Shown: one piece after another, positions 1 to 40,558 of the stretch
How positions within the stretch are numbered: the first letter of the stretch is position 1
Layout of the letters: each line of letters starts with the position of its first letter
From: Coriobacteriia bacterium
Lineage (GTDB): Bacteria; Actinomycetota; Coriobacteriia; Anaerosomatales; Kmv31
Length of the DNA stretch: 40,558 nucleotides
Direction of reading: 5' to 3'
NCBI GenBank assembly: GCA_014859305.1
Contig: JACUUM010000018.1
Span: forward strand, 1 to 40,558
Notes under the pieces: model-generated
Databases searched by the model: none
Seen by the model: the letters and a program-made list of their open reading frames with translations, nothing else
Told to the model about the DNA's origin: nothing
Made by a program: the position numbers and the translations under genes

Positions 1-14
1 TTCCCACGGCAGGA

Positions 15-47
15 GCGGGACCCCGGGGACGACCCCCGGGGCCCCGC
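15..47 (-). terminator. GC-rich hairpin downstream of hydrogenase operon
   Basis: Two perfect CCCCGGGG arms (21-28 and 34-41) enclose a 5-base loop, and five further pairs continue beyond a single mismatch. It lies about 55 bases after the stop codon of the hexahaem cytochrome. No U-tract follows, so classical intrinsic termination is uncertain; it may instead protect the mRNA 3' end. Confidence 0.35.
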
Positions 48-61
48 CTCGAACGACTCAG

Positions 62-93
62 CTCTTCGCGGTCATACAAGGACCGTCGAAGAG
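62..93 (-). terminator. Long 3' hairpin after the hexahaem cytochrome gene
   Basis: CTCTTCG (62-68) pairs with CGAAGAG (87-93), and CGGTC (69-73) pairs with GACCG (81-85), giving 12 pairs, one bulged base and a 7-base loop. It begins 7 bases beyond the cytochrome stop codon on the minus strand. There is no U-run; the position suggests an operon-end or mRNA-stabilising structure. Confidence 0.4.
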
Positions 94-100
94 AGCCTCG

Positions 101-1372
101 CTACTTGTCGTGGCAACGCTCGCACACACCGCGGTTCGGGTAACGCAGGAGCGACTCGGAGAAACCGGGGTTCGTGCCCTGCTCGTTGCCGACGATCGGC
201 GAGCCGTGGCCCGCGTTCTCCTCGGCGCCTCCGGCCGGGATCATGACCGGATAGGCGTTGGCGTCGAGCCTCGAGACCGCCCAGCCGCTCATGTCGCTCA
301 GAGTCCCGTGAGCGCGATGGCAGGTGAGGCAGCCCATCTGGGACTCCGTCGTCCACGGCGTCGCCGAGCTGTAGTTCGCGGGAGCCGCGGTCAACTCCAT
401 CGGGAGCCCGTCGTCGTAGAGGACCTCGACGTTGAGCGCGCGGTCGGGCCCCTGGCCCTGGGCGAGCGTCACGCCCATGGGGTGACGGTGGAACACCTGG
501 GGGCCGGCCGTCCAGGAACCGGTCGTGAAGGGGTTGCCGTTGGCGGAGTAGTCGTAGGTGGCCCCGGGATCGCCGCCCCATCCGTCCGACTCGTTGTACG
601 AGGTGTGGCAGCCCGCGCACCAGCCGGACATGCTGGCGTTGGTCGTCTGCGATCCTGCCTTGTAGTACGGGGCGGTGTAGTTCGGGACGTAGTCCGCGAT
701 CTGACCGGCGCCCATGGGACCGCGTACGAAGCCGCCGACCGGGAAGCCCTCTTCGAACGACTCGACCCAGTTGGTCTTGTCACCGTCGAGGTTGTCCTTC
801 AGCAGACGGTAGTTCGAGCTGCCGTGCGGATCGTGGCAGTCGGTGCAGGTGAACTTGGACATCGGGGACAGGTCCGCGTTGCCCCACTTGATCAGCACGT
901 TCGCGAGCACCGGATCGGTCTGAGCGTCCATGATGTGCGAGGACTGGATCGTCGAGGTCCCTTCGAACGCGTCGAACCCGCCGCCGTTCAGCGGGCCGAG
1001 CGCCGTGGAGTTCGACTGGTAGAACGTTACCGGGTCTCCGGGAAGGCCCGGCGAAGGACCGGTCGGACCGCCGTCGAAGACGCCTGACTGCACGTTGGTC
1101 GACGCGCCGGGGGCGGCGTCGCCGTGGCAGGCGTAGCAGAACTCGGTCATCGTGCTGGCGTTGGATACGAGCAACGCGCTGGCGTGGATGCTGCCGTCGA
1201 TGCTCGAGACCCAACCGAGCTCGGAGAACGACGTGTGGGCCCTGTGGCATCCGGCACACGCGTCGGTGTCCTGCTCGTAGCCGCCGTGCGGACCGAAGTT
1301 CGCGTAGGCGACGCCGGCGGAGGCCATCACCGCGATCAGCGCGATCGCGAGGACTAGTGCGGCCTTCTTCAT
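101..1372 (-). CDS. Periplasmic hexahaem c-type cytochrome, hydrogenase partner
   Basis: The 423-residue protein has a clear signal peptide (MKK followed by a hydrophobic stretch ending near AYA). Six CXXCH haem-attachment motifs are visible: CAGCH, CYACH, CTDCH, CAGCH, CLTCH and, at the extreme C-terminus, CERCH. The start is set by AGGAGG a few bases upstream; a longer in-frame extension lacks a signal peptide and was rejected. It is the last gene of the hydrogenase operon, 23 bases after the large subunit. The small subunit has no membrane anchor and no cytochrome b gene is adjacent, so I infer that this protein takes electrons from the distal FeS cluster and passes them to other periplasmic cytochromes. 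The family is certain; the exact partner is inference. Confidence 0.9.
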   Translation of the reverse strand: MKKAALVLAIALIAVMASAGVAYANFGPHGGYEQDTDACAGCHRAHTSFSELGWVSSIDGSIHASALLVSNASTMTEFCYACHGDAAPGASTNVQSGVFDGGPTGPSPGLPGDPVTFYQSNSTALGPLNGGGFDAFEGTSTIQSSHIMDAQTDPVLANVLIKWGNADLSPMSKFTCTDCHDPHGSSNYRLLKDNLDGDKTNWVESFEEGFPVGGFVRGPMGAGQIADYVPNYTAPYYKAGSQTTNASMSGWCAGCHTSYNESDGWGGDPGATYDYSANGNPFTTGSWTAGPQVFHRHPMGVTLAQGQGPDRALNVEVLYDDGLPMELTAAPANYSSATPWTTESQMGCLTCHRAHGTLSDMSGWAVSRLDANAYPVMIPAGGAEENAGHGSPIVGNEQGTNPGFSESLLRYPNRGVCERCHDK

Positions 1373-1395
1373 GCTCAACACCTCCTGATTCCTGA

Positions 1396-3588
1396 CTAGT
1401 GGACCGCGCACGCGATGCACGGGTCGAACGACTGGGCGACACGAAGGACCTCGACGCCTGAGATGACGCCGGTGTTGGTGGTGCCTGCTCTCGTCAGCGG
1501 CGCCGTGGAGGCGTCGAACGTGCACGAGATCATGGCCTGCTCCAGCGGACCACGCTTGGTCACGGCCACGTTGTCACCCGCAAGGGCGGAAACCCCATCC
1601 AGGCTATCCCCTCCATCCTTGGGTGAGCCGTTCCACGTCGTGGGCACCACGCACTGGTACGCGCCGACCTTGCCGGCGGTGGCGGTCACGAAGTGGGCGA
1701 GCGCGCCTCGCGGAGCCTCGCTCACTCCCAGGCCCGCGACCGTCGTGGTGGGCGGGGCGTAGACCTTGTACGACCTGAGGTCGGCGCCCGCTTCGCTGGC
1801 CCGATGCGCGTACAGCGCGTCGATCCAGCCGCCGGCACCCATCTCGGCCGAGTAGCCCTTGGCGCGGCCGGTCACGGGATCGATGGTCTTGTCGTAGGCC
1901 CCGAGCATCCACGTGACGATCCAGAACGCCTCGATGGCCCGTCCGCGCAGCCGGTCGATGGTCGACAGGCCGCCCTTCACGCCGAGGAGGTAGCTCTGGA
2001 CGGTGGCGACGAGGCCCTCCTGCGTGAGGGCATGCGCCAGGTCGGCGGAGATCACGGTGAGGTCGAGTCCGCCGCCGCTCGTGTAGAGGTCCGCGTAGGC
2101 CCGAGGAACGGAACCCGGAGCGGCACTCGGATCGATGAGGTTCACGCCCAGCGGGTACTTGCCGTTGACGATCATGCGCGCGAACGGGCCGACCTCGCAG
2201 GGATGGAAGATGTCGTACTTCACCGCATACGTGCCGTTCTCCACCGAGGGGTCGCCCTCCGCAGGGACGGTCCGCGTGAACGTCCAGGCGGAACCGCCGA
2301 GGTACGTGACGGTGTAAGCGGAGTCGGGCACGCCGTCGAGCCGGACGTTGCGTCCGTCCGCGGCGTCGACCGTGACGGTGACCTCCTCGGCGACACCGGA
2401 GAAGACGGCGGATGCCGAGTTGCTGACATCCTTCTCCGCCCAGCGCGGTGCCTTCATCCAGGAGTACTTCTCGGCGTCACTGCGGAGCGGCTCGGTGCGC
2501 GTGACGTCGCCGGGATACGCGTAGTCGGCGCTATCGAAGCCGAACGAGTTCTCGTACCTCGATCGCGCGATCACCTCGACCAGATGGTCCTTGACGGACT
2601 GGATCGCGTCGGCGAGCCCGCTCTTGTTCGCGAGCAGCGGGTAGTCCACGGCCGAACTGGTGCGGGCGTCGATGACGACGCCGCCGGCGATGTCGAGCGA
2701 GCCGTCCTCCTGCGGGAACGCGCCCCACGCGAGGAAGTTGCCGCAGCCGGAGCCGAAGCCGTCGGCGCCGCCGCTGTTGTCGAACGCCGGGTACAGCGCG
2801 CCCAGTGCGAAAGCCAGCGGGACGTACTCCTCGACGATGAAGTTCCCGACCTCGACCATGATGGTCCGGAACTTCTCGCAACGGGCGGCGAAATCGGCGT
2901 CGGAGAAGGAGTTCGTCACGCCTCCGGCGACGAAGTCGGCGGTCATGGGCATGCGGCCCGCGAACAGCGCGCCGGCTTCGAACGTGAGGCGGCGGATGCG
3001 CAGCGCCTTCACGTACTGCGTGATGACGGCCGACCACAGGTCGGCCGAGCCGTTGCCGTCGTTGAACGGCAGGATGCCCCGGACGCCCGCGTTCGTGTTG
3101 TGCGTGGCGCCGTCGACGGTCCCGTGCCCCGAGGAGCGGAGCTGCTCGGCGTACTGGCTGTCGGCGTAGTGCGGCGTCCACGGCGGGATCGGGGGACCCT
3201 GCACGTAGCTCTGCGCCGCAAGATGGTAGAAGTGGGTGATGTGAGACATCAGGAACTCGGCGCCGTAGACCAGGTTGCGTATGTGCAGAGCGCGCGCCGG
3301 TACCCCCTTGCTGCCGTCGTCGAGGAACGTGACGTAGCCGTCGCTCACGTTCAGCACGCTCTCGACGGCGAACGTCGACGCCGTCGCGTGTGGCAAAGGA
3401 CACACGCCGCAGATGCGCTGAGTGAACGTGATCGCGTCGTTGGCCTGGCGCCCGATGAGGAAGTTCTCGAACCCGCGCCACAGGTTGCCGTGGGCGTTCG
3501 CGTCGATGATCGTGCCGCCTGAGACCTCGACCTTGACGCCCAGGTGACCCTCGATACGGGAGATCGGGTCTACCTCGTACTTAGCCAT
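1396..3588 (-). CDS. [NiFe]-hydrogenase large subunit, no C-terminal extension
   Basis: The protein binds the Ni-Fe(CN)2CO centre for H2 activation. The N-terminal ligand motif RICGVC is at residues 58-63 and the C-terminal motif DPCIACAVH at 722-730. At 730 residues it is well longer than usual group 1 large subunits (roughly 560-600). Most of the excess lies between KAPRW (about 379-383) and CEVGPFARM (about 464-472), where a beta-rich, Ig-like stretch of about 75 residues is inserted. The reading frame ends directly after the conserved final His, so the usual C-terminal peptide removed by a maturation endopeptidase is absent. It follows the small subunit by 22 bases and is presumably exported with it through the small subunit's Tat signal. 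Both Ni-binding motifs are Cys-type, so it is not a selenoprotein. Confidence 0.96.
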   Translation of the reverse strand: MAKYEVDPISRIEGHLGVKVEVSGGTIIDANAHGNLWRGFENFLIGRQANDAITFTQRICGVCPLPHATASTFAVESVLNVSDGYVTFLDDGSKGVPARALHIRNLVYGAEFLMSHITHFYHLAAQSYVQGPPIPPWTPHYADSQYAEQLRSSGHGTVDGATHNTNAGVRGILPFNDGNGSADLWSAVITQYVKALRIRRLTFEAGALFAGRMPMTADFVAGGVTNSFSDADFAARCEKFRTIMVEVGNFIVEEYVPLAFALGALYPAFDNSGGADGFGSGCGNFLAWGAFPQEDGSLDIAGGVVIDARTSSAVDYPLLANKSGLADAIQSVKDHLVEVIARSRYENSFGFDSADYAYPGDVTRTEPLRSDAEKYSWMKAPRWAEKDVSNSASAVFSGVAEEVTVTVDAADGRNVRLDGVPDSAYTVTYLGGSAWTFTRTVPAEGDPSVENGTYAVKYDIFHPCEVGPFARMIVNGKYPLGVNLIDPSAAPGSVPRAYADLYTSGGGLDLTVISADLAHALTQEGLVATVQSYLLGVKGGLSTIDRLRGRAIEAFWIVTWMLGAYDKTIDPVTGRAKGYSAEMGAGGWIDALYAHRASEAGADLRSYKVYAPPTTTVAGLGVSEAPRGALAHFVTATAGKVGAYQCVVPTTWNGSPKDGGDSLDGVSALAGDNVAVTKRGPLEQAMISCTFDASTAPLTRAGTTNTGVISGVEVLRVAQSFDPCIACAVH

Positions 3589-3610
3589 CTAGTCTTACCT
3601 CCTCTCCTGC

Positions 3611-4876
3611 TTATCGGATGATGTAGGGAACGAATGAGTCCGGATATCCCTTCTCCGTGCAGCCCATGCAGGGATGTCCGGCGGTCAAGCAGTTGGTGCC
3701 GATCCTCTTGCCGGCATCGGTCGGCATCGGCAGCATCGCCGACTCGGCCACCGTGCCCAGCGCGTTACCGGGATGCTGCGAGTTCCAGCCGTGGATGCCG
3801 CAGAGGGAACGTGTCGAGATGCCCTTGCACCCGATGTTCTTCAGACACCCGGGCTGGCCGGGTTTCGTGGCGTAGCGGCGCATGCCGTAGTCGGCGTAGC
3901 GCGGGCAGTACCTGCTGTGCAGCAGGTTCCCGTACACGGCGGACATGCGCTTCTGAGAGTCGCGACCCGTGAGGTCCGGTCCCCCGGACAGCTTCACCAG
4001 CAGGAGCACGGCCGTCAGCACGAACCACCACGGGTTCGAGGGGCAGCCGGACACGTTGAAGACCTTGGCCTCCGCGACGGCCGCCTTCTGCCGGTAGACG
4101 AGGAAATCGTAGACGCCCATGGCGCCGGTCTGGTTCTTGCCGCGCGGCGAAGGAGCCAGCCCGGGACCCTGGCATGCGGGGTATCCGCCGAACGTGGCGC
4201 ACTGGCCCATCGCGATGACGGCCGCGCAGCGGCTGTTGCTGGCCAGCTCCTCGACGACGTAGTCGAAGCTCAGCTCGTGATGCGCGTCCGCCGATCCGTC
4301 GGCGGCGATGGAGCACCAAGGAGCGGCGCCCGACGCGCCCCAGTAGCCCACCTTCTCGACGGGCTGCACGGAGCCTTCCACCACGAGGACGAACGCGCCG
4401 CTCTCGGTGTCGTCGATCTCGTTCATCAGTGACGTGTAGGCGAGATCGCCGCCCATGGCCATGACCGTCTCGTGGTACTGAAGATCGATGAAGTCGATGA
4501 GCACGTCGGCGATGTTCGCCGCGTACGGGTCACCGTCCACGTTCAGTCCCGCCGTCTCCAGCGTGCGGTGACCGAACGGGTGCGTGGGCGACGGACCGAG
4601 GTCTCCCCCCGCGATGATCGACAGCGCCGCTGCGGTGGTGACGCCGCTGCCGGGGACGGCCTCGGCCCGGACGTCTTCGAAGAAGCTCAAGAGAGACGTC
4701 GAGCAGCCCGTGCACTCGGCTCCGTGCACCCACAGGACCTTGGGCTTCTCGGTCCAGCTTGCCGCGCCGACATGCCCGAACGCCTGGGCCACCCGTGCGA
4801 TGTCCATCTGGCTCAGCCCCATGGCGGCCGCCAGGGTGCCCAAGCGCGTTACGAACTGTCGTCTGGTGATTGCCAT
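3611..4876 (-). CDS. [NiFe]-hydrogenase small subunit, Tat-exported
   Basis: The 421-residue electron-transfer subunit carries three FeS clusters. The N-terminus has a twin-arginine signal (TRRQFV, then a hydrophobic segment), placing the enzyme outside the membrane. Proximal-cluster cysteines are visible in ECTGC, GQCATFGG and GCPSNP. The distal region has HSRYC, GCLKNIGCKG and a downstream Cys. The medial region has NCLT and HPCMGC. HSRYC places Cys four residues after His, where the usual spacing is three. The protein ends shortly after the medial motif with no C-terminal membrane helix, unlike small subunits that dock on a cytochrome b. It is the first gene of the operon, with a GGGAGG-type RBS upstream. 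The closest known arrangement is a soluble periplasmic group 1 enzyme feeding c-type haems. Confidence 0.95.
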   Translation of the reverse strand: MAITRRQFVTRLGTLAAAMGLSQMDIARVAQAFGHVGAASWTEKPKVLWVHGAECTGCSTSLLSFFEDVRAEAVPGSGVTTAAALSIIAGGDLGPSPTHPFGHRTLETAGLNVDGDPYAANIADVLIDFIDLQYHETVMAMGGDLAYTSLMNEIDDTESGAFVLVVEGSVQPVEKVGYWGASGAAPWCSIAADGSADAHHELSFDYVVEELASNSRCAAVIAMGQCATFGGYPACQGPGLAPSPRGKNQTGAMGVYDFLVYRQKAAVAEAKVFNVSGCPSNPWWFVLTAVLLLVKLSGGPDLTGRDSQKRMSAVYGNLLHSRYCPRYADYGMRRYATKPGQPGCLKNIGCKGISTRSLCGIHGWNSQHPGNALGTVAESAMLPMPTDAGKRIGTNCLTAGHPCMGCTEKGYPDSFVPYIIR

Positions 4877-4937
4877 TCGCCTTTCAACCTCCCTTGCATC
4901 GACTCGTGGTCCTATGAACGTGACGTCCGGTCAGGGG

Positions 4938-5000
4938 AAAAGAAAACGCCACCTCCTCCCGTCCCTGTGGCCGGACCGGGATCGATGTGGCGGTGGCGTT
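4938..5000 (-). terminator. Intrinsic terminator inside the hydrogenase leader
   Basis: On the minus strand AACGCCACC (from 5000 to 4992) pairs perfectly with GGTGGCGTT (from 4953 to 4945). An inner stem of about eight pairs (4957-4964 with 4973-4981) adds to it, and a U-rich tail (UUCUUUU) follows. It stands 61 bases before the hydrogenase start codon and downstream of the predicted promoter, so it would act as an attenuator. If the real promoter lay closer to the gene it would instead terminate the upstream cytochrome operon. Confidence 0.7.
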
Positions 5001-5106
5001 CTCGTGGACCTCGGGCGCGAGGCGCGCGGGACTGCAGGAGGACCGGGTGAAGTGCCGGCTTCGACCCCGTGCTCATGCGAGCGCCCCCGAACCCCTCGAC
5101 GAGAAC
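4998..5106 (-). ncRNA. Candidate structured leader element (possible riboswitch)
   Basis: GTTCTCGT at 5106-5099 (minus strand) is perfectly complementary to ACGAGAAC at 5005-4998 and would close a 93-base domain. Its 3' strand shares three bases with the 5' arm of the terminator stem, so the two structures compete, as expected between an aptamer closing stem and a terminator. I could not match it to a known riboswitch class. The 408 bases between genes here hold this element, the terminator, two palindromes and a promoter. The evidence is one long-range pairing plus context; no homologues were compared. Confidence 0.35.
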
Positions 5107-5151
5107 CGACGCAGACGCACCCTCCACGCGGTGCGCCTGCGCACTGTCTTC

Positions 5152-5165
5152 GTAACGCTCGTTAC
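5152..5165. promoter_or_regulatory. Palindromic operator GTAAC-N4-GTTAC, hydrogenase distal site
   Basis: This is a perfect inverted repeat, GTAACGCTCGTTAC. Its centre lies 32 bp (about three helical turns) from the second site at 5184-5197, which would allow cooperative binding on one DNA face. It lies downstream of the predicted start of the hydrogenase transcript. The same palindrome occurs at 12833 and 20501. Confidence 0.7.
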
Positions 5166-5183
5166 ATGCGAAGGTCGCTACAT

Positions 5184-5197
5184 GTAACTGCTGTTAC
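5184..5197. promoter_or_regulatory. Palindromic operator GTAAC-N4-GTTAC, hydrogenase promoter site
   Basis: The perfect repeat GTAACTGCTGTTAC directly abuts the candidate -10 element (5198-5203). The predicted transcription start, near 5190, falls at its centre. This position favours repression by steric block. The 5-4-5 geometry is that of CRP/FNR-family sites, but the half-site sequence is not that of FNR itself. Confidence 0.75.
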
Positions 5198-5224
5198 GTT
5201 ATACGTCTGAGGAGGGAGGGTCAA
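5198..5224 (-). promoter_or_regulatory. Candidate promoter of the hydrogenase operon
   Basis: On the minus strand, TTGACC (5224-5219) and TATAAC (5203-5198) are separated by 15 bp. The spacer is short, so the exact -10 is uncertain, but the arrangement of -35, -10 and abutting palindrome mirrors the clearer promoter at 12850-12878. Confidence 0.5.
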
Positions 5225-5284
5225 CTCCTTCCAGGCTCAGGATCCGTAACGAGGGCGGTGTTCGCCCGAGGCGGAGACCTCCTC

Positions 5285-6772
5285 CTACGCGCTTCGCTCC
5301 TTCGCCTTCCGGCGCTCCAGGTACTCCGCGTGGTCCACCGCGTCCACCTCGAGCAGTCTTGCCACGCGCTGCAGCTCGGCGTCCTCGGTGCCCAGGAGCT
5401 TCGAACGCTGCGCGATGGAGGCGACCAATGCGGCGCGGTACGTGATGCCGAGCTTCTCCTCGAGGGCGCGGGCATCCGACTCGGAGTGCTCCGCCTCCTC
5501 CAGGAGGTCGCCGGCGGCGATCTCACCGTGGCGCAGATGCTTGACCTTCTCGTAGTCTTCCGGAGATGCCAGCCACTTCACCCGGCGGACGACCATCGCC
5601 TCGGCCTCGCCCTTCTCGAAGAGCGCTTCCACGAAGTCGGCCGTCGCCACGTACCGCTTCTTCCTCAGCAGGAGCAGCAGCGGCAGCAGTAGGAGCGGCG
5701 CCAGGCACCAGTACCAGTACTGCGGGACCTTCACCGTCGGGACGGGGGAGATCTCGGCGGGCCAGCCCCACGCCTGGACGCGCTCGTTGACCGTGTCCGA
5801 GATGTAGAGGACGTTCTGCAGCCCGACCGTGACGTCTCCGGGATAGTTGAACAGCCCCTCGGCTATCCCCTGCTGACCGAAGTTGACCAGCAACTCACCC
5901 TTGAGGTTCCAGATGCCGGCGTCGTGCGAGAGAGTGTCCACCAGGACGGCGCGCTCGGCGGTCGTCGCCTCGGAGGAGCGCGTGACGAAGGTCAGGCCGC
6001 GCGGCAGTCCGCTGGTGCTGATCGTCCTGCTGTACCCCAGAGAGGGATCGAAGATCTGGACGCGCCGGTTGTTGCTGTCGACGACCCACACTTCGTCGCC
6101 GCGAACCTTGATGTTGTTCGGGAACTGGAAGAAATAGGGGCTCTCCAGCGGGTTCTTGGCGATGCCGGCGATACCGACGGCCTTCTTGAACTCCCCGTCC
6201 GGCCCGAACATCAAGAGGCGGTGCCCGTTGAGGATCTCCGAGACGTACAGCGTCCCGTCCGGGGCGAAGCCCAGCGCGACGGGAAGCCATTCCACGCCGT
6301 GCGTCTCGAACGGGGGTCTCTGCTCCTCGGGGAGGTTCGGCTTGAACTCGCGCTTGAACTCCCCGTCCTGCCCGAACACGACGACGCTGCGCGTGCCGCG
6401 GTCCGTGATGTAGAGCTCCCCGCTCTCGGGGTGATCGGCGAGGTACAGCGGGGCGCGCAACCGGTCCTCGCCGAACGTGCCCCTGGGCTCTCCCTTGGGG
6501 CCGAAGCGGAAGATGAGACCTTGCTTGGCGTCCGCGACGTACACCGTGTCCCCGACAGCCAACACGCCCACGGGCCTCTTCAGCTTCGGCTCGCCCTCTC
6601 CGCCGAAGGAGAACAGGTAGGTCGGCGGGTCGACCGCGTCGCGGGTCGTCTGGATGAAGTCGAACTTGAGGCTCTTGGTCTCCCGGAAGTTCACGTACCA
6701 CAGGGCGACGAACGCCAGAAGGAGTGCGAGCAGCGTGATGAGGATGATCTTGCGCCTGCGACGACGCGTCAC
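5285..6772 (-). CDS. Membrane-anchored NHL-repeat beta-propeller protein
   Basis: The 495-residue protein starts with an arginine cluster and one membrane helix (about 9-27). Next comes an NHL-type beta-propeller (about 45-340) with repeated motifs such as DTVYVADAKQGLIFRF, GELYITDRG and VLYISDTVNERVQAW. A second hydrophobic segment, WYWCLAPLLLLPLLLLL (about 350-366), leads to a charged C-terminal tail of about 125 residues. The propeller should face the periplasm or outer surface and the tail the cytoplasm. It is the last gene of the cytochrome operon and overlaps the TPR gene (GTGA). NHL propellers are usually binding scaffolds, so I infer a structural or docking role for the multihaem cytochromes. 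No catalytic residues were recognised. Confidence 0.85.
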   Translation of the reverse strand: MTRRRRRKIILITLLALLLAFVALWYVNFRETKSLKFDFIQTTRDAVDPPTYLFSFGGEGEPKLKRPVGVLAVGDTVYVADAKQGLIFRFGPKGEPRGTFGEDRLRAPLYLADHPESGELYITDRGTRSVVVFGQDGEFKREFKPNLPEEQRPPFETHGVEWLPVALGFAPDGTLYVSEILNGHRLLMFGPDGEFKKAVGIAGIAKNPLESPYFFQFPNNIKVRGDEVWVVDSNNRRVQIFDPSLGYSRTISTSGLPRGLTFVTRSSEATTAERAVLVDTLSHDAGIWNLKGELLVNFGQQGIAEGLFNYPGDVTVGLQNVLYISDTVNERVQAWGWPAEISPVPTVKVPQYWYWCLAPLLLLPLLLLLRKKRYVATADFVEALFEKGEAEAMVVRRVKWLASPEDYEKVKHLRHGEIAAGDLLEEAEHSESDARALEEKLGITYRAALVASIAQRSKLLGTEDAELQRVARLLEVDAVDHAEYLERRKAKERSA

Positions 6773-7848
6773 TTGGAACCGCCCTTCCCGTCCGACGCCA
6801 GGCGCTCCACGGCGCTCTGAGCGGTCTCGTCACCCGGCCGCAGGTTGGCGGCCTCCCTGTAGAGCCCCAGGGCCTGTTCGGCTTCACCGATCCGCTCTCG
6901 GGCCTGGGCGTGCACGAGCACGGCGTCGTACTCCGCCGGCGCGAGCGCGGCGGCGATCCGCGCCGGGGCGAGCGCCTCCTCGGGGTTCCCGGCGTCGAGA
7001 GCCTGCCGCGCCTCCTCGTGGTAGCTGCGCCAGTCACCGAAGGCCGCCAGCTCCTGCACCGCCAGCTCGGCGTCGGGTTGACCGTCGAGAGCCACGCGGA
7101 AGTACTCCGCCGCGGCGGCCTTGTCGGAGTCAAGGAGCAGGCGCCCCACCTCGTAGTTGGCCTCCGGGAACTTGGGGTCGAAGGCGAGCGCGGCCTCCAG
7201 CGTGTTCAGCGCCGCGTCGCGCTCCTCCAGTCCCAGGTAGGCCTGGGCCATCCGCAGGTAGGTGTCGGAGGCGGAGCGCCTGATCCGGAGGGCGGCCTTG
7301 AAGTAGCCGAGCGCCTCCTCGTACTCGCGCTCCTGCAGCGCGAGCTCGCCGAGGTGGAAGTACGCCTCTTCGCGGCGCTTGTTGATGCCCTCGTACTCAC
7401 CGCCCGCGGTGACTTCGAGCACCTTGTTCAGCGCCCCCTTGGCCGTCTCGTAGTCCTTCTCGATGAAGGCTATCTTGGCGATCGCCATGTACGCGCCCGA
7501 GTAGTCCGGATCCAGGTCGATCGCCGCGCGGAGCTCGCGCTTGGCCTCCTTGAACCGCCCGACCGCGCCGTACGCCTCGGCGAGGAGACCCCGTGCCTGG
7601 GGATCGTTCGGGTTCTCGCGGACCGCCTGCTTGAGGTCCTCCAGCACCCTGTAGGCGGGGTTGGCCGCCCTCTGGGCTGCCCGGGTGGCCTTCACCTCGT
7701 ACGCGAAGTAGGCGGCCAACGCCAGCACCGACACGACCAGTGCGGCGAGGACGACGTTCAAGACCAGGTCCGATCGCTCGCCCCGGGGACGCAGCGGAGA
7801 AGGGGTCTCGATCCGCTCGTCCGCGGAGCCGGTCGGTACCTCGGTCAT
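6769..7848 (-). CDS. Membrane-anchored TPR protein
   Basis: The 359-residue protein has a short polar N-terminus and one membrane helix (about 28-48). The remainder is built of tetratricopeptide-type helical repeats, for example from ARGLLAEAYGAVGRFKEAKR and from AYFHLGELALQEREYEEA. TPR domains mediate protein-protein contacts, and similar proteins act as assembly factors in cytochrome c biogenesis. It sits between the 20-haem cytochrome and the NHL protein, so assembly or tethering of the cytochrome complex is a reasonable inference. The 130 bases upstream contain a CGGCTC/GAGCCG hairpin but no convincing promoter. Confidence 0.85.
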   Translation of the reverse strand: MTEVPTGSADERIETPSPLRPRGERSDLVLNVVLAALVVSVLALAAYFAYEVKATRAAQRAANPAYRVLEDLKQAVRENPNDPQARGLLAEAYGAVGRFKEAKRELRAAIDLDPDYSGAYMAIAKIAFIEKDYETAKGALNKVLEVTAGGEYEGINKRREEAYFHLGELALQEREYEEALGYFKAALRIRRSASDTYLRMAQAYLGLEERDAALNTLEAALAFDPKFPEANYEVGRLLLDSDKAAAAEYFRVALDGQPDAELAVQELAAFGDWRSYHEEARQALDAGNPEEALAPARIAAALAPAEYDAVLVHAQARERIGEAEQALGLYREAANLRPGDETAQSAVERLASDGKGGSK

Positions 7849-7978
7849 CGGGCCCCCCTAAGGTGCGCTCGGGTTCGGCACGTCGGCGCGGCTCGCCTCC
7901 CGACCCCGAGCCGGCGAGACGGCGCAGCCGGGCGAGGATCGGACGGTACGGGGTCAGCAATCGGCGAGCCAGGACCTG

Positions 7979-9583
7979 TCAGATGTTCAAGTCGGTATGG
8001 CACCGGCGGCACAGCTCCGCACCCCTGTACGGGGCTATCAGGACGTTCTTGTAGTCGAGGGTGCCGTGACAGTCGTAGCACAACCTCAGGTCGTGCGCAG
8101 CATCCCTGAGGGAGGCCGAGTGGACGCCGTTGCCGTTGCCGTTCGTGCCGAACCCCACGTGGCACTCGTAGCACTTGTACGGCTTGCCCTTGACCTCCTC
8201 GACCTTGAAGTGGACCGCGTGCTCGGCGAAGCCCTTGTGCTTGATCGAGGTGGCCGGCCTCTTCTTCATCTCCTCGTGACACGGCACGCAGTTCTTCTCG
8301 ATGAGCTCGGCGCGTTTCACCGTGTCGTGGTGGCAGCTCTGGCACTTCTCGCGGTCGGTGTGACACACGTTGCAGTCGCCCTCGAGCTCGTCCTTGTTCT
8401 CGGCGTGACCCCTCACCCAGTCCGCGGGATGCGGCATGACGGTGACGTGACACGACTTGCACGACGGGGAGTCGTGGCACGACGCGCACGAGCCCTTCTG
8501 TGTGAGGAACAGACCGCCGTGCTTCGACATCCACTCCGCCTTCCGGTGGTCGGCGGGGATGACCTTTCGCGAGCGCTCGCCGTCGGGGCCGACCTTCCGG
8601 CCCATGTGGCACTCGACGCAGAAGTCCGGCTGGTGGCACATCGCGCAGTAGGCACCTTCGGCGTCGGCCCGCTTGCCGTGCGCCCCCTCTTCGAACTTAG
8701 ACGTGTGGTCCGAGGGCTTGAGCTCGAAGTCCTTGGGATGGCATGCGCCGCACTCCTCGGTGGCCACGAGACCGGAAGCGGCGTGCGTCAGGCCGTGACA
8801 GCGGTAGCACGACAGCATGTCGGGGCGACGCGCTCCGTCGATGTCGTGCCCGAACTTGGGATGGCACACCGTGCACTGGTAGTTGCGCCGGATGTGCTCC
8901 GCGTGCTCGAAGATGACGGTGCCGGGCACGAAGTCGTCGATGTCCGGGTGGCAGTAGATGCACTGGCCCATGCTGGTCGGCTGGTCCGGGTAGACCTTGA
9001 TGGAGGGCCGCTCGAGCTTGGGGGCCAGCACCGTCTCGTACCCCTTGGGCATCTGCCCCACGTCGACCTTCTCGGCCTTATGGCACGCGTCGCAGTCCTC
9101 GGGCCCGTCGTGGCACAACATGCAGGCGTTGACCCCGAGCTTGCCGCGTTCGGCGTGCGGCCCGCCCGCCCAGTCCTTCACGTGGCTCCTCGGGCGGAGC
9201 TTGAACGAGGGCGTGTGGCAGTCCCTGCACTCCGAGGTGGCCAGCTCGCCCTGCGGACCGTGCTGGATGCCGTGGCAGTTGAAACAGCTCTCCATCGGCG
9301 GCGAGTACGTCTTGCCGTCCTCGTGCGCCGCGCGGTAGTGGCACGCCGAGCAACTCACCAGCAAGTGGTTGCCGTGCTCGAAGACGAGCCCCGGCTTGCG
9401 CGCCGTGGCGATGCGGGCGTGGCATGGCGCGCAGTTCGACGCCTCCACCTGGGCGGTGAGGTCGATGGGGTCCTTCGTCTGGCCGGCGCTGGTCGCTCCG
9501 CCGAACGCGAAGGCGGCGGCCATCACGATGATGACCGCCACCCCCCATATCTTCCGTCTCGTCGTGTTCCGTCTCGGGGTCAC
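7979..9583 (-). CDS. 20-haem c-type cytochrome
   Basis: The 534-residue secreted protein has an N-terminal Arg/Lys cluster and hydrophobic signal segment. I count 20 CXXCH motifs, from CAPCH near the N-terminus to CRRCH ten residues from the C-terminus, or about one haem per 27 residues. The arrangement is repetitive: pairs such as CMLCH/CDACH and CAMCH/CVECH recur with HGPQGELAT- and ASGLVAT-type linkers, suggesting growth by internal duplication. It shares those linkers with the 13-haem gene upstream. It starts at GTG behind a GGTGAGG RBS. A chain of this length could act as an electron wire out through the cell wall; the terminal acceptor is unknown. Confidence 0.93.
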   Translation of the reverse strand: MTPRRNTTRRKIWGVAVIIVMAAAFAFGGATSAGQTKDPIDLTAQVEASNCAPCHARIATARKPGLVFEHGNHLLVSCSACHYRAAHEDGKTYSPPMESCFNCHGIQHGPQGELATSECRDCHTPSFKLRPRSHVKDWAGGPHAERGKLGVNACMLCHDGPEDCDACHKAEKVDVGQMPKGYETVLAPKLERPSIKVYPDQPTSMGQCIYCHPDIDDFVPGTVIFEHAEHIRRNYQCTVCHPKFGHDIDGARRPDMLSCYRCHGLTHAASGLVATEECGACHPKDFELKPSDHTSKFEEGAHGKRADAEGAYCAMCHQPDFCVECHMGRKVGPDGERSRKVIPADHRKAEWMSKHGGLFLTQKGSCASCHDSPSCKSCHVTVMPHPADWVRGHAENKDELEGDCNVCHTDREKCQSCHHDTVKRAELIEKNCVPCHEEMKKRPATSIKHKGFAEHAVHFKVEEVKGKPYKCYECHVGFGTNGNGNGVHSASLRDAAHDLRLCYDCHGTLDYKNVLIAPYRGAELCRRCHTDLNI

Positions 9584-9640
9584 GACCTCACCTAACCGGC
9601 TGCGCCTCCGTCCCGCGGCGGGGTCACCGCGGGAGGCGGG

Positions 9641-10897
9641 TCACAGCCACGACTTGATCCGGTCTATCGCCTGCTGCAGGGCGTTCGTCTTGCGCGCCTC
9701 CACCTTCTGGTGGATCAGGCTCTTGGCGCCCTCGACGAACGACTCGCCCGAGCCCTTGTGGCAGCCCTCGCGACCGCCGACCCCGCCGCAGGTGGCCACC
9801 AGCTGACCCTCGTTGGTCAGCGAGTTCGGGTCGCTCGTGGGCAGGACCTCGTGCGCGCCGTGGCAGTCCCAGCACGACGGGGCGTCCCTGTTGCCCCTCT
9901 TGTACGCCGCGCCGTGGTAGTAGTCGTCGTAGCTGTCCCACTGAGCGCGGTGGCAGCGCGCGCAGATCCTGTACGCGGCGCCGTGCAACTCGTCCTTGGC
10001 GGCCTGCGTGTCGAGGCGCCGGATGTAGTGGCCGCCGTGGCAGCTCGAACAGGTCGCCGACCCCATGTCCCCGGCCATCAGCTTCTGGCCGTGAACGGAC
10101 TGCTGGTAGAGATCCTTCTGCTCCGCATGGTCATGGCAGCCCTGGCACGCCAGTCCCGCGTTGACCGCCCACAGCTTGGTCGAGTCCGTGCGCTCCTCGT
10201 AACGGAAGTCCGGGTGGCACTCGATGCAGCTCCTGTCGCGGTGCGCGGATTGGTCGACACCGGTCACCTGGAAGGACTTCGGCTGGCCTCCGACCGTCTT
10301 GGACAGCCCCTCCTCGGCGTGGCACGCCATGCATCCGGCCTGGGGGTCATACACGTAGGGCTTGTCCGGCTTCCACCGGATGCCCTCGGACGCGTGGCAG
10401 TCGTCGCAGTGCTTGTCGTCGTGACACATCATGCAGCGCGTCTGGAGCTCCTGGTTGCTGGGAGCCACGTGGGGCTTGCCGGACCAGTCGAACGTGTGGA
10501 ACGACGGCCGGAGCCGCTGCTTGGGTGTGACGTGGCAGTCCTCGCACTTCCCGGTCGCCAGCTCGCCCATCGGCCCGTGCTGCAGACCGTGGCAGTTGAA
10601 GCACATCTTCATCGTGGGCCGCTCGGTGCCCTCCGGACGATGAGGGAACTGTCCGTGACAGCTGCTGCACTGCACGAGGATGTGCAGACCGTGCCCGAAG
10701 ATGATCTCGTTGCTGTAGTTCTTGGTCTCGGAGATGTTGGCGTGGCACATGTCGCACTTGGCCCACTCCACCTGACCGCTCGTGTCGATCACAACCGCCG
10801 AAGCGGGCGTGGCCGCCGCCAGCAGCGCCGCCAGCGCGAGCGCCGCCAGCGAGACGGAGACGAGCCGTGCCGTCCGCCCCCCCATCGAAGCTGCCAT
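9641..10897 (-). CDS. 13-haem c-type cytochrome with one CX8CH site
   Basis: The 418-residue secreted protein has a signal peptide that probably ends near ASA at 32-34. Twelve canonical CXXCH motifs run from CDMCH to CWDCH. A thirteenth candidate reads CGGVGGREGCH, with eight residues between the cysteines. The paralogous site in the neighbouring 7-haem protein is the normal CGKCH, so the site looks like a haem motif with an internal insertion. The N-terminal half parallels the 20-haem protein (FNCHGLQHGPMGELATG) and the C-terminal third parallels the 7-haem protein (WDSYDDYYHGAAYKRG, CWDCHGAH). The gene lies 40 bases after the 7-haem gene, with an AGGAAGGGG RBS. Electron transfer in the same conduit is inferred. 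Confidence 0.93.
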   Translation of the reverse strand: MAASMGGRTARLVSVSLAALALAALLAAATPASAVVIDTSGQVEWAKCDMCHANISETKNYSNEIIFGHGLHILVQCSSCHGQFPHRPEGTERPTMKMCFNCHGLQHGPMGELATGKCEDCHVTPKQRLRPSFHTFDWSGKPHVAPSNQELQTRCMMCHDDKHCDDCHASEGIRWKPDKPYVYDPQAGCMACHAEEGLSKTVGGQPKSFQVTGVDQSAHRDRSCIECHPDFRYEERTDSTKLWAVNAGLACQGCHDHAEQKDLYQQSVHGQKLMAGDMGSATCSSCHGGHYIRRLDTQAAKDELHGAAYRICARCHRAQWDSYDDYYHGAAYKRGNRDAPSCWDCHGAHEVLPTSDPNSLTNEGQLVATCGGVGGREGCHKGSGESFVEGAKSLIHQKVEARKTNALQQAIDRIKSWL

Positions 10898-10937
10898 CGT
10901 CCCTAACCCCTTCCTCCTCGGCCGGAAGACCGACCCG

Positions 10938-11822
10938 TTACACGAACAGCGCCTTCAGCGACCCGAACAGGCCCGTGACAGCCTCGCGCGTCTGCCGAAG
11001 GAACGAGTACACCGGGTTGCTCGCCAGCACTTCGCCCTTGCGATGCACGAGCCCGGCGTAGGACACGTACTCGGCGTTCACTCCGTCATGGCACTTCCCG
11101 CACGTCTCCTCCAGATTGGACTCGTTGGTCATGGACCGGCGGTCGGCCGAGGGCTGGATGTCGTGCGCGCCGTGGCAGTCCCAGCACGCGGGCGCGTCCG
11201 GGGCGCCCCTGCGGTACGCCGCGCCGTGGTAGTAGTCCGCGTAGTTGTCCCACTCCTCGGGGTGGCACCGTCCGCACACCTCCCAGCCGTGCCGGTGGAG
11301 CGACGCGCGGCCCGCGGGGTTGTCCGTGAGCGGCTCGATGGCGTGCGCACCGTGGCAGTCTCCACATAGAGGTTTCTCCGGAGCGGCCGGGTCCACCTGC
11401 TCGCCGGGCCGGACGGTCATGCTGTGGACACCCGTGCCGAAACTCTGGAACTGCTCGTCGTGGCAGTTCTTGCAGGCCAGTTTCGCCGTCGCCCGCCAGT
11501 CGGTCTGCTTGATGTTGTGGGGTGCCTTGAAGGCGAAGTCGATGTGGCAGCCGGTGCACATGATCGTCACGTGCGCCGAGGCGTCGAGCATCTCGGGGTC
11601 CACCCAGTACGTGAGGAACCGGCCCTCCTTCAAGCGGATCAGGTTCTCGTCGGCGTGACACACCATGCAGCCCGACTTGCCGGCGGTGGGCAGGGTGAAG
11701 TTCATGTCGTAGTCCTGCGCCGAGGCGACCGCCGGCGCCGCGAGCACGGCCGCCGCGAGCACGAGCAGCCGAGCCGCGGAGCGCGCCGCCGTCCCCGGCA
11801 CTATGGGTCGTGCGAGGCCCAC
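10938..11822 (-). CDS. 7-haem c-type cytochrome
   Basis: The 294-residue secreted protein has a signal peptide ending near VASA. It has seven CXXCH motifs: CMVCH, CTGCH, CKNCH, CGDCH, CGRCH, CWDCH and CGKCH. Non-motif histidines such as those in HNIKQ, HGAH and YYHGAAY could be distal ligands. A GTG start follows AGGAGG. It comes directly after the cytochrome b gene, so it is the most likely first acceptor of electrons from the quinol-oxidising subunit. Its C-terminal portion is homologous by eye to the end of the 13-haem protein. Confidence 0.92.
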   Translation of the reverse strand: MGLARPIVPGTAARSAARLLVLAAAVLAAPAVASAQDYDMNFTLPTAGKSGCMVCHADENLIRLKEGRFLTYWVDPEMLDASAHVTIMCTGCHIDFAFKAPHNIKQTDWRATAKLACKNCHDEQFQSFGTGVHSMTVRPGEQVDPAAPEKPLCGDCHGAHAIEPLTDNPAGRASLHRHGWEVCGRCHPEEWDNYADYYHGAAYRRGAPDAPACWDCHGAHDIQPSADRRSMTNESNLEETCGKCHDGVNAEYVSYAGLVHRKGEVLASNPVYSFLRQTREAVTGLFGSLKALFV

Positions 11823-11852
11823 TGGCCCTCCTAAGCGCCGCTTCCCGCGGCG

Positions 11853-12698
11853 CTACTCGACCTTGCTCATCGCCGGTTCGGCCACGTGCCCTTCCTCGGG
11901 CTCGTGCTCGTGCCCGGCATGCTCCTTGTCCAGGAAGCTCAGCCCGAAGAAGTTCAGGAACGCGGGGAAGTCCTCGGTGACCGAGAGGTAGACGTGGATC
12001 GTCGTGAGGATGATGAAGAGCCAGTTCACGACGTAGTGGGTGATGCGCATGTACCAGCCGGCGAGGTCCGTGCTGCCCACCAGTGCCCCGAGCCACCAGC
12101 CGACCAGCAGGTCTCGCGGCGAATAGCCGACGATGAACTTCTGGGTCAGCAGCGCGAAACCGGTGAAGGCCTGGAGGATCAGCAGCGGCGCGAAGATCGT
12201 GTAGGTCGCCTTCTGCATGACGTTGTACTTGCCGAGGTGCGGCTTGGAGGGCTTCACGAAGATGTAGTACAGGATGACCTTCGGGGCGGTGATGATGTCA
12301 CGCCTGGTTATCGCGAACTCCCGGTAGTCGCGCTGCCGGGAGGAGAACGCGTACCACAGGCGCCACACCAGGTTGACCGTCACGACGACCATGGCGACGT
12401 AGTGCAGGTACCGCATGGTCGTGCGGCCGCCGGTGAAGAACGGGAACCGGATGTAGAGGCCGGTGACCGCCAGCACGATCATCGAGCCGACGTGCTGGAA
12501 GTGCAGGAACTTCGGCAGGAACGGGATCGGCGGGCCCTCGTGGTGCGGCCACTCCCAGCCTCCGAAGCGGCGCTTGGCGCGCCCGGTGATGATGTTCCCG
12601 AGGAAATGCCCGGCGAGCCCTGCCAGGACGACCGCGTAGAGGGTCGTGAAGATCACGTCGAGCCATACGTTGAGTTCTGTGAGGACTATCGCCGACAC
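11853..12698 (-). CDS. Cytochrome b-type membrane subunit, quinol to c-haem relay
   Basis: The 281-residue protein has about five hydrophobic segments (roughly 12-32, 68-88, 96-116, 164-186, 220-242). Conserved-looking histidines at 69, 99, 221 and 235 lie within or at the ends of helices, as in the di-haem cytochrome b family of [NiFe]-hydrogenases and formate dehydrogenases. A His/Glu-rich tail (about 260-275) is unusual. It is the first gene of the six-gene operon, so it probably oxidises menaquinol and feeds the 7-haem cytochrome. The GTG start has a weak GGGG-type RBS, so the start is not firm. Confidence 0.85.
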   Translation of the reverse strand: MSAIVLTELNVWLDVIFTTLYAVVLAGLAGHFLGNIITGRAKRRFGGWEWPHHEGPPIPFLPKFLHFQHVGSMIVLAVTGLYIRFPFFTGGRTTMRYLHYVAMVVVTVNLVWRLWYAFSSRQRDYREFAITRRDIITAPKVILYYIFVKPSKPHLGKYNVMQKATYTIFAPLLILQAFTGFALLTQKFIVGYSPRDLLVGWWLGALVGSTDLAGWYMRITHYVVNWLFIILTTIHVYLSVTEDFPAFLNFFGLSFLDKEHAGHEHEPEEGHVAEPAMSKVE

Positions 12699-12832
12699 CC
12701 CCTGTAACCCGTTGCCCCGGACGTCCTCAGACGTCCTTTCGATGTGCGCTTGCCGCTTCCTGCCATGGTCAGCCCGAGAGGTGTCTTTGAAGGGACGCCC
12801 CGGATGCCGGACGCGGGGGCTCGGCGGACTTT

Positions 12833-12846
12833 GTAACAGCAGTTAC
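12833..12846. promoter_or_regulatory. Palindromic operator GTAAC-N4-GTTAC, cytochrome operon
   Basis: The perfect inverted repeat GTAACAGCAGTTAC begins three bases downstream of the -10 element of the cytochrome operon promoter and covers the predicted start site (near 12843). A protein bound here should block initiation. Confidence 0.78.
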
Positions 12847-12849
12847 TAT

Positions 12850-12878
12850 AGGATAGGGACGGGGGTGGTCGGTGTCAA
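12850..12878 (-). promoter_or_regulatory. Promoter of the multihaem cytochrome operon
   Basis: On the minus strand, TTGACA (12878-12873) and TATCCT (12855-12850) are separated by exactly 17 bp, a near-consensus housekeeping promoter. The leader to the cytochrome b start is about 145 bases and contains a short GGACGT/ACGTCC hairpin (12719-12736). Confidence 0.75.
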
Positions 12879-12923
12879 CGAGAACCAGCTCCTCGCCACG
12901 CTCGGACGGGTACCCCTCGCGTC

Positions 12924-12950
12924 GGCCTGGAGCGGTGTGCCCGACAGGCC
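12924..12950 (-). terminator. Hairpin after the molybdopterin operon
   Basis: GGCCTG/CAGGCC plus an inner CGG/CCG form a stem-loop six bases beyond the DUF3343 stop codon on the minus strand. It sits between the Moco operon and the promoter of the cytochrome operon. It lacks a U-tract, so termination is probable from position rather than certain. Confidence 0.4.
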
Positions 12951-12955
12951 TCTCA

Positions 12956-13198
12956 TCAGGCCCAATCCTCGAAACTGACGCTTGCCGACGGGCGTATCCC
13001 GCCGGACTTCATGACGCGCTCCGCTGCAGGAGCGTCCCCGGGCGCCACCCGCAGGGCGATGCCGCACAGCGCGCCGAGCGAGGCGGGCGTGGGGATGGGC
13101 ACGACCGGGATGCCGGCGGCCTTCAGACGCTCCTCGGCCGCTATGGCGTCGTGCGTGCTCTCGAAGCCGAACGCCGCGAACTCGCTCCGCTCGCTCAT
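12956..13198 (-). CDS. DUF3343 (putative Se/S carrier-like) protein
   Basis: This 80-residue protein has the DUF3343 layout: FGFESTHDAIAAEERLKAAGI near the start, IPTPASLGALCGIALRV in the middle with the single conserved Cys at about position 45, and an amphipathic C-terminus. The family is annotated as putative Se/S carrier-like and often accompanies selenium genes or cysteine desulfurases. Its ATG overlaps the stop of the desulfurase-like gene (ATGA), so the two are translationally coupled. I infer that it accepts a persulfide or selenosulfide from that enzyme through its Cys. The function of the family has not been proven. Confidence 0.82.
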   Translation of the reverse strand: MSERSEFAAFGFESTHDAIAAEERLKAAGIPVVPIPTPASLGALCGIALRVAPGDAPAAERVMKSGGIRPSASVSFEDWA

Positions 13199-14379
13199 CG
13201 GGTGAGCTCCGAGAGGGCCTCCAGGGCGAGGTCGACGTGCGCCTCCGTGTTGCCCCAGCCCAGTCCGAACCGCAGCGCGCCGGTCGCGAGCGTGCCGAGG
13301 GTCTCGTGGGCCCACGGCGAGCAGTGCAGGCCCGCGCGCGTGGCTATCCCGTACCGCCTGTCGAGCGCGAAGGCGAGCTGGTCGGCGTCTACGCGCTCGT
13401 GCGTCACCGCGAGCACCGGGACGCGAGGCTCGTCGGGGCCGGGACCGAGCACGCGGAAGCCGCCGATGCCCAGCAGCCCCTCGTGCAGGCGGCGCAGCAG
13501 GCGGCGCTCCTCGGCGCGCTGGGCCTCGCCGCGCTCCGCGAGCAGCCGCGCCGCCGCGCCGAGGCCCGCGATGCCGGGCGTGTTGGGCGTGCCGGCCTCG
13601 TAGCGCTCGGGGCGCACCAGCGGCTGGACCGGCTCCTCGGAGCGGCCGGCGCCGGTGCCGCCCTGCAGCAGCTCCTCGGCGTCCACGTGCGGCGCGAGGT
13701 AGAGCGCGCCGATGCCCTGCGGGCCGAGCAGGCCCTTGTGACCCGAGACCGCGTAGGCGTCCGCTCCCAGAGCGGCCACGTCGACGGGCAGGTGACCGGC
13801 GGCCTGCGCGCCGTCGACGAACATGAGCGCGCCGGCGGCGTGCGCCACGTCGGCGAGATCGCCGACCGGCTGGATGCTCCCGGTGAGGTTGGACGCGTGC
13901 GTGCACGCGACCGCTCGCGTGGGCGCGGCGCGCACGGCGGCCTCGACGGCGTCGGCATCCACGGTCCCGTCGGTCTCGGCGGTGACCACCACCACCTCGA
14001 CGCCGGCGGAGGTCAGGCGGTTCAGCGGCCGGGAGACGGCGTTGTGCTCCATGGAGGTCGTCACGACCCGGTCACCGCGGTGCAGGACGCCCTTGAGCAT
14101 CAGGTTCGCCGCCTCCGTGGCGCCGGAGGTGAACAGCAGGTCGCGCGGGTCCGGCACGTGCAGGAGGGCGGCGAGGTCGCGACGCGCCTCGAAGATCAGG
14201 CGCGACGACGCCATCGCCAGGCGGTAGGCGCCGCGCCCCGGGTTGCCGCCATAACGGGTGAGCGCTGAGACGACGGCCTCGACGACCTCGGGCGGCTTGG
14301 GCCAGGACGACGCGGCGTGGTCGAGGTAGACGGTGGTCGCCGCCACGTCGCGAACATCATCGGAGGAGGGGTGCGGCAC
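13195..14379 (-). CDS. Cysteine desulfurase-like class V aminotransferase
   Basis: This is a PLP enzyme of the NifS/SufS/selenocysteine-lyase fold. The N-terminus has YLDHAASS, the pyridoxal lysine lies in SGHKGLLGPQG, and near the C-terminus GLHCSPWAHETLGT supplies the active-site Cys followed by a conserved phosphate-binding loop. The start is uncertain: GTG at 14379 gives 394 residues just after the mogA stop, and GTG at 14346 gives 383 residues, closer to the family length. Placement between mogA and the DUF3343 gene suggests it supplies sulfur for molybdopterin or FdhD-dependent sulfuration, or selenium for SelD. The sequence cannot separate these. Confidence 0.88.
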   Translation of the reverse strand: MPHPSSDDVRDVAATTVYLDHAASSWPKPPEVVEAVVSALTRYGGNPGRGAYRLAMASSRLIFEARRDLAALLHVPDPRDLLFTSGATEAANLMLKGVLHRGDRVVTTSMEHNAVSRPLNRLTSAGVEVVVVTAETDGTVDADAVEAAVRAAPTRAVACTHASNLTGSIQPVGDLADVAHAAGALMFVDGAQAAGHLPVDVAALGADAYAVSGHKGLLGPQGIGALYLAPHVDAEELLQGGTGAGRSEEPVQPLVRPERYEAGTPNTPGIAGLGAAARLLAERGEAQRAEERRLLRRLHEGLLGIGGFRVLGPGPDEPRVPVLAVTHERVDADQLAFALDRRYGIATRAGLHCSPWAHETLGTLATGALRFGLGWGNTEAHVDLALEALSELTR

Positions 14380-14381
14380 CG

Positions 14382-14867
14382 CTACGCGTGCCCCCCTCCG
14401 CGCATCATCTCGACCGCGTGCTCCAGCTGGTCCGCCACCACCGCGAACGTCTCGCGGGCGGCCTTCTCGCTGCCCGGCAGGTTGACGATGAGCGCGTCCC
14501 CCCTCATCGCGGCGACGCCGCGGGAGAGCATCGCGCGGGCGGTGACCTTCATCGACTCGGCGCGGATCGCCTCGGCGACGCCGGGGACGATCCGGTCGGC
14601 CACGGAGACGGTGGCTTCGGGCGTCACGTCCCGAGGACCGAGCCCCGTGCCGCCCGTGGTCAGCACGACGTCGGCGCCGTCCGCATCGCACATCTCGATG
14701 AGCGAGGCGGACAGGCACTCCTCGTCGTCGGGGCACACGTGGTAGTCCACCACCGTCCACCCGCGCTCCTCGCACAGCGCCACGAGCGCCTTGCCGGAGG
14801 TGTCCTCGGCCTCGCCCGCCGCCCGGCTGTCCGAGCTGGTGAGCACGGCCACCTTGAGCTCCGTCAC
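14382..14867 (-). CDS. mogA: Molybdopterin adenylyltransferase (MogA/MoaB family)
   Basis: The 161-residue protein activates molybdopterin by adenylation before metal insertion by MoeA. The family signature TTGGTGLGPRDVTPEA is intact, as are NLPGSEKAARE and the N-terminal VLTSSDSRAAGEAEDTSG. It uses a GTG start. In the ten-gene Moco operon it stands next to a MOSC-domain gene, an arrangement common in anaerobes. Confidence 0.93.
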   Translation of the reverse strand: MTELKVAVLTSSDSRAAGEAEDTSGKALVALCEERGWTVVDYHVCPDDEECLSASLIEMCDADGADVVLTTGGTGLGPRDVTPEATVSVADRIVPGVAEAIRAESMKVTARAMLSRGVAAMRGDALIVNLPGSEKAARETFAVVADQLEHAVEMMRGGGHA

Positions 14868-14892
14868 CGGCCCCTCCTCTCCCCCTGCATCA

Positions 14893-15399
14893 TCAGAGCG
14901 GCTCCGCCCGCGCGTCGGCCGGCACGCGGTCGCACGCGCCGTCGCCCAGCGACAGCACGCGGACCTCGTCCCCGACGCTGACCGGTCCGGCCACGCGGAC
15001 GACCGCGAAGATGCCCTCCTTGGGCATCACGCAGTCCCCGGCCTGGTAGAAGATCGCGCACTTGGTGTGGCAGACCTTGCCGATCTGAGAGACCTCCAGC
15101 TCTACTTCAGGTCCTATCTTCACGCGCGTCCCGACCGGCAGTGACAGCAGGTCGATCCCGCGCGTGGTGATGTTCTCGGCGAAGTCCCCGGGCCCCACGT
15201 CGAGCCCGGCGGCGCGCATCTTGTCGATGGACTCGAGCGCGAGCAGGCTCACCTGCCGGTGCCAGTCACCGGCGTGCGCGTCGCCGACGAATCCGCGATC
15301 GAGCTCCAGCTCGCCCGCCTTGCCGGGCGTCTTGCGCACCGTCTTGCGCTCGGACACGTTGACCGAGACGACCTCGGCGGCCCCGTTCTGGGCGGTCAT
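14893..15399 (-). CDS. MOSC-domain protein
   Basis: The 168-residue stand-alone MOSC domain has the family hallmarks: an N-terminal beta segment, RGFVGDAHAG, FAENITTRGIDL, and the Cys-bearing HTKCAIFYQAGDC. MOSC domains carry or transfer sulfur on a conserved Cys and occur in Moco sulfurases. Sitting between mogA and moaC, it probably modifies or delivers the cofactor. The desulfurase-like enzyme two genes downstream is a possible sulfur donor. Confidence 0.9.
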   Translation of the reverse strand: MTAQNGAAEVVSVNVSERKTVRKTPGKAGELELDRGFVGDAHAGDWHRQVSLLALESIDKMRAAGLDVGPGDFAENITTRGIDLLSLPVGTRVKIGPEVELEVSQIGKVCHTKCAIFYQAGDCVMPKEGIFAVVRVAGPVSVGDEVRVLSLGDGACDRVPADARAEPL

Positions 15400-15408
15400 C
15401 GCGACACC

Positions 15409-15894
15409 TCACTCCTCCCGGGCCCAGCGGCCCGTCTTGCCGCCCTCTTTCAGCAAGAGGGCGGTCTCCTCGATCGTCATGCCGCGATCCACGGCCTTGC
15501 ACATGTCGTACAGGGTGAGCGCCGCGACCGAAGCGCCCGTGAGCGCCTCCATCTCCACGCCGGTCCTGCCGTCGGTCTCCACCGTGGCGGTGACCTCGAA
15601 GCCGGCGGGCAGCGGCTCGATCGCCACGCTCGCGTGCGTGAGGGGGAGCGGGTGGCACAGCGGGATGAGCTCGCTCGTGCGCTTCGCGGCCATGATGCCC
15701 GCCACGCGCGCCACCGCGATCACGTCTCCCTTGGGCGCGCGGCCCTCGGCCACCATCTCGACGGTCTCGGGTCGGCACCGCAGGCGCGATCGCGCCACCG
15801 CGCGGCGCCGGCTGACGGCCTTGGCGCCCACGTCGACCATGCGCGCGGCTCCGCGCGCGTCCACGTGCGTAAGGGCGGCGTCCTCCTCGGGCAT
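15409..15894 (-). CDS. moaC: Cyclic pyranopterin monophosphate synthase
   Basis: The 161-residue protein works with MoaA to convert GTP to cyclic pyranopterin monophosphate. The N-terminal [17 protein letters not shown], the central [18 protein letters not shown] and [21 protein letters not shown], and the C-terminal [19 protein letters not shown] match the MoaC family throughout. It follows moaA with one base between stop and start. Confidence 0.95.
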
Positions 15895-15895
15895 C

Positions 15896-16966
15896 TCAGC
15901 CTCCTATCTGGTACATGCGGCGGGCGGTGCCCACCCGCATGCCGTGGGTGGCGGGCTTGGCGGCCAGCGCGGCGCGGATGAGCGCCCGGACGTCCTCGTC
16001 CGAGGCGCCGGAGCGCATCAGGACGCGCACGTCGAGCTCGTCGTCGGAGAACAGACAGGGGCGCAGCCGGCCGTCGGCGGTCAGCCGCAGGCGGTTGCAC
16101 TCGCCGCAGAAGTGGTGCGACAGCGGCGAGATCACGCCGAGGGTGCCCACCGCGCCGTCGAAGCGGTAGTAGCGCGCAGGTCCCCAGCCGCCGGGCGCCG
16201 AGGAGCGCCCGAGCGCGCGAAGCTCCCCGAGGCCGGCCGCGGCGCCCTGCGCGGCGAGCGAGGCGAGGATCTCGGCCGAGGGCACGTGGTCCGCCTCGCT
16301 CCAGGCGCCGGCGCCGGCGGCGATGCCGTGCGCGGCGCCTGCCTCCGACGCCGAGGTCGCCGAGCCGCCGCAGCCGCTCGTCTCGGCGGCGCCGATCGGC
16401 ATGTACTCGATGAAGCGCACGTGCACGGGGCGATCCAGCGTGAGCCGCGCGAAGGCGAGGAGGTCCTGCTCCAGCGAGCGGGCGACCACCACGTTCACCT
16501 TGACGGGGTCGAAGCCGACGTCGAAGGCCGCGTCGATGCCCGCGAGCGCGTCGGCGAGCCTGCCGCCGCGCGTCACGCGCTCGTAGACCTCGGCGTCCAG
16601 CGAGTCCAGCGAGACGTTCACGCGCCTGAGGCCGGCCTCGGCGAGCCCGGCCGCGTAGCGGGGTAGCAGGATCCCGTTGGTGGTCAGCGCGATCGACTCG
16701 ATGCCGGTCGTGGCGAGGAGGCGGCGGACGTGACCGACCACGCCGTGGCGCACGAGCGGCTCGCCGCCGGTGAGGCGGATCTTGGAGATCCCCTCCTCGA
16801 CCGCCACACGCGCGAACCGCTCGACCTCCTCCAGCGTGAGGATCTCCTCGTGCGGCTTCCAGGGGACGCCCTCGTCGGGCATGCAGTACAGGCAGCGCAG
16901 GTTGCAGCGGTCGGTGAGCGAGACCCGCAGGTAGTCGATACGCCGTCCGAACGCGTCGGTCGCCAT
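15896..16966 (-). CDS. moaA: GTP 3',8-cyclase (radical SAM)
   Basis: The 356-residue protein catalyses the first step of molybdopterin synthesis. The SAM [4Fe-4S] motif CNLRCLYC is at residues 22-29, followed by the conserved TGGEPL. The C-terminal substrate cluster is formed by [18 protein letters not shown]. An Ala/Gly/Ser-rich, probably disordered stretch of about 30 residues (about 200-235) is inserted before the C-terminal domain, making it longer than typical (about 330). The start overlaps the mobB stop (ATGA). The usual C-terminal GG is present. Confidence 0.96.
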
Positions 16967-17550
16967 CAGCGCCCTTCCCTGCCGGGGCCGCCGGCGGGCA
17001 GGAAGCGCTCCTCGATCAGGTCCGCGAGCGCCTCGGCCTCCCCGAACCCGAAGACGGGCACGCCCGCCGGGCGCAGTCCGGGGTTGTCGGTCACCAGCGC
17101 GAAGAGCTCCTCGGGCGCGCAGATCAGCTCGTCGGAGCGCCCGTGCCGCGAGACCTCGATGCGCGTGTGGCCGGCGCGGCGGAAACCTTCGGTGACGAGC
17201 AGGTCGACGTCCCCGGCGGCCTCAGCGAGCTCGTCCAGCGTGCGCTCCCGCTCCACGCGCCTGATCAAACCGAACTTGTCCGGCGCGCTGATCATGGTGA
17301 CGTGAGCGCCCGCCCGCGCATGGCGCCAGGAGTCCTTGCCGGGGACGTCGATGTCGAAGTCGTGCACGTGGTGCTTGACCGCCGCGACGCGCCAGCCGCG
17401 CCGCGAGAGCGCGCCGATGAGGCGCTCCATCACCGTCGTCTTGCCCGAGTCGCTCTTGCCCACGACCGAGACGACGGGCAGCGCGACGGCGCAGGCCTCG
17501 TCGCGCTCTCCACCCGCCCGCTCGCCCCGCATGCCCGTCCGCTCGCTCAC
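16966..17550 (-). CDS. mobB: MobB-type molybdopterin-guanine dinucleotide accessory protein
   Basis: The 194-residue P-loop GTPase has a Walker A (GKSDSGKTT), KHHVHDFDIDVPGKDSWRHARAGA and a Walker B region in VDLLVTEGFRR, all characteristic of MobB. It uses a GTG start; an internal ATG six codons later is possible. It lies 19 bases after the small CELGCF protein. MobB helps attach GMP to the cofactor, which fits a bis-MGD enzyme such as formate dehydrogenase as the end user. Confidence 0.9.
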   Translation of the reverse strand: MSERTGMRGERAGGERDEACAVALPVVSVVGKSDSGKTTVMERLIGALSRRGWRVAAVKHHVHDFDIDVPGKDSWRHARAGAHVTMISAPDKFGLIRRVERERTLDELAEAAGDVDLLVTEGFRRAGHTRIEVSRHGRSDELICAPEELFALVTDNPGLRPAGVPVFGFGEAEALADLIEERFLPAGGPGREGR

Positions 17551-17569
17551 GCGCTTCCTTCCGCGGCCG

Positions 17570-17788
17570 CTAGAAGCAGCCCAGCTCGCAGTTCTTCACG
17601 CGCACGCCGGCCTCGTCGGCCGCCGCGCCGGCCACCGCGTAGGGCACCGATCGCTCCTCGGCCAGCCTGCGAAGGACGGGGCAGGTGATCCGCCCGTCGG
17701 TCGCGCGCTCGCGAACCGCCTCGACCAGTCCCGGGCTGACCTGCGCCACGATGCCCGCCGGCCTCTCCTTGGGTGCTCCGCCGCTCAT
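17570..17788 (-). CDS. Small Cys-containing Moco-operon protein of unknown function
   Basis: This 72-residue protein begins MSGGAPKERPAG. The middle looks like a short helix-turn-helix (LVEAVRERATDGRITCPVLRRLAEERSV, broken here by family-like spacing), and the end is VRVKNCELGCF. It has three cysteines: one in ITCP and two in NCELGC. From memory, similar 60-80 residue proteins with a C-terminal CxLGCF occur beside molybdopterin genes in other anaerobes, but I know no assigned function. The ATG overlaps the moeA stop (ATGA), so translation is coupled. A metal- or sulfur-binding helper is a guess. Confidence 0.75.
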   Translation of the reverse strand: MSGGAPKERPAGIVAQVSPGLVEAVRERATDGRITCPVLRRLAEERSVPYAVAGAAADEAGVRVKNCELGCF

Positions 17789-19026
17789 GGGGTCCCTTCC
17801 TCGATGTCCAGTCGCATGCACGTCACCTCGCTGCCCGCGGCGAACGCGCCGGCGCCCTCGGGCAGCACCATGAAGCAGTTGCCGAGGTGCGCCGCGGTCA
17901 GCAGCGCCGAGGACTGGCTGCCCGACAGCGCGACCTCATAGGCGCCGTCCTCGGCCCGCGCGAGGCGTGCGCGAAGGTAGTACCGGCGGTCCTGCTTCTT
18001 CTTCACGTCGTGGGCCAGGCGCGCGGTCACGGCGGGCCGGTCGAGCGCCCCGCGCCCCGCCATCTTCAGCAGCGCGGGCCGCACGAAGACCTCGAAGCCG
18101 ACGTACGTGCTCGTCGGGTTGCCCGGCAGGCCGAAGAAGGGCACGCCGGCGACGGCTCCCATCGTCTGCGGGTTGCCCGGCCGCATGGCGACCTTGCAGA
18201 AGGTGAGCTCGCCGATCTCCTCGAGCACGGGCCTCACGTAGTCGAAGTCGCCCACGCTCACGCCGCCGGAGGTGGCGATGAAGTCGGCCTCCTCGGCGGC
18301 GAGCAGGAACGCGGCGCGGGTCGCCTCGGGCTCGTCGGGCACGATGGGGTAGCGCAGCGGCACGCCGCCGGCGGCGAGCACCTGCGCGGCGATCGAGTAG
18401 CTGTTCGAGTTGCGGATCTTGCCCGGCCCGGGGCTCTCGGCGACCTCGACGAGCTCGCTGCCCGTGGACAGCACCGCCACGCGCGGGCGGCGGCGGACCG
18501 CGACCTCGGCGTGGCCCGTCGCGGCGAGCAGCCCGACGGCGGCCGGTCCGAGGACGTCGCCCGGCGCGACGACGACCTCGCCGGCGCGGACCTCCTCGCC
18601 GCGGCGCCGGACGTGCTCGCCGGCCGCCGGCTCGCGCTCGATCGCCACACGGCCGCCGGCGCCGCCACCGTCGGCGAGCGCGCGGGTGAACTCGACCATG
18701 ACGACCGCGTCGGCGCCCGCGGGCAGGGGTGCGCCGGTCATGATCCGCGCGGCCTGGCGGGCCGCCAGCCGCCCGGCCCACTCCTCGCCCGCCGCGATGT
18801 GCGCGACGACCTCGAGCTCGCACGGCGTATCCGGGGTCGCGCCACGACAGTCCTCGGAACGCAGCGCGTAACCGTCCATGGCCGAGTTGTCGAAGGGCGC
18901 GACGTCGATGTCGGAGACGGCGGGCTCGGCGAGCACGCGCCCGAGCGCGTCCAGGAGCCCCACCCGCTCCGGCTCGAGCACGCTCACCCGCGCGAGCAGC
19001 AGCTCCCGGGCCTCCTCGACCGTCAT
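17785..19026 (-). CDS. moeA: Molybdopterin molybdotransferase
   Basis: The 413-residue protein inserts molybdate or tungstate into adenylated molybdopterin. The N-terminal MTVEEARELLLARV and PFDNSAMDGYAL, the central TGAPLPAGADAVV, STGSELVE and TSGGVSVGDFDYV, and LPGNPTSTYVGFEVFV identify MoeA. A GTG three codons upstream (19035) overlaps the fdhD stop and is an alternative start. With a tungstate transporter upstream, the enzyme may handle tungsten as well as molybdenum; the sequence does not decide this. Confidence 0.95.
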   Translation of the reverse strand: MTVEEARELLLARVSVLEPERVGLLDALGRVLAEPAVSDIDVAPFDNSAMDGYALRSEDCRGATPDTPCELEVVAHIAAGEEWAGRLAARQAARIMTGAPLPAGADAVVMVEFTRALADGGGAGGRVAIEREPAAGEHVRRRGEEVRAGEVVVAPGDVLGPAAVGLLAATGHAEVAVRRRPRVAVLSTGSELVEVAESPGPGKIRNSNSYSIAAQVLAAGGVPLRYPIVPDEPEATRAAFLLAAEEADFIATSGGVSVGDFDYVRPVLEEIGELTFCKVAMRPGNPQTMGAVAGVPFFGLPGNPTSTYVGFEVFVRPALLKMAGRGALDRPAVTARLAHDVKKKQDRRYYLRARLARAEDGAYEVALSGSQSSALLTAAHLGNCFMVLPEGAGAFAAGSEVTCMRLDIEEGTP

Positions 19027-19031
19027 CGGCC

Positions 19032-20441
19032 TCACGTGCCCTCCTCCGACCCGGCGCGCACGCGCTCGGCGTGGGTGTACACGTTCATCTTGCCGCCGCG
19101 CGCGTAGCCCACGAGCGTGATGCCGAGCTCCTCGGCCAGCTCGGCGGCCAGGTCTGTCACCGCGCTGCGCGAGACCACGACGGGCACGCGGGCCTTGGCG
19201 GCCTTCACCGCCATCTCGTAGGAGACACGGCCCGTGGTGAGCAGCACCGCGTCGGCCGTGGGCACGCCGTCCATCCACGCGCGGCCGAGCAGCTTGTCCA
19301 GCGCGTTGTGCCGCCCGACGTCCTCGCGCACGATCGCCAGCGAGCCGTCGCGCCCCAGCCCGCACGCGTGCATGCCGCCGGTGTCGCGGTACGAGGTCGC
19401 GGCGCGCGCCATCTCCCCCATCATCCCGTACAGCTCCGAGGCGTCCACGGTGGTGCCCGAGGAGACGCGCTCCAGCCCGCGTGCGTGCCCGATGGAGGCG
19501 AACGTCAGACCGCCGCCGCACCCTGAGGTCACGTACCGCGTCCTGCGGGCCAGGTCCTCGGGGACCTGCTCGTCGGAGACGACGTACACCATGCCGCGCT
19601 TGTGGTCGACGTCCACGGAGCGGAACGCCGCCCGGTCCGCGAGGATGCCCTCCGCGACCAGGAAGCCCACGGCGAGCTCCTCGAGGTCGTCGGGAGAGGC
19701 CTGGACGGTCGCGATCTCGGCGTCGTTGAGGTGGATCGTCACCGGACGCTCGGCCGGCAGGCCGCGCGGCCGGCGGGTGCCGACCTCGACGACGGCGTGG
19801 ACGGCCTGCGCGGCGACGGCCTCCTCGGCCTCGCGCACGTCGGCGAGGTCCGAGGGCGTGTTGACGTTGACGAGGCTGCGAAGCGCCGGGTCGGCGCCGC
19901 GCAGGGCCTCGGCGGGCACCTCGGCGACCGCGACCTCGGAGAAGACCGACACGAGCCGGCGCCTTCCGGTCGCCAGCGCGCGCTCGGCGGCGGGGAGCAC
20001 GCTCGCGTGGTAGAGCGCGAGCAGGGGTTCGGGGCCCTTGTCGGTGACGGGTACGACGACCTGCACGCCCTCTCGCGCCTCCCACAGCGCGCGCACGATG
20101 CCCGGAGCCACCCAAGGCATGTCGGCGGCGACCGCGAGCACCCACCCGCCGTCGCCGGCGTGCGCCAGCGCGGTGGCCAGACCGCCGAGCGGACCCTGGA
20201 ACGGGATGTCGTCGGCGAGGACCTCGATCCCCGCGGGCAGCTCCACGCCCTCCACGGCCTCGGGACGGTTCGTCACGACGACCACGCGCTCGCACGCCTC
20301 GCCCACGGCGTCGACGACTCGGCGTAGCAGCGGCACGCCGTCCAGCGGCAGGAGCGTCTTGTCGACACCCATGCGCATCGAGCGGCCGCCGGCCAGCACG
20401 GCGGCGGTCAGCGGGAGCCTGTCACCGGTGCTCTCGCTCAT
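19032..20441 (-). CDS. MobA-FdhD fusion: MGD synthase plus formate dehydrogenase sulfurase
   Basis: This 469-residue fusion has an N-terminal MobA domain (about 1-205) with the guanylyltransferase signature LAGGRSMRMGVDK and AVAADMPWV, which attaches GMP to molybdopterin. The C-terminal FdhD domain (about 225-465) has FLVAEGIL, TGGMHACGLG, VREDVGRHNALDKLLG and SRSAVTDLAAELAEE, and sulfurates the cofactor for formate dehydrogenase. The FdhD loop reads TSGCGGGLTF, with one Cys where E. coli FdhD has CXXC. The start was set at MSESTGDRL, behind AGGGA; an extension to 20507 has no RBS and was rejected. It is the first gene of the Moco operon, with the palindrome about 60 bases upstream. Confidence 0.93.
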   Translation of the reverse strand: MSESTGDRLPLTAAVLAGGRSMRMGVDKTLLPLDGVPLLRRVVDAVGEACERVVVVTNRPEAVEGVELPAGIEVLADDIPFQGPLGGLATALAHAGDGGWVLAVAADMPWVAPGIVRALWEAREGVQVVVPVTDKGPEPLLALYHASVLPAAERALATGRRRLVSVFSEVAVAEVPAEALRGADPALRSLVNVNTPSDLADVREAEEAVAAQAVHAVVEVGTRRPRGLPAERPVTIHLNDAEIATVQASPDDLEELAVGFLVAEGILADRAAFRSVDVDHKRGMVYVVSDEQVPEDLARRTRYVTSGCGGGLTFASIGHARGLERVSSGTTVDASELYGMMGEMARAATSYRDTGGMHACGLGRDGSLAIVREDVGRHNALDKLLGRAWMDGVPTADAVLLTTGRVSYEMAVKAAKARVPVVVSRSAVTDLAAELAEELGITLVGYARGGKMNVYTHAERVRAGSEEGT

Positions 20442-20500
20442 CGGTCCCTTTCCCTTGTGGCGCCCGTACGCTGGGGGAGCGCACCGAGGCGGACCACATC

Positions 20501-20514
20501 GTAACAAACGTTAC
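20501..20514. promoter_or_regulatory. Palindromic operator GTAAC-N4-GTTAC, Moco operon
   Basis: The perfect inverted repeat GTAACAAACGTTAC lies in the 85-bp gap between tupC and the mobA-fdhD start, flanked by C and G to give a 16-base palindrome. A weak -35/-10 pair (TTGCTG at 20535-20530, TAACGT at 20513-20508, 16-bp spacer) would place the -10 inside the site. It implies that the Moco operon can be transcribed separately from tupABC. Confidence 0.7.
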
Positions 20515-20526
20515 GAACGTCGGCGT

Positions 20527-21690
20527 TCACAGCAAGGACCGCGCCGGACGGACCCGTACCGCCGTGGCCTTGAAGACCGCGAGCACCGGCGTCCCGGGTG
20601 CGAGCGACAGATCGCGCGCGGACGCGCGCGAGACCGACGCCGCCAGGCGGACCCCCCCGAAGCGCACGCCCACGCGGAAGGTCGTGCCACGCGGCGTGAC
20701 GTCCTCCACCACAGCGTCGAGCCGGTTGCGCGCCGAGGAGACCGGCAGGGTCTCGCCGGCCTCGAAGAGCAGCACGTCCTCGGGGCGCACGCCCAACTCG
20801 ACGCGCTCGCCGGGCCGGAGGTCGCCGACGGCGTACAGCGTGACGCCCCCCGCCTCGACCGCCAGCAACCCCTCGGCGTTCTCCCGCACCTCACCGGCCA
20901 CGGCGGGCTCCAGGCCGAGGAAGGCGGCCGTCCACTCGTCGGAGGGAAGCCCCATGACCTCGTCGGTGGCCGCGTGCGCGACGACGCGCCCCTCGCGCAT
21001 GATCGCCACCCGGTCGGCCACGGTCATGGCTTCGCCCTGGTCGTGCGTGACCCACACCACGCTGGCGCCGGAGGCGCGGAGGATGTCGGAGAACTCGTGG
21101 GTGAGCCGTGCCTTGAGCACCGGGTCGAGCGAGGCCAGCGGCTCGTCGAGCAGCAGCACACGAGGACGCAGGACGAGCGCGCGAGCGAGCGCCACGCGCT
21201 GCGCTTCGCCGCCGGAGAGCCGCAGCGCCGAGCGGTCCTCCCAACCGGCCAGGCCGACGGAAGCCAGCACCTCCGTCACGAGGCGCGACCGCTCCTCGGC
21301 CGGCACCCGCCGCAGCCGCAGGCCGTAACCCACGTTGCGTGCGACGGTGTCCTTGAACAGGTACGGACGCTGGAACACCGCCGCCATCTCCCCGCGCGCC
21401 GCGCGGTCCCGCGCGGCGACCTCGCGCCCGTCGAGCAGCACGCGCCCTCCGTCCGGCTCGAGCAGCAGGCCGAGGATCGCCAGCAGCGTGGACTTGCCCG
21501 AGCCCGAGGGCCCCAGCACCGCGAGCGTGCCGCCGCGCGGCACCTCCACGCGCTCGGCGTCGAGCACGACCGTGCGGGCGTAGGCCTTGCGCAGGCCCTC
21601 GCCCACGAGGACGGCGTCGCCCGTGGCAGGAGCCGCAGCGCCGGCCGCGGAGCTCATCGCGTCACTCGCCCTCATCGCATCGCCGTTCAT
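20527..21690 (-). CDS. tupC: Tungstate ABC transporter ATPase
   Basis: The 387-residue ATPase has Walker A GPSGSGKSTLL, Q-loop FQRPYLF, signature LSGGEAQRVALARAL and Walker B VLLLDEPLASLDP. Beyond the ATPase core it has a C-terminal TOBE/Mop-like domain (about 320-385, SARNRLDAVVEDVTPRG to FKATAVRV), typical of ATPases that sense intracellular oxyanion. Alternative in-frame starts lie at 21675 and 21657. It overlaps no gene but is 5 bases from tupB. Confidence 0.9.
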   Translation of the reverse strand: MNGDAMRASDAMSSAAGAAAPATGDAVLVGEGLRKAYARTVVLDAERVEVPRGGTLAVLGPSGSGKSTLLAILGLLLEPDGGRVLLDGREVAARDRAARGEMAAVFQRPYLFKDTVARNVGYGLRLRRVPAEERSRLVTEVLASVGLAGWEDRSALRLSGGEAQRVALARALVLRPRVLLLDEPLASLDPVLKARLTHEFSDILRASGASVVWVTHDQGEAMTVADRVAIMREGRVVAHAATDEVMGLPSDEWTAAFLGLEPAVAGEVRENAEGLLAVEAGGVTLYAVGDLRPGERVELGVRPEDVLLFEAGETLPVSSARNRLDAVVEDVTPRGTTFRVGVRFGGVRLAASVSRASARDLSLAPGTPVLAVFKATAVRVRPARSLL

Positions 21691-21695
21691 CGGCC

Positions 21696-22412
21696 TCAGC
21701 CCCGCTCGTAGCGCTCGTGGGAGTGCTGGTAGGACGTCAGCACGACGTTCACCAGCAGCGCGAGGCCGATGAGCATCAGCCCCAGAGCGAGCGCGAGGCC
21801 GAAGTTGCCGCGCCGGGCCTCGAGCACGATCGCGGTGGTCATCACGCGCGTCTGCCCCTCGATGTTCCCCCCGACGATCTGCACCGCCCCAACCTCGGAG
21901 ATGATGCCGCCGAAGCCGGCCGCGATCGCCGCGATCACGCCGAGGCGCGCCTCGCGGATCGTCAACAGCGCCTCGGCGACGCGCCCGGCGCCCAGGGAGC
22001 GGGCCTGCAGGCGCAGCTCCCTGGGCACCGCGGCGACGGCGGCGGCGGTGACCCCGACGATGAGCGGGGTCGCGATGACCACCTGAGCGATCACCATCGC
22101 CTCCTGCGAGTACAGCATCTGCAGGAAGCCGAAAGGGCCGCTGCGCGACAGCATCATCAGCACGAACAGGCCGACCACCACGGGAGGCAGCCCCATGCCG
22201 GTGTTGGTGAGCACCATCAGCAGCCGCCGTCCCACGAACCGCGTCCCCCCGAGGAGGAAGCCGATCGGCACGCCCACTACCATGCCGATCAGCGTAGCGG
22301 TCGCCGAGACGCGCAGCGACGTGATGATGATGGTCCACAGATCCACCGCGCCGGCGGCGAGCAGCTCGACCGCCTGGCGGAACGCGATACCGAAGATGCT
22401 GAAATCGAGCAC
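21696..22412 (-). CDS. tupB: Tungstate ABC transporter permease
   Basis: The 238-residue inner-membrane protein has about six hydrophobic segments. It has the permease motif EARLGVIAAIAAGFGGIISEVG, with the TupB-type GGNIEGQTRVMTTAIVLE following. It uses a GTG start behind TAGGAGG, which contains the tupA stop codon. Partners are TupA and TupC. Confidence 0.9.
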   Translation of the reverse strand: MLDFSIFGIAFRQAVELLAAGAVDLWTIIITSLRVSATATLIGMVVGVPIGFLLGGTRFVGRRLLMVLTNTGMGLPPVVVGLFVLMMLSRSGPFGFLQMLYSQEAMVIAQVVIATPLIVGVTAAAVAAVPRELRLQARSLGAGRVAEALLTIREARLGVIAAIAAGFGGIISEVGAVQIVGGNIEGQTRVMTTAIVLEARRGNFGLALALGLMLIGLALLVNVVLTSYQHSHERYERG

Positions 22413-22427
22413 GTGCGCGCCGACCTC

Positions 22428-23294
22428 CTAGGGAGCGTTCGGGACGAAGAGCGGCTCGCCGTAGGTCTCGACGCCGAACTCGCGGATCACGCGCTGACCG
22501 TCCTCGCCGACGAGCCAGTCGGCGAAGGCCCGTGCCCCGGCGGCATTGCTCGCGTCCGTCACCGGGATGACGCCGTACTGGTTGAACAGGTCGTCATCGC
22601 CCTCCAGGAGCAGCTCGAGATCGAGCGCGCCGCGCATCGACAGCCACGTCGCGCGGTCGGCCAGCGTGTAGGCCTGCTTCTCCGCGGCGATCTTGAGCGT
22701 CTCGCCCATGCCCTGGCCGGCCGAGAGGTATGCCTTGCCCTCGGGCTCCACGCCGGCCGCCTCCCACAGCTTGAGCTCCTTCTTGTGGGTGCCGGAGTCG
22801 TCGCCGCGCGACGCGAACACGGCAGCCGAGTCGGCGATGCGCTTCATCGCCCCCGGCGCGTCACCCGTGCCGCCGATGCCGGCCGGGTCGGCCGCCGGAC
22901 CGACGATCACGAAGTCGTTGTACATGACGTCCGTGCGCCGCGTGCCGAAGCCTTCGGCCACGAACGCCTCCTCGTCGGCCTTGGCGTGCACGAGCAGCAC
23001 GTCGGCGTCCTTGTTCTTGCCGATCTCGAGCGCCTGCCCCGTGCCGACCGCGGTGATCTGGAGGTCGTAAGCCGGGTACGCTTCCTCGAAGGCGGGCTCG
23101 AGCACGTCGAACAGACCCGAGTCCTCAGTGGAAGTCGTGGATGCGAGGACCACCGGCGTCCTCGCCTGCGCGCCTGTCCCGCCGTCGCCGCCCCCCTCGG
23201 CGCCCCGGCCGCAGCCGGCCAGCGCGAGCGCGAGCGACAGCGACACGACGAGCGCGGAGGTGATACGGGCGTGCCTCTCCCAGCGGTCCTTCAT
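22428..23294 (-). CDS. tupA: Tungstate-binding lipoprotein
   Basis: The 288-residue solute-binding protein has a lipobox (LALAGC, Cys about 27). The mature protein begins with STTSTEDSGLFDVLEPAFE, the TupA ligand-binding signature, and later has DVLLVHAKADEEAFVAEGFG and VMYNDFVIVGP, typical of TupA rather than ModA. It delivers tungstate (possibly also molybdate) to TupBC. The RBS, AAGGAG, lies inside the 3' strand of the riboswitch described next, so translation is probably cofactor-controlled. Confidence 0.92.
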   Translation of the reverse strand: MKDRWERHARITSALVVSLSLALALAGCGRGAEGGGDGGTGAQARTPVVLASTTSTEDSGLFDVLEPAFEEAYPAYDLQITAVGTGQALEIGKNKDADVLLVHAKADEEAFVAEGFGTRRTDVMYNDFVIVGPAADPAGIGGTGDAPGAMKRIADSAAVFASRGDDSGTHKKELKLWEAAGVEPEGKAYLSAGQGMGETLKIAAEKQAYTLADRATWLSMRGALDLELLLEGDDDLFNQYGVIPVTDASNAAGARAFADWLVGEDGQRVIREFGVETYGEPLFVPNAP

Positions 23295-23299
23295 GTGCT

Positions 23300-23400
23300 C
23301 TCCTTTCCGAGTACGGGAGGCCGAGGGGTTTCCCCCGCGACCCTGTCGGTCCGGCCTCCGTTGCGCGGGACCATTCGCGCGGCAGGAGTGCCGGACTCGG
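23300..23400 (-). ncRNA. Moco/Tuco-type riboswitch upstream of tupA
   Basis: The 3' end on the minus strand (GCCTCCCGTA, then CTCGGAAAGGAG) closely matches the end of the Moco RNA in front of E. coli moaA. P1 is CCGAGTCCGG (23400-23391) with CCGTACTCGG (23316-23307), ten positions with one mismatch. A long hairpin capped by GAAA (23342-23319) matches the 3' stem, preceded by the conserved-type ACAGGG. GGTCC/GGACC forms an internal stem. The RBS (AAAGGAG) is the last element, six bases before the ATG, implying control of translation. Position before a tungstate importer suggests feedback by Moco or its tungsten analogue; which one cannot be told here. Confidence 0.75.
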
Positions 23401-23424
23401 AGAGGCGCTATCGCGCCTGACTGG

Positions 23425-23455
23425 TATCTAGGACCAGGAAGGGGGTCGGCGTCAA
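23425..23455 (-). promoter_or_regulatory. Candidate promoter of tupABC
   Basis: On the minus strand, TTGACG (23455-23450) and TAGATA (23430-23425) are 19 bp apart (18 if CTAGAT is used). A start near 23417 would place a perfect AGGCGC/GCGCCT hairpin (23418-23403) at the very 5' end of the transcript, just before the riboswitch. Confidence 0.5.
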
Positions 23456-23480
23456 GTCGGGACGCCGAGGCGGACGCCCC

Positions 23481-24428
23481 TCAGCCGCCCGTGGAGGAGT
23501 CCGCGGCTCCGCCCTCGGCCTCGGCGACGCGCTCGGTGCCTCCCCCGAGCCGCTCGCGAAGGTACCCCTGGAGGACCTCGGCGGCGCGCGTGGCCCCCGA
23601 GCGGGGCATCACCACGAAGAGCGGGCGGCGCACCGGGAAGCGCGCTTCGGGCACCTCGGCCACGGTCGAGAGGCGCAGCGCCTTGTCGGCCACCCATCGG
23701 CTGACCACGCCGACGCCCATCCCGCCCTCCACCGCGCTCACGATCGCCTCGTTCGTGCCGAGCTCGAGCGCCACGTCCAGGTCGCCGGGGTCGACGCCCG
23801 CCTCGCGCAGGACCTCCTCCATCACGAGCCGCGTCCCTGAGCCCCGCTCGCGCAGGATGAAGGGCTGCTCGACCACCTCGGCCAGGGTGACACCCTCCGC
23901 CGCCAGCGGGCTGCCCGGCGGGCAGATGAGCACGAGGTCGTCGTCGCCGGCCTCCTCGAAGTGCACGCGGGTCCCGGGGATGCGGGCTCCGGTCATGCCG
24001 ATGTTGGCCTCGCCGCCCTCGACGGACTCGACCACCTCGGCGGTGTCGTGTACGAGCAGCGTGGCGCCGACCTCGGGGAACTCGGCTAGGAATCCGCCGA
24101 GCAGTCTCGGCAGGACGTACTGCCCCGGAGTGGTGCTGGCGGCGATCGTGAGGCGGCCGGTGACCCGGCCGGAGAACTCCTCGAGCCGGTCGCGCGCCTC
24201 CTCGAGCTCGGCGAGCACGCGGCGCGCGTAGGGCAGGAGCAGCCGTCCGGCCTCGGTCGGCTCGACACCGCGGTACCGCCTGTCCAGCAGCGTGGCCCCC
24301 GCCTCGGACTCCAGGCTCTGCAGCTGCATGGTCACCGCGGGCTGCGAGAGACGGAGCACCCGTGCGGCCTCGGAGAACGAGCCGTGCTCGACGACCATGA
24401 CGAATGCTCTGAGCTGCTGGACGTTCAT
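23481..24428 (-). CDS. LysR-family regulator, selenium-metabolism-like
   Basis: The 315-residue protein has an N-terminal winged helix (MNVQQLRAFVMVVEHGSFSEAARVL to LLDRR) and a LysR substrate-binding domain with ASTTPGQYVLPRLLGGF and EANIGMTGARIPG. By eye this resembles the group annotated as selenium-metabolism-associated LysR regulators, which fits the selC and selB genes at the right end. It is transcribed toward tupABC and divergently from the Fur-family gene, so either could be a target. The C-terminal tail is poorly conserved and Ala/Glu-rich. Confidence 0.88.
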   Translation of the reverse strand: MNVQQLRAFVMVVEHGSFSEAARVLRLSQPAVTMQLQSLESEAGATLLDRRYRGVEPTEAGRLLLPYARRVLAELEEARDRLEEFSGRVTGRLTIAASTTPGQYVLPRLLGGFLAEFPEVGATLLVHDTAEVVESVEGGEANIGMTGARIPGTRVHFEEAGDDDLVLICPPGSPLAAEGVTLAEVVEQPFILRERGSGTRLVMEEVLREAGVDPGDLDVALELGTNEAIVSAVEGGMGVGVVSRWVADKALRLSTVAEVPEARFPVRRPLFVVMPRSGATRAAEVLQGYLRERLGGGTERVAEAEGGAADSSTGG

Positions 24429-24532
24429 GGCTCCATGCTGATACGAGACGGCCCGTCAGGCAAGCGGCGCGGCCCCCGCACCTCCGCCTACGTTTGAGCC
24501 TCCCCTCCCGGTGGTATCTTCTTGCGCGGGAA

Positions 24533-24547
24533 TGAGAACGGTTCTCA
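24533..24547. promoter_or_regulatory. Fur-family operator (perfect 7-1-7 repeat)
   Basis: TGAGAAC-G-GTTCTCA is a perfect inverted repeat with the 7-1-7 geometry of Fur/Zur/PerR boxes. It lies 29 bases before the chosen start of a Fur-family gene that heads the cbiMQO operon, so autoregulation and metal control of the transporter are likely. A possible -35/-10 (TTGAGC at 24494, TATCTT at 24515) lies just upstream. Confidence 0.75.
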
Positions 24548-24576
24548 GGAAGCACCGGCACGCGAGGAGAGGCGAG

Positions 24577-25008
24577 GTGCGCGAGGAGGAGCTGACCGCG
24601 GCGTTCGGGGGCGGGCGCGTGAGCGCGCAGCGCCGCGCGATCGCCGAGTGCGCCTGCGGGATGTCCAGCGCGTTCACGATCGACGAGCTCGCCCGCGCGG
24701 CCGCGCGCACGCGCCCGGGGATCGGCGTCGCGACCGTCTACCGCGCGGTCGCCGCGCTCGCCGCCACGGGCTTCCTCGAGGCCGTGGGATCCCGTGCGGG
24801 CAGCACGCTCTACATCCGCTGCGCATACGACAGCCACCACCACCACCTCGTGTGCACCTCGTGCGGGGCGGTCGCGGAGGCGGCCTGCCCGCTGGCCGCC
24901 GGCGCGCTGGGCGGAGCGGAGCAGGCAGGCTACGTCGTCACGAGCCACGAGGTCACCATCTACGGCCTCTGCCCGGCATGCGCGCCGCGAGGCTCGGAGG
25001 TGGCCTAG
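24577..25008 (+). CDS. Fur-family metal-dependent repressor
   Basis: The 143-residue protein has an N-terminal winged helix (SAQRRAIAECACGMSSAFTIDELARAA, VATVYRAVAAL) and a C-terminal metal-binding domain with DSHHHHLVCTSCGAV and a final CPAC, the two Cys pairs of the structural zinc site. I chose GTG at 24577 because GAGGAG precedes it and the operator then stays outside the gene. It is followed with a one-base overlap by a Ni/Co-type transporter, so a nickel-responsive (Nur-like) role is favoured; Zur or cobalt sensing cannot be excluded. Confidence 0.9.
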   Translation: MREEELTAAFGGGRVSAQRRAIAECACGMSSAFTIDELARAAARTRPGIGVATVYRAVAALAATGFLEAVGSRAGSTLYIRCAYDSHHHHLVCTSCGAVAEAACPLAAGALGGAEQAGYVVTSHEVTIYGLCPACAPRGSEVA

Positions 25009-25802
25009 TGTCCCACATCCACATCCCCGACGGCGTCCTGCCGCCCTGGCTGTGGATCGCCGGCTGGCTGCTCGCGCTGGGCGTCGTGGCGCTCGCGGGT
25101 CGCGGGAGAGCGACCGAGGAACAACGCCGCAAGGTCCCGCTCCTCGGCGTGGTCTCCGCGCTGATGCTCGTCTCGATGTCGAGCGAGATAGTGCCGATCG
25201 CCTACCACATCAACCTCACCGTCGTGGGCGGAGCGCTGCTGGGGCCTCGGCTGGCCGTCGTCGCGGCGTTCATCATCGAGGTCGTGCTCGCCATGCTCGG
25301 GCACGGCGGCGTGACGGTCCTCGGGCTCAACACGCTGATGATCTCCGGGGAGATGGTGCTGGGCTGGGCGCTCTTCACCTCGCTGCGCCGCCTGCTGCGC
25401 GGCCGGGTCGCGCCCGCGGCCGGGTCGGCCACCGTGGGGACGCTGGCGGTGACGACCACGCTGCTCGTGGGGCTGGTCGCCCTCGCCGGAGGCGGCGAGG
25501 CCACCGCCCGCGAGACCGGCGCGCTGGATCCCCGCTCGCTCACGTTCGAGGCTCCCTTCGCCGAGGGCGTGCTGTCGGTCGGCCTCCTCGCGCCCGAGGA
25601 GGAGGATGCCGAGGAGGAGCGAGGAGCGCTGTCGGTGCGGCGCTTCGCCACGGTCGTCTACACGCTCGGCCCCATCGGGTGGGTGATCGAGGCGGCCATC
25701 ACCGCGGGCGTGCTCGGTTTCGTGGCGCGCGTCAGGCCCGCGCTGCTCGAGGGCGGAGGCGGGCGCCGCGGGCCGCTGGGCGACGAGCAGGTCAAGCGAT
25801 GA
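25008..25802 (+). CDS. cbiM: CbiM/NikM-type Ni/Co ECF transporter substrate component
   Basis: The 264-residue membrane protein contains the family start motif HIPDGVLPPW, but preceded by MSHI instead of starting at MHIPDG. Loss of the initiator Met would leave Ser-His, keeping a His at position 2. Further motifs are SSEIVPIAYHINLTVVGGALLGP and GHGGVTVLGLNTLMISGEM. A charged loop with EEEDAEEE (about 200-208) and a last helix resemble a fused CbiN/PDGLE-like tail, explaining the length. Its GTG overlaps the regulator's stop. It probably imports nickel for the hydrogenase. Confidence 0.88.
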   Translation: MSHIHIPDGVLPPWLWIAGWLLALGVVALAGRGRATEEQRRKVPLLGVVSALMLVSMSSEIVPIAYHINLTVVGGALLGPRLAVVAAFIIEVVLAMLGHGGVTVLGLNTLMISGEMVLGWALFTSLRRLLRGRVAPAAGSATVGTLAVTTTLLVGLVALAGGGEATARETGALDPRSLTFEAPFAEGVLSVGLLAPEEEDAEEERGALSVRRFATVVYTLGPIGWVIEAAITAGVLGFVARVRPALLEGGGGRRGPLGDEQVKR

Positions 25803-26602
25803 TCTCCGTCGCCGTCATCGACGCCTCGGCCACCTCGGGCCGCTCCTTCCTGCACCGCGCCTCGCCGCTGGCCAAGCTCGCCGCGTTCGCGTGCGTGCTC
25901 CTCGGCGTGGTGCTCACTTGGAACGCGCTGGTGGTGCTCGGTATGTCGCTGACGCTGCTCGGCGTGGTCGCGGCCGCGCGGCTCCCGGTGCGTCCGGTCC
26001 TCGGGCTCGCCGCGTACCCCGCCGTGTTCGCGTTGATCTTCGCCTTCGCCGCGGCACCCGACGCGCTCACCGGCGCGGTCATCGTGCTGAAAGCGGTCAC
26101 GGCCGCGCTCTCGGCGGTGATCGTGGTCTTCACCACCCCGTACCCGCAGGTCTTCGCACCCATCCAGCGCGTGACGCCGACGCTGGTCGGCGACGCGCTG
26201 CTCGTCACGTACCGCTCGCTGTTCCTGCTGATCGACGAGTCCGGCGACCTGCTTCGCGCGGTGCGGCTCCGCGCCGGCCTGTCGCGCGGACAGCCGCTGC
26301 GCGCCGTCCGCGCGACGGCCACCGCTCTCAGCGGCCTGCTGCTGTACTCTTTCGACCTCTCCGAGCGCCAATGGGACGTCATGCGTCTGCGCGGCTACGA
26401 GGGCCGTCTGCGCGTCACCCTGCCGAGGACCGACTCGCCCGCGCGGGACGCGGCGATGATCGGCGCGGCGACGGCGCTGCTGGCGGCGGGCGTCGCCTGG
26501 CGGTTCTGGTTCGCCGAGCTCAACCCGTACAGCTGGATGCCGGCGGCCGCGGGAGCGCTCGCGCTGCTGGCCGGCCTGGTCGCGAGAGGCAGGCGCGCGT
26601 GA
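25799..26602 (+). CDS. cbiQ: ECF transporter transmembrane component CbiQ
   Basis: The 267-residue T component has several hydrophobic segments, an N-terminal HRASPLAKLAAFACVLLGVVL and the cytoplasmic signature region (RAGLSRGQPLRAVR, SERQWDVMRLRGYEG) that couples to the ATPase. The start overlaps the cbiM stop (ATGA) and the end overlaps cbiO (GTGA). Confidence 0.93.
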   Translation: MISVAVIDASATSGRSFLHRASPLAKLAAFACVLLGVVLTWNALVVLGMSLTLLGVVAAARLPVRPVLGLAAYPAVFALIFAFAAAPDALTGAVIVLKAVTAALSAVIVVFTTPYPQVFAPIQRVTPTLVGDALLVTYRSLFLLIDESGDLLRAVRLRAGLSRGQPLRAVRATATALSGLLLYSFDLSERQWDVMRLRGYEGRLRVTLPRTDSPARDAAMIGAATALLAAGVAWRFWFAELNPYSWMPAAAGALALLAGLVARGRRA

Positions 26603-27495
26603 GCGAGGAGACCCGTCCGTTCGTCGGCTCCGGGCCGACCCCGACCACCGCCGACGACGTGGTGCTGGTCTCGTGCGTGCGCCACACGTACGGCGACGGC
26701 GCCACCGTGCACCTGTGCGGCATCGACTTCATCGCCGACCGCGGCAAGCGCGTCGCCGTCCTCGGCCCGAACGGCTCCGGCAAGACGACGCTGCTCTACC
26801 ACATCCTCGGCCTCCTGAGCGCCACCGAGGGGACGGTGCGCGTGTTCGGCGTGGACCCGTCGCGGGAGTGGCCCTCGATCCGGCGCCGCGTGGGCGTGGT
26901 GCTGCAGAACGTCGACGAGCAGCTCCTGGCACCGACGGTCGCCGACGACGTGGCGTTCTCTCCGCGCCAGTACGGGCTGCCCGAGGACGAGGTGCGGTCG
27001 CGGGTGGGGGCGGTGCTGGGGCTGCTGGGGATCGAGGATCTCGCGGGCCGCGTGCCGCACAACCTCTCGGGCGGAGAGAAGCGCAAGGTCGCGCTGGCCG
27101 GCGCTCTCGTGATGGAGCCCGAGCTGCTCGTGCTGGACGAGCCGCTGGAGGGACTCGACCCGGAGTCGCGCGCGCACCTCGTGCGGCTGCTCACGCGGCT
27201 CGCGCGCGAGCGCGCCGTGACGGTGATCATCTCGACGCACGACATCGACACCGTCCCCGAGCTGGCGGACTACGCCTACGTGCTCGCGCCCGGAGGCACG
27301 ATCGCGATGCGCGGCACGCCGGCGGAGCTCTTCGAGCAGGCGGGGCTCATGCGCCGCTCGAACATCCGCCCACCCGTGCTGGCGGAGCTCTTCGCCGCGC
27401 TGCGCGCCGCGGAGGCCGACGCGCCCCCCGCCGCGCTGTCGGTGGACGAGGCCGCGAAGGCGCTGGCGGAGTGGCGCCGCGGGGGGAGCCGGTAG
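26599..27495 (+). CDS. cbiO: ECF transporter ATPase CbiO
   Basis: The 298-residue ATPase has Walker A GPNGSGKTTLL, Q-loop VVLQNVDEQLLAPTV, signature LSGGEKRKVALAGAL and Walker B LLVLDEPLEGLDP. It energises CbiMQ. The first 20 residues are variable. The gene is convergent with the flavodiiron gene 32 bases away, with no clear terminator between. Confidence 0.93.
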   Translation: MSEETRPFVGSGPTPTTADDVVLVSCVRHTYGDGATVHLCGIDFIADRGKRVAVLGPNGSGKTTLLYHILGLLSATEGTVRVFGVDPSREWPSIRRRVGVVLQNVDEQLLAPTVADDVAFSPRQYGLPEDEVRSRVGAVLGLLGIEDLAGRVPHNLSGGEKRKVALAGALVMEPELLVLDEPLEGLDPESRAHLVRLLTRLARERAVTVIISTHDIDTVPELADYAYVLAPGGTIAMRGTPAELFEQAGLMRRSNIRPPVLAELFAALRAAEADAPPAALSVDEAAKALAEWRRGGSR

Positions 27496-27527
27496 GCCTT
27501 CTCCCCGATGGCCTTCGGACCCGCTCC

Positions 27528-28727
27528 CTACGCCCCCGCCCTTGCCTTCGCCTCCCGGCCCAGCTCCCGCCCCCACTCGCGGCAACGCCGGACGTCCTCG
27601 GCGGTGGGGCGGTACTTGAGCGTGAGCGCCTCGAAGGGCATGTCGAAGCCGATCTCCTCCAGCCGCCCCTTCATCTCCTTGCAGGCGCCGCCGCCCCAGC
27701 CGTAGGAGCCGAACACGCCTGCGGCGCGGCCGGGCGGCTCGAGGCCGGCGAGGTAGCGGAGGTAGCCCGCCACGCGGTAGAGCATGCCGTGATGCAGCGT
27801 GGGACTGCCCAAGGCCAGCACGGGTGCCTCGAGCAGCTCGTAGGTCACGTCGGCGATCCTGCTCGCCGCGAGGTCGTGGAGCGTGACCTCGGCACCGGCC
27901 TCGGCTGCGCCGTCGGCGACGGCGCGGGCCATCACGTCCGTGGAGCCCCACATGGTGGAGAACGCGACCACGACCTTGCCTCTCAGCGTGCCGGCCGTCC
28001 AGCGCCCGTAGGCCTCGGCTGCGCGCCCGACGGCCTCGCCGCGCCAGATCACGCCGTGCGACGGCGCGACCACGTCGAGCTCCCAGCCGGCCTCCCCCAC
28101 CTTCTCCACGGCCGAGGCGACCTGCTTGCCCAGCGGCATGAGGATGTTCGCGTAGTAGACGCCGAGCTCGGCCAGCGCGAGGTCGAGCCCCACCTCGTCC
28201 GCGAAGCGCTCCGCCGACGCCACGTGCTGCCCGAACGCGTCGTTGGGCATGAGCGTGCGGACCTCGGGGCAGTAGGTGAACATCGAGTCGGGCCAGTGCA
28301 CCATCGGCACGGGCATGAAGCGCAGCGTCCTGCCGCCGAGGTCGACGACCTCGCCGGGGCCCACAGCCTCGACCCCGAGGCCGTCATGGTGCTCCGCCAC
28401 GCCTGTGACCCCGGCCCTGCTCGCGACCACCCGGGCGTTCGGACAGGCATCCATGACCTCGCGCAAGCCGGAGTTGTGGTCGGGCTCCACGTGGTTGACC
28501 ACGATCAGGTCGACCGCCGCCGGCGGCACGACCTCGGCCAGCCGCGAGAGCAGTTCGGGCACGAACGCGAGCTTCACCGTGTCGACGAGAGCGGTCTTGT
28601 CCGACCCCCGCACGACGTAGGCGTTGTACGTGGTCCCGCGCGGGGTCTCGTAGCCGTGGAAGTCGCGCAGGCTCCAGTCCACGGCTCCGACCCATGTGAT
28701 GCCTTCGGACACGGGGACGGCTCTCAT
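27528..28727 (-). CDS. Flavodiiron protein (O2/NO reductase)
   Basis: The 399-residue protein has an N-terminal metallo-beta-lactamase domain with the diiron ligands in NHVEPDHNSG (HXEXDH), then a C-terminal flavodoxin domain (VVVAFSTMWGSTDVMA, GSPTLHHGMLYRV, GSYGWGGGACKEM). It reduces O2 or NO, protecting anaerobes during brief exposure. There is no fused rubredoxin or flavin reductase domain, so a separate electron donor is needed. It has a GGAGG RBS. Confidence 0.94.
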   Translation of the reverse strand: MRAVPVSEGITWVGAVDWSLRDFHGYETPRGTTYNAYVVRGSDKTALVDTVKLAFVPELLSRLAEVVPPAAVDLIVVNHVEPDHNSGLREVMDACPNARVVASRAGVTGVAEHHDGLGVEAVGPGEVVDLGGRTLRFMPVPMVHWPDSMFTYCPEVRTLMPNDAFGQHVASAERFADEVGLDLALAELGVYYANILMPLGKQVASAVEKVGEAGWELDVVAPSHGVIWRGEAVGRAAEAYGRWTAGTLRGKVVVAFSTMWGSTDVMARAVADGAAEAGAEVTLHDLAASRIADVTYELLEAPVLALGSPTLHHGMLYRVAGYLRYLAGLEPPGRAAGVFGSYGWGGGACKEMKGRLEEIGFDMPFEALTLKYRPTAEDVRRCREWGRELGREAKARAGA

Positions 28728-28857
28728 CGGGGGGCCTCCGATCGGTGGGGGGCGTGTCGATGGATGGATACCCGAACGCTGCGGCGAGTCCTGCCCGCCT
28801 TCATGCCGGCGCCCCTCCCTGCCGATCGTCCGCGGGAAGGAGGGCCGGATTGCTCTT

Positions 28858-28882
28858 CCTGCCGTTCGGCCAGGCCGGCAGG
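28858..28882 (-). terminator. Hairpin after polyprenyl synthase gene
   Basis: CCTGCCG (28858-28864) pairs with CGGCAGG (28876-28882) immediately after the stop codon. No U-tract follows. The remaining 130 bases before the flavodiiron start show no further structure I can support. Confidence 0.35.
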
Positions 28883-29890
28883 CTAGGAGCTGCGCTGCAC
28901 GAAGAAGTCGGCCATCTCCAGGAGCAGGCGCCGCGCACGCGTGGCGGGAAGGGAGGAAGCGAGCCCCTCCTTGGCCTCCAGGATGAGGTCTCGTCCGTAC
29001 GCCTTCGCGAACTCGATCGAGCCCCCACGCTCCATGATCGACACGGCTTCGGCCAGCAGCGCCGGGTCGTCCGTATGCGCCGCGAGGATCCCGAGCAGGC
29101 GCTCGCGCTCGGGAGAGTTCTCCAGCGCGTGGATGGCCACGAGCGTGCGCTTCCCCTCGGTGACGTCGCTGCGGAAGTCCTTCTTGACGGCCTCCTTGCG
29201 CCCCACCAGGTTCAGCACGTCGTCCTGCACCTGGAACGCGAGCCCCGCTGCCATCCCGAAGCGGCGCAGCGCCGCGATCTGCTCGTCGGCGCCCCCGCCG
29301 ATGATGGCTCCGACCGCCAGCGGCACCGCGCCCGAGTAGTACGCCGTCTTGTGGTTGGCCATCACGAGGTAGTCGCCCACCGTGAGGTCGAACCTCTCGT
29401 CGCGCGCCCACCCGATGTCCAGCGCCTGGCCCTCGATCGTGCGCGTGGTCATGTCGATGAGCTCGCCGAGCACGCGCAGCTTGGTCGCGTCGTCCAGCCC
29501 CTGGTCGCGCACCACGGTCCCGGTCACCAGCGACAGCGCGAGGTCGCCGGCGTTGATCGCCAGCCCGACGCCCTCCACCACGTGAACGCAGGGCTGGTCG
29601 CGCCGGGTGAGACTGCAGTCCTCGATGTCGTCGTGGATGAGCGCGGCGGTGTGGAAGTGCTCGATGGCCGCGGCCGCTCCCCGCGCCAGCTCCGGGTCCC
29701 CGCCGACGGCCTCGCACGCGAGCAGACAGATCAGCGGCCGGTGGCGTTTGCCCCCGCCGGCGGTGAACTCGCGGATCATGCCGTAGAGGTACCGCTCCAT
29801 GTCGGGATGGAGGCCGTCCTCGAAGAAGGTGTCGAGGTACCGGCCGAACGCGGCTGAGTTGCGCTTGAGGTATAGCTCGAAGCCGGTCAT
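28883..29890 (-). CDS. Polyprenyl (geranylgeranyl-type) diphosphate synthase
   Basis: The 335-residue all-helical prenyltransferase has GGGKRHRPL, the first Asp-rich motif in LIHDDIED, QALDIGW, MANHKTAYYSG and a second motif, FQVQDDVLNLVG. The second motif ends in Asn instead of Asp, as in many geranylgeranyl diphosphate synthases. It makes C20 or longer chains, for example for menaquinone or lipid carriers. The start is behind AAGGAGAGGG; an upstream in-frame ATG lacks an RBS. Confidence 0.92.
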   Translation of the reverse strand: MTGFELYLKRNSAAFGRYLDTFFEDGLHPDMERYLYGMIREFTAGGGKRHRPLICLLACEAVGGDPELARGAAAAIEHFHTAALIHDDIEDCSLTRRDQPCVHVVEGVGLAINAGDLALSLVTGTVVRDQGLDDATKLRVLGELIDMTTRTIEGQALDIGWARDERFDLTVGDYLVMANHKTAYYSGAVPLAVGAIIGGGADEQIAALRRFGMAAGLAFQVQDDVLNLVGRKEAVKKDFRSDVTEGKRTLVAIHALENSPERERLLGILAAHTDDPALLAEAVSIMERGGSIEFAKAYGRDLILEAKEGLASSLPATRARRLLLEMADFFVQRSS

Positions 29891-30021
29891 CCCTCTCCTT
29901 CGTCCCTCCGCTCTTTTCGCGCTCATACCCGCCCGGACCTGCCGATGACCGTCGGCCGCGCGGCACTCCCCGCCCGCGGCGGCCCCGGCCGTCATGCCCG
30001 CCGTGCGGCTCGCGCGGCCCC

Positions 30022-30432
30022 TCACGGCAGCAGGCTCCAGCCCCACGCCGTGCCGCCGCCGTAGACCGCCAGGAAGGCGGCGTGCTTGACCGCGAGCGCG
30101 CGCCGCTTCGCCGCCACGTCCGCGGCCGGCGTGCGCCGCCGCCAGTACGCCAGCCGCGCGAGGCCCGTGACGCCGAGGACCGCCAGCGCGGCCCACAGCA
30201 AGAGCCACACCGCCCTCATCGCGTCCGCGATCGCGACCGCCGCGGATTGGGGCGCCTCCCCGGCCCTGCCCGCCAGCACCCAGAGCACGAGCAGGCAGGC
30301 GGCCCAGGTCCCCGTGGCCATGTCGTGCGCGAAGTCGTTGGTGATGCGCGCGTAGCGCGCGGGTCCGCCGCGCTCCCGCGGGGCCGGGGCCCGCTCCTCG
30401 GGCAGGCGCCGTGCCGCTCGCTCATCGGGCAT
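30022..30432 (-). CDS. Small membrane protein, unknown function
   Basis: This 136-residue protein has a charged, Arg/Pro-rich N-terminus (about 1-30) and three hydrophobic segments (about 39-56, 70-90, 115-132). The first is preceded by DFAHDM and the last by VKHAAF, so two His residues lie at membrane borders and could ligate haem as in CopD-like proteins. It overlaps the end of fetB by 11 bases, so it is probably co-transcribed with the exporter. I do not recognise the family. Confidence 0.65.
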   Translation of the reverse strand: MPDERAARRLPEERAPAPRERGGPARYARITNDFAHDMATGTWAACLLVLWVLAGRAGEAPQSAAVAIADAMRAVWLLLWAALAVLGVTGLARLAYWRRRTPAADVAAKRRALAVKHAAFLAVYGGGTAWGWSLLP

Positions 30433-31231
30433 CGGACCTCAACCCCCTCTCCAGGTAGACGCCCTCGGCACTGAACCGCCGCCGATACGTCAGCAGCAGC
30501 GCCACGACCGAGCCCAGCGCGGTGGCCGCCGCGACCATGAGCATGACGACGATCTGGTAGCCCGTGGCCTGCAGCGGGTCCGCCCCGGCCAGGATCTGCC
30601 CGGTCATCATACCTGGGATGAAGACGATCCCGACGGCGGCCATGGAGCTGATCGTCGGGATCAGGCCGGCGCGAAGCGACGAGCGCACCGAAGATGAGGC
30701 GGCCTCCCACGGGGTCGCGCCCAGGGCGGTCACGGCCAGCATGTCGGCGGCGCGCGCCTCGAGGTCGGCGAAGAGCCGCTCGAGGGCCAGAGCGATGCCC
30801 GTCATCGAGTTGCCGAGCACCATGCCCGCGATGGGGATGACGTAGCGCGGCAGGTACCAGGGCTGGACGCGGACGACGAGCCCCGTGACGGCGAACGTCA
30901 CCGTGAAGCCCGTGATCGCCATCGCGACCACGGAGCTGCCCAGCACGCCACGCGGGGCGTCCGGCGCCCGCTGCAGCACGGTGAAGGCCGCGGCGAGGAC
31001 CATCAGCGCCAGGATGCCGAGGACGAGCCACGCGCTGTCGATGCCGAACACCCAGCGCAGCACGAAGCCGAGCGCCGCGAGCTGCAGGTACGTGCGCACC
31101 GTGGCGACCGCGAGGTCGCGCACCAGCCCGAGGCCGAGTGCGAGCGAGATCGCGCCGACCACCACGATGAACCCGGTGGCCAGCGCCAGCTCGAAGGTCC
31201 CTATCGGGATGACGCCGCCGGTCTCAGGCAC
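30422..31231 (-). CDS. fetB: FetB-type (UPF0014) ABC exporter permease
   Basis: The 269-residue protein has six to seven hydrophobic segments and the family signatures VRTYLQLAALGFVLRWVF, IPIAGMVLGNSMTGIALALERL, GATPWEA and FIPGMMTGQILAGADPLQA. FetAB exports iron in E. coli and helps under oxidative stress. A GTG start overlaps the end of the ATPase gene. Confidence 0.9.
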   Translation of the reverse strand: MPETGGVIPIGTFELALATGFIVVVGAISLALGLGLVRDLAVATVRTYLQLAALGFVLRWVFGIDSAWLVLGILALMVLAAAFTVLQRAPDAPRGVLGSSVVAMAITGFTVTFAVTGLVVRVQPWYLPRYVIPIAGMVLGNSMTGIALALERLFADLEARAADMLAVTALGATPWEAASSSVRSSLRAGLIPTISSMAAVGIVFIPGMMTGQILAGADPLQATGYQIVVMLMVAAATALGSVVALLLTYRRRFSAEGVYLERGLRSDAR

Positions 31232-31907
31232 CCCGCACCTCCCTCACCTGACCGTCCCGGAGGCGGAGCCGGCGGTGGGGCGGGGCGCCACGCCGCAGGT
31301 GGCGGACGCGCAACACGGCGCCCCCGCGCGCGGCGAAACGCGCCACGAAGGCCGCGACGGCGTCGGCGGCGTCGTCGTCCAGGTTGGCGTCGGGCTCGTC
31401 GAGCAGCAGCACGCGAGGCGACGTGAGCGCGGCGCGCAGCAGCGTCACGCGGGCCTTCTGCCCCACCGACAGGCGCGCGGCGTCGCGCTCGGGCTCCACG
31501 TCGGCGAGCCCGACCTCGGCCAGCGCCCGGCGCAGCGCATCGCGGTCCGGCCGCGGCGAGGCGGCGCGGATCTTCAAGCGCCACGGCATCGTCAGGTTCT
31601 CCTCCACGGTCCCCGGCCATACCGCGGGCAGCTGCGGCACGAGGGCCACGCGGGCGCGCCACGCCTCCGGGGGCGTCTCGGCGGCGGGGACCCCGTCGAG
31701 CGCGAGCTCTCCGCGCGTGCCGGGCAGCAGCCGCGCGAGTGCGCGCAGCAGCGTGGTCTTGCCCGAGCCCGAAGGCCCGGCCAGGTCGACGACCTCCCCC
31801 GCGCGCAGCGCGAGAGAAGCGCCGCGCAGCACCTCGTCGCCACCGGGCGGCAGCGCGACGCGCAGCGCGCCCGCCTCGAGCACGAAGCCGTCCGCGGGCT
31901 CCCGCAC
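31224..31907 (-). CDS. fetA: FetA-type ABC exporter ATPase
   Basis: The 227-residue ATPase has Walker A GPSGSGKTTLL, signature LSVGQKARVTLLRAAL and Walker B RVLLLDEPDANLDDDA. The start was taken at GTG 31907, five bases after the nitroreductase stop; the frame stays open further upstream inside that gene but without family similarity. It pairs with the FetB-like permease. Confidence 0.85.
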   Translation of the reverse strand: MREPADGFVLEAGALRVALPPGGDEVLRGASLALRAGEVVDLAGPSGSGKTTLLRALARLLPGTRGELALDGVPAAETPPEAWRARVALVPQLPAVWPGTVEENLTMPWRLKIRAASPRPDRDALRRALAEVGLADVEPERDAARLSVGQKARVTLLRAALTSPRVLLLDEPDANLDDDAADAVAAFVARFAARGGAVLRVRHLRRGAPPHRRLRLRDGQVREVRGA

Positions 31908-31912
31908 GGCGG

Positions 31913-32422
31913 CTACCAGCGCTCCCGATGCACGTAGGCGGGCTCGTAGCGCTCGGCCGGAGGCTTCTCCTCGGCGGGATGACCGACGGCGACCACCGCG
32001 AAGGGCACGACCCTCTCCGGCAGCCCCAGCACCTCGGCGATCGCGCGCTCGCGCTCCGGGCGCGGGTGGTAGCCGAGCCACACCGCTCCCAGGCCCAGCG
32101 CGTGCGCCGCCAACAGGATGTTCTGCACGGCCGCGGCGCAATCCTGGACCCACATGCCCTCGTGCCTCTCGGCCGCCAGCTCGCCCGCGACGAGGATGCC
32201 CAGCCCCGCGTCGGGGAGCATCCGCGCGTAGGGGCTGGTCTCCGCCGCCGCACTCCTGGTGCCGGCATCGAGCATCACGACGAAGCGCCACGGCTGCTGG
32301 TCGCCCGCCGAGGGCGCCGCCATCGCCGCGCGCAGCAGCGCCTCGACGTGCTCCTCGGTGACCGGCTCACCCGTGAAGCGGCGGATGCTGCGCCGCGTCG
32401 CGATAGCCTCCATCGCGTCCAT
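31913..32422 (-). CDS. Nitroreductase-family FMN oxidoreductase
   Basis: The 169-residue protein has the FMN-binding N-terminus (AIATRRSIRRFTGEPV), APSAGDQQPWRFVVM, the central WVQDCAAAVQNILLAAHALGLGAVWLG and VVAVGHPAEE. This is the short nitroreductase type common in anaerobes; the substrate is unknown. It leads the fetAB unit with a GGAGGTG RBS. Confidence 0.9.
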   Translation of the reverse strand: MDAMEAIATRRSIRRFTGEPVTEEHVEALLRAAMAAPSAGDQQPWRFVVMLDAGTRSAAAETSPYARMLPDAGLGILVAGELAAERHEGMWVQDCAAAVQNILLAAHALGLGAVWLGYHPRPERERAIAEVLGLPERVVPFAVVAVGHPAEEKPPAERYEPAYVHRERW

Positions 32423-32522
32423 CTGGCACCTCCCTCGGCGACCTCACATGAGGATACCCGACGCCCCCGCTCGCGGCGCGGCCGTCCACGCCGACGCTGG
32501 TGAACGGGTATGAACGGAACAG

Positions 32523-35288
32523 GTGCGGGAGGACCGGCGCCGCCCGCCCACGGATGCCGCACCCGTCCCCGGACGCGAAGGGCCGGAGATGCCCGAGGGC
32601 GACTTGGCAGAGGGTGTCCTGCCGCAGGCCTTGTTGCGCGCCGCACTCGAGACGAGCGGCTCGGGGGTCGCGGTGGTGCGCGCCCCCGACCTCACGTGCG
32701 TGTACGCGAACGAGGAGTGCGAACGCCTTGCCCGGACCGAGGGGATGGCCGGGCGCGCTCTCGCCGACTCCTGGCCGGACCTCGCCCGGCGCGGCCTCCT
32801 CTCCCGGCTCGTCGAGACACTCCGGCGTGGCGGGACCTTCCGCGCGGAGGAGCAGCCGTTCGTGCTGCCCGGCCCCAACGGCACGCCGACGGAACGGCTC
32901 CTCACGTTCGACGGCAGCGGCGTCGAGGTCGAAGGCGTCCCCTACGCCGTCCTGAGCGTCTCGGACGTGACCGGCCGCGCCCGCGCCGAGGACGCGCTGC
33001 GGCAGACGGTGCGGCTCCAGGACGCCCTCACCCACATCAACGAGGTCATCCAATCCGAACGGGACATCGAGGAGATCCTCGACCACGTCGTGCGGATGGC
33101 GGCCGAGGCGCTCGGCGCCGGCTCGGGCGCGGTCGCGCTACGCGACGAGGAGGGCTGGTTCGTGCGCACCGTCCACGGGTTCCCGCCGGAGGCGCGCGGC
33201 AACCGGCTGCCGCAGGAGCGGATGCCGCACGGCGTTCTCGCGGCGGAAGCGGACGAGGTCGTAGCGGTGGAGGACGCGTCGGCGGACCCGCGGACGGAAC
33301 GAGGTCTCATGGAGGAGCACGGCATCACCTCCGTGATCGTCATACCTCTCAGGATGCGGGGCGAGCCGACAGGGCTCCTCTTCTGCAACTGGCACGGTGA
33401 CAGGCACCGCTTCACCGACGCGGAGGTCCGGTTCGCGGTCAAGTTCGGCGCCAGCGTGTCGCTCGCCATCGACAACGCCGCTCGGCTGCGCGCCGAGGAG
33501 ACCGCCCGCGCCGCGGTGGCCGAGGAGCTCAGGACCGTCAACGCGCTGCTGGAGGCCGCCGAGGCCCTCAACGCCTCGTTCGGCCTCGAGCAGGTGCTCG
33601 CCACCCTGCTCCGCGTGGTGAGGCGGGTCTGCCGGCAGTGCTGCGTGACGGTGAGCGTCCTGGACGCGCGTACCGGCAGCGTCCGGACCCTCGCCGCCGA
33701 GGGCGTCGCCTGCCCGGGCGGCGGCAGGCCGGTCGAGGAGCTCAGTCCGGAGATGCGCAGGGCCATCGAAGAGGGCCGGACGGCGGTGCTCTCCTACGTG
33801 GAGCAGGACTCCTCGCCCGAGGCGCGACGGATCGCCGAGGAGCATGGAGTGGTGAACCTGCTCTTCGTCCCCCTGGGCATGGAGGGGGATCGCTTCGGCT
33901 ACATCAAGGTCTTCGACCCCGGTCACAAGACGCGCTTCACCGAGCGCGAGGCTCGTCTGGCCTCAGCCATCGCATCGGAGGCGGCCGTCGCCGTCCGTCA
34001 CGCGATGCTGGTGCAGGAGATGCGCGAGACGGCCCGGCTCGGGGAGGCGCTGGACGGCATCAACCAGATCCTGCACGCCACGCTCGACCCCCACGAGCTG
34101 CTCGAACACTCCGTCGCGCTCGCCGCCGACGTGCTCCACGCACCTGTCGGCGGCGCCCTGCTGTTCAACGGTGAACGGGCCTCACTCGCCGTCTCCAAGG
34201 GAGTGCCGCACGACCAGGCACGGGCGCTCGAGAGCACGCTCTCCGACGCCTCCGCGACCGAGGAGGCGCTGCGGAAGGGTGAGCCGCTGCCCATGGACCG
34301 GGTGGACCGCGAGAGCCGGGTCGACGGCGAGCGGCTCGAGCTGCTGGAGCTGCGGTCGCTGATCCTGTTGCCCCTGAAGGCGCGGTCGCGCTCGTTCGGC
34401 GTCCAGTTCTTCGGGCATCGGGAGCCGCACACGTTCGGGGACGCGGAGGTCGACTTCGCGCGCAAGCTCGCCGCGTCGCTGTCGCTCGCACTGGAGAGCG
34501 CCCGCCTCTACGAGGGCGAACGCTTCATCGCCGAGACCTTGCAGGAGAGCCTGCTCTCCCTGCCCGAGGACGTGGAAGGCGTCGAGCTTGCCCACCTCTA
34601 CCATTCGGCGACCGAATCCGCCCGCGTGGGCGGCGACTTCTACGACGTCTTCGAGCTCGCGCACGGCCTGGTGGGCGTACTGATCGGAGACGTGTCCGGC
34701 AAGGGGGTGGACGCGGCCGTGCTCACCTCGCTCGTGAAGAACACGGTGAGGGCGCACGCGCGCGAGCCGGGGCGCACGCCCGCCGAGGCCGTCCGGCTCA
34801 CCAACGACGCCGTCTTCCGCGAATCGGCGCCGGAGTCGTTCGTGACTCTGTTCTTCGGGATGCTCGACAGGCGCGACGGCCGCTTCGTCTACTGCAACGC
34901 CGCTCACACGACGGCGCTGCTGCGCCGGCGGGAGGGCACGGTGTGCAGTCTCGGCCCCAACTCGCCGATGGTGGGCGCGTTCGACGCCGTGGGCTTCTCG
35001 CAGTCGGAGACCTTGCTGGAGACCGGGGACACGCTGTACCTCTACACGGACGGCCTGACCGAGGCGCGCCGCGGGAAGACGCTCTTCGGCGAGGAGCGGC
35101 TCGTCGAGGCGGTGGCGCGCATGCCCGAGGCCTACGACATGTGGGCGCGGGCGCGCGGGGTCCTGGAGGAGGTCCTGCGCTTCTCGGACGGGCACCTGGA
35201 CGACGACCTGGCGCTGCTGGTCGTCAGGAGGACGGGCGCGCCGGTGGCCGCGGCCGCCCAGCAGAAGTTCGTCTTCGACGGCGGCTGA
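32523..35288 (+). CDS. PAS/GAF-sensing PP2C (SpoIIE-type) phosphatase
   Basis: The 921-residue cytoplasmic protein has a PAS-like domain (about 35-150), three GAF-type domains (about 170-325, 340-495, 510-665) and a C-terminal SpoIIE/RsbU phosphatase domain (about 680-900). The phosphatase domain shows VGGDFYDVFEL, GDVSGKGVDAAVL, LYTDGLTEAR and DDDLALLVV. Such proteins dephosphorylate anti-sigma factor antagonists and so couple signals to sigma factor activity. CRQCC in the second GAF could be redox-active. An ATG at 32589 with a GGAG-type RBS is a likely alternative start to the GTG. No anti-sigma or antagonist gene is adjacent. Confidence 0.88.
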   Translation: MREDRRRPPTDAAPVPGREGPEMPEGDLAEGVLPQALLRAALETSGSGVAVVRAPDLTCVYANEECERLARTEGMAGRALADSWPDLARRGLLSRLVETLRRGGTFRAEEQPFVLPGPNGTPTERLLTFDGSGVEVEGVPYAVLSVSDVTGRARAEDALRQTVRLQDALTHINEVIQSERDIEEILDHVVRMAAEALGAGSGAVALRDEEGWFVRTVHGFPPEARGNRLPQERMPHGVLAAEADEVVAVEDASADPRTERGLMEEHGITSVIVIPLRMRGEPTGLLFCNWHGDRHRFTDAEVRFAVKFGASVSLAIDNAARLRAEETARAAVAEELRTVNALLEAAEALNASFGLEQVLATLLRVVRRVCRQCCVTVSVLDARTGSVRTLAAEGVACPGGGRPVEELSPEMRRAIEEGRTAVLSYVEQDSSPEARRIAEEHGVVNLLFVPLGMEGDRFGYIKVFDPGHKTRFTEREARLASAIASEAAVAVRHAMLVQEMRETARLGEALDGINQILHATLDPHELLEHSVALAADVLHAPVGGALLFNGERASLAVSKGVPHDQARALESTLSDASATEEALRKGEPLPMDRVDRESRVDGERLELLELRSLILLPLKARSRSFGVQFFGHREPHTFGDAEVDFARKLAASLSLALESARLYEGERFIAETLQESLLSLPEDVEGVELAHLYHSATESARVGGDFYDVFELAHGLVGVLIGDVSGKGVDAAVLTSLVKNTVRAHAREPGRTPAEAVRLTNDAVFRESAPESFVTLFFGMLDRRDGRFVYCNAAHTTALLRRREGTVCSLGPNSPMVGAFDAVGFSQSETLLETGDTLYLYTDGLTEARRGKTLFGEERLVEAVARMPEAYDMWARARGVLEEVLRFSDGHLDDDLALLVVRRTGAPVAAAAQQKFVFDGG

Positions 35289-35429
35289 GGCCGCGGGCCG
35301 TCTCCGCGGAAGACCTCTCTCGGCAGCGCCCTCTCCGGCGTCGGCCCTACCTGCGCCGGTGCCGGCCTGGCATCCGGCTCGCTCCTGGGAGCCTCCGTAC
35401 CGTACGTCGGAGGACCAGGAGGAGACGAC

Positions 35430-36173
35430 GTGACGCTGACGTTCACCCAGCATGCGATCCGCCGGGCCTTGGTGACGGCGCTGGCGCTGACGCTGGCCGG
35501 AGGCGCGTCCGCCCCCGCGACGGCGGCGGCCTTGCCCGGCCCGACCGACCGCGAGCGCGAGGTCGTGCTCGAGCGCGCGAAGCGCTGGACGAAGCACGGT
35601 GTCCCCTACAGCCAGGCGCGGTACCACGAGGGCTACCGCACCGACTGCTCGGGCTTCGTGTCGATGGCGTGGGGACTCGACGAGTCGCTCACCACGCGGA
35701 GCCTGCCTGAGGTCTCGCGACGCATCGACAAGGACATGCTCAAGCCGGGCGACATCATGCTCAACGGCTCGGGCGACTCGCTGCGGCACGCCGTGATCTT
35801 CGGCGGTTGGGCCGATCAGGACAAGACCACCTACGTCGCGCTGGAGCAGACGGGTCAGAGCGGCGTGGACCGCGCCGTGAAGCGCGTCGTTCCGTACCCC
35901 TACCGCTTCCAGGGCGAGAAGTACAAGCCGTACCGACTGGACGGCCCGCTCGGTCCTGAGGCGGCCGTCCAGGCCGAGGCCGCCGAGGAGGCCGCCCGGG
36001 CCGCCGCCTCGAAGGCCGCCGCGGAAGCGGCCGAGGAGAAGGCCGCGGCGGACGCCACCCGGGAGGCCGACGCCGGCCTCGCGCGCGAGGCCGCCAAGCT
36101 GGCCTCCGGGACCGCGCACGCGGTCGCGCAGACGCCCACGCTGCTGGCGCGCCTCACCGGGATCCTCCCTTAG
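35430..36173 (+). CDS. Secreted NlpC/P60-like cell wall hydrolase
   Basis: The 247-residue protein has a signal peptide ending near TAAA (about 33) and an NlpC/P60-type core with catalytic Cys in TDCSGFVSMAWGL and His in LRHAVIFGGW. It ends with an Ala/Glu-rich, probably helical tail (about 180-235) and a hydrophobic C-terminus. The GTG start follows AGGAGGAG. The 141 bases upstream hold a CCTCCG/CGGAGG hairpin next to the RBS and no recognised riboswitch. Confidence 0.82.
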   Translation: MTLTFTQHAIRRALVTALALTLAGGASAPATAAALPGPTDREREVVLERAKRWTKHGVPYSQARYHEGYRTDCSGFVSMAWGLDESLTTRSLPEVSRRIDKDMLKPGDIMLNGSGDSLRHAVIFGGWADQDKTTYVALEQTGQSGVDRAVKRVVPYPYRFQGEKYKPYRLDGPLGPEAAVQAEAAEEAARAAASKAAAEAAEEKAAADATREADAGLAREAAKLASGTAHAVAQTPTLLARLTGILP

Positions 36174-36201
36174 GCCCCGCCCGGACGAGCCGACGCGACG
36201 A

Positions 36202-36240
36202 GCGGCCCCGCCTCCGTGTCGAGGCGGGGCCGCTTGCGCT
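36202..36240 (+). terminator. Terminator hairpin after NlpC/P60 gene
   Basis: A perfect 13-bp stem, GCGGCCCCGCCTC (36202-36214) with GAGGCGGGGCCGC (36221-36233), has a 6-base loop and is followed by a T/G-rich tail (TTGCGCTTGTGT). It stops the gene on its left and ends seven bases before the 3' end of tRNA-Sec on the other strand, so it may serve both. Confidence 0.75.
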
Positions 36241-36246
36241 TGTGTG

Positions 36247-36343
36247 TGGCGGAGGCGTGTGCGAATCGAACACACCCGGGACGCTCTTCACGCCCCACAA
36301 CGGTTTTGAAGACCGCGGGGCCCACCAGGACCCATTCGCCTCC
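36247..36343 (-). tRNA. selC: tRNA-Sec, anticodon UCA
   Basis: This 97-base tRNA reads UGA as selenocysteine. Its anticodon loop CTTCAAA (UCA, plus-strand 36307-36309) sits on a GCGGT/ACCGT stem. The D-stem has the diagnostic six pairs (GGGTCC/GGGCCC) with a minimal TGGT loop. The variable arm is long (GGGGCG/CGTCCC). The T-arm has TTCGATT. The acceptor GGAGGCG/CGCCTCC has an A-A mismatch at the eighth position. The discriminator G and CCA are encoded. All point to tRNA-Sec rather than tRNA-Ser or a suppressor. Confidence 0.95.
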
Positions 36344-36350
36344 GCCGCGT

Positions 36351-36378
36351 ATTCTACGGGGGCGGTGGGGGCTGTCAA
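36351..36378 (-). promoter_or_regulatory. selC promoter
   Basis: On the minus strand, a consensus TTGACA (36378-36373) and TAGAAT (36356-36351) are separated by 16 bp. Only seven bases lie between the -10 and the first base of tRNA-Sec, so the transcript should start at or within about two bases of the mature 5' end. Confidence 0.8.
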
Positions 36379-36447
36379 AGGGGGAGCCGCCGGGCGGACA
36401 CCGCCGGCGCGGGCGAAGTCCGGTGCCGGCCGGGCGGCGCCGGGACC

Positions 36448-36903
36448 CTAGGCCCCCCTGTCCCGGTGCATGATCTCGACCATCGTGCGCAGCTTCGCCT
36501 TGCGCTGACGGCGGTTCTTGCGCAGCTCCTCGCGCTTGGCGGGGTCGAGCGTGTCGGCGACGAGCTCGGCGAGCTCGGAGGGCTTGAACGGCTTGGTGAT
36601 GTAGTCCTCGTCGCCCTCCTCCATCGTGTCGAGCTGCTGCGAGAGCTCGCCGACGGCGGAGGCGAAGATGATGGGGATGTCCTTGGTCGCGGCATCGGCC
36701 TTCAGGCGCTTGCGCGTCTCGTGGCCGTCCAGCAGCGGCATCATGATGTCGAGCACGATGAGGTCCGGCTTCTCCATGCGCGCCTTGAGCAGCGCCTCCT
36801 GCCCGTCGCCCGCAGTGACCACCTCGTGTCCGCGGGCCTTCAGGGTGGCCTGCACGAGCCGTACGATGGACGGCTCGTCGTCGACCGCGAGTATCTTCGC
36901 CAT
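36448..36903 (-). CDS. CheY-like response regulator with basic C-terminal tail
   Basis: The 151-residue receiver domain has AVDDEPS, phosphorylation Asp in LIVLDIMMP and Lys in ITKPFKP. After the receiver (about 1-118) comes a Lys/Arg-rich tail (KREELRKNRRQRKAKLR), too short for a standard DNA-binding domain. It lies 59 bases downstream of a second receiver gene and the hybrid kinase, in the same direction. It may relay phosphate in that system or bind a partner through its tail. Confidence 0.88.
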   Translation of the reverse strand: MAKILAVDDEPSIVRLVQATLKARGHEVVTAGDGQEALLKARMEKPDLIVLDIMMPLLDGHETRKRLKADAATKDIPIIFASAVGELSQQLDTMEEGDEDYITKPFKPSELAELVADTLDPAKREELRKNRRQRKAKLRTMVEIMHRDRGA

Positions 36904-36962
36904 TACCGACCCCTCCCGTTCCCCGGGCCGTCCCCGGCCCGCTTCTCCCGGCTGCCTCGGCC

Positions 36963-37331
36963 CTACCCCTGGTCCAGGAGCCGCGCCACCTGCTCGATCA
37001 GCTCCTTGGGCGTGAACGGCTTGCAGATGTAGCGCTCCGCCCCGCACTGGATGCCCGCTTCCACCTCGGTCTTCTGGCTCTTGGCCGACAGCATCACCAC
37101 GGGGATGCCGCGCGTGGCTTCCTGCGCCTTCAGCCGCTCGACCGCCTCGTAGCCGGTCATCACGGGCATCATCACGTCCATCAGTATTAGGTCCGGCTGC
37201 TCGGTCGCCGCCGCCTCGATCGCGACGATGCCGTCCGCCGCCTCGAACACCTCGTGGCCGGCCTTCTCGAGCGAGAAGGCCACGAGGCGCCGGATGTGCG
37301 GCTCGTCGTCCACCACGAGTATCCTGCTCAC
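36963..37331 (-). CDS. CheY-like response regulator
   Basis: The 122-residue single receiver domain has VVDDEPH, LILMDVMMP and YICKPFTP. The GTG start overlaps the kinase stop (GTGA), so it is translationally coupled and likely a direct phosphorylation target. It has no output domain. Confidence 0.9.
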   Translation of the reverse strand: MSRILVVDDEPHIRRLVAFSLEKAGHEVFEAADGIVAIEAAATEQPDLILMDVMMPVMTGYEAVERLKAQEATRGIPVVMLSAKSQKTEVEAGIQCGAERYICKPFTPKELIEQVARLLDQG

Positions 37332-39529
37332 GCGGCTCCCTCCGCCCTCTTCGTCAGGACCTCCTCGACCCGCTCGGCGATGGCCGCCGCGTCGAAGGGC
37401 TTGTGGATCTGCTCGCTGGCTTGGGCGAGTATGTCGATGCGCTCGCGGTCGATGCGGTGGGCCGTCATGACGACGATCGGGATGCCGCGGGTCTCCTCGG
37501 CGGACTTGACCTCCTGGATGACCTGGTAGCCGTCCTTGACGGGCATCTTCAGGTCGAGCAGCATCACGTCGGGCTTCTGGGCCTTGACCGCCTGCATGGC
37601 CTCGGCGCCGTCGTAGGCGCACTGCACGGCGAAGCCCTTGCCGCGCAGGGTCTTGGCCAGAACGTCCACGATGGCCCGGTCGTCGTCGACGATCAGCGCG
37701 AGCGGCGAGCTCACCTTGCCGACGAGCGAGTTGACGACCTGTACCAGCCGGTCGGACTGGATCGGCTTCTCGAGGTACTCGGCGGCCCCCAGGCGGCAGC
37801 TCTTGCCCTCGTCGCAGACGATCGAGAGCACGACCACCGGGATGTCGGCCGTGGACTCGTCGTCCTTCAGCCGCCCCAGCAGGTCGAAGCCGTCTACGTC
37901 GTCCAGGATGACGTCGAGCGTGATGACGTCGGGTCTGTGCTCGCGGGCCTGCCTCATCGCCTCCGCGCCGGAATACGCCTTGATCACCTCGTAGCCCCGC
38001 TTGCGCAGGTACTTCTCGACCAGGTCGGCGACCTCGGGGCTGCGGTCCACGACGAGCACGGTGCCGCCCCCCTCCAACGGGCCTTGCAGGTACGGCGTCC
38101 GGATGAGCTCGGCGGGCGCGATCGGCAGCGCGAAGCTGAACGTGGAGCCCTCCCCCTCCTCGCTGCGCGCCCAGATCCGCCCGCCCTGCAGCTCCACGAT
38201 GCTCTTGCAGATCGACAGGCCCAGACCGGTACCGCCGATCTCGCGGGTGAGGCTGGAGTCCACCCTGTAGAACTTGGAGAAGAGCTTCTTCTGGTCCTTC
38301 TTGGAGATGCCGATGCCGGTGTCCGTGACGCTCGTGATGATGCGGTCGCGGTCCTTGCGCACCCGCACGGTCACCGTTCCTCCGCCCGGCGAGTACTTGA
38401 TGGCGTTGCTGATGAGGTTCATCATGACCTGCCCGATGCGGTCGCGGTCCCCCGCGGCCTTGGGCAGGTCCTCGGGGAGCTTGACGACCAGCTCGATGCC
38501 GGCGCCCTCCGCCAGGGTGCGGAACGTCTCGACGGCGCCGAGCGCGACGTCGACGAGCTGGAGCGGTTCGCGCTTCAGGCGGATTCTGCCGGACTCGATT
38601 CGCGAGATGTCCAGCATGTCGTTGATGAGCGCGACGAGGCGGTCGGAGTTCTCCTGCACGATGGACAGGAACTCCTGCTGGATCTCGTTGATCTCGCCCG
38701 CCTCGCCGTCCAGGATCAGGTCCACGTAGCCCTTGATCGACGTGAGCGGCGTGCGCAGCTCGTGGCTGACCGTCGAGACGAACTCGTTCTTCATCTGCGC
38801 TATCTCGCGCTCGGCGGTCACGTCGTGCAGGCTGATCGCGCAGCCGAGGTACTCGTCGTGCCGCCCCTTGACGGGGTTGGTGCGCACCTCGATGACCCGG
38901 TGCTCGGGCTTCTCGACCACGATCTCGCGCACGGTGCGCTCGCCGCACCTCGCCGCCTCCGTGGGGTCCTCGCCCTCCTCGCCGAGGAGCGTCGCGAAGG
39001 GGACCTGCCGTCCTACGGCCCGCTTCACCTTCGCGCCCAGCATGCTGACGGCCGCCGGGTTCGCGTAGCCGACCGTGCCGTCGGCATCGAGGACGATCAG
39101 GCCGTCCCCGGTGCTCGCCAGGACCGCCTCGGCGCGCTCCCGGCACTCGACGAGCTCCGTGTCGTCGCGGATCGTGATCGCGACCCCGTCCTCGGCCTCG
39201 TCGCCCTCGTCGCCCTCCACGGGCACGCCTTCGAACGGCCGGACCATGCAGGTGAGGTGGCGCGAGCCGACCTCCGTGCGCACCGAGCGCGCCCTGCCGC
39301 CCTTGCCCGCCTCGAGCCCCTTGCGGACCGATCCGGCGATCTCCCGGCTGCCGAGGACCTCCACCTCAGAGCCGACCGCCTCGGCGCGCTTCACGCCGAA
39401 CATCTCCTCGGCGGTCTCGTTCATCAGACGAACGACGGCGTCGGCGCCGATGACCAGCAGCCCCTCCCCGGCGCCGGCGAGCAGCATCCGCAGGCCGTGG
39501 TTACGCCGCCTGTTCCCTTCGTCAGCCAC
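37328..39529 (-). CDS. Hybrid histidine kinase (PAS-PAS-HisKA-HATPase-REC-REC)
   Basis: The 733-residue protein has two PAS domains (about 10-120 and 130-245), HisKA with SHELRTPLTSIKGYV (about 260), and HATPase with MMNLISNAIKYSP, DTGIGISKKDQKKLF and GGTGLGLSICKSI. Two receiver domains follow, at about 485-600 and 610-725. The second is canonical (VDDDRA, LLDLKMP, HKPF). The first reads VVDRSPE, with Arg in place of one acidic pocket residue, but retains Asp (TLDVILDD) and Lys (EKPI). No membrane helix is visible, so the sensor is cytoplasmic. Confidence 0.93.
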   Translation of the reverse strand: MADEGNRRRNHGLRMLLAGAGEGLLVIGADAVVRLMNETAEEMFGVKRAEAVGSEVEVLGSREIAGSVRKGLEAGKGGRARSVRTEVGSRHLTCMVRPFEGVPVEGDEGDEAEDGVAITIRDDTELVECRERAEAVLASTGDGLIVLDADGTVGYANPAAVSMLGAKVKRAVGRQVPFATLLGEEGEDPTEAARCGERTVREIVVEKPEHRVIEVRTNPVKGRHDEYLGCAISLHDVTAEREIAQMKNEFVSTVSHELRTPLTSIKGYVDLILDGEAGEINEIQQEFLSIVQENSDRLVALINDMLDISRIESGRIRLKREPLQLVDVALGAVETFRTLAEGAGIELVVKLPEDLPKAAGDRDRIGQVMMNLISNAIKYSPGGGTVTVRVRKDRDRIITSVTDTGIGISKKDQKKLFSKFYRVDSSLTREIGGTGLGLSICKSIVELQGGRIWARSEEGEGSTFSFALPIAPAELIRTPYLQGPLEGGGTVLVVDRSPEVADLVEKYLRKRGYEVIKAYSGAEAMRQAREHRPDVITLDVILDDVDGFDLLGRLKDDESTADIPVVVLSIVCDEGKSCRLGAAEYLEKPIQSDRLVQVVNSLVGKVSSPLALIVDDDRAIVDVLAKTLRGKGFAVQCAYDGAEAMQAVKAQKPDVMLLDLKMPVKDGYQVIQEVKSAEETRGIPIVVMTAHRIDRERIDILAQASEQIHKPFDAAAIAERVEEVLTKRAEGAA

Positions 39530-39605
39530 CGGCTACCCCCATCGACGTGCATGGTCGAACGCGACGCGGCGCGTCCTCGGTTGTCACTTCGACGCACTCC
39601 CGGGC

Positions 39606-39643
39606 TTCACCTTCCATCAGCTACGGAGAACGGGGAAGGTGAA
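39606..39643. repeat. 10-bp inverted repeat between divergent regulators
   Basis: TTCACCTTCC (39606-39615) and GGAAGGTGAA (39634-39643) are perfect inverted copies 28 bp apart start to start, in the 155-bp gap between the hybrid kinase and a divergent response regulator. It could be a dimeric operator or a leader hairpin. Nothing else was recognised in the gap apart from the AGGAGG RBS. Confidence 0.6.
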
Positions 39644-39684
39644 CGGGTACCACGCGACGAAAGTAAGCGCATCAGGAGGGGGCT

Positions 39685-40062
39685 ATGACCAAGGTCCTGA
39701 TCGCCGACGACAACCGCCACATCCGGCTCCTCGTGAGCGCCGCGTTGCGGACCGCGGGCTATGAGCTGATCGAGGCCGCCGACGGCGAGGCGGCGATCGA
39801 GGCCGCCGTGCGGGAGCGGCCGGACCTCGTGCTGCTCGACGTGGTCATGCCCAAGCTCGACGGCTTCGAGGTGCTCCGCTTCATCCGCAAGCGTCCCGAG
39901 ACCGCGGGCTGCCGCGTCATCATGCTCACCGCGGAGGGGACCGAGGCCGACCGCGATCGCGGTCTCGAGAGCGGCGCCGACGGCTACCTCGTCAAGCCGT
40001 TCTCCGCCGACCGGCTGCGAAGCGCGCTGGCCGAACTGCTCGGCGGGGCCGAGGCGGGCTGA
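39685..40062 (+). CDS. CheY-like response regulator, divergent from kinase
   Basis: The 125-residue single receiver domain has IADDNRH, LVLLDVVMP and YLVKPFS. It has a strong AGGAGGGG RBS. It is divergent from the hybrid kinase and convergent with selB. It has no output domain. Confidence 0.9.
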   Translation: MTKVLIADDNRHIRLLVSAALRTAGYELIEAADGEAAIEAAVRERPDLVLLDVVMPKLDGFEVLRFIRKRPETAGCRVIMLTAEGTEADRDRGLESGADGYLVKPFSADRLRSALAELLGGAEAG

Positions 40063-40072
40063 GCCGGGCGCA

Positions 40073-40558
40073 TCACGCCCGGCGAAGCACCCGCAGGTCG
40101 CCCTCGCGGCGGGTCACGCCCTGGGCGTCGAAGTACTCCAGCAGCGGGATCGCGTACTTGCGCGAGACCCGTAGAACGTCGCGGAGCTCGGCGGCCGTGG
40201 CTCCGCCCGGCTTGTCGGCGAGGAACGACTCCAGGCGGGCGCGGGCCCCGGCGATCGCCGCCGCGTCGAAGTGCAGCTCCGGGCCCACGCGCACGACCGC
40301 GCCGGACGCGGCCAGCCTTGAGAGCACCTTGCGTGCGACGCCGGCGTCGACACCGGCCGAGGCTGCGAGCTCGGCGACGGTCGAGGGCGCCAGCGCCTGC
40401 TCGTGCAGCAGCGGCAGGAGGCCGGCGGCCGCCTCCTCCTCGGCGGCCAGGGCGGAGACGGCCGCCGCGGGGTGCCGCGCCTCTCCGCGCTCCACCACCG
40501 CCGACCCGCGGGCCGCCGCCTCGGCCAGCACGGCGTCGAAGAGCTTGAGGCCGAGGCA
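40073..40558 (-). CDS. selB: SelB C-terminal winged-helix domains (partial)
   Basis: This is the last 161 residues of a protein running off the window's right edge. The tandem winged-helix pattern and the ending (LRDVLRVSRKYAIPLLEYFDAQGVTRREGDLRVLRR) are typical of SelB, the selenocysteine-specific elongation factor whose C-terminus binds the SECIS hairpin. The GTPase domains are outside the window. Its presence 3.7 kb from tRNA-Sec supports a working selenocysteine system. Confidence 0.88.
   Translation of the reverse strand, partial: CLGLKLFDAVLAEAAARGSAVVERGEARHPAAAVSALAAEEEAAAGLLPLLHEQALAPSTVAELAASAGVDAGVARKVLSRLAASGAVVRVGPELHFDAAAIAGARARLESFLADKPGGATAAELRDVLRVSRKYAIPLLEYFDAQGVTRREGDLRVLRRA

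Follow-up and report, generated by a model that had tools for sequence, protein, structure and literature searches.

Rex, an NAD(H)-sensing winged-helix repressor, has a canonical operator (ROP) of the form TTGTGAAN4TTCACAA (PMC8376106, accessible part). In the accessible parts of PMC4972977, a Rex site predicted for Lactobacillus oligofermentans has one half reading GTTACAA, and TTGTAAC occurs once, in the gluconokinase site of another table. The available portion of PMC1274295 gives the motif GTAACnnnnGTTAC for HcpR2, which belongs to the CRP/FNR family, regulates hybrid cluster protein genes and has Pro at CRP position 181. The Anaerosomatales (Actinomycetota) have two described isolates. 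According to the accessible part of PMC9686372, these use either H2 or formate, together with thiosulfate, sulfur or Fe(III); the same paper states that M08DHB lacks one Rex-type gene of Es71-Z0120.

The window, the whole stretch of DNA analysed here (40,558 nucleotides), comes from a bacterium of this order. It carries four perfect GTAAC-N4-GTTAC palindromes, exactly where the first-pass annotation had placed them. Judging from sequence comparison, we consider the palindrome very probably (roughly 90%) the operator of Rex, in the variant form TTGTAAC-N4(or 5)-GTTACAA. A collection of 126 distinct sites gives TTGTAACN4GTTACAA, although many of these were chosen for their TTG flank, so that the flank preference is biased. 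As in the canonical operator, the sites form an 18-bp inverted repeat with an N4 centre and outer TTGT/ACAA. However, the inner half is AAC/GTT instead of GAA/TTC, with two changes per half. No canonical Rex site within one mismatch was found in the window's own genome; the best canonical-like site, with two mismatches (L018), was rejected, its scanned neighbours giving only threonine--tRNA ligase. No description of a TTGTAAC-type Rex operator was found in the literature searched, most of it at the level of listings.

Palindromes in the window and in related genomes

The predicted operators and the operons that they precede are as follows (a point marks features given no strand).

5152..5165,., variant Rex operator (predicted), downstream copy at the hydrogenase promoter; perfect palindrome
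5184..5197,., variant Rex operator (predicted), promoter-proximal hydrogenase copy; perfect palindrome
12833..12846,., variant Rex operator (predicted), cytochrome b561/multihaem operon; starts 3 nt after the -10
20501..20514,., variant Rex operator (predicted), Moco operon; perfect palindrome
12850..12878, minus, predicted sigma-70-like promoter of the cytochrome operon, TTGACA-17-TATCCT (promoter scan)
3611..4876, minus, [NiFe] hydrogenase small subunit (Pfam; NCBIfam matches below cut-offs)
1396..3588, minus, [NiFe] hydrogenase large subunit (Pfam; NCBIfam matches below cut-offs)
101..1525, minus, multihaem c-type cytochrome
11853..12698, minus, cytochrome b561 (Ni-hydrogenase b-type) subunit
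10938..11822, minus, multihaem cytochrome
9641..10897, minus, multihaem cytochrome
7979..9583, minus, multihaem cytochrome
19032..20441, minus, mobA-fdhD fusion, which heads the Moco operon
17785..20295, minus, ORF, the 3' half being moeA and the 5' part overlapping mobA-fdhD; the true start is internal
16966..17550, minus, mobB
15896..16966, minus, moaA
15409..15894, minus, moaC
14893..15399, minus, MOSC-domain protein

The 5152 and 5184 copies, 32 bp apart, lie between the 3' end of an NHL-repeat gene (5285) and the start of the hydrogenase small-subunit gene (4876, minus strand). The 12833 site is about 135 bp upstream of the minus-strand cytochrome b561 gene (ORF start 12698), and the 20501 site about 60 bp before the mobA-fdhD ATG at 20441. 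Two of the copies had been proposed to cover transcription starts just after a -10 element. This held at 12833, behind TTGACA-17-TATCCT. At 5184 the scan called no promoter; by eye, the 5184 palindrome directly follows TATAAC on the minus strand, as part of TTGACC-15-TATAAC with its short spacer. Scanning at 20501 gave no promoter; what it did call there was a terminator-like match that shares bases with the palindrome.

A perfect site appeared in none of 100 dinucleotide-shuffled versions of the window, against the four observed. When the scan was extended to the whole genome (2.13 Mb), as the first-pass annotation had proposed, six perfect sites were found, the fifth of them 51 bp upstream of the gene for Rex, and none of the reversed control pattern. 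The chance expectation is 0.27-0.61 perfect sites at 66-72% GC; in three sampled stretches of the genome the GC content is 69.5-71.1%. The extended pattern TTGTAACN4GTTAC is present in 54 of 61 genomes, and its reversed control in none of the 61. This search yielded at least 115 sites, 25 at rex1, 13 at the hydrogenase and 77 elsewhere; among 75 retrieved from the last group, 10 fell inside an ORF of a simple gene caller, some probably through wrong starts. The motif is short, which could speak for chance or for a non-regulatory repeat. We give that reading almost no weight, given the excess over expectation, the empty reversed controls and a site position that is kept at orthologous genes. 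Conservation upstream of orthologous operons, on which the earlier proposal turned, was borne out in relatives at rex1 and at the hydrogenase.

A perfect site lies upstream of the [NiFe] hydrogenase in 18 of the 20 copies tested, including that of the window, against a mean of 0.01 in base-shuffled sequence (shuffles for upstream stretches preserve base composition only). Clustering of downstream proteins by blastp gave formate dehydrogenase-like proteins at at least 23 loci, SDR at at least 13, nuoA at at least 10, nuoB at at least two and alcohol dehydrogenase at at least one. One or two members of each cluster were named by Pfam/NCBIfam (10 proteins by Pfam in all), and several singletons remain without a Pfam name. 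The cytochrome b561 cluster has the site in at least four relatives, one of whose genes is 65% identical to that of the window. Only four of 30 mobA-fdhD upstream stretches carry a site (the window's own and 3/29 from relatives), and the Moco operon is a patchy regulon member. The idea of one repressor-like regulator for all these operons thus stands for hydrogenase and cytochromes, and for Moco in this genome, with patchy occurrence elsewhere.

Rex, its recognition helix and other candidate regulators

The Rex encoded behind the fifth palindrome has an N-terminal winged helix and an NAD-binding Rossmann domain (PF06971 and PF02629) and scores above the cut-offs of the NCBIfam Rex models NF003995, NF003993, NF003996 and NF003994. 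Its eight PDB matches are all named Rex except one AT-rich DNA-binding protein, and the Gly-rich stretch is largely invariant among eight sequences, this one included. Perfect arms occur upstream of rex1 in 45 of 52 Anaerosomatales genomes, again including this one (32 with N4, 13 with N5), and in 38 of the 44 members of the order in a second set of loci, which draws partly on the same genomes. At 41 of the 52 rex1 genes, the arms occupy the spacer between TTGNNN and TACNAT, the TAC of the latter being part of the right arm; a strict scan called no promoter at the window genome's own rex gene. Genomes with rex1 bear sites far more often (50/52) than those in which no rex1 was found (4/9; Fisher p 0.0004), the four latter genomes having sites all the same. 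In G014 and G029, rex1 is present and the whole-genome search found no TTGTAACN4GTTAC. A co-evolved GTAGC-N4-GCTAC regulon was considered for G029, which has that site upstream of its rex1, and was rejected because the pattern followed by NAT is single in G029 and also occurs once each in G013 and G059. No palindrome within one mismatch was found in 12 rex2 upstream regions. Because the window's genome encodes two further Rex homologues, we infer from position which of them binds.

Rex loci elsewhere in the phylum provide a comparison. Among 69 other Actinomycetota rex loci (29 from a first retrieval and 40 of those remaining, two genomes being counted twice), the operator was typable in 25 and not in 44, with up to 2 mismatches in 14 tolerated. 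In the typable loci, the operator is TTGTAAC-like where the recognition helix has Arg (10/10) and TTGTGAA-like where it has Lys (15/15). The rule is not general and fails outside Actinomycetota: Streptococcus agalactiae Rex has Arg50-Arg51, yet binds TTGTGAA (PMC8376106, accessible part).

The 5-4-5 palindrome had been assigned to the CRP/FNR family, which we do not uphold, as the site falls within the promoter region of rex and shares the geometry of a Rex operator. A specific form of that assignment is ownership by HcpR2, whose published consensus GTAACnnnnGTTAC is identical to the palindrome (PMC1274295, available portion). Two CRP-type proteins of the genome pass the Pfam cut-off, with three weaker matches below it, and hcp-type (Prismane) genes occur in 51 of 61 genomes. 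However, the site is missing, even with one mismatch allowed, from all 30 stretches scanned upstream of hcp (600 bp at most). This control is blunt, since other genes often come before hcp; perfect TTGAC-N4-GTCAA was found in only two of the same 30. One of the two CRP-type genes is a neighbour of hcp and has a TTGAC-type site. This site, TTGACGTCCGTCAA, is found on contig C75 in the interval from the HcpR-like gene to ygbA/hcp; it runs into the first codons of the longest ORF of the HcpR-like gene, which probably has its real start further downstream. By eye, both recognition helices (VPETLSR and SRETASR) have Glu, not Pro, at CRP position 181. The palindrome stands instead at rex and, in contrast to an HcpR2 regulon, at hydrogenase, formate dehydrogenase-like and nuo genes. 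Taken together, we find it very improbable that the site belongs to HcpR2, and a motif filed for HcpR can, as a caution, be a Rex operator.

Other repressor families likewise use short palindromes, and DNA binding by Rex1 is a prediction; another repressor could thus bind the palindrome and control rex among other genes. We regard this as very improbable, since the site recurs upstream of rex1 across families, has the geometry of a Rex operator, precedes Rex-like targets (nuo, alcohol dehydrogenase) and co-varies with the Rex recognition helix.

Leader sequences behind the predicted operators

At all 24 formate dehydrogenase-like loci scanned, a Moco riboswitch (RF01055) lies right behind the operator, so that this known element is here combined with a predicted Rex operator. 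The riboswitch also occurs in the window at 23284-23414 and is absent from the five hydrogenase loci scanned. The hydrogenase leader in the window holds two other features.

5031..5076, minus, conserved leader segment (GGGTYGGAGCCGGCAC type), between predicted Rex operators and hydrogenase (model R1, E 0.0098; this copy is itself in the training set of R1)
4937..5001, minus, hairpin AACGCCACC...GGTGGCGTT with a U-rich run behind it, ahead of the hydrogenase start; possible attenuator, uncalled by a short-loop terminator scan

The segment, which is without earlier description, is present at 17 of 24 hydrogenase copies and was not found at the remaining seven (G046, G037, G034 with two, G006, G027 and G018); in G035 and G038 it is present without an operator. 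GGAGGTGG occurs in 11 of the 17 leaders, and in many leaders a hairpin with GGAGGT, then a U-rich run, comes after the GGGTYGGAGCCGGCACGAAGACCC segment. Searching 61 genomes with model R1 gave 21 matches in 20 genomes, the 17 training copies and four more. One of the four, in G002, sits at the end of a contig, 58 nt downstream of an operator; those in G004, G009 (a second match) and G014 (E 0.004-0.09) probably arose by chance.

A known RNA was considered and rejected, as neither the window leader nor five hydrogenase loci matched Rfam; four leaders searched to E 5 gave a single match, at E 0.81. RNAalifold returned no compensatory pair and an outer helix is only weakly favoured (37/2000 swaps reach the observed mean, 131/2000 the count of helices of at least 4 pairs), so we call the segment conserved and stop short of calling it structured. 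Tentatively, and with the odds somewhat against it, the Rex operator may be the first of two stacked switches, each main electron-donor enzyme having its own leader RNA: the Moco riboswitch for the formate dehydrogenase-like enzyme and, for hydrogenase, a new riboregulator (GGGTYGGAGCCGGCACGAAGACCC) that responds to nickel, cofactor supply or another signal linked to hydrogenase.

A predicted redox regulon

By analogy with established Rex biology, at low NADH/NAD+ a Rex dimer would bind over the promoter and block transcription, and a build-up of NADH would release it from the operator. Hydrogenase, electron-transfer cytochromes and, in the window's own genome, molybdenum-cofactor synthesis would then come on together. 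In the formate dehydrogenase-like leader, the riboswitch behind the operator would tie expression to redox state as well as to cofactor supply.

This arrangement shares with described Rex regulons sites over predicted promoters, one at rex itself, and targets in NADH and hydrogen metabolism. It differs in the 5-bp centre at rex in some families of the order, in the riboswitch behind the operator of the formate dehydrogenase-like gene, and in the inclusion of cytochrome b561/multihaem and, patchily, Moco operons. TTGTAAC-type and TTGTGAA-type Rex sites are set apart within one phylum, which opens the change in specificity to exchange of recognition-helix residues. For the Anaerosomatales, a little-known group, the result is a predicted redox regulon with its regulator and switch named, in which genes for hydrogen, formate and cytochromes are probably switched jointly through a Rex site.

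A conserved palindrome ahead of redox operons

The window holds four copies of the palindrome GTAACNNNNGTTAC, at the positions assigned by the first-pass annotation; none of 100 shuffles contained it. All four copies are intergenic, as had been claimed, and each lies 5' of a minus-strand operon:

5152 and 5184, minus-strand operon: hydrogenase
12833, minus-strand operon: cytochrome b561 and multihaem cytochromes
20501, minus-strand operon: mobA-fdhD with moeA, mobB, moaA and moaC

The organism's whole genome (2.13 Mb, 76 contigs) contains six copies, compared to 0.27–0.61 expected at 66–72% GC, and no match to a reversed control pattern. A clue to the regulator comes from the two sites that lie outside the window. 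On contig C26, a Rex gene (rex1) begins 51 bp downstream of the site, and on contig C46 the site lies about 430 bp 5' of a gene for a Tat-signal molybdopterin oxidoreductase, whose in-frame TGA at codon 213 probably encodes selenocysteine. Named matches 64–78% identical to this Rex, two of them titled Anaerosomatales, place the genome in that order of the Coriobacteriia. Across the order, 54 of 61 genomes contain TTGTAACN4GTTAC, and not one of the 61 contains the reversed control. Of the 52 genomes with rex1, 50 have a site, versus 4 of the 9 without it (Fisher p 0.0004), a comparison blurred by incomplete assemblies. We conclude that the palindrome is a genuine conserved operator.

Identity of the regulator

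Rex1 (at least 63% identical) is encoded in 52 of the 61 genomes, our own included. Upstream of rex1, both arms are perfect in 45 of the 52, with a centre of 4 bp in 32 and 5 bp in 13; two further genomes (G052, G056) have one-mismatch arms, and five upstream regions (G012, G023, G030, G029, G014) do not fit or differ. In all 45 sites NAT directly follows the arms, giving a TACNAT box that shares bases with the right arm. Since TTG lies 16–18 bp ahead of TACNAT in 41 of the 52, the operator would occupy the promoter spacer. A strict promoter scan made no call at our own rex. The 5-bp centre is found in most members of family f13 (e.g. rex promoters L034, L036 and L047) and in G010, genomes that have N4 sites elsewhere. 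None of the 12 more distant Rex2 genes (34–40% identical) showed a site, even allowing one mismatch. Two other Rex homologues in our genome, at C35:5829-6464 and C57:1661-2188 (L079 and L080; 36% and 26% identical to Rex1), are matched by counterparts in many of the order's genomes; neither has a recognisable operator.

TTGTAAC-N4-GTTACAA shares its length, centre and ends with the canonical Rex operator, TTGTGAA-N4-TTCACAA, as described in PMC8376106. The same palindrome could instead be an HcpR2 site, as the HcpR2 motif published in PMC1274295 is identical. However, none of 30 hcp upstream stretches carries it, a blunt control in that a perfect TTGAC-type site appears in only 2 of the same 30, and TTGACGTCCGTCAA stands at the 5' end of the local HcpR-like gene, toward ygbA and hcp. 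This sequence (L007 1943-1956, contig C75), between the HcpR-like gene and ygbA and 5' of hcp, is probably HcpR's own site. Given the Rex-operator geometry of the site and its absence from those 30 hcp stretches, the CRP/FNR-family regulator first proposed to join the hydrogenase, cytochrome and Moco operons is not borne out. We read the operator as a novel form of the Rex site and consider it very likely (probability about 0.9) that the regulator is Rex.

The operator could be typed in 25 of 69 other Actinomycetota rex loci (fetched as 29 and 40). Arg at the variable recognition-helix position accompanied a TTGTAAC-like site in 10 of 10 typable loci, and Lys a TTGTGAA-like site in 15 of 15 (Fisher p 3e-7, uncorrected for kinship); the 44 untyped loci comprise 25 Arg, 17 Lys and 2 unread. 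This residue alone is not decisive, since S. agalactiae Rex has Arg50-Arg51, yet reads TTGTGAA, according to PMC8376106. A Rex-type gene inside a multihaem cluster of an Anaerosomatales isolate was noted earlier in PMC9686372, whose available text gives no operator.

Predicted regulon and hydrogenase leader

Among hydrogenase copies with loci, a perfect site stands no more than 600 bp upstream in 18 of 20 (all but G035 and G038); by coordinates, hydrogenase sites also occur in G015, G031 and G003. Clustering of 78 genes within 450 bp of 75 further sites gave a formate dehydrogenase-like oxidoreductase (23), an SDR dehydrogenase (13 loci), NuoA (10), cytochrome b561 (4), Ndk, YCF48-like proteins and an unnamed 118–145-aa group (3 each), NuoB and MobA-FdhD (2 each), two other pairs and several singletons, one an alcohol dehydrogenase. 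One relative's site-linked cytochrome b561 shares 65% identity with that of the window, and a formate dehydrogenase-like protein shares 59% with ours. A site at mobA-fdhD was seen in 4 of 30 genomes. A Moco riboswitch directly follows the operator in all 24 formate dehydrogenase-like loci scanned, our genome included, and in none of five hydrogenase loci scanned. The window's own Moco riboswitch (RF01055, 23284-23414, minus strand) is immediately 5' of a gene for a solute-binding protein that may belong to a molybdate/tungstate transporter.

Two further features lie in the stretch from the operators to the hydrogenase:

5031-5076, minus strand: undescribed conserved leader segment
4937-5001, minus strand: hairpin and U-rich run

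The segment, GGGTYGGAGCCGGCAC...ACCC, stands between operator and hydrogenase start and is found in 17 of 24 hydrogenase gene copies, two of which (G035 and G038) lack the operator. GGAGGTGG follows further downstream in 11 of the 17 and, by eye, in many leaders lies inside a hairpin ahead of a U-rich run. The leader had no credible Rfam family match; a model search added one convincing copy (G002, operator 58 nt upstream), and a covarying helix is weakly indicated.

Selenium genes are co-located in the window with the Moco and hydrogenase genes: tRNA-Sec (36251-36343), the 3' part of selB (40073-40531) and a Se/S-carrier-like protein (12956-13906), all on the minus strand. The part holding an ODP-type beta-lactamase/flavodoxin protein (27528-29966) and a large sensor kinase (37328-39529), both minus strand, contains no perfect copy of the palindrome.

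Proposed mode of action

What the analysis establishes is the site itself, where it lies, its conservation and the genes beside it. At the cytochrome operon the site begins 3 nt past the predicted -10, a position that, like the presumed spacer-filling one at rex, fits a repressor. By analogy with known Rex proteins, Rex would repress at the operator when NADH/NAD+ is low, and NADH would release it.

Follow-up and report, generated by a model that had tools for sequence, protein, structure and literature searches.

A nine-gene locus of Anaerosomatales that joins cytochrome b and multihaem cytochromes to an exported hydrogenase

The locus examined here lies in a window of 40,558 nucleotides, the whole stretch of DNA analyzed (contig JACUUM010000018.1 of a Coriobacteriia bacterium, a subsurface organism of Gram-positive type). 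Because the slot taken here by a hydrogenase usually holds a formate dehydrogenase in related species, it looks like a modular device that would connect H2 or formate both to a cytochrome wire and to the quinone pool. Its most probable function is that H2 (or formate) is oxidized outside the membrane, with electrons entering a multihaem chain that a cytochrome b links to menaquinone and that leads outward.

Long-range electron transfer in cells without an outer membrane is poorly known, and the locus offers a conserved parts list for an order made up mostly of subsurface bacteria not yet cultured. It also ties a multihaem chain to donors that cultured members are known to use: isolates of the order grow with H2 or formate, and Parvivirga uses Fe(III) (PMC9686372).

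Gene content and layout

Six genes on the minus strand (12698-5285) encode, in order, a cytochrome b, a 7-haem, a 12-haem (plus one variant site) and a 20-haem cytochrome, a tetratricopeptide repeat (TPR) protein and an NHL-repeat protein. All six had been proposed in an initial annotation, and all six open reading frames (ORFs) exist. Those boundaries leave out three genes that continue on the same strand past the NHL gene to position 101, namely those for the small and large hydrogenase subunits and a 6-haem cytochrome. In the best explanation, the unit therefore comprises nine genes (12698 to 101), of which the six would be the electron-transfer half. The gap between the NHL gene and the small subunit gene, hydS, spans 408 bp and contains no same-strand terminator-like site; its length is counted against the best explanation.

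A single candidate promoter, in keeping with the original description, precedes the operon. This minus-strand sigma-70-like site (TTGACA-17-TATCCT, 12878-12850) agrees with the consensus at 10 of 12 positions, with 0.2 such sites expected by chance, and is a consensus match only. Further upstream (13195-20295, minus strand) are a cysteine desulfurase gene and molybdenum-cofactor genes, of which MoaA, MobB and MoeA were identified by Pfam, while the cysteine desulfurase and MoaB-like genes were named by inspection. The same order precedes the cassette in many relatives.

The six-gene order is kept across Anaerosomatales (OPB41, Coriobacteriia), where a scan of genome contigs found all six genes in 21 of 21 untruncated loci of this type, with the TPR and NHL genes as conserved neighbors. 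Shorter versions occur in other Actinomycetota, to which the matches of the scan are confined, and a tblastn search of plasmids returned no relatives.

Cytochrome b and the multihaem cytochromes

The membrane subunit is a cytochrome b of 281 aa (11853-12698, minus strand) that matches PF01292 (E 5.7e-17), as had been suggested. It is 53-80% identical across the order, with H66, H69, H99, H221 and H235 invariant, and no FeS subunit was found by Pfam among the six genes. A close paralog of this protein (on contig C19 of the window's genome, in L063-L069 and in others) was considered as the mark of a second cassette and rejected, as it has no haem genes around it.

Three c-type cytochromes follow on the minus strand: mhc7 (294 aa, 10938-11822; aligned in 12 loci), mhc13 (418 aa, 9641-10897) and mhc20 (534 aa, 7979-9583), the last with an N-terminal hydrophobic segment. 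Their 7, 12 and 20 CxxCH motifs give 39 canonical sites. The 40 c-haems counted initially are thus 39 plus one variant, because at its thirteenth site mhc13 of the window reads CGGVGGREGCH (CX8CH), where relatives usually have CX4CH and sometimes CxxCH. All 20 sites of mhc20 are invariant among 19 aligned proteins, and its 42 histidines would suffice for bis-His ligation of each haem. The linker YxDYYHGAAYxxGxxDAPxCWDCHGxH is common to mhc7 and mhc13, in agreement with the linkers reported at the outset. Searches of PDB sequences with the cytochrome b and the 20-haem protein gave no useful match, and an AF2 model of mhc20 has a pLDDT of 45, from which no wire geometry was derived.

Exchangeable donor enzymes

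The hydS product (3611-4876, minus strand) carries PF01058 and PF14720 and begins with a Tat-type signal (TRRQF); by hydropathy it has no C-terminal membrane helix. The large subunit of 730 aa (1396-3588, minus strand) matches PF00374 (E 2.8e-71) and contains RICGVC and DPCIACAVH motifs. With both subunit families, active-site motifs and a Tat export signal, the pair corresponds to a Group 1 [NiFe] uptake hydrogenase; its genes fall below NCBIfam cut-offs, and no subgroup was assigned. This hydrogenase lacks a membrane anchor, and the neighboring genes include no membrane cytochrome b dedicated to it. The last gene (101-1372, minus strand) encodes an exported c-type cytochrome with a signal-like start (MKKAALVLA), a doubled CXXCH domain and six CxxCH motifs.

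The slot after the NHL gene is taken in relatives by one of two enzymes, this hydrogenase or a selenocysteine formate dehydrogenase exported by Tat, and a 6-haem cytochrome of the same kind usually accompanies it. Hydrogenase genes with the 6-haem gene directly downstream have homologs in L014, L098, L106, L112/L086 and L088; L016/L054 and L113 have both subunit genes, and each stretch ends in the large subunit. The formate dehydrogenase matches TIGR01553 (E 1e-118), has TGA at the selenocysteine position of FdnG and occupies this place in about 17 further loci; contig C46 of the window's own genome reads TPR, NHL, formate dehydrogenase, FeS beta subunit and 6-haem cytochrome. The six genes were originally read as a pure menaquinol-to-exterior wire. 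That view is not supported as it stood, since the exported hydrogenase or formate dehydrogenase and the 6-haem cytochrome downstream offer electrons a way in from the outer side of the membrane.

Several cassette genomes lack the hydrogenase, and at least three loci (L015, L103 and L133) have no adjoining donor enzyme; both observations are counted against the best explanation. An obligate link between cassette and hydrogenase was rejected, given cassettes without the enzyme and a G009 hydrogenase contig without cassette genes.

TPR and NHL proteins follow the donor

The two membrane-anchored proteins predicted initially are borne out by hydropathy. The TPR protein (359 aa, 6769-7848, minus strand; Pfam TPR families) has one N-terminal hydrophobic segment. 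The NHL protein (495 aa, 5285-6772, minus strand; PF01436, E 2.2e-13) has two, at residues 5-30 and at 351-369, just before a C-terminal domain (residues 370-495, 5288-5665) modeled by AF2 with a pLDDT of 94. Top PDB fold matches to this domain are PIN domains (E from 2.5e-4); Pfam gave no match to the C terminus, and the PIN-like relation comes from fold comparison only. The domain is predicted to be cytosolic.

A tree of NHL proteins within the order separates a hydrogenase clade from a formate-dehydrogenase clade (both 100/99), and these clades agree with donor type even where cytochromes are absent. The TPR-NHL pair therefore travels with the donor enzyme, which lies within 4 kb downstream of 21 of the 31 NHL genes of the family in 21 genomes; most of the others stop at contig edges. 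Since the pair follows the donor without adjacent cytochromes, the proteins are not merely the cytochrome scaffolds that they were first taken to be. As a check on whether donor exchange moves TPR-NHL separately from the cytochromes, a tree of 20-haem proteins was compared with the clean NHL split within the order; it has four donor-label changes. Only that of G009/L124 is a firm donor exchange, because the L018 label rests on joining contigs and the L132 row is a long branch.

NHL and TPR proteins recur in Gram-positive multihaem clusters, where names such as assembly or scaffold protein have been given to them on no direct evidence. In the present loci the pair follows a dehydrogenase and the NHL protein bears a PIN-like domain predicted to be cytosolic, which makes a testable claim on their role.

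Host envelope and quinones

The locus contains no porin-like gene, as judged from its ORFs and Pfam, and a search whose controls were positive found no Omp85 in 21 Anaerosomatales genomes. Together with Gram-positive isolates of the order (PMC9686372), these results uphold the early view that a porin is absent and that the cell lacks a typical outer membrane.

Futalosine-pathway menaquinone genes are present in the window's genome, where contig G000:C39 has MqnC (over the cut-off) together with an MqnE-like gene and a member of the MqnA/D family. Three relatives have neither MqnC nor MenD, and two of these (G011 and G014) also lack the cassette. G018 has a cassette with cytochrome b and neither gene recognized. 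That genome is counted against the best explanation, as is the failure to detect respiratory quinones in the two isolates of the order (PMC9686372).

Relation to known systems

The set was not initially recognized as a described system, yet its kind is in part a recognized one, with three published architectural relatives.

One is Geobacter Cbc5/CbcBA (cbcEDCBA), a menaquinol:cytochrome c oxidoreductase in which a PF01292 cytochrome b likewise sits beside a 7-haem cytochrome, and which has a 12-haem cytochrome as well (CbcA, 7 haems; CbcC/OmcQ, 12; PMC7726332, PMC7894505). By haem count, with 12 CxxCH motifs plus one variant site, mhc13 may correspond to CbcC. Between 12698 and 101 there is no ORF like CbcD (2-haem, HAMP) or the membrane protein CbcE, whereas the 20-haem cytochrome, the TPR and NHL-PIN proteins, the exported hydrogenase or formate dehydrogenase and the Gram-positive-type host set the window apart. 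The relation is an architectural one, drawn from gene makeup, and the locus is best read as working like Cbc5/CbcBA with an added donor module.

Clusters of Dethiobacter alkaliphilus, compared by description, also bring multihaem cytochromes together with NHL- and TPR-repeat proteins; neither a cytochrome b of this type nor an adjacent donor hydrogenase or formate dehydrogenase is reported, and the quinol step is assigned to CymA-like cytochromes (PMC10376724). Parvivirga hydrogeniphila, of the same order as the window, has a cluster of multihaem cytochromes and a molybdopterin oxidoreductase (MCL4079376-90), within which formate dehydrogenase genes (MCL4079382-3) match, by description, the formate form of the locus. 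The six-gene order, NHL and TPR proteins and hydrogenase form are not described there (PMC9686372).

Desulfovibrio resembles our preferred reading in passing electrons from periplasmic hydrogenases and formate dehydrogenases through cytochrome c3 to the membrane quinone complexes Qrc, Nhc and Hmc (PMC8076601 and general knowledge). These complexes use NrfD-like subunits, whereas the window has a PF01292 cytochrome b and no NrfD-like and FeS pair, and it gathers dehydrogenase and cytochromes within one locus. Porin-cytochrome (Mtr/Pcc) conduits differ in having an outer-membrane porin and an outer membrane.

Proposed mechanism and alternatives

In the preferred reading, the exported [NiFe] hydrogenase would oxidize H2 outside the cytoplasmic membrane and, without a neighboring membrane cytochrome b of its own, pass electrons to the 6-haem cytochrome, which would feed the 20-, 13- and 7-haem cytochromes tethered to the membrane. 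This chain would be joined to menaquinone by cytochrome b, with potential determining whether H2 electrons reduce the pool or menaquinol electrons are released outward, and the long cytochromes may conduct electrons through the wall to an acceptor outside the cell. The TPR and NHL-PIN proteins would be membrane proteins specific to one donor type, serving to dock the exported dehydrogenase on the chain or to assemble it there, with the PIN-like domain extending into the cytosol. A bolder version, which we hold only tentatively, is a modular platform for respiration in monoderm Actinomycetota, of a kind not described before, in which one multihaem chain accepts exchangeable exported donors (hydrogenase or selenocysteine formate dehydrogenase), each recognized by a dedicated TPR/NHL-PIN pair whose cytosolic PIN-like domain links the external electron machinery with the inside of the cell.

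The TPR and NHL-PIN proteins might instead act in the maturation or quality control of either the exported metalloenzyme or the apocytochromes, akin to the TPR domain of CcmI/NrfG, and stand outside the working complex, so that the six genes form an assembly-plus-product operon. The single N-terminal helix anchor of the TPR protein, its weak matches to CcmH/CycH and NrfG TPR models, the tracking of donor type and a cytosolic PIN-like fold that suggests a role beyond electron transfer all fit this idea. However, the TPR-model matches are generic, the locus contains no cytochrome-maturation gene and an NHL propeller is atypical of known maturation factors, which leaves it rather unlikely.

Somewhat less likely still is a stand-alone wire, in which cytochrome b oxidizes menaquinol and the 7-, 13- and 20-haem cytochromes carry electrons outside, with the TPR and NHL proteins as scaffolds for these cytochromes and no relation to the neighboring hydrogenase. 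Its appeal lies in a cytochrome b and 7-haem architecture like that of Geobacter CbcBA, through which menaquinol gives up its electrons, in the cassettes without an adjoining donor and in the absence of both porin and Omp85. Yet most loci place one of two unrelated donor enzymes after TPR-NHL, the NHL clades follow donor type without cytochromes, and type B loci (L125, L129 and L130) keep the other parts without cytochrome b.

We give little credence to electron input, in which the cytochromes would draw electrons from a mineral, electrode or partner cell and supply both menaquinone and the hydrogenase or formate dehydrogenase, yielding H2 or formate. The parts are reversible in principle, an exported dehydrogenase could serve as acceptor and reverse operation of CbcBA has been proposed for a syntrophic sulfate reducer (PMC10553843). 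Forming H2 or formate from menaquinol-level electrons is energetically uphill, however, and the isolates known so far use up H2 and formate and did not grow on either without an acceptor (PMC9686372).

The six-gene cassette and its donor enzyme

The six open reading frames described in the initial annotation exist, and all are closely packed on the minus strand of the window, which is contig C18 (1-40558) of a 2.13-Mb, 98% complete genome whose relatives are Anaerosomatales (OPB41) MAGs of the Coriobacteriia. They encode a cytochrome b (12698-11853; PF01292, E 6e-17), a 7-haem cytochrome (mhc7; 11822-10938), a "13-haem" cytochrome (10897-9641), a 20-haem cytochrome (mhc20; 9583-7979), a TPR protein with one hydrophobic segment (7848-6769), and an NHL protein with two (6772-5285). 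The TPR and NHL domains score well, and profile searches identified the multihaem proteins as c7/c3-like. The original haem tally holds for mhc7 and mhc20, with 7 and 20 CxxCH motifs, but the "13-haem" protein has 12 plus a CX8CH variant. Most relatives have CX4CH at this thirteenth site (9758-9790, minus strand) and some have CxxCH; the window's version possibly reflects a lost or non-standard haem attachment.

The locus had been thought to end at the NHL gene, but the strand runs on 3′ into the small and large subunits of a Tat-type [NiFe] hydrogenase and an exported 6-haem cytochrome. The small subunit lacks a C-terminal membrane helix by hydropathy, and no hydrogenase-specific cytochrome b adjoins the window hydrogenase. 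A second hydrogenase, on contig C58 of the same genome, has its own PF01292 cytochrome b. The large subunit in the window is unusually long (730 aa) and stops exactly at DPCIACAVH (1396-1420, minus strand) without a C-terminal extension, so maturation would remove no peptide.

Other members carry in this slot a formate dehydrogenase (FDH) alpha subunit, with TGA read through at the FdnG selenocysteine position (QARI-U-HSSTVAGL) and a match to TIGR01553 (E 1e-118) below the equivalog cut-off. At several loci the FDH gene is followed by an FeS beta subunit and a 6-haem cytochrome of the window's kind. FDH is the donor in about 17 loci and hydrogenase in about eight, two of these (L086, L088) having both; contig C46 of the window's own genome reads TPR-NHL-FDH-6-haem. 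A donor enzyme lies at most 4 kb downstream of 21 of the 31 NHL family members (21 genomes). Those without one are mostly at contig ends, where locus L134 shows the start of the small-subunit gene, hydS.

The window also holds a tRNA-Sec gene (36247-36343), and a TGA-containing formate dehydrogenase gene is found elsewhere in the genome (C46). A probable molybdate/tungstate transport system, comprising a TOBE-domain ABC transporter ATPase and a solute-binding protein (20527-23294), lies upstream of the molybdenum-cofactor genes.

TPR and NHL proteins follow the donor

In a tree of 43 NHL proteins, including members outside the order, the Anaerosomatales proteins separate into a hydrogenase clade (13 rows) versus an FDH clade (21 rows), each supported at 100/99. 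Members without neighboring cytochromes also group by donor, L099 and L100 falling in the hydrogenase clade and L123 in the FDH clade. Six-gene cassettes carrying FDH have NHL proteins inside the FDH clade. Outside the order, donor labels are mixed. The 20-haem tree has four donor-label changes, with one firm exchange (genome G009). From these sequence relationships, TPR and NHL appear to follow the donor enzyme.

NHL residues 370-495 have a confidently predicted fold (pLDDT 94, pTM 0.87), which scores best in the PDB against PIN domains, namely those of protein-only RNase P, PAE2754, Nob1, and VapC4 (E from 2.5e-4; TM normalized by query ~0.5-0.7). The acidic positions D10 (17/21), D95 (15/21), and D111 (18/21) of this domain are mostly kept, and none is invariant.

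Conservation of the cassette

A search with cytochrome b gave matches in 21 of 21 genomes; these also took in orphan paralogues and cytochromes b of the hydrogenase type. Loci were classified by reading gene neighborhoods. Among 45 loci from the genome-contig scan, 21 have the full six genes in order, three are five-gene versions without the 13-haem gene, 11 are orphan cytochrome b paralogues, and 10 are cut by contig ends. The close, conserved orphan paralogues (45-64% identical; L009 on G000:C19, L063-L069, L083-L085) have no haem proteins nearby.

The order cytb-mhc7-mhcN-TPR-NHL, where mhcN has 14 to 22 haems, also occurs in other Actinomycetota families. Of 396 genomes drawn from the phylum, 32 match the 20-haem profile at E <= 1e-20, 10 of them below 1e-80. 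Many members have a cysteine-desulfurase and molybdenum-cofactor operon immediately upstream, as does L103, a locus of a different family in the phylum. Type B loci (L125, L129, L130) read Csd-mhc7-mhc20-TPR-NHL-FDH-6-haem and lack both cytochrome b and the 13-haem gene. The constant core is therefore mhc7, the long cytochrome, TPR, NHL, and the donor, with cytochrome b serving as the quinone link in most loci but not in all. Other arrangements combine several long multihaem cytochromes with TPR proteins (L132 on G018:C56, L114, L115, L116); genome G012 has a lone 21-haem gene (L116).

Proposed electron route and comparison with known systems

H2 would be oxidized outside the membrane by the exported hydrogenase, with electrons entering via the 6-haem cytochrome, exchanging with menaquinone via cytochrome b, and exiting along the long cytochromes; we infer the outward direction and external acceptor. 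The initial interpretation is supported in part: the locus would encode a quinone-linked multihaem chain, a known kind of system, but probably not a stand-alone wire. Its new elements are an exchangeable exported donor and a TPR/NHL-PIN pair specific to the donor type.

Of 21 genomes, 17 (the window's among them) encode an above-cut-off MqnC of the futalosine menaquinone route, and MqnA/D family genes were also detected by profile search. G010 carries MenD in its place. The other three genomes have neither MqnC nor MenD; of these, G018 carries the cassette, and G011 and G014 do not. No respiratory quinones were detected in isolates of the order (PMC9686372), which weakens the menaquinone step without excluding it. 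These isolates are Gram-positive (PMC9686372), and no Omp85 was found in the order's genomes. They use H2 or formate, matching the two donor types; Parvivirga reduces Fe(III), and Anaerosoma sulfur or thiosulfate (PMC9686372).

The nearest functional model, likened by gene content, is Geobacter Cbc5, which comprises CbcB (PF01292), CbcA (7 haems), CbcC (12 haems), CbcD (2 haems, with HAMP), and CbcE (PMC7726332, PMC7894505, PMC11434368). Two Cbc5 parts are absent from the window locus and the likeness is one of gene content, so we do not class it as a Cbc5 member. NHL and TPR genes have been reported in multihaem clusters of Dethiobacter (PMC10376724). The Parvivirga cluster MCL4079376-90 contains FDH genes MCL4079382-3 (PMC9686372) and, judged from gene numbers, is probably the FDH form of the window-type locus.
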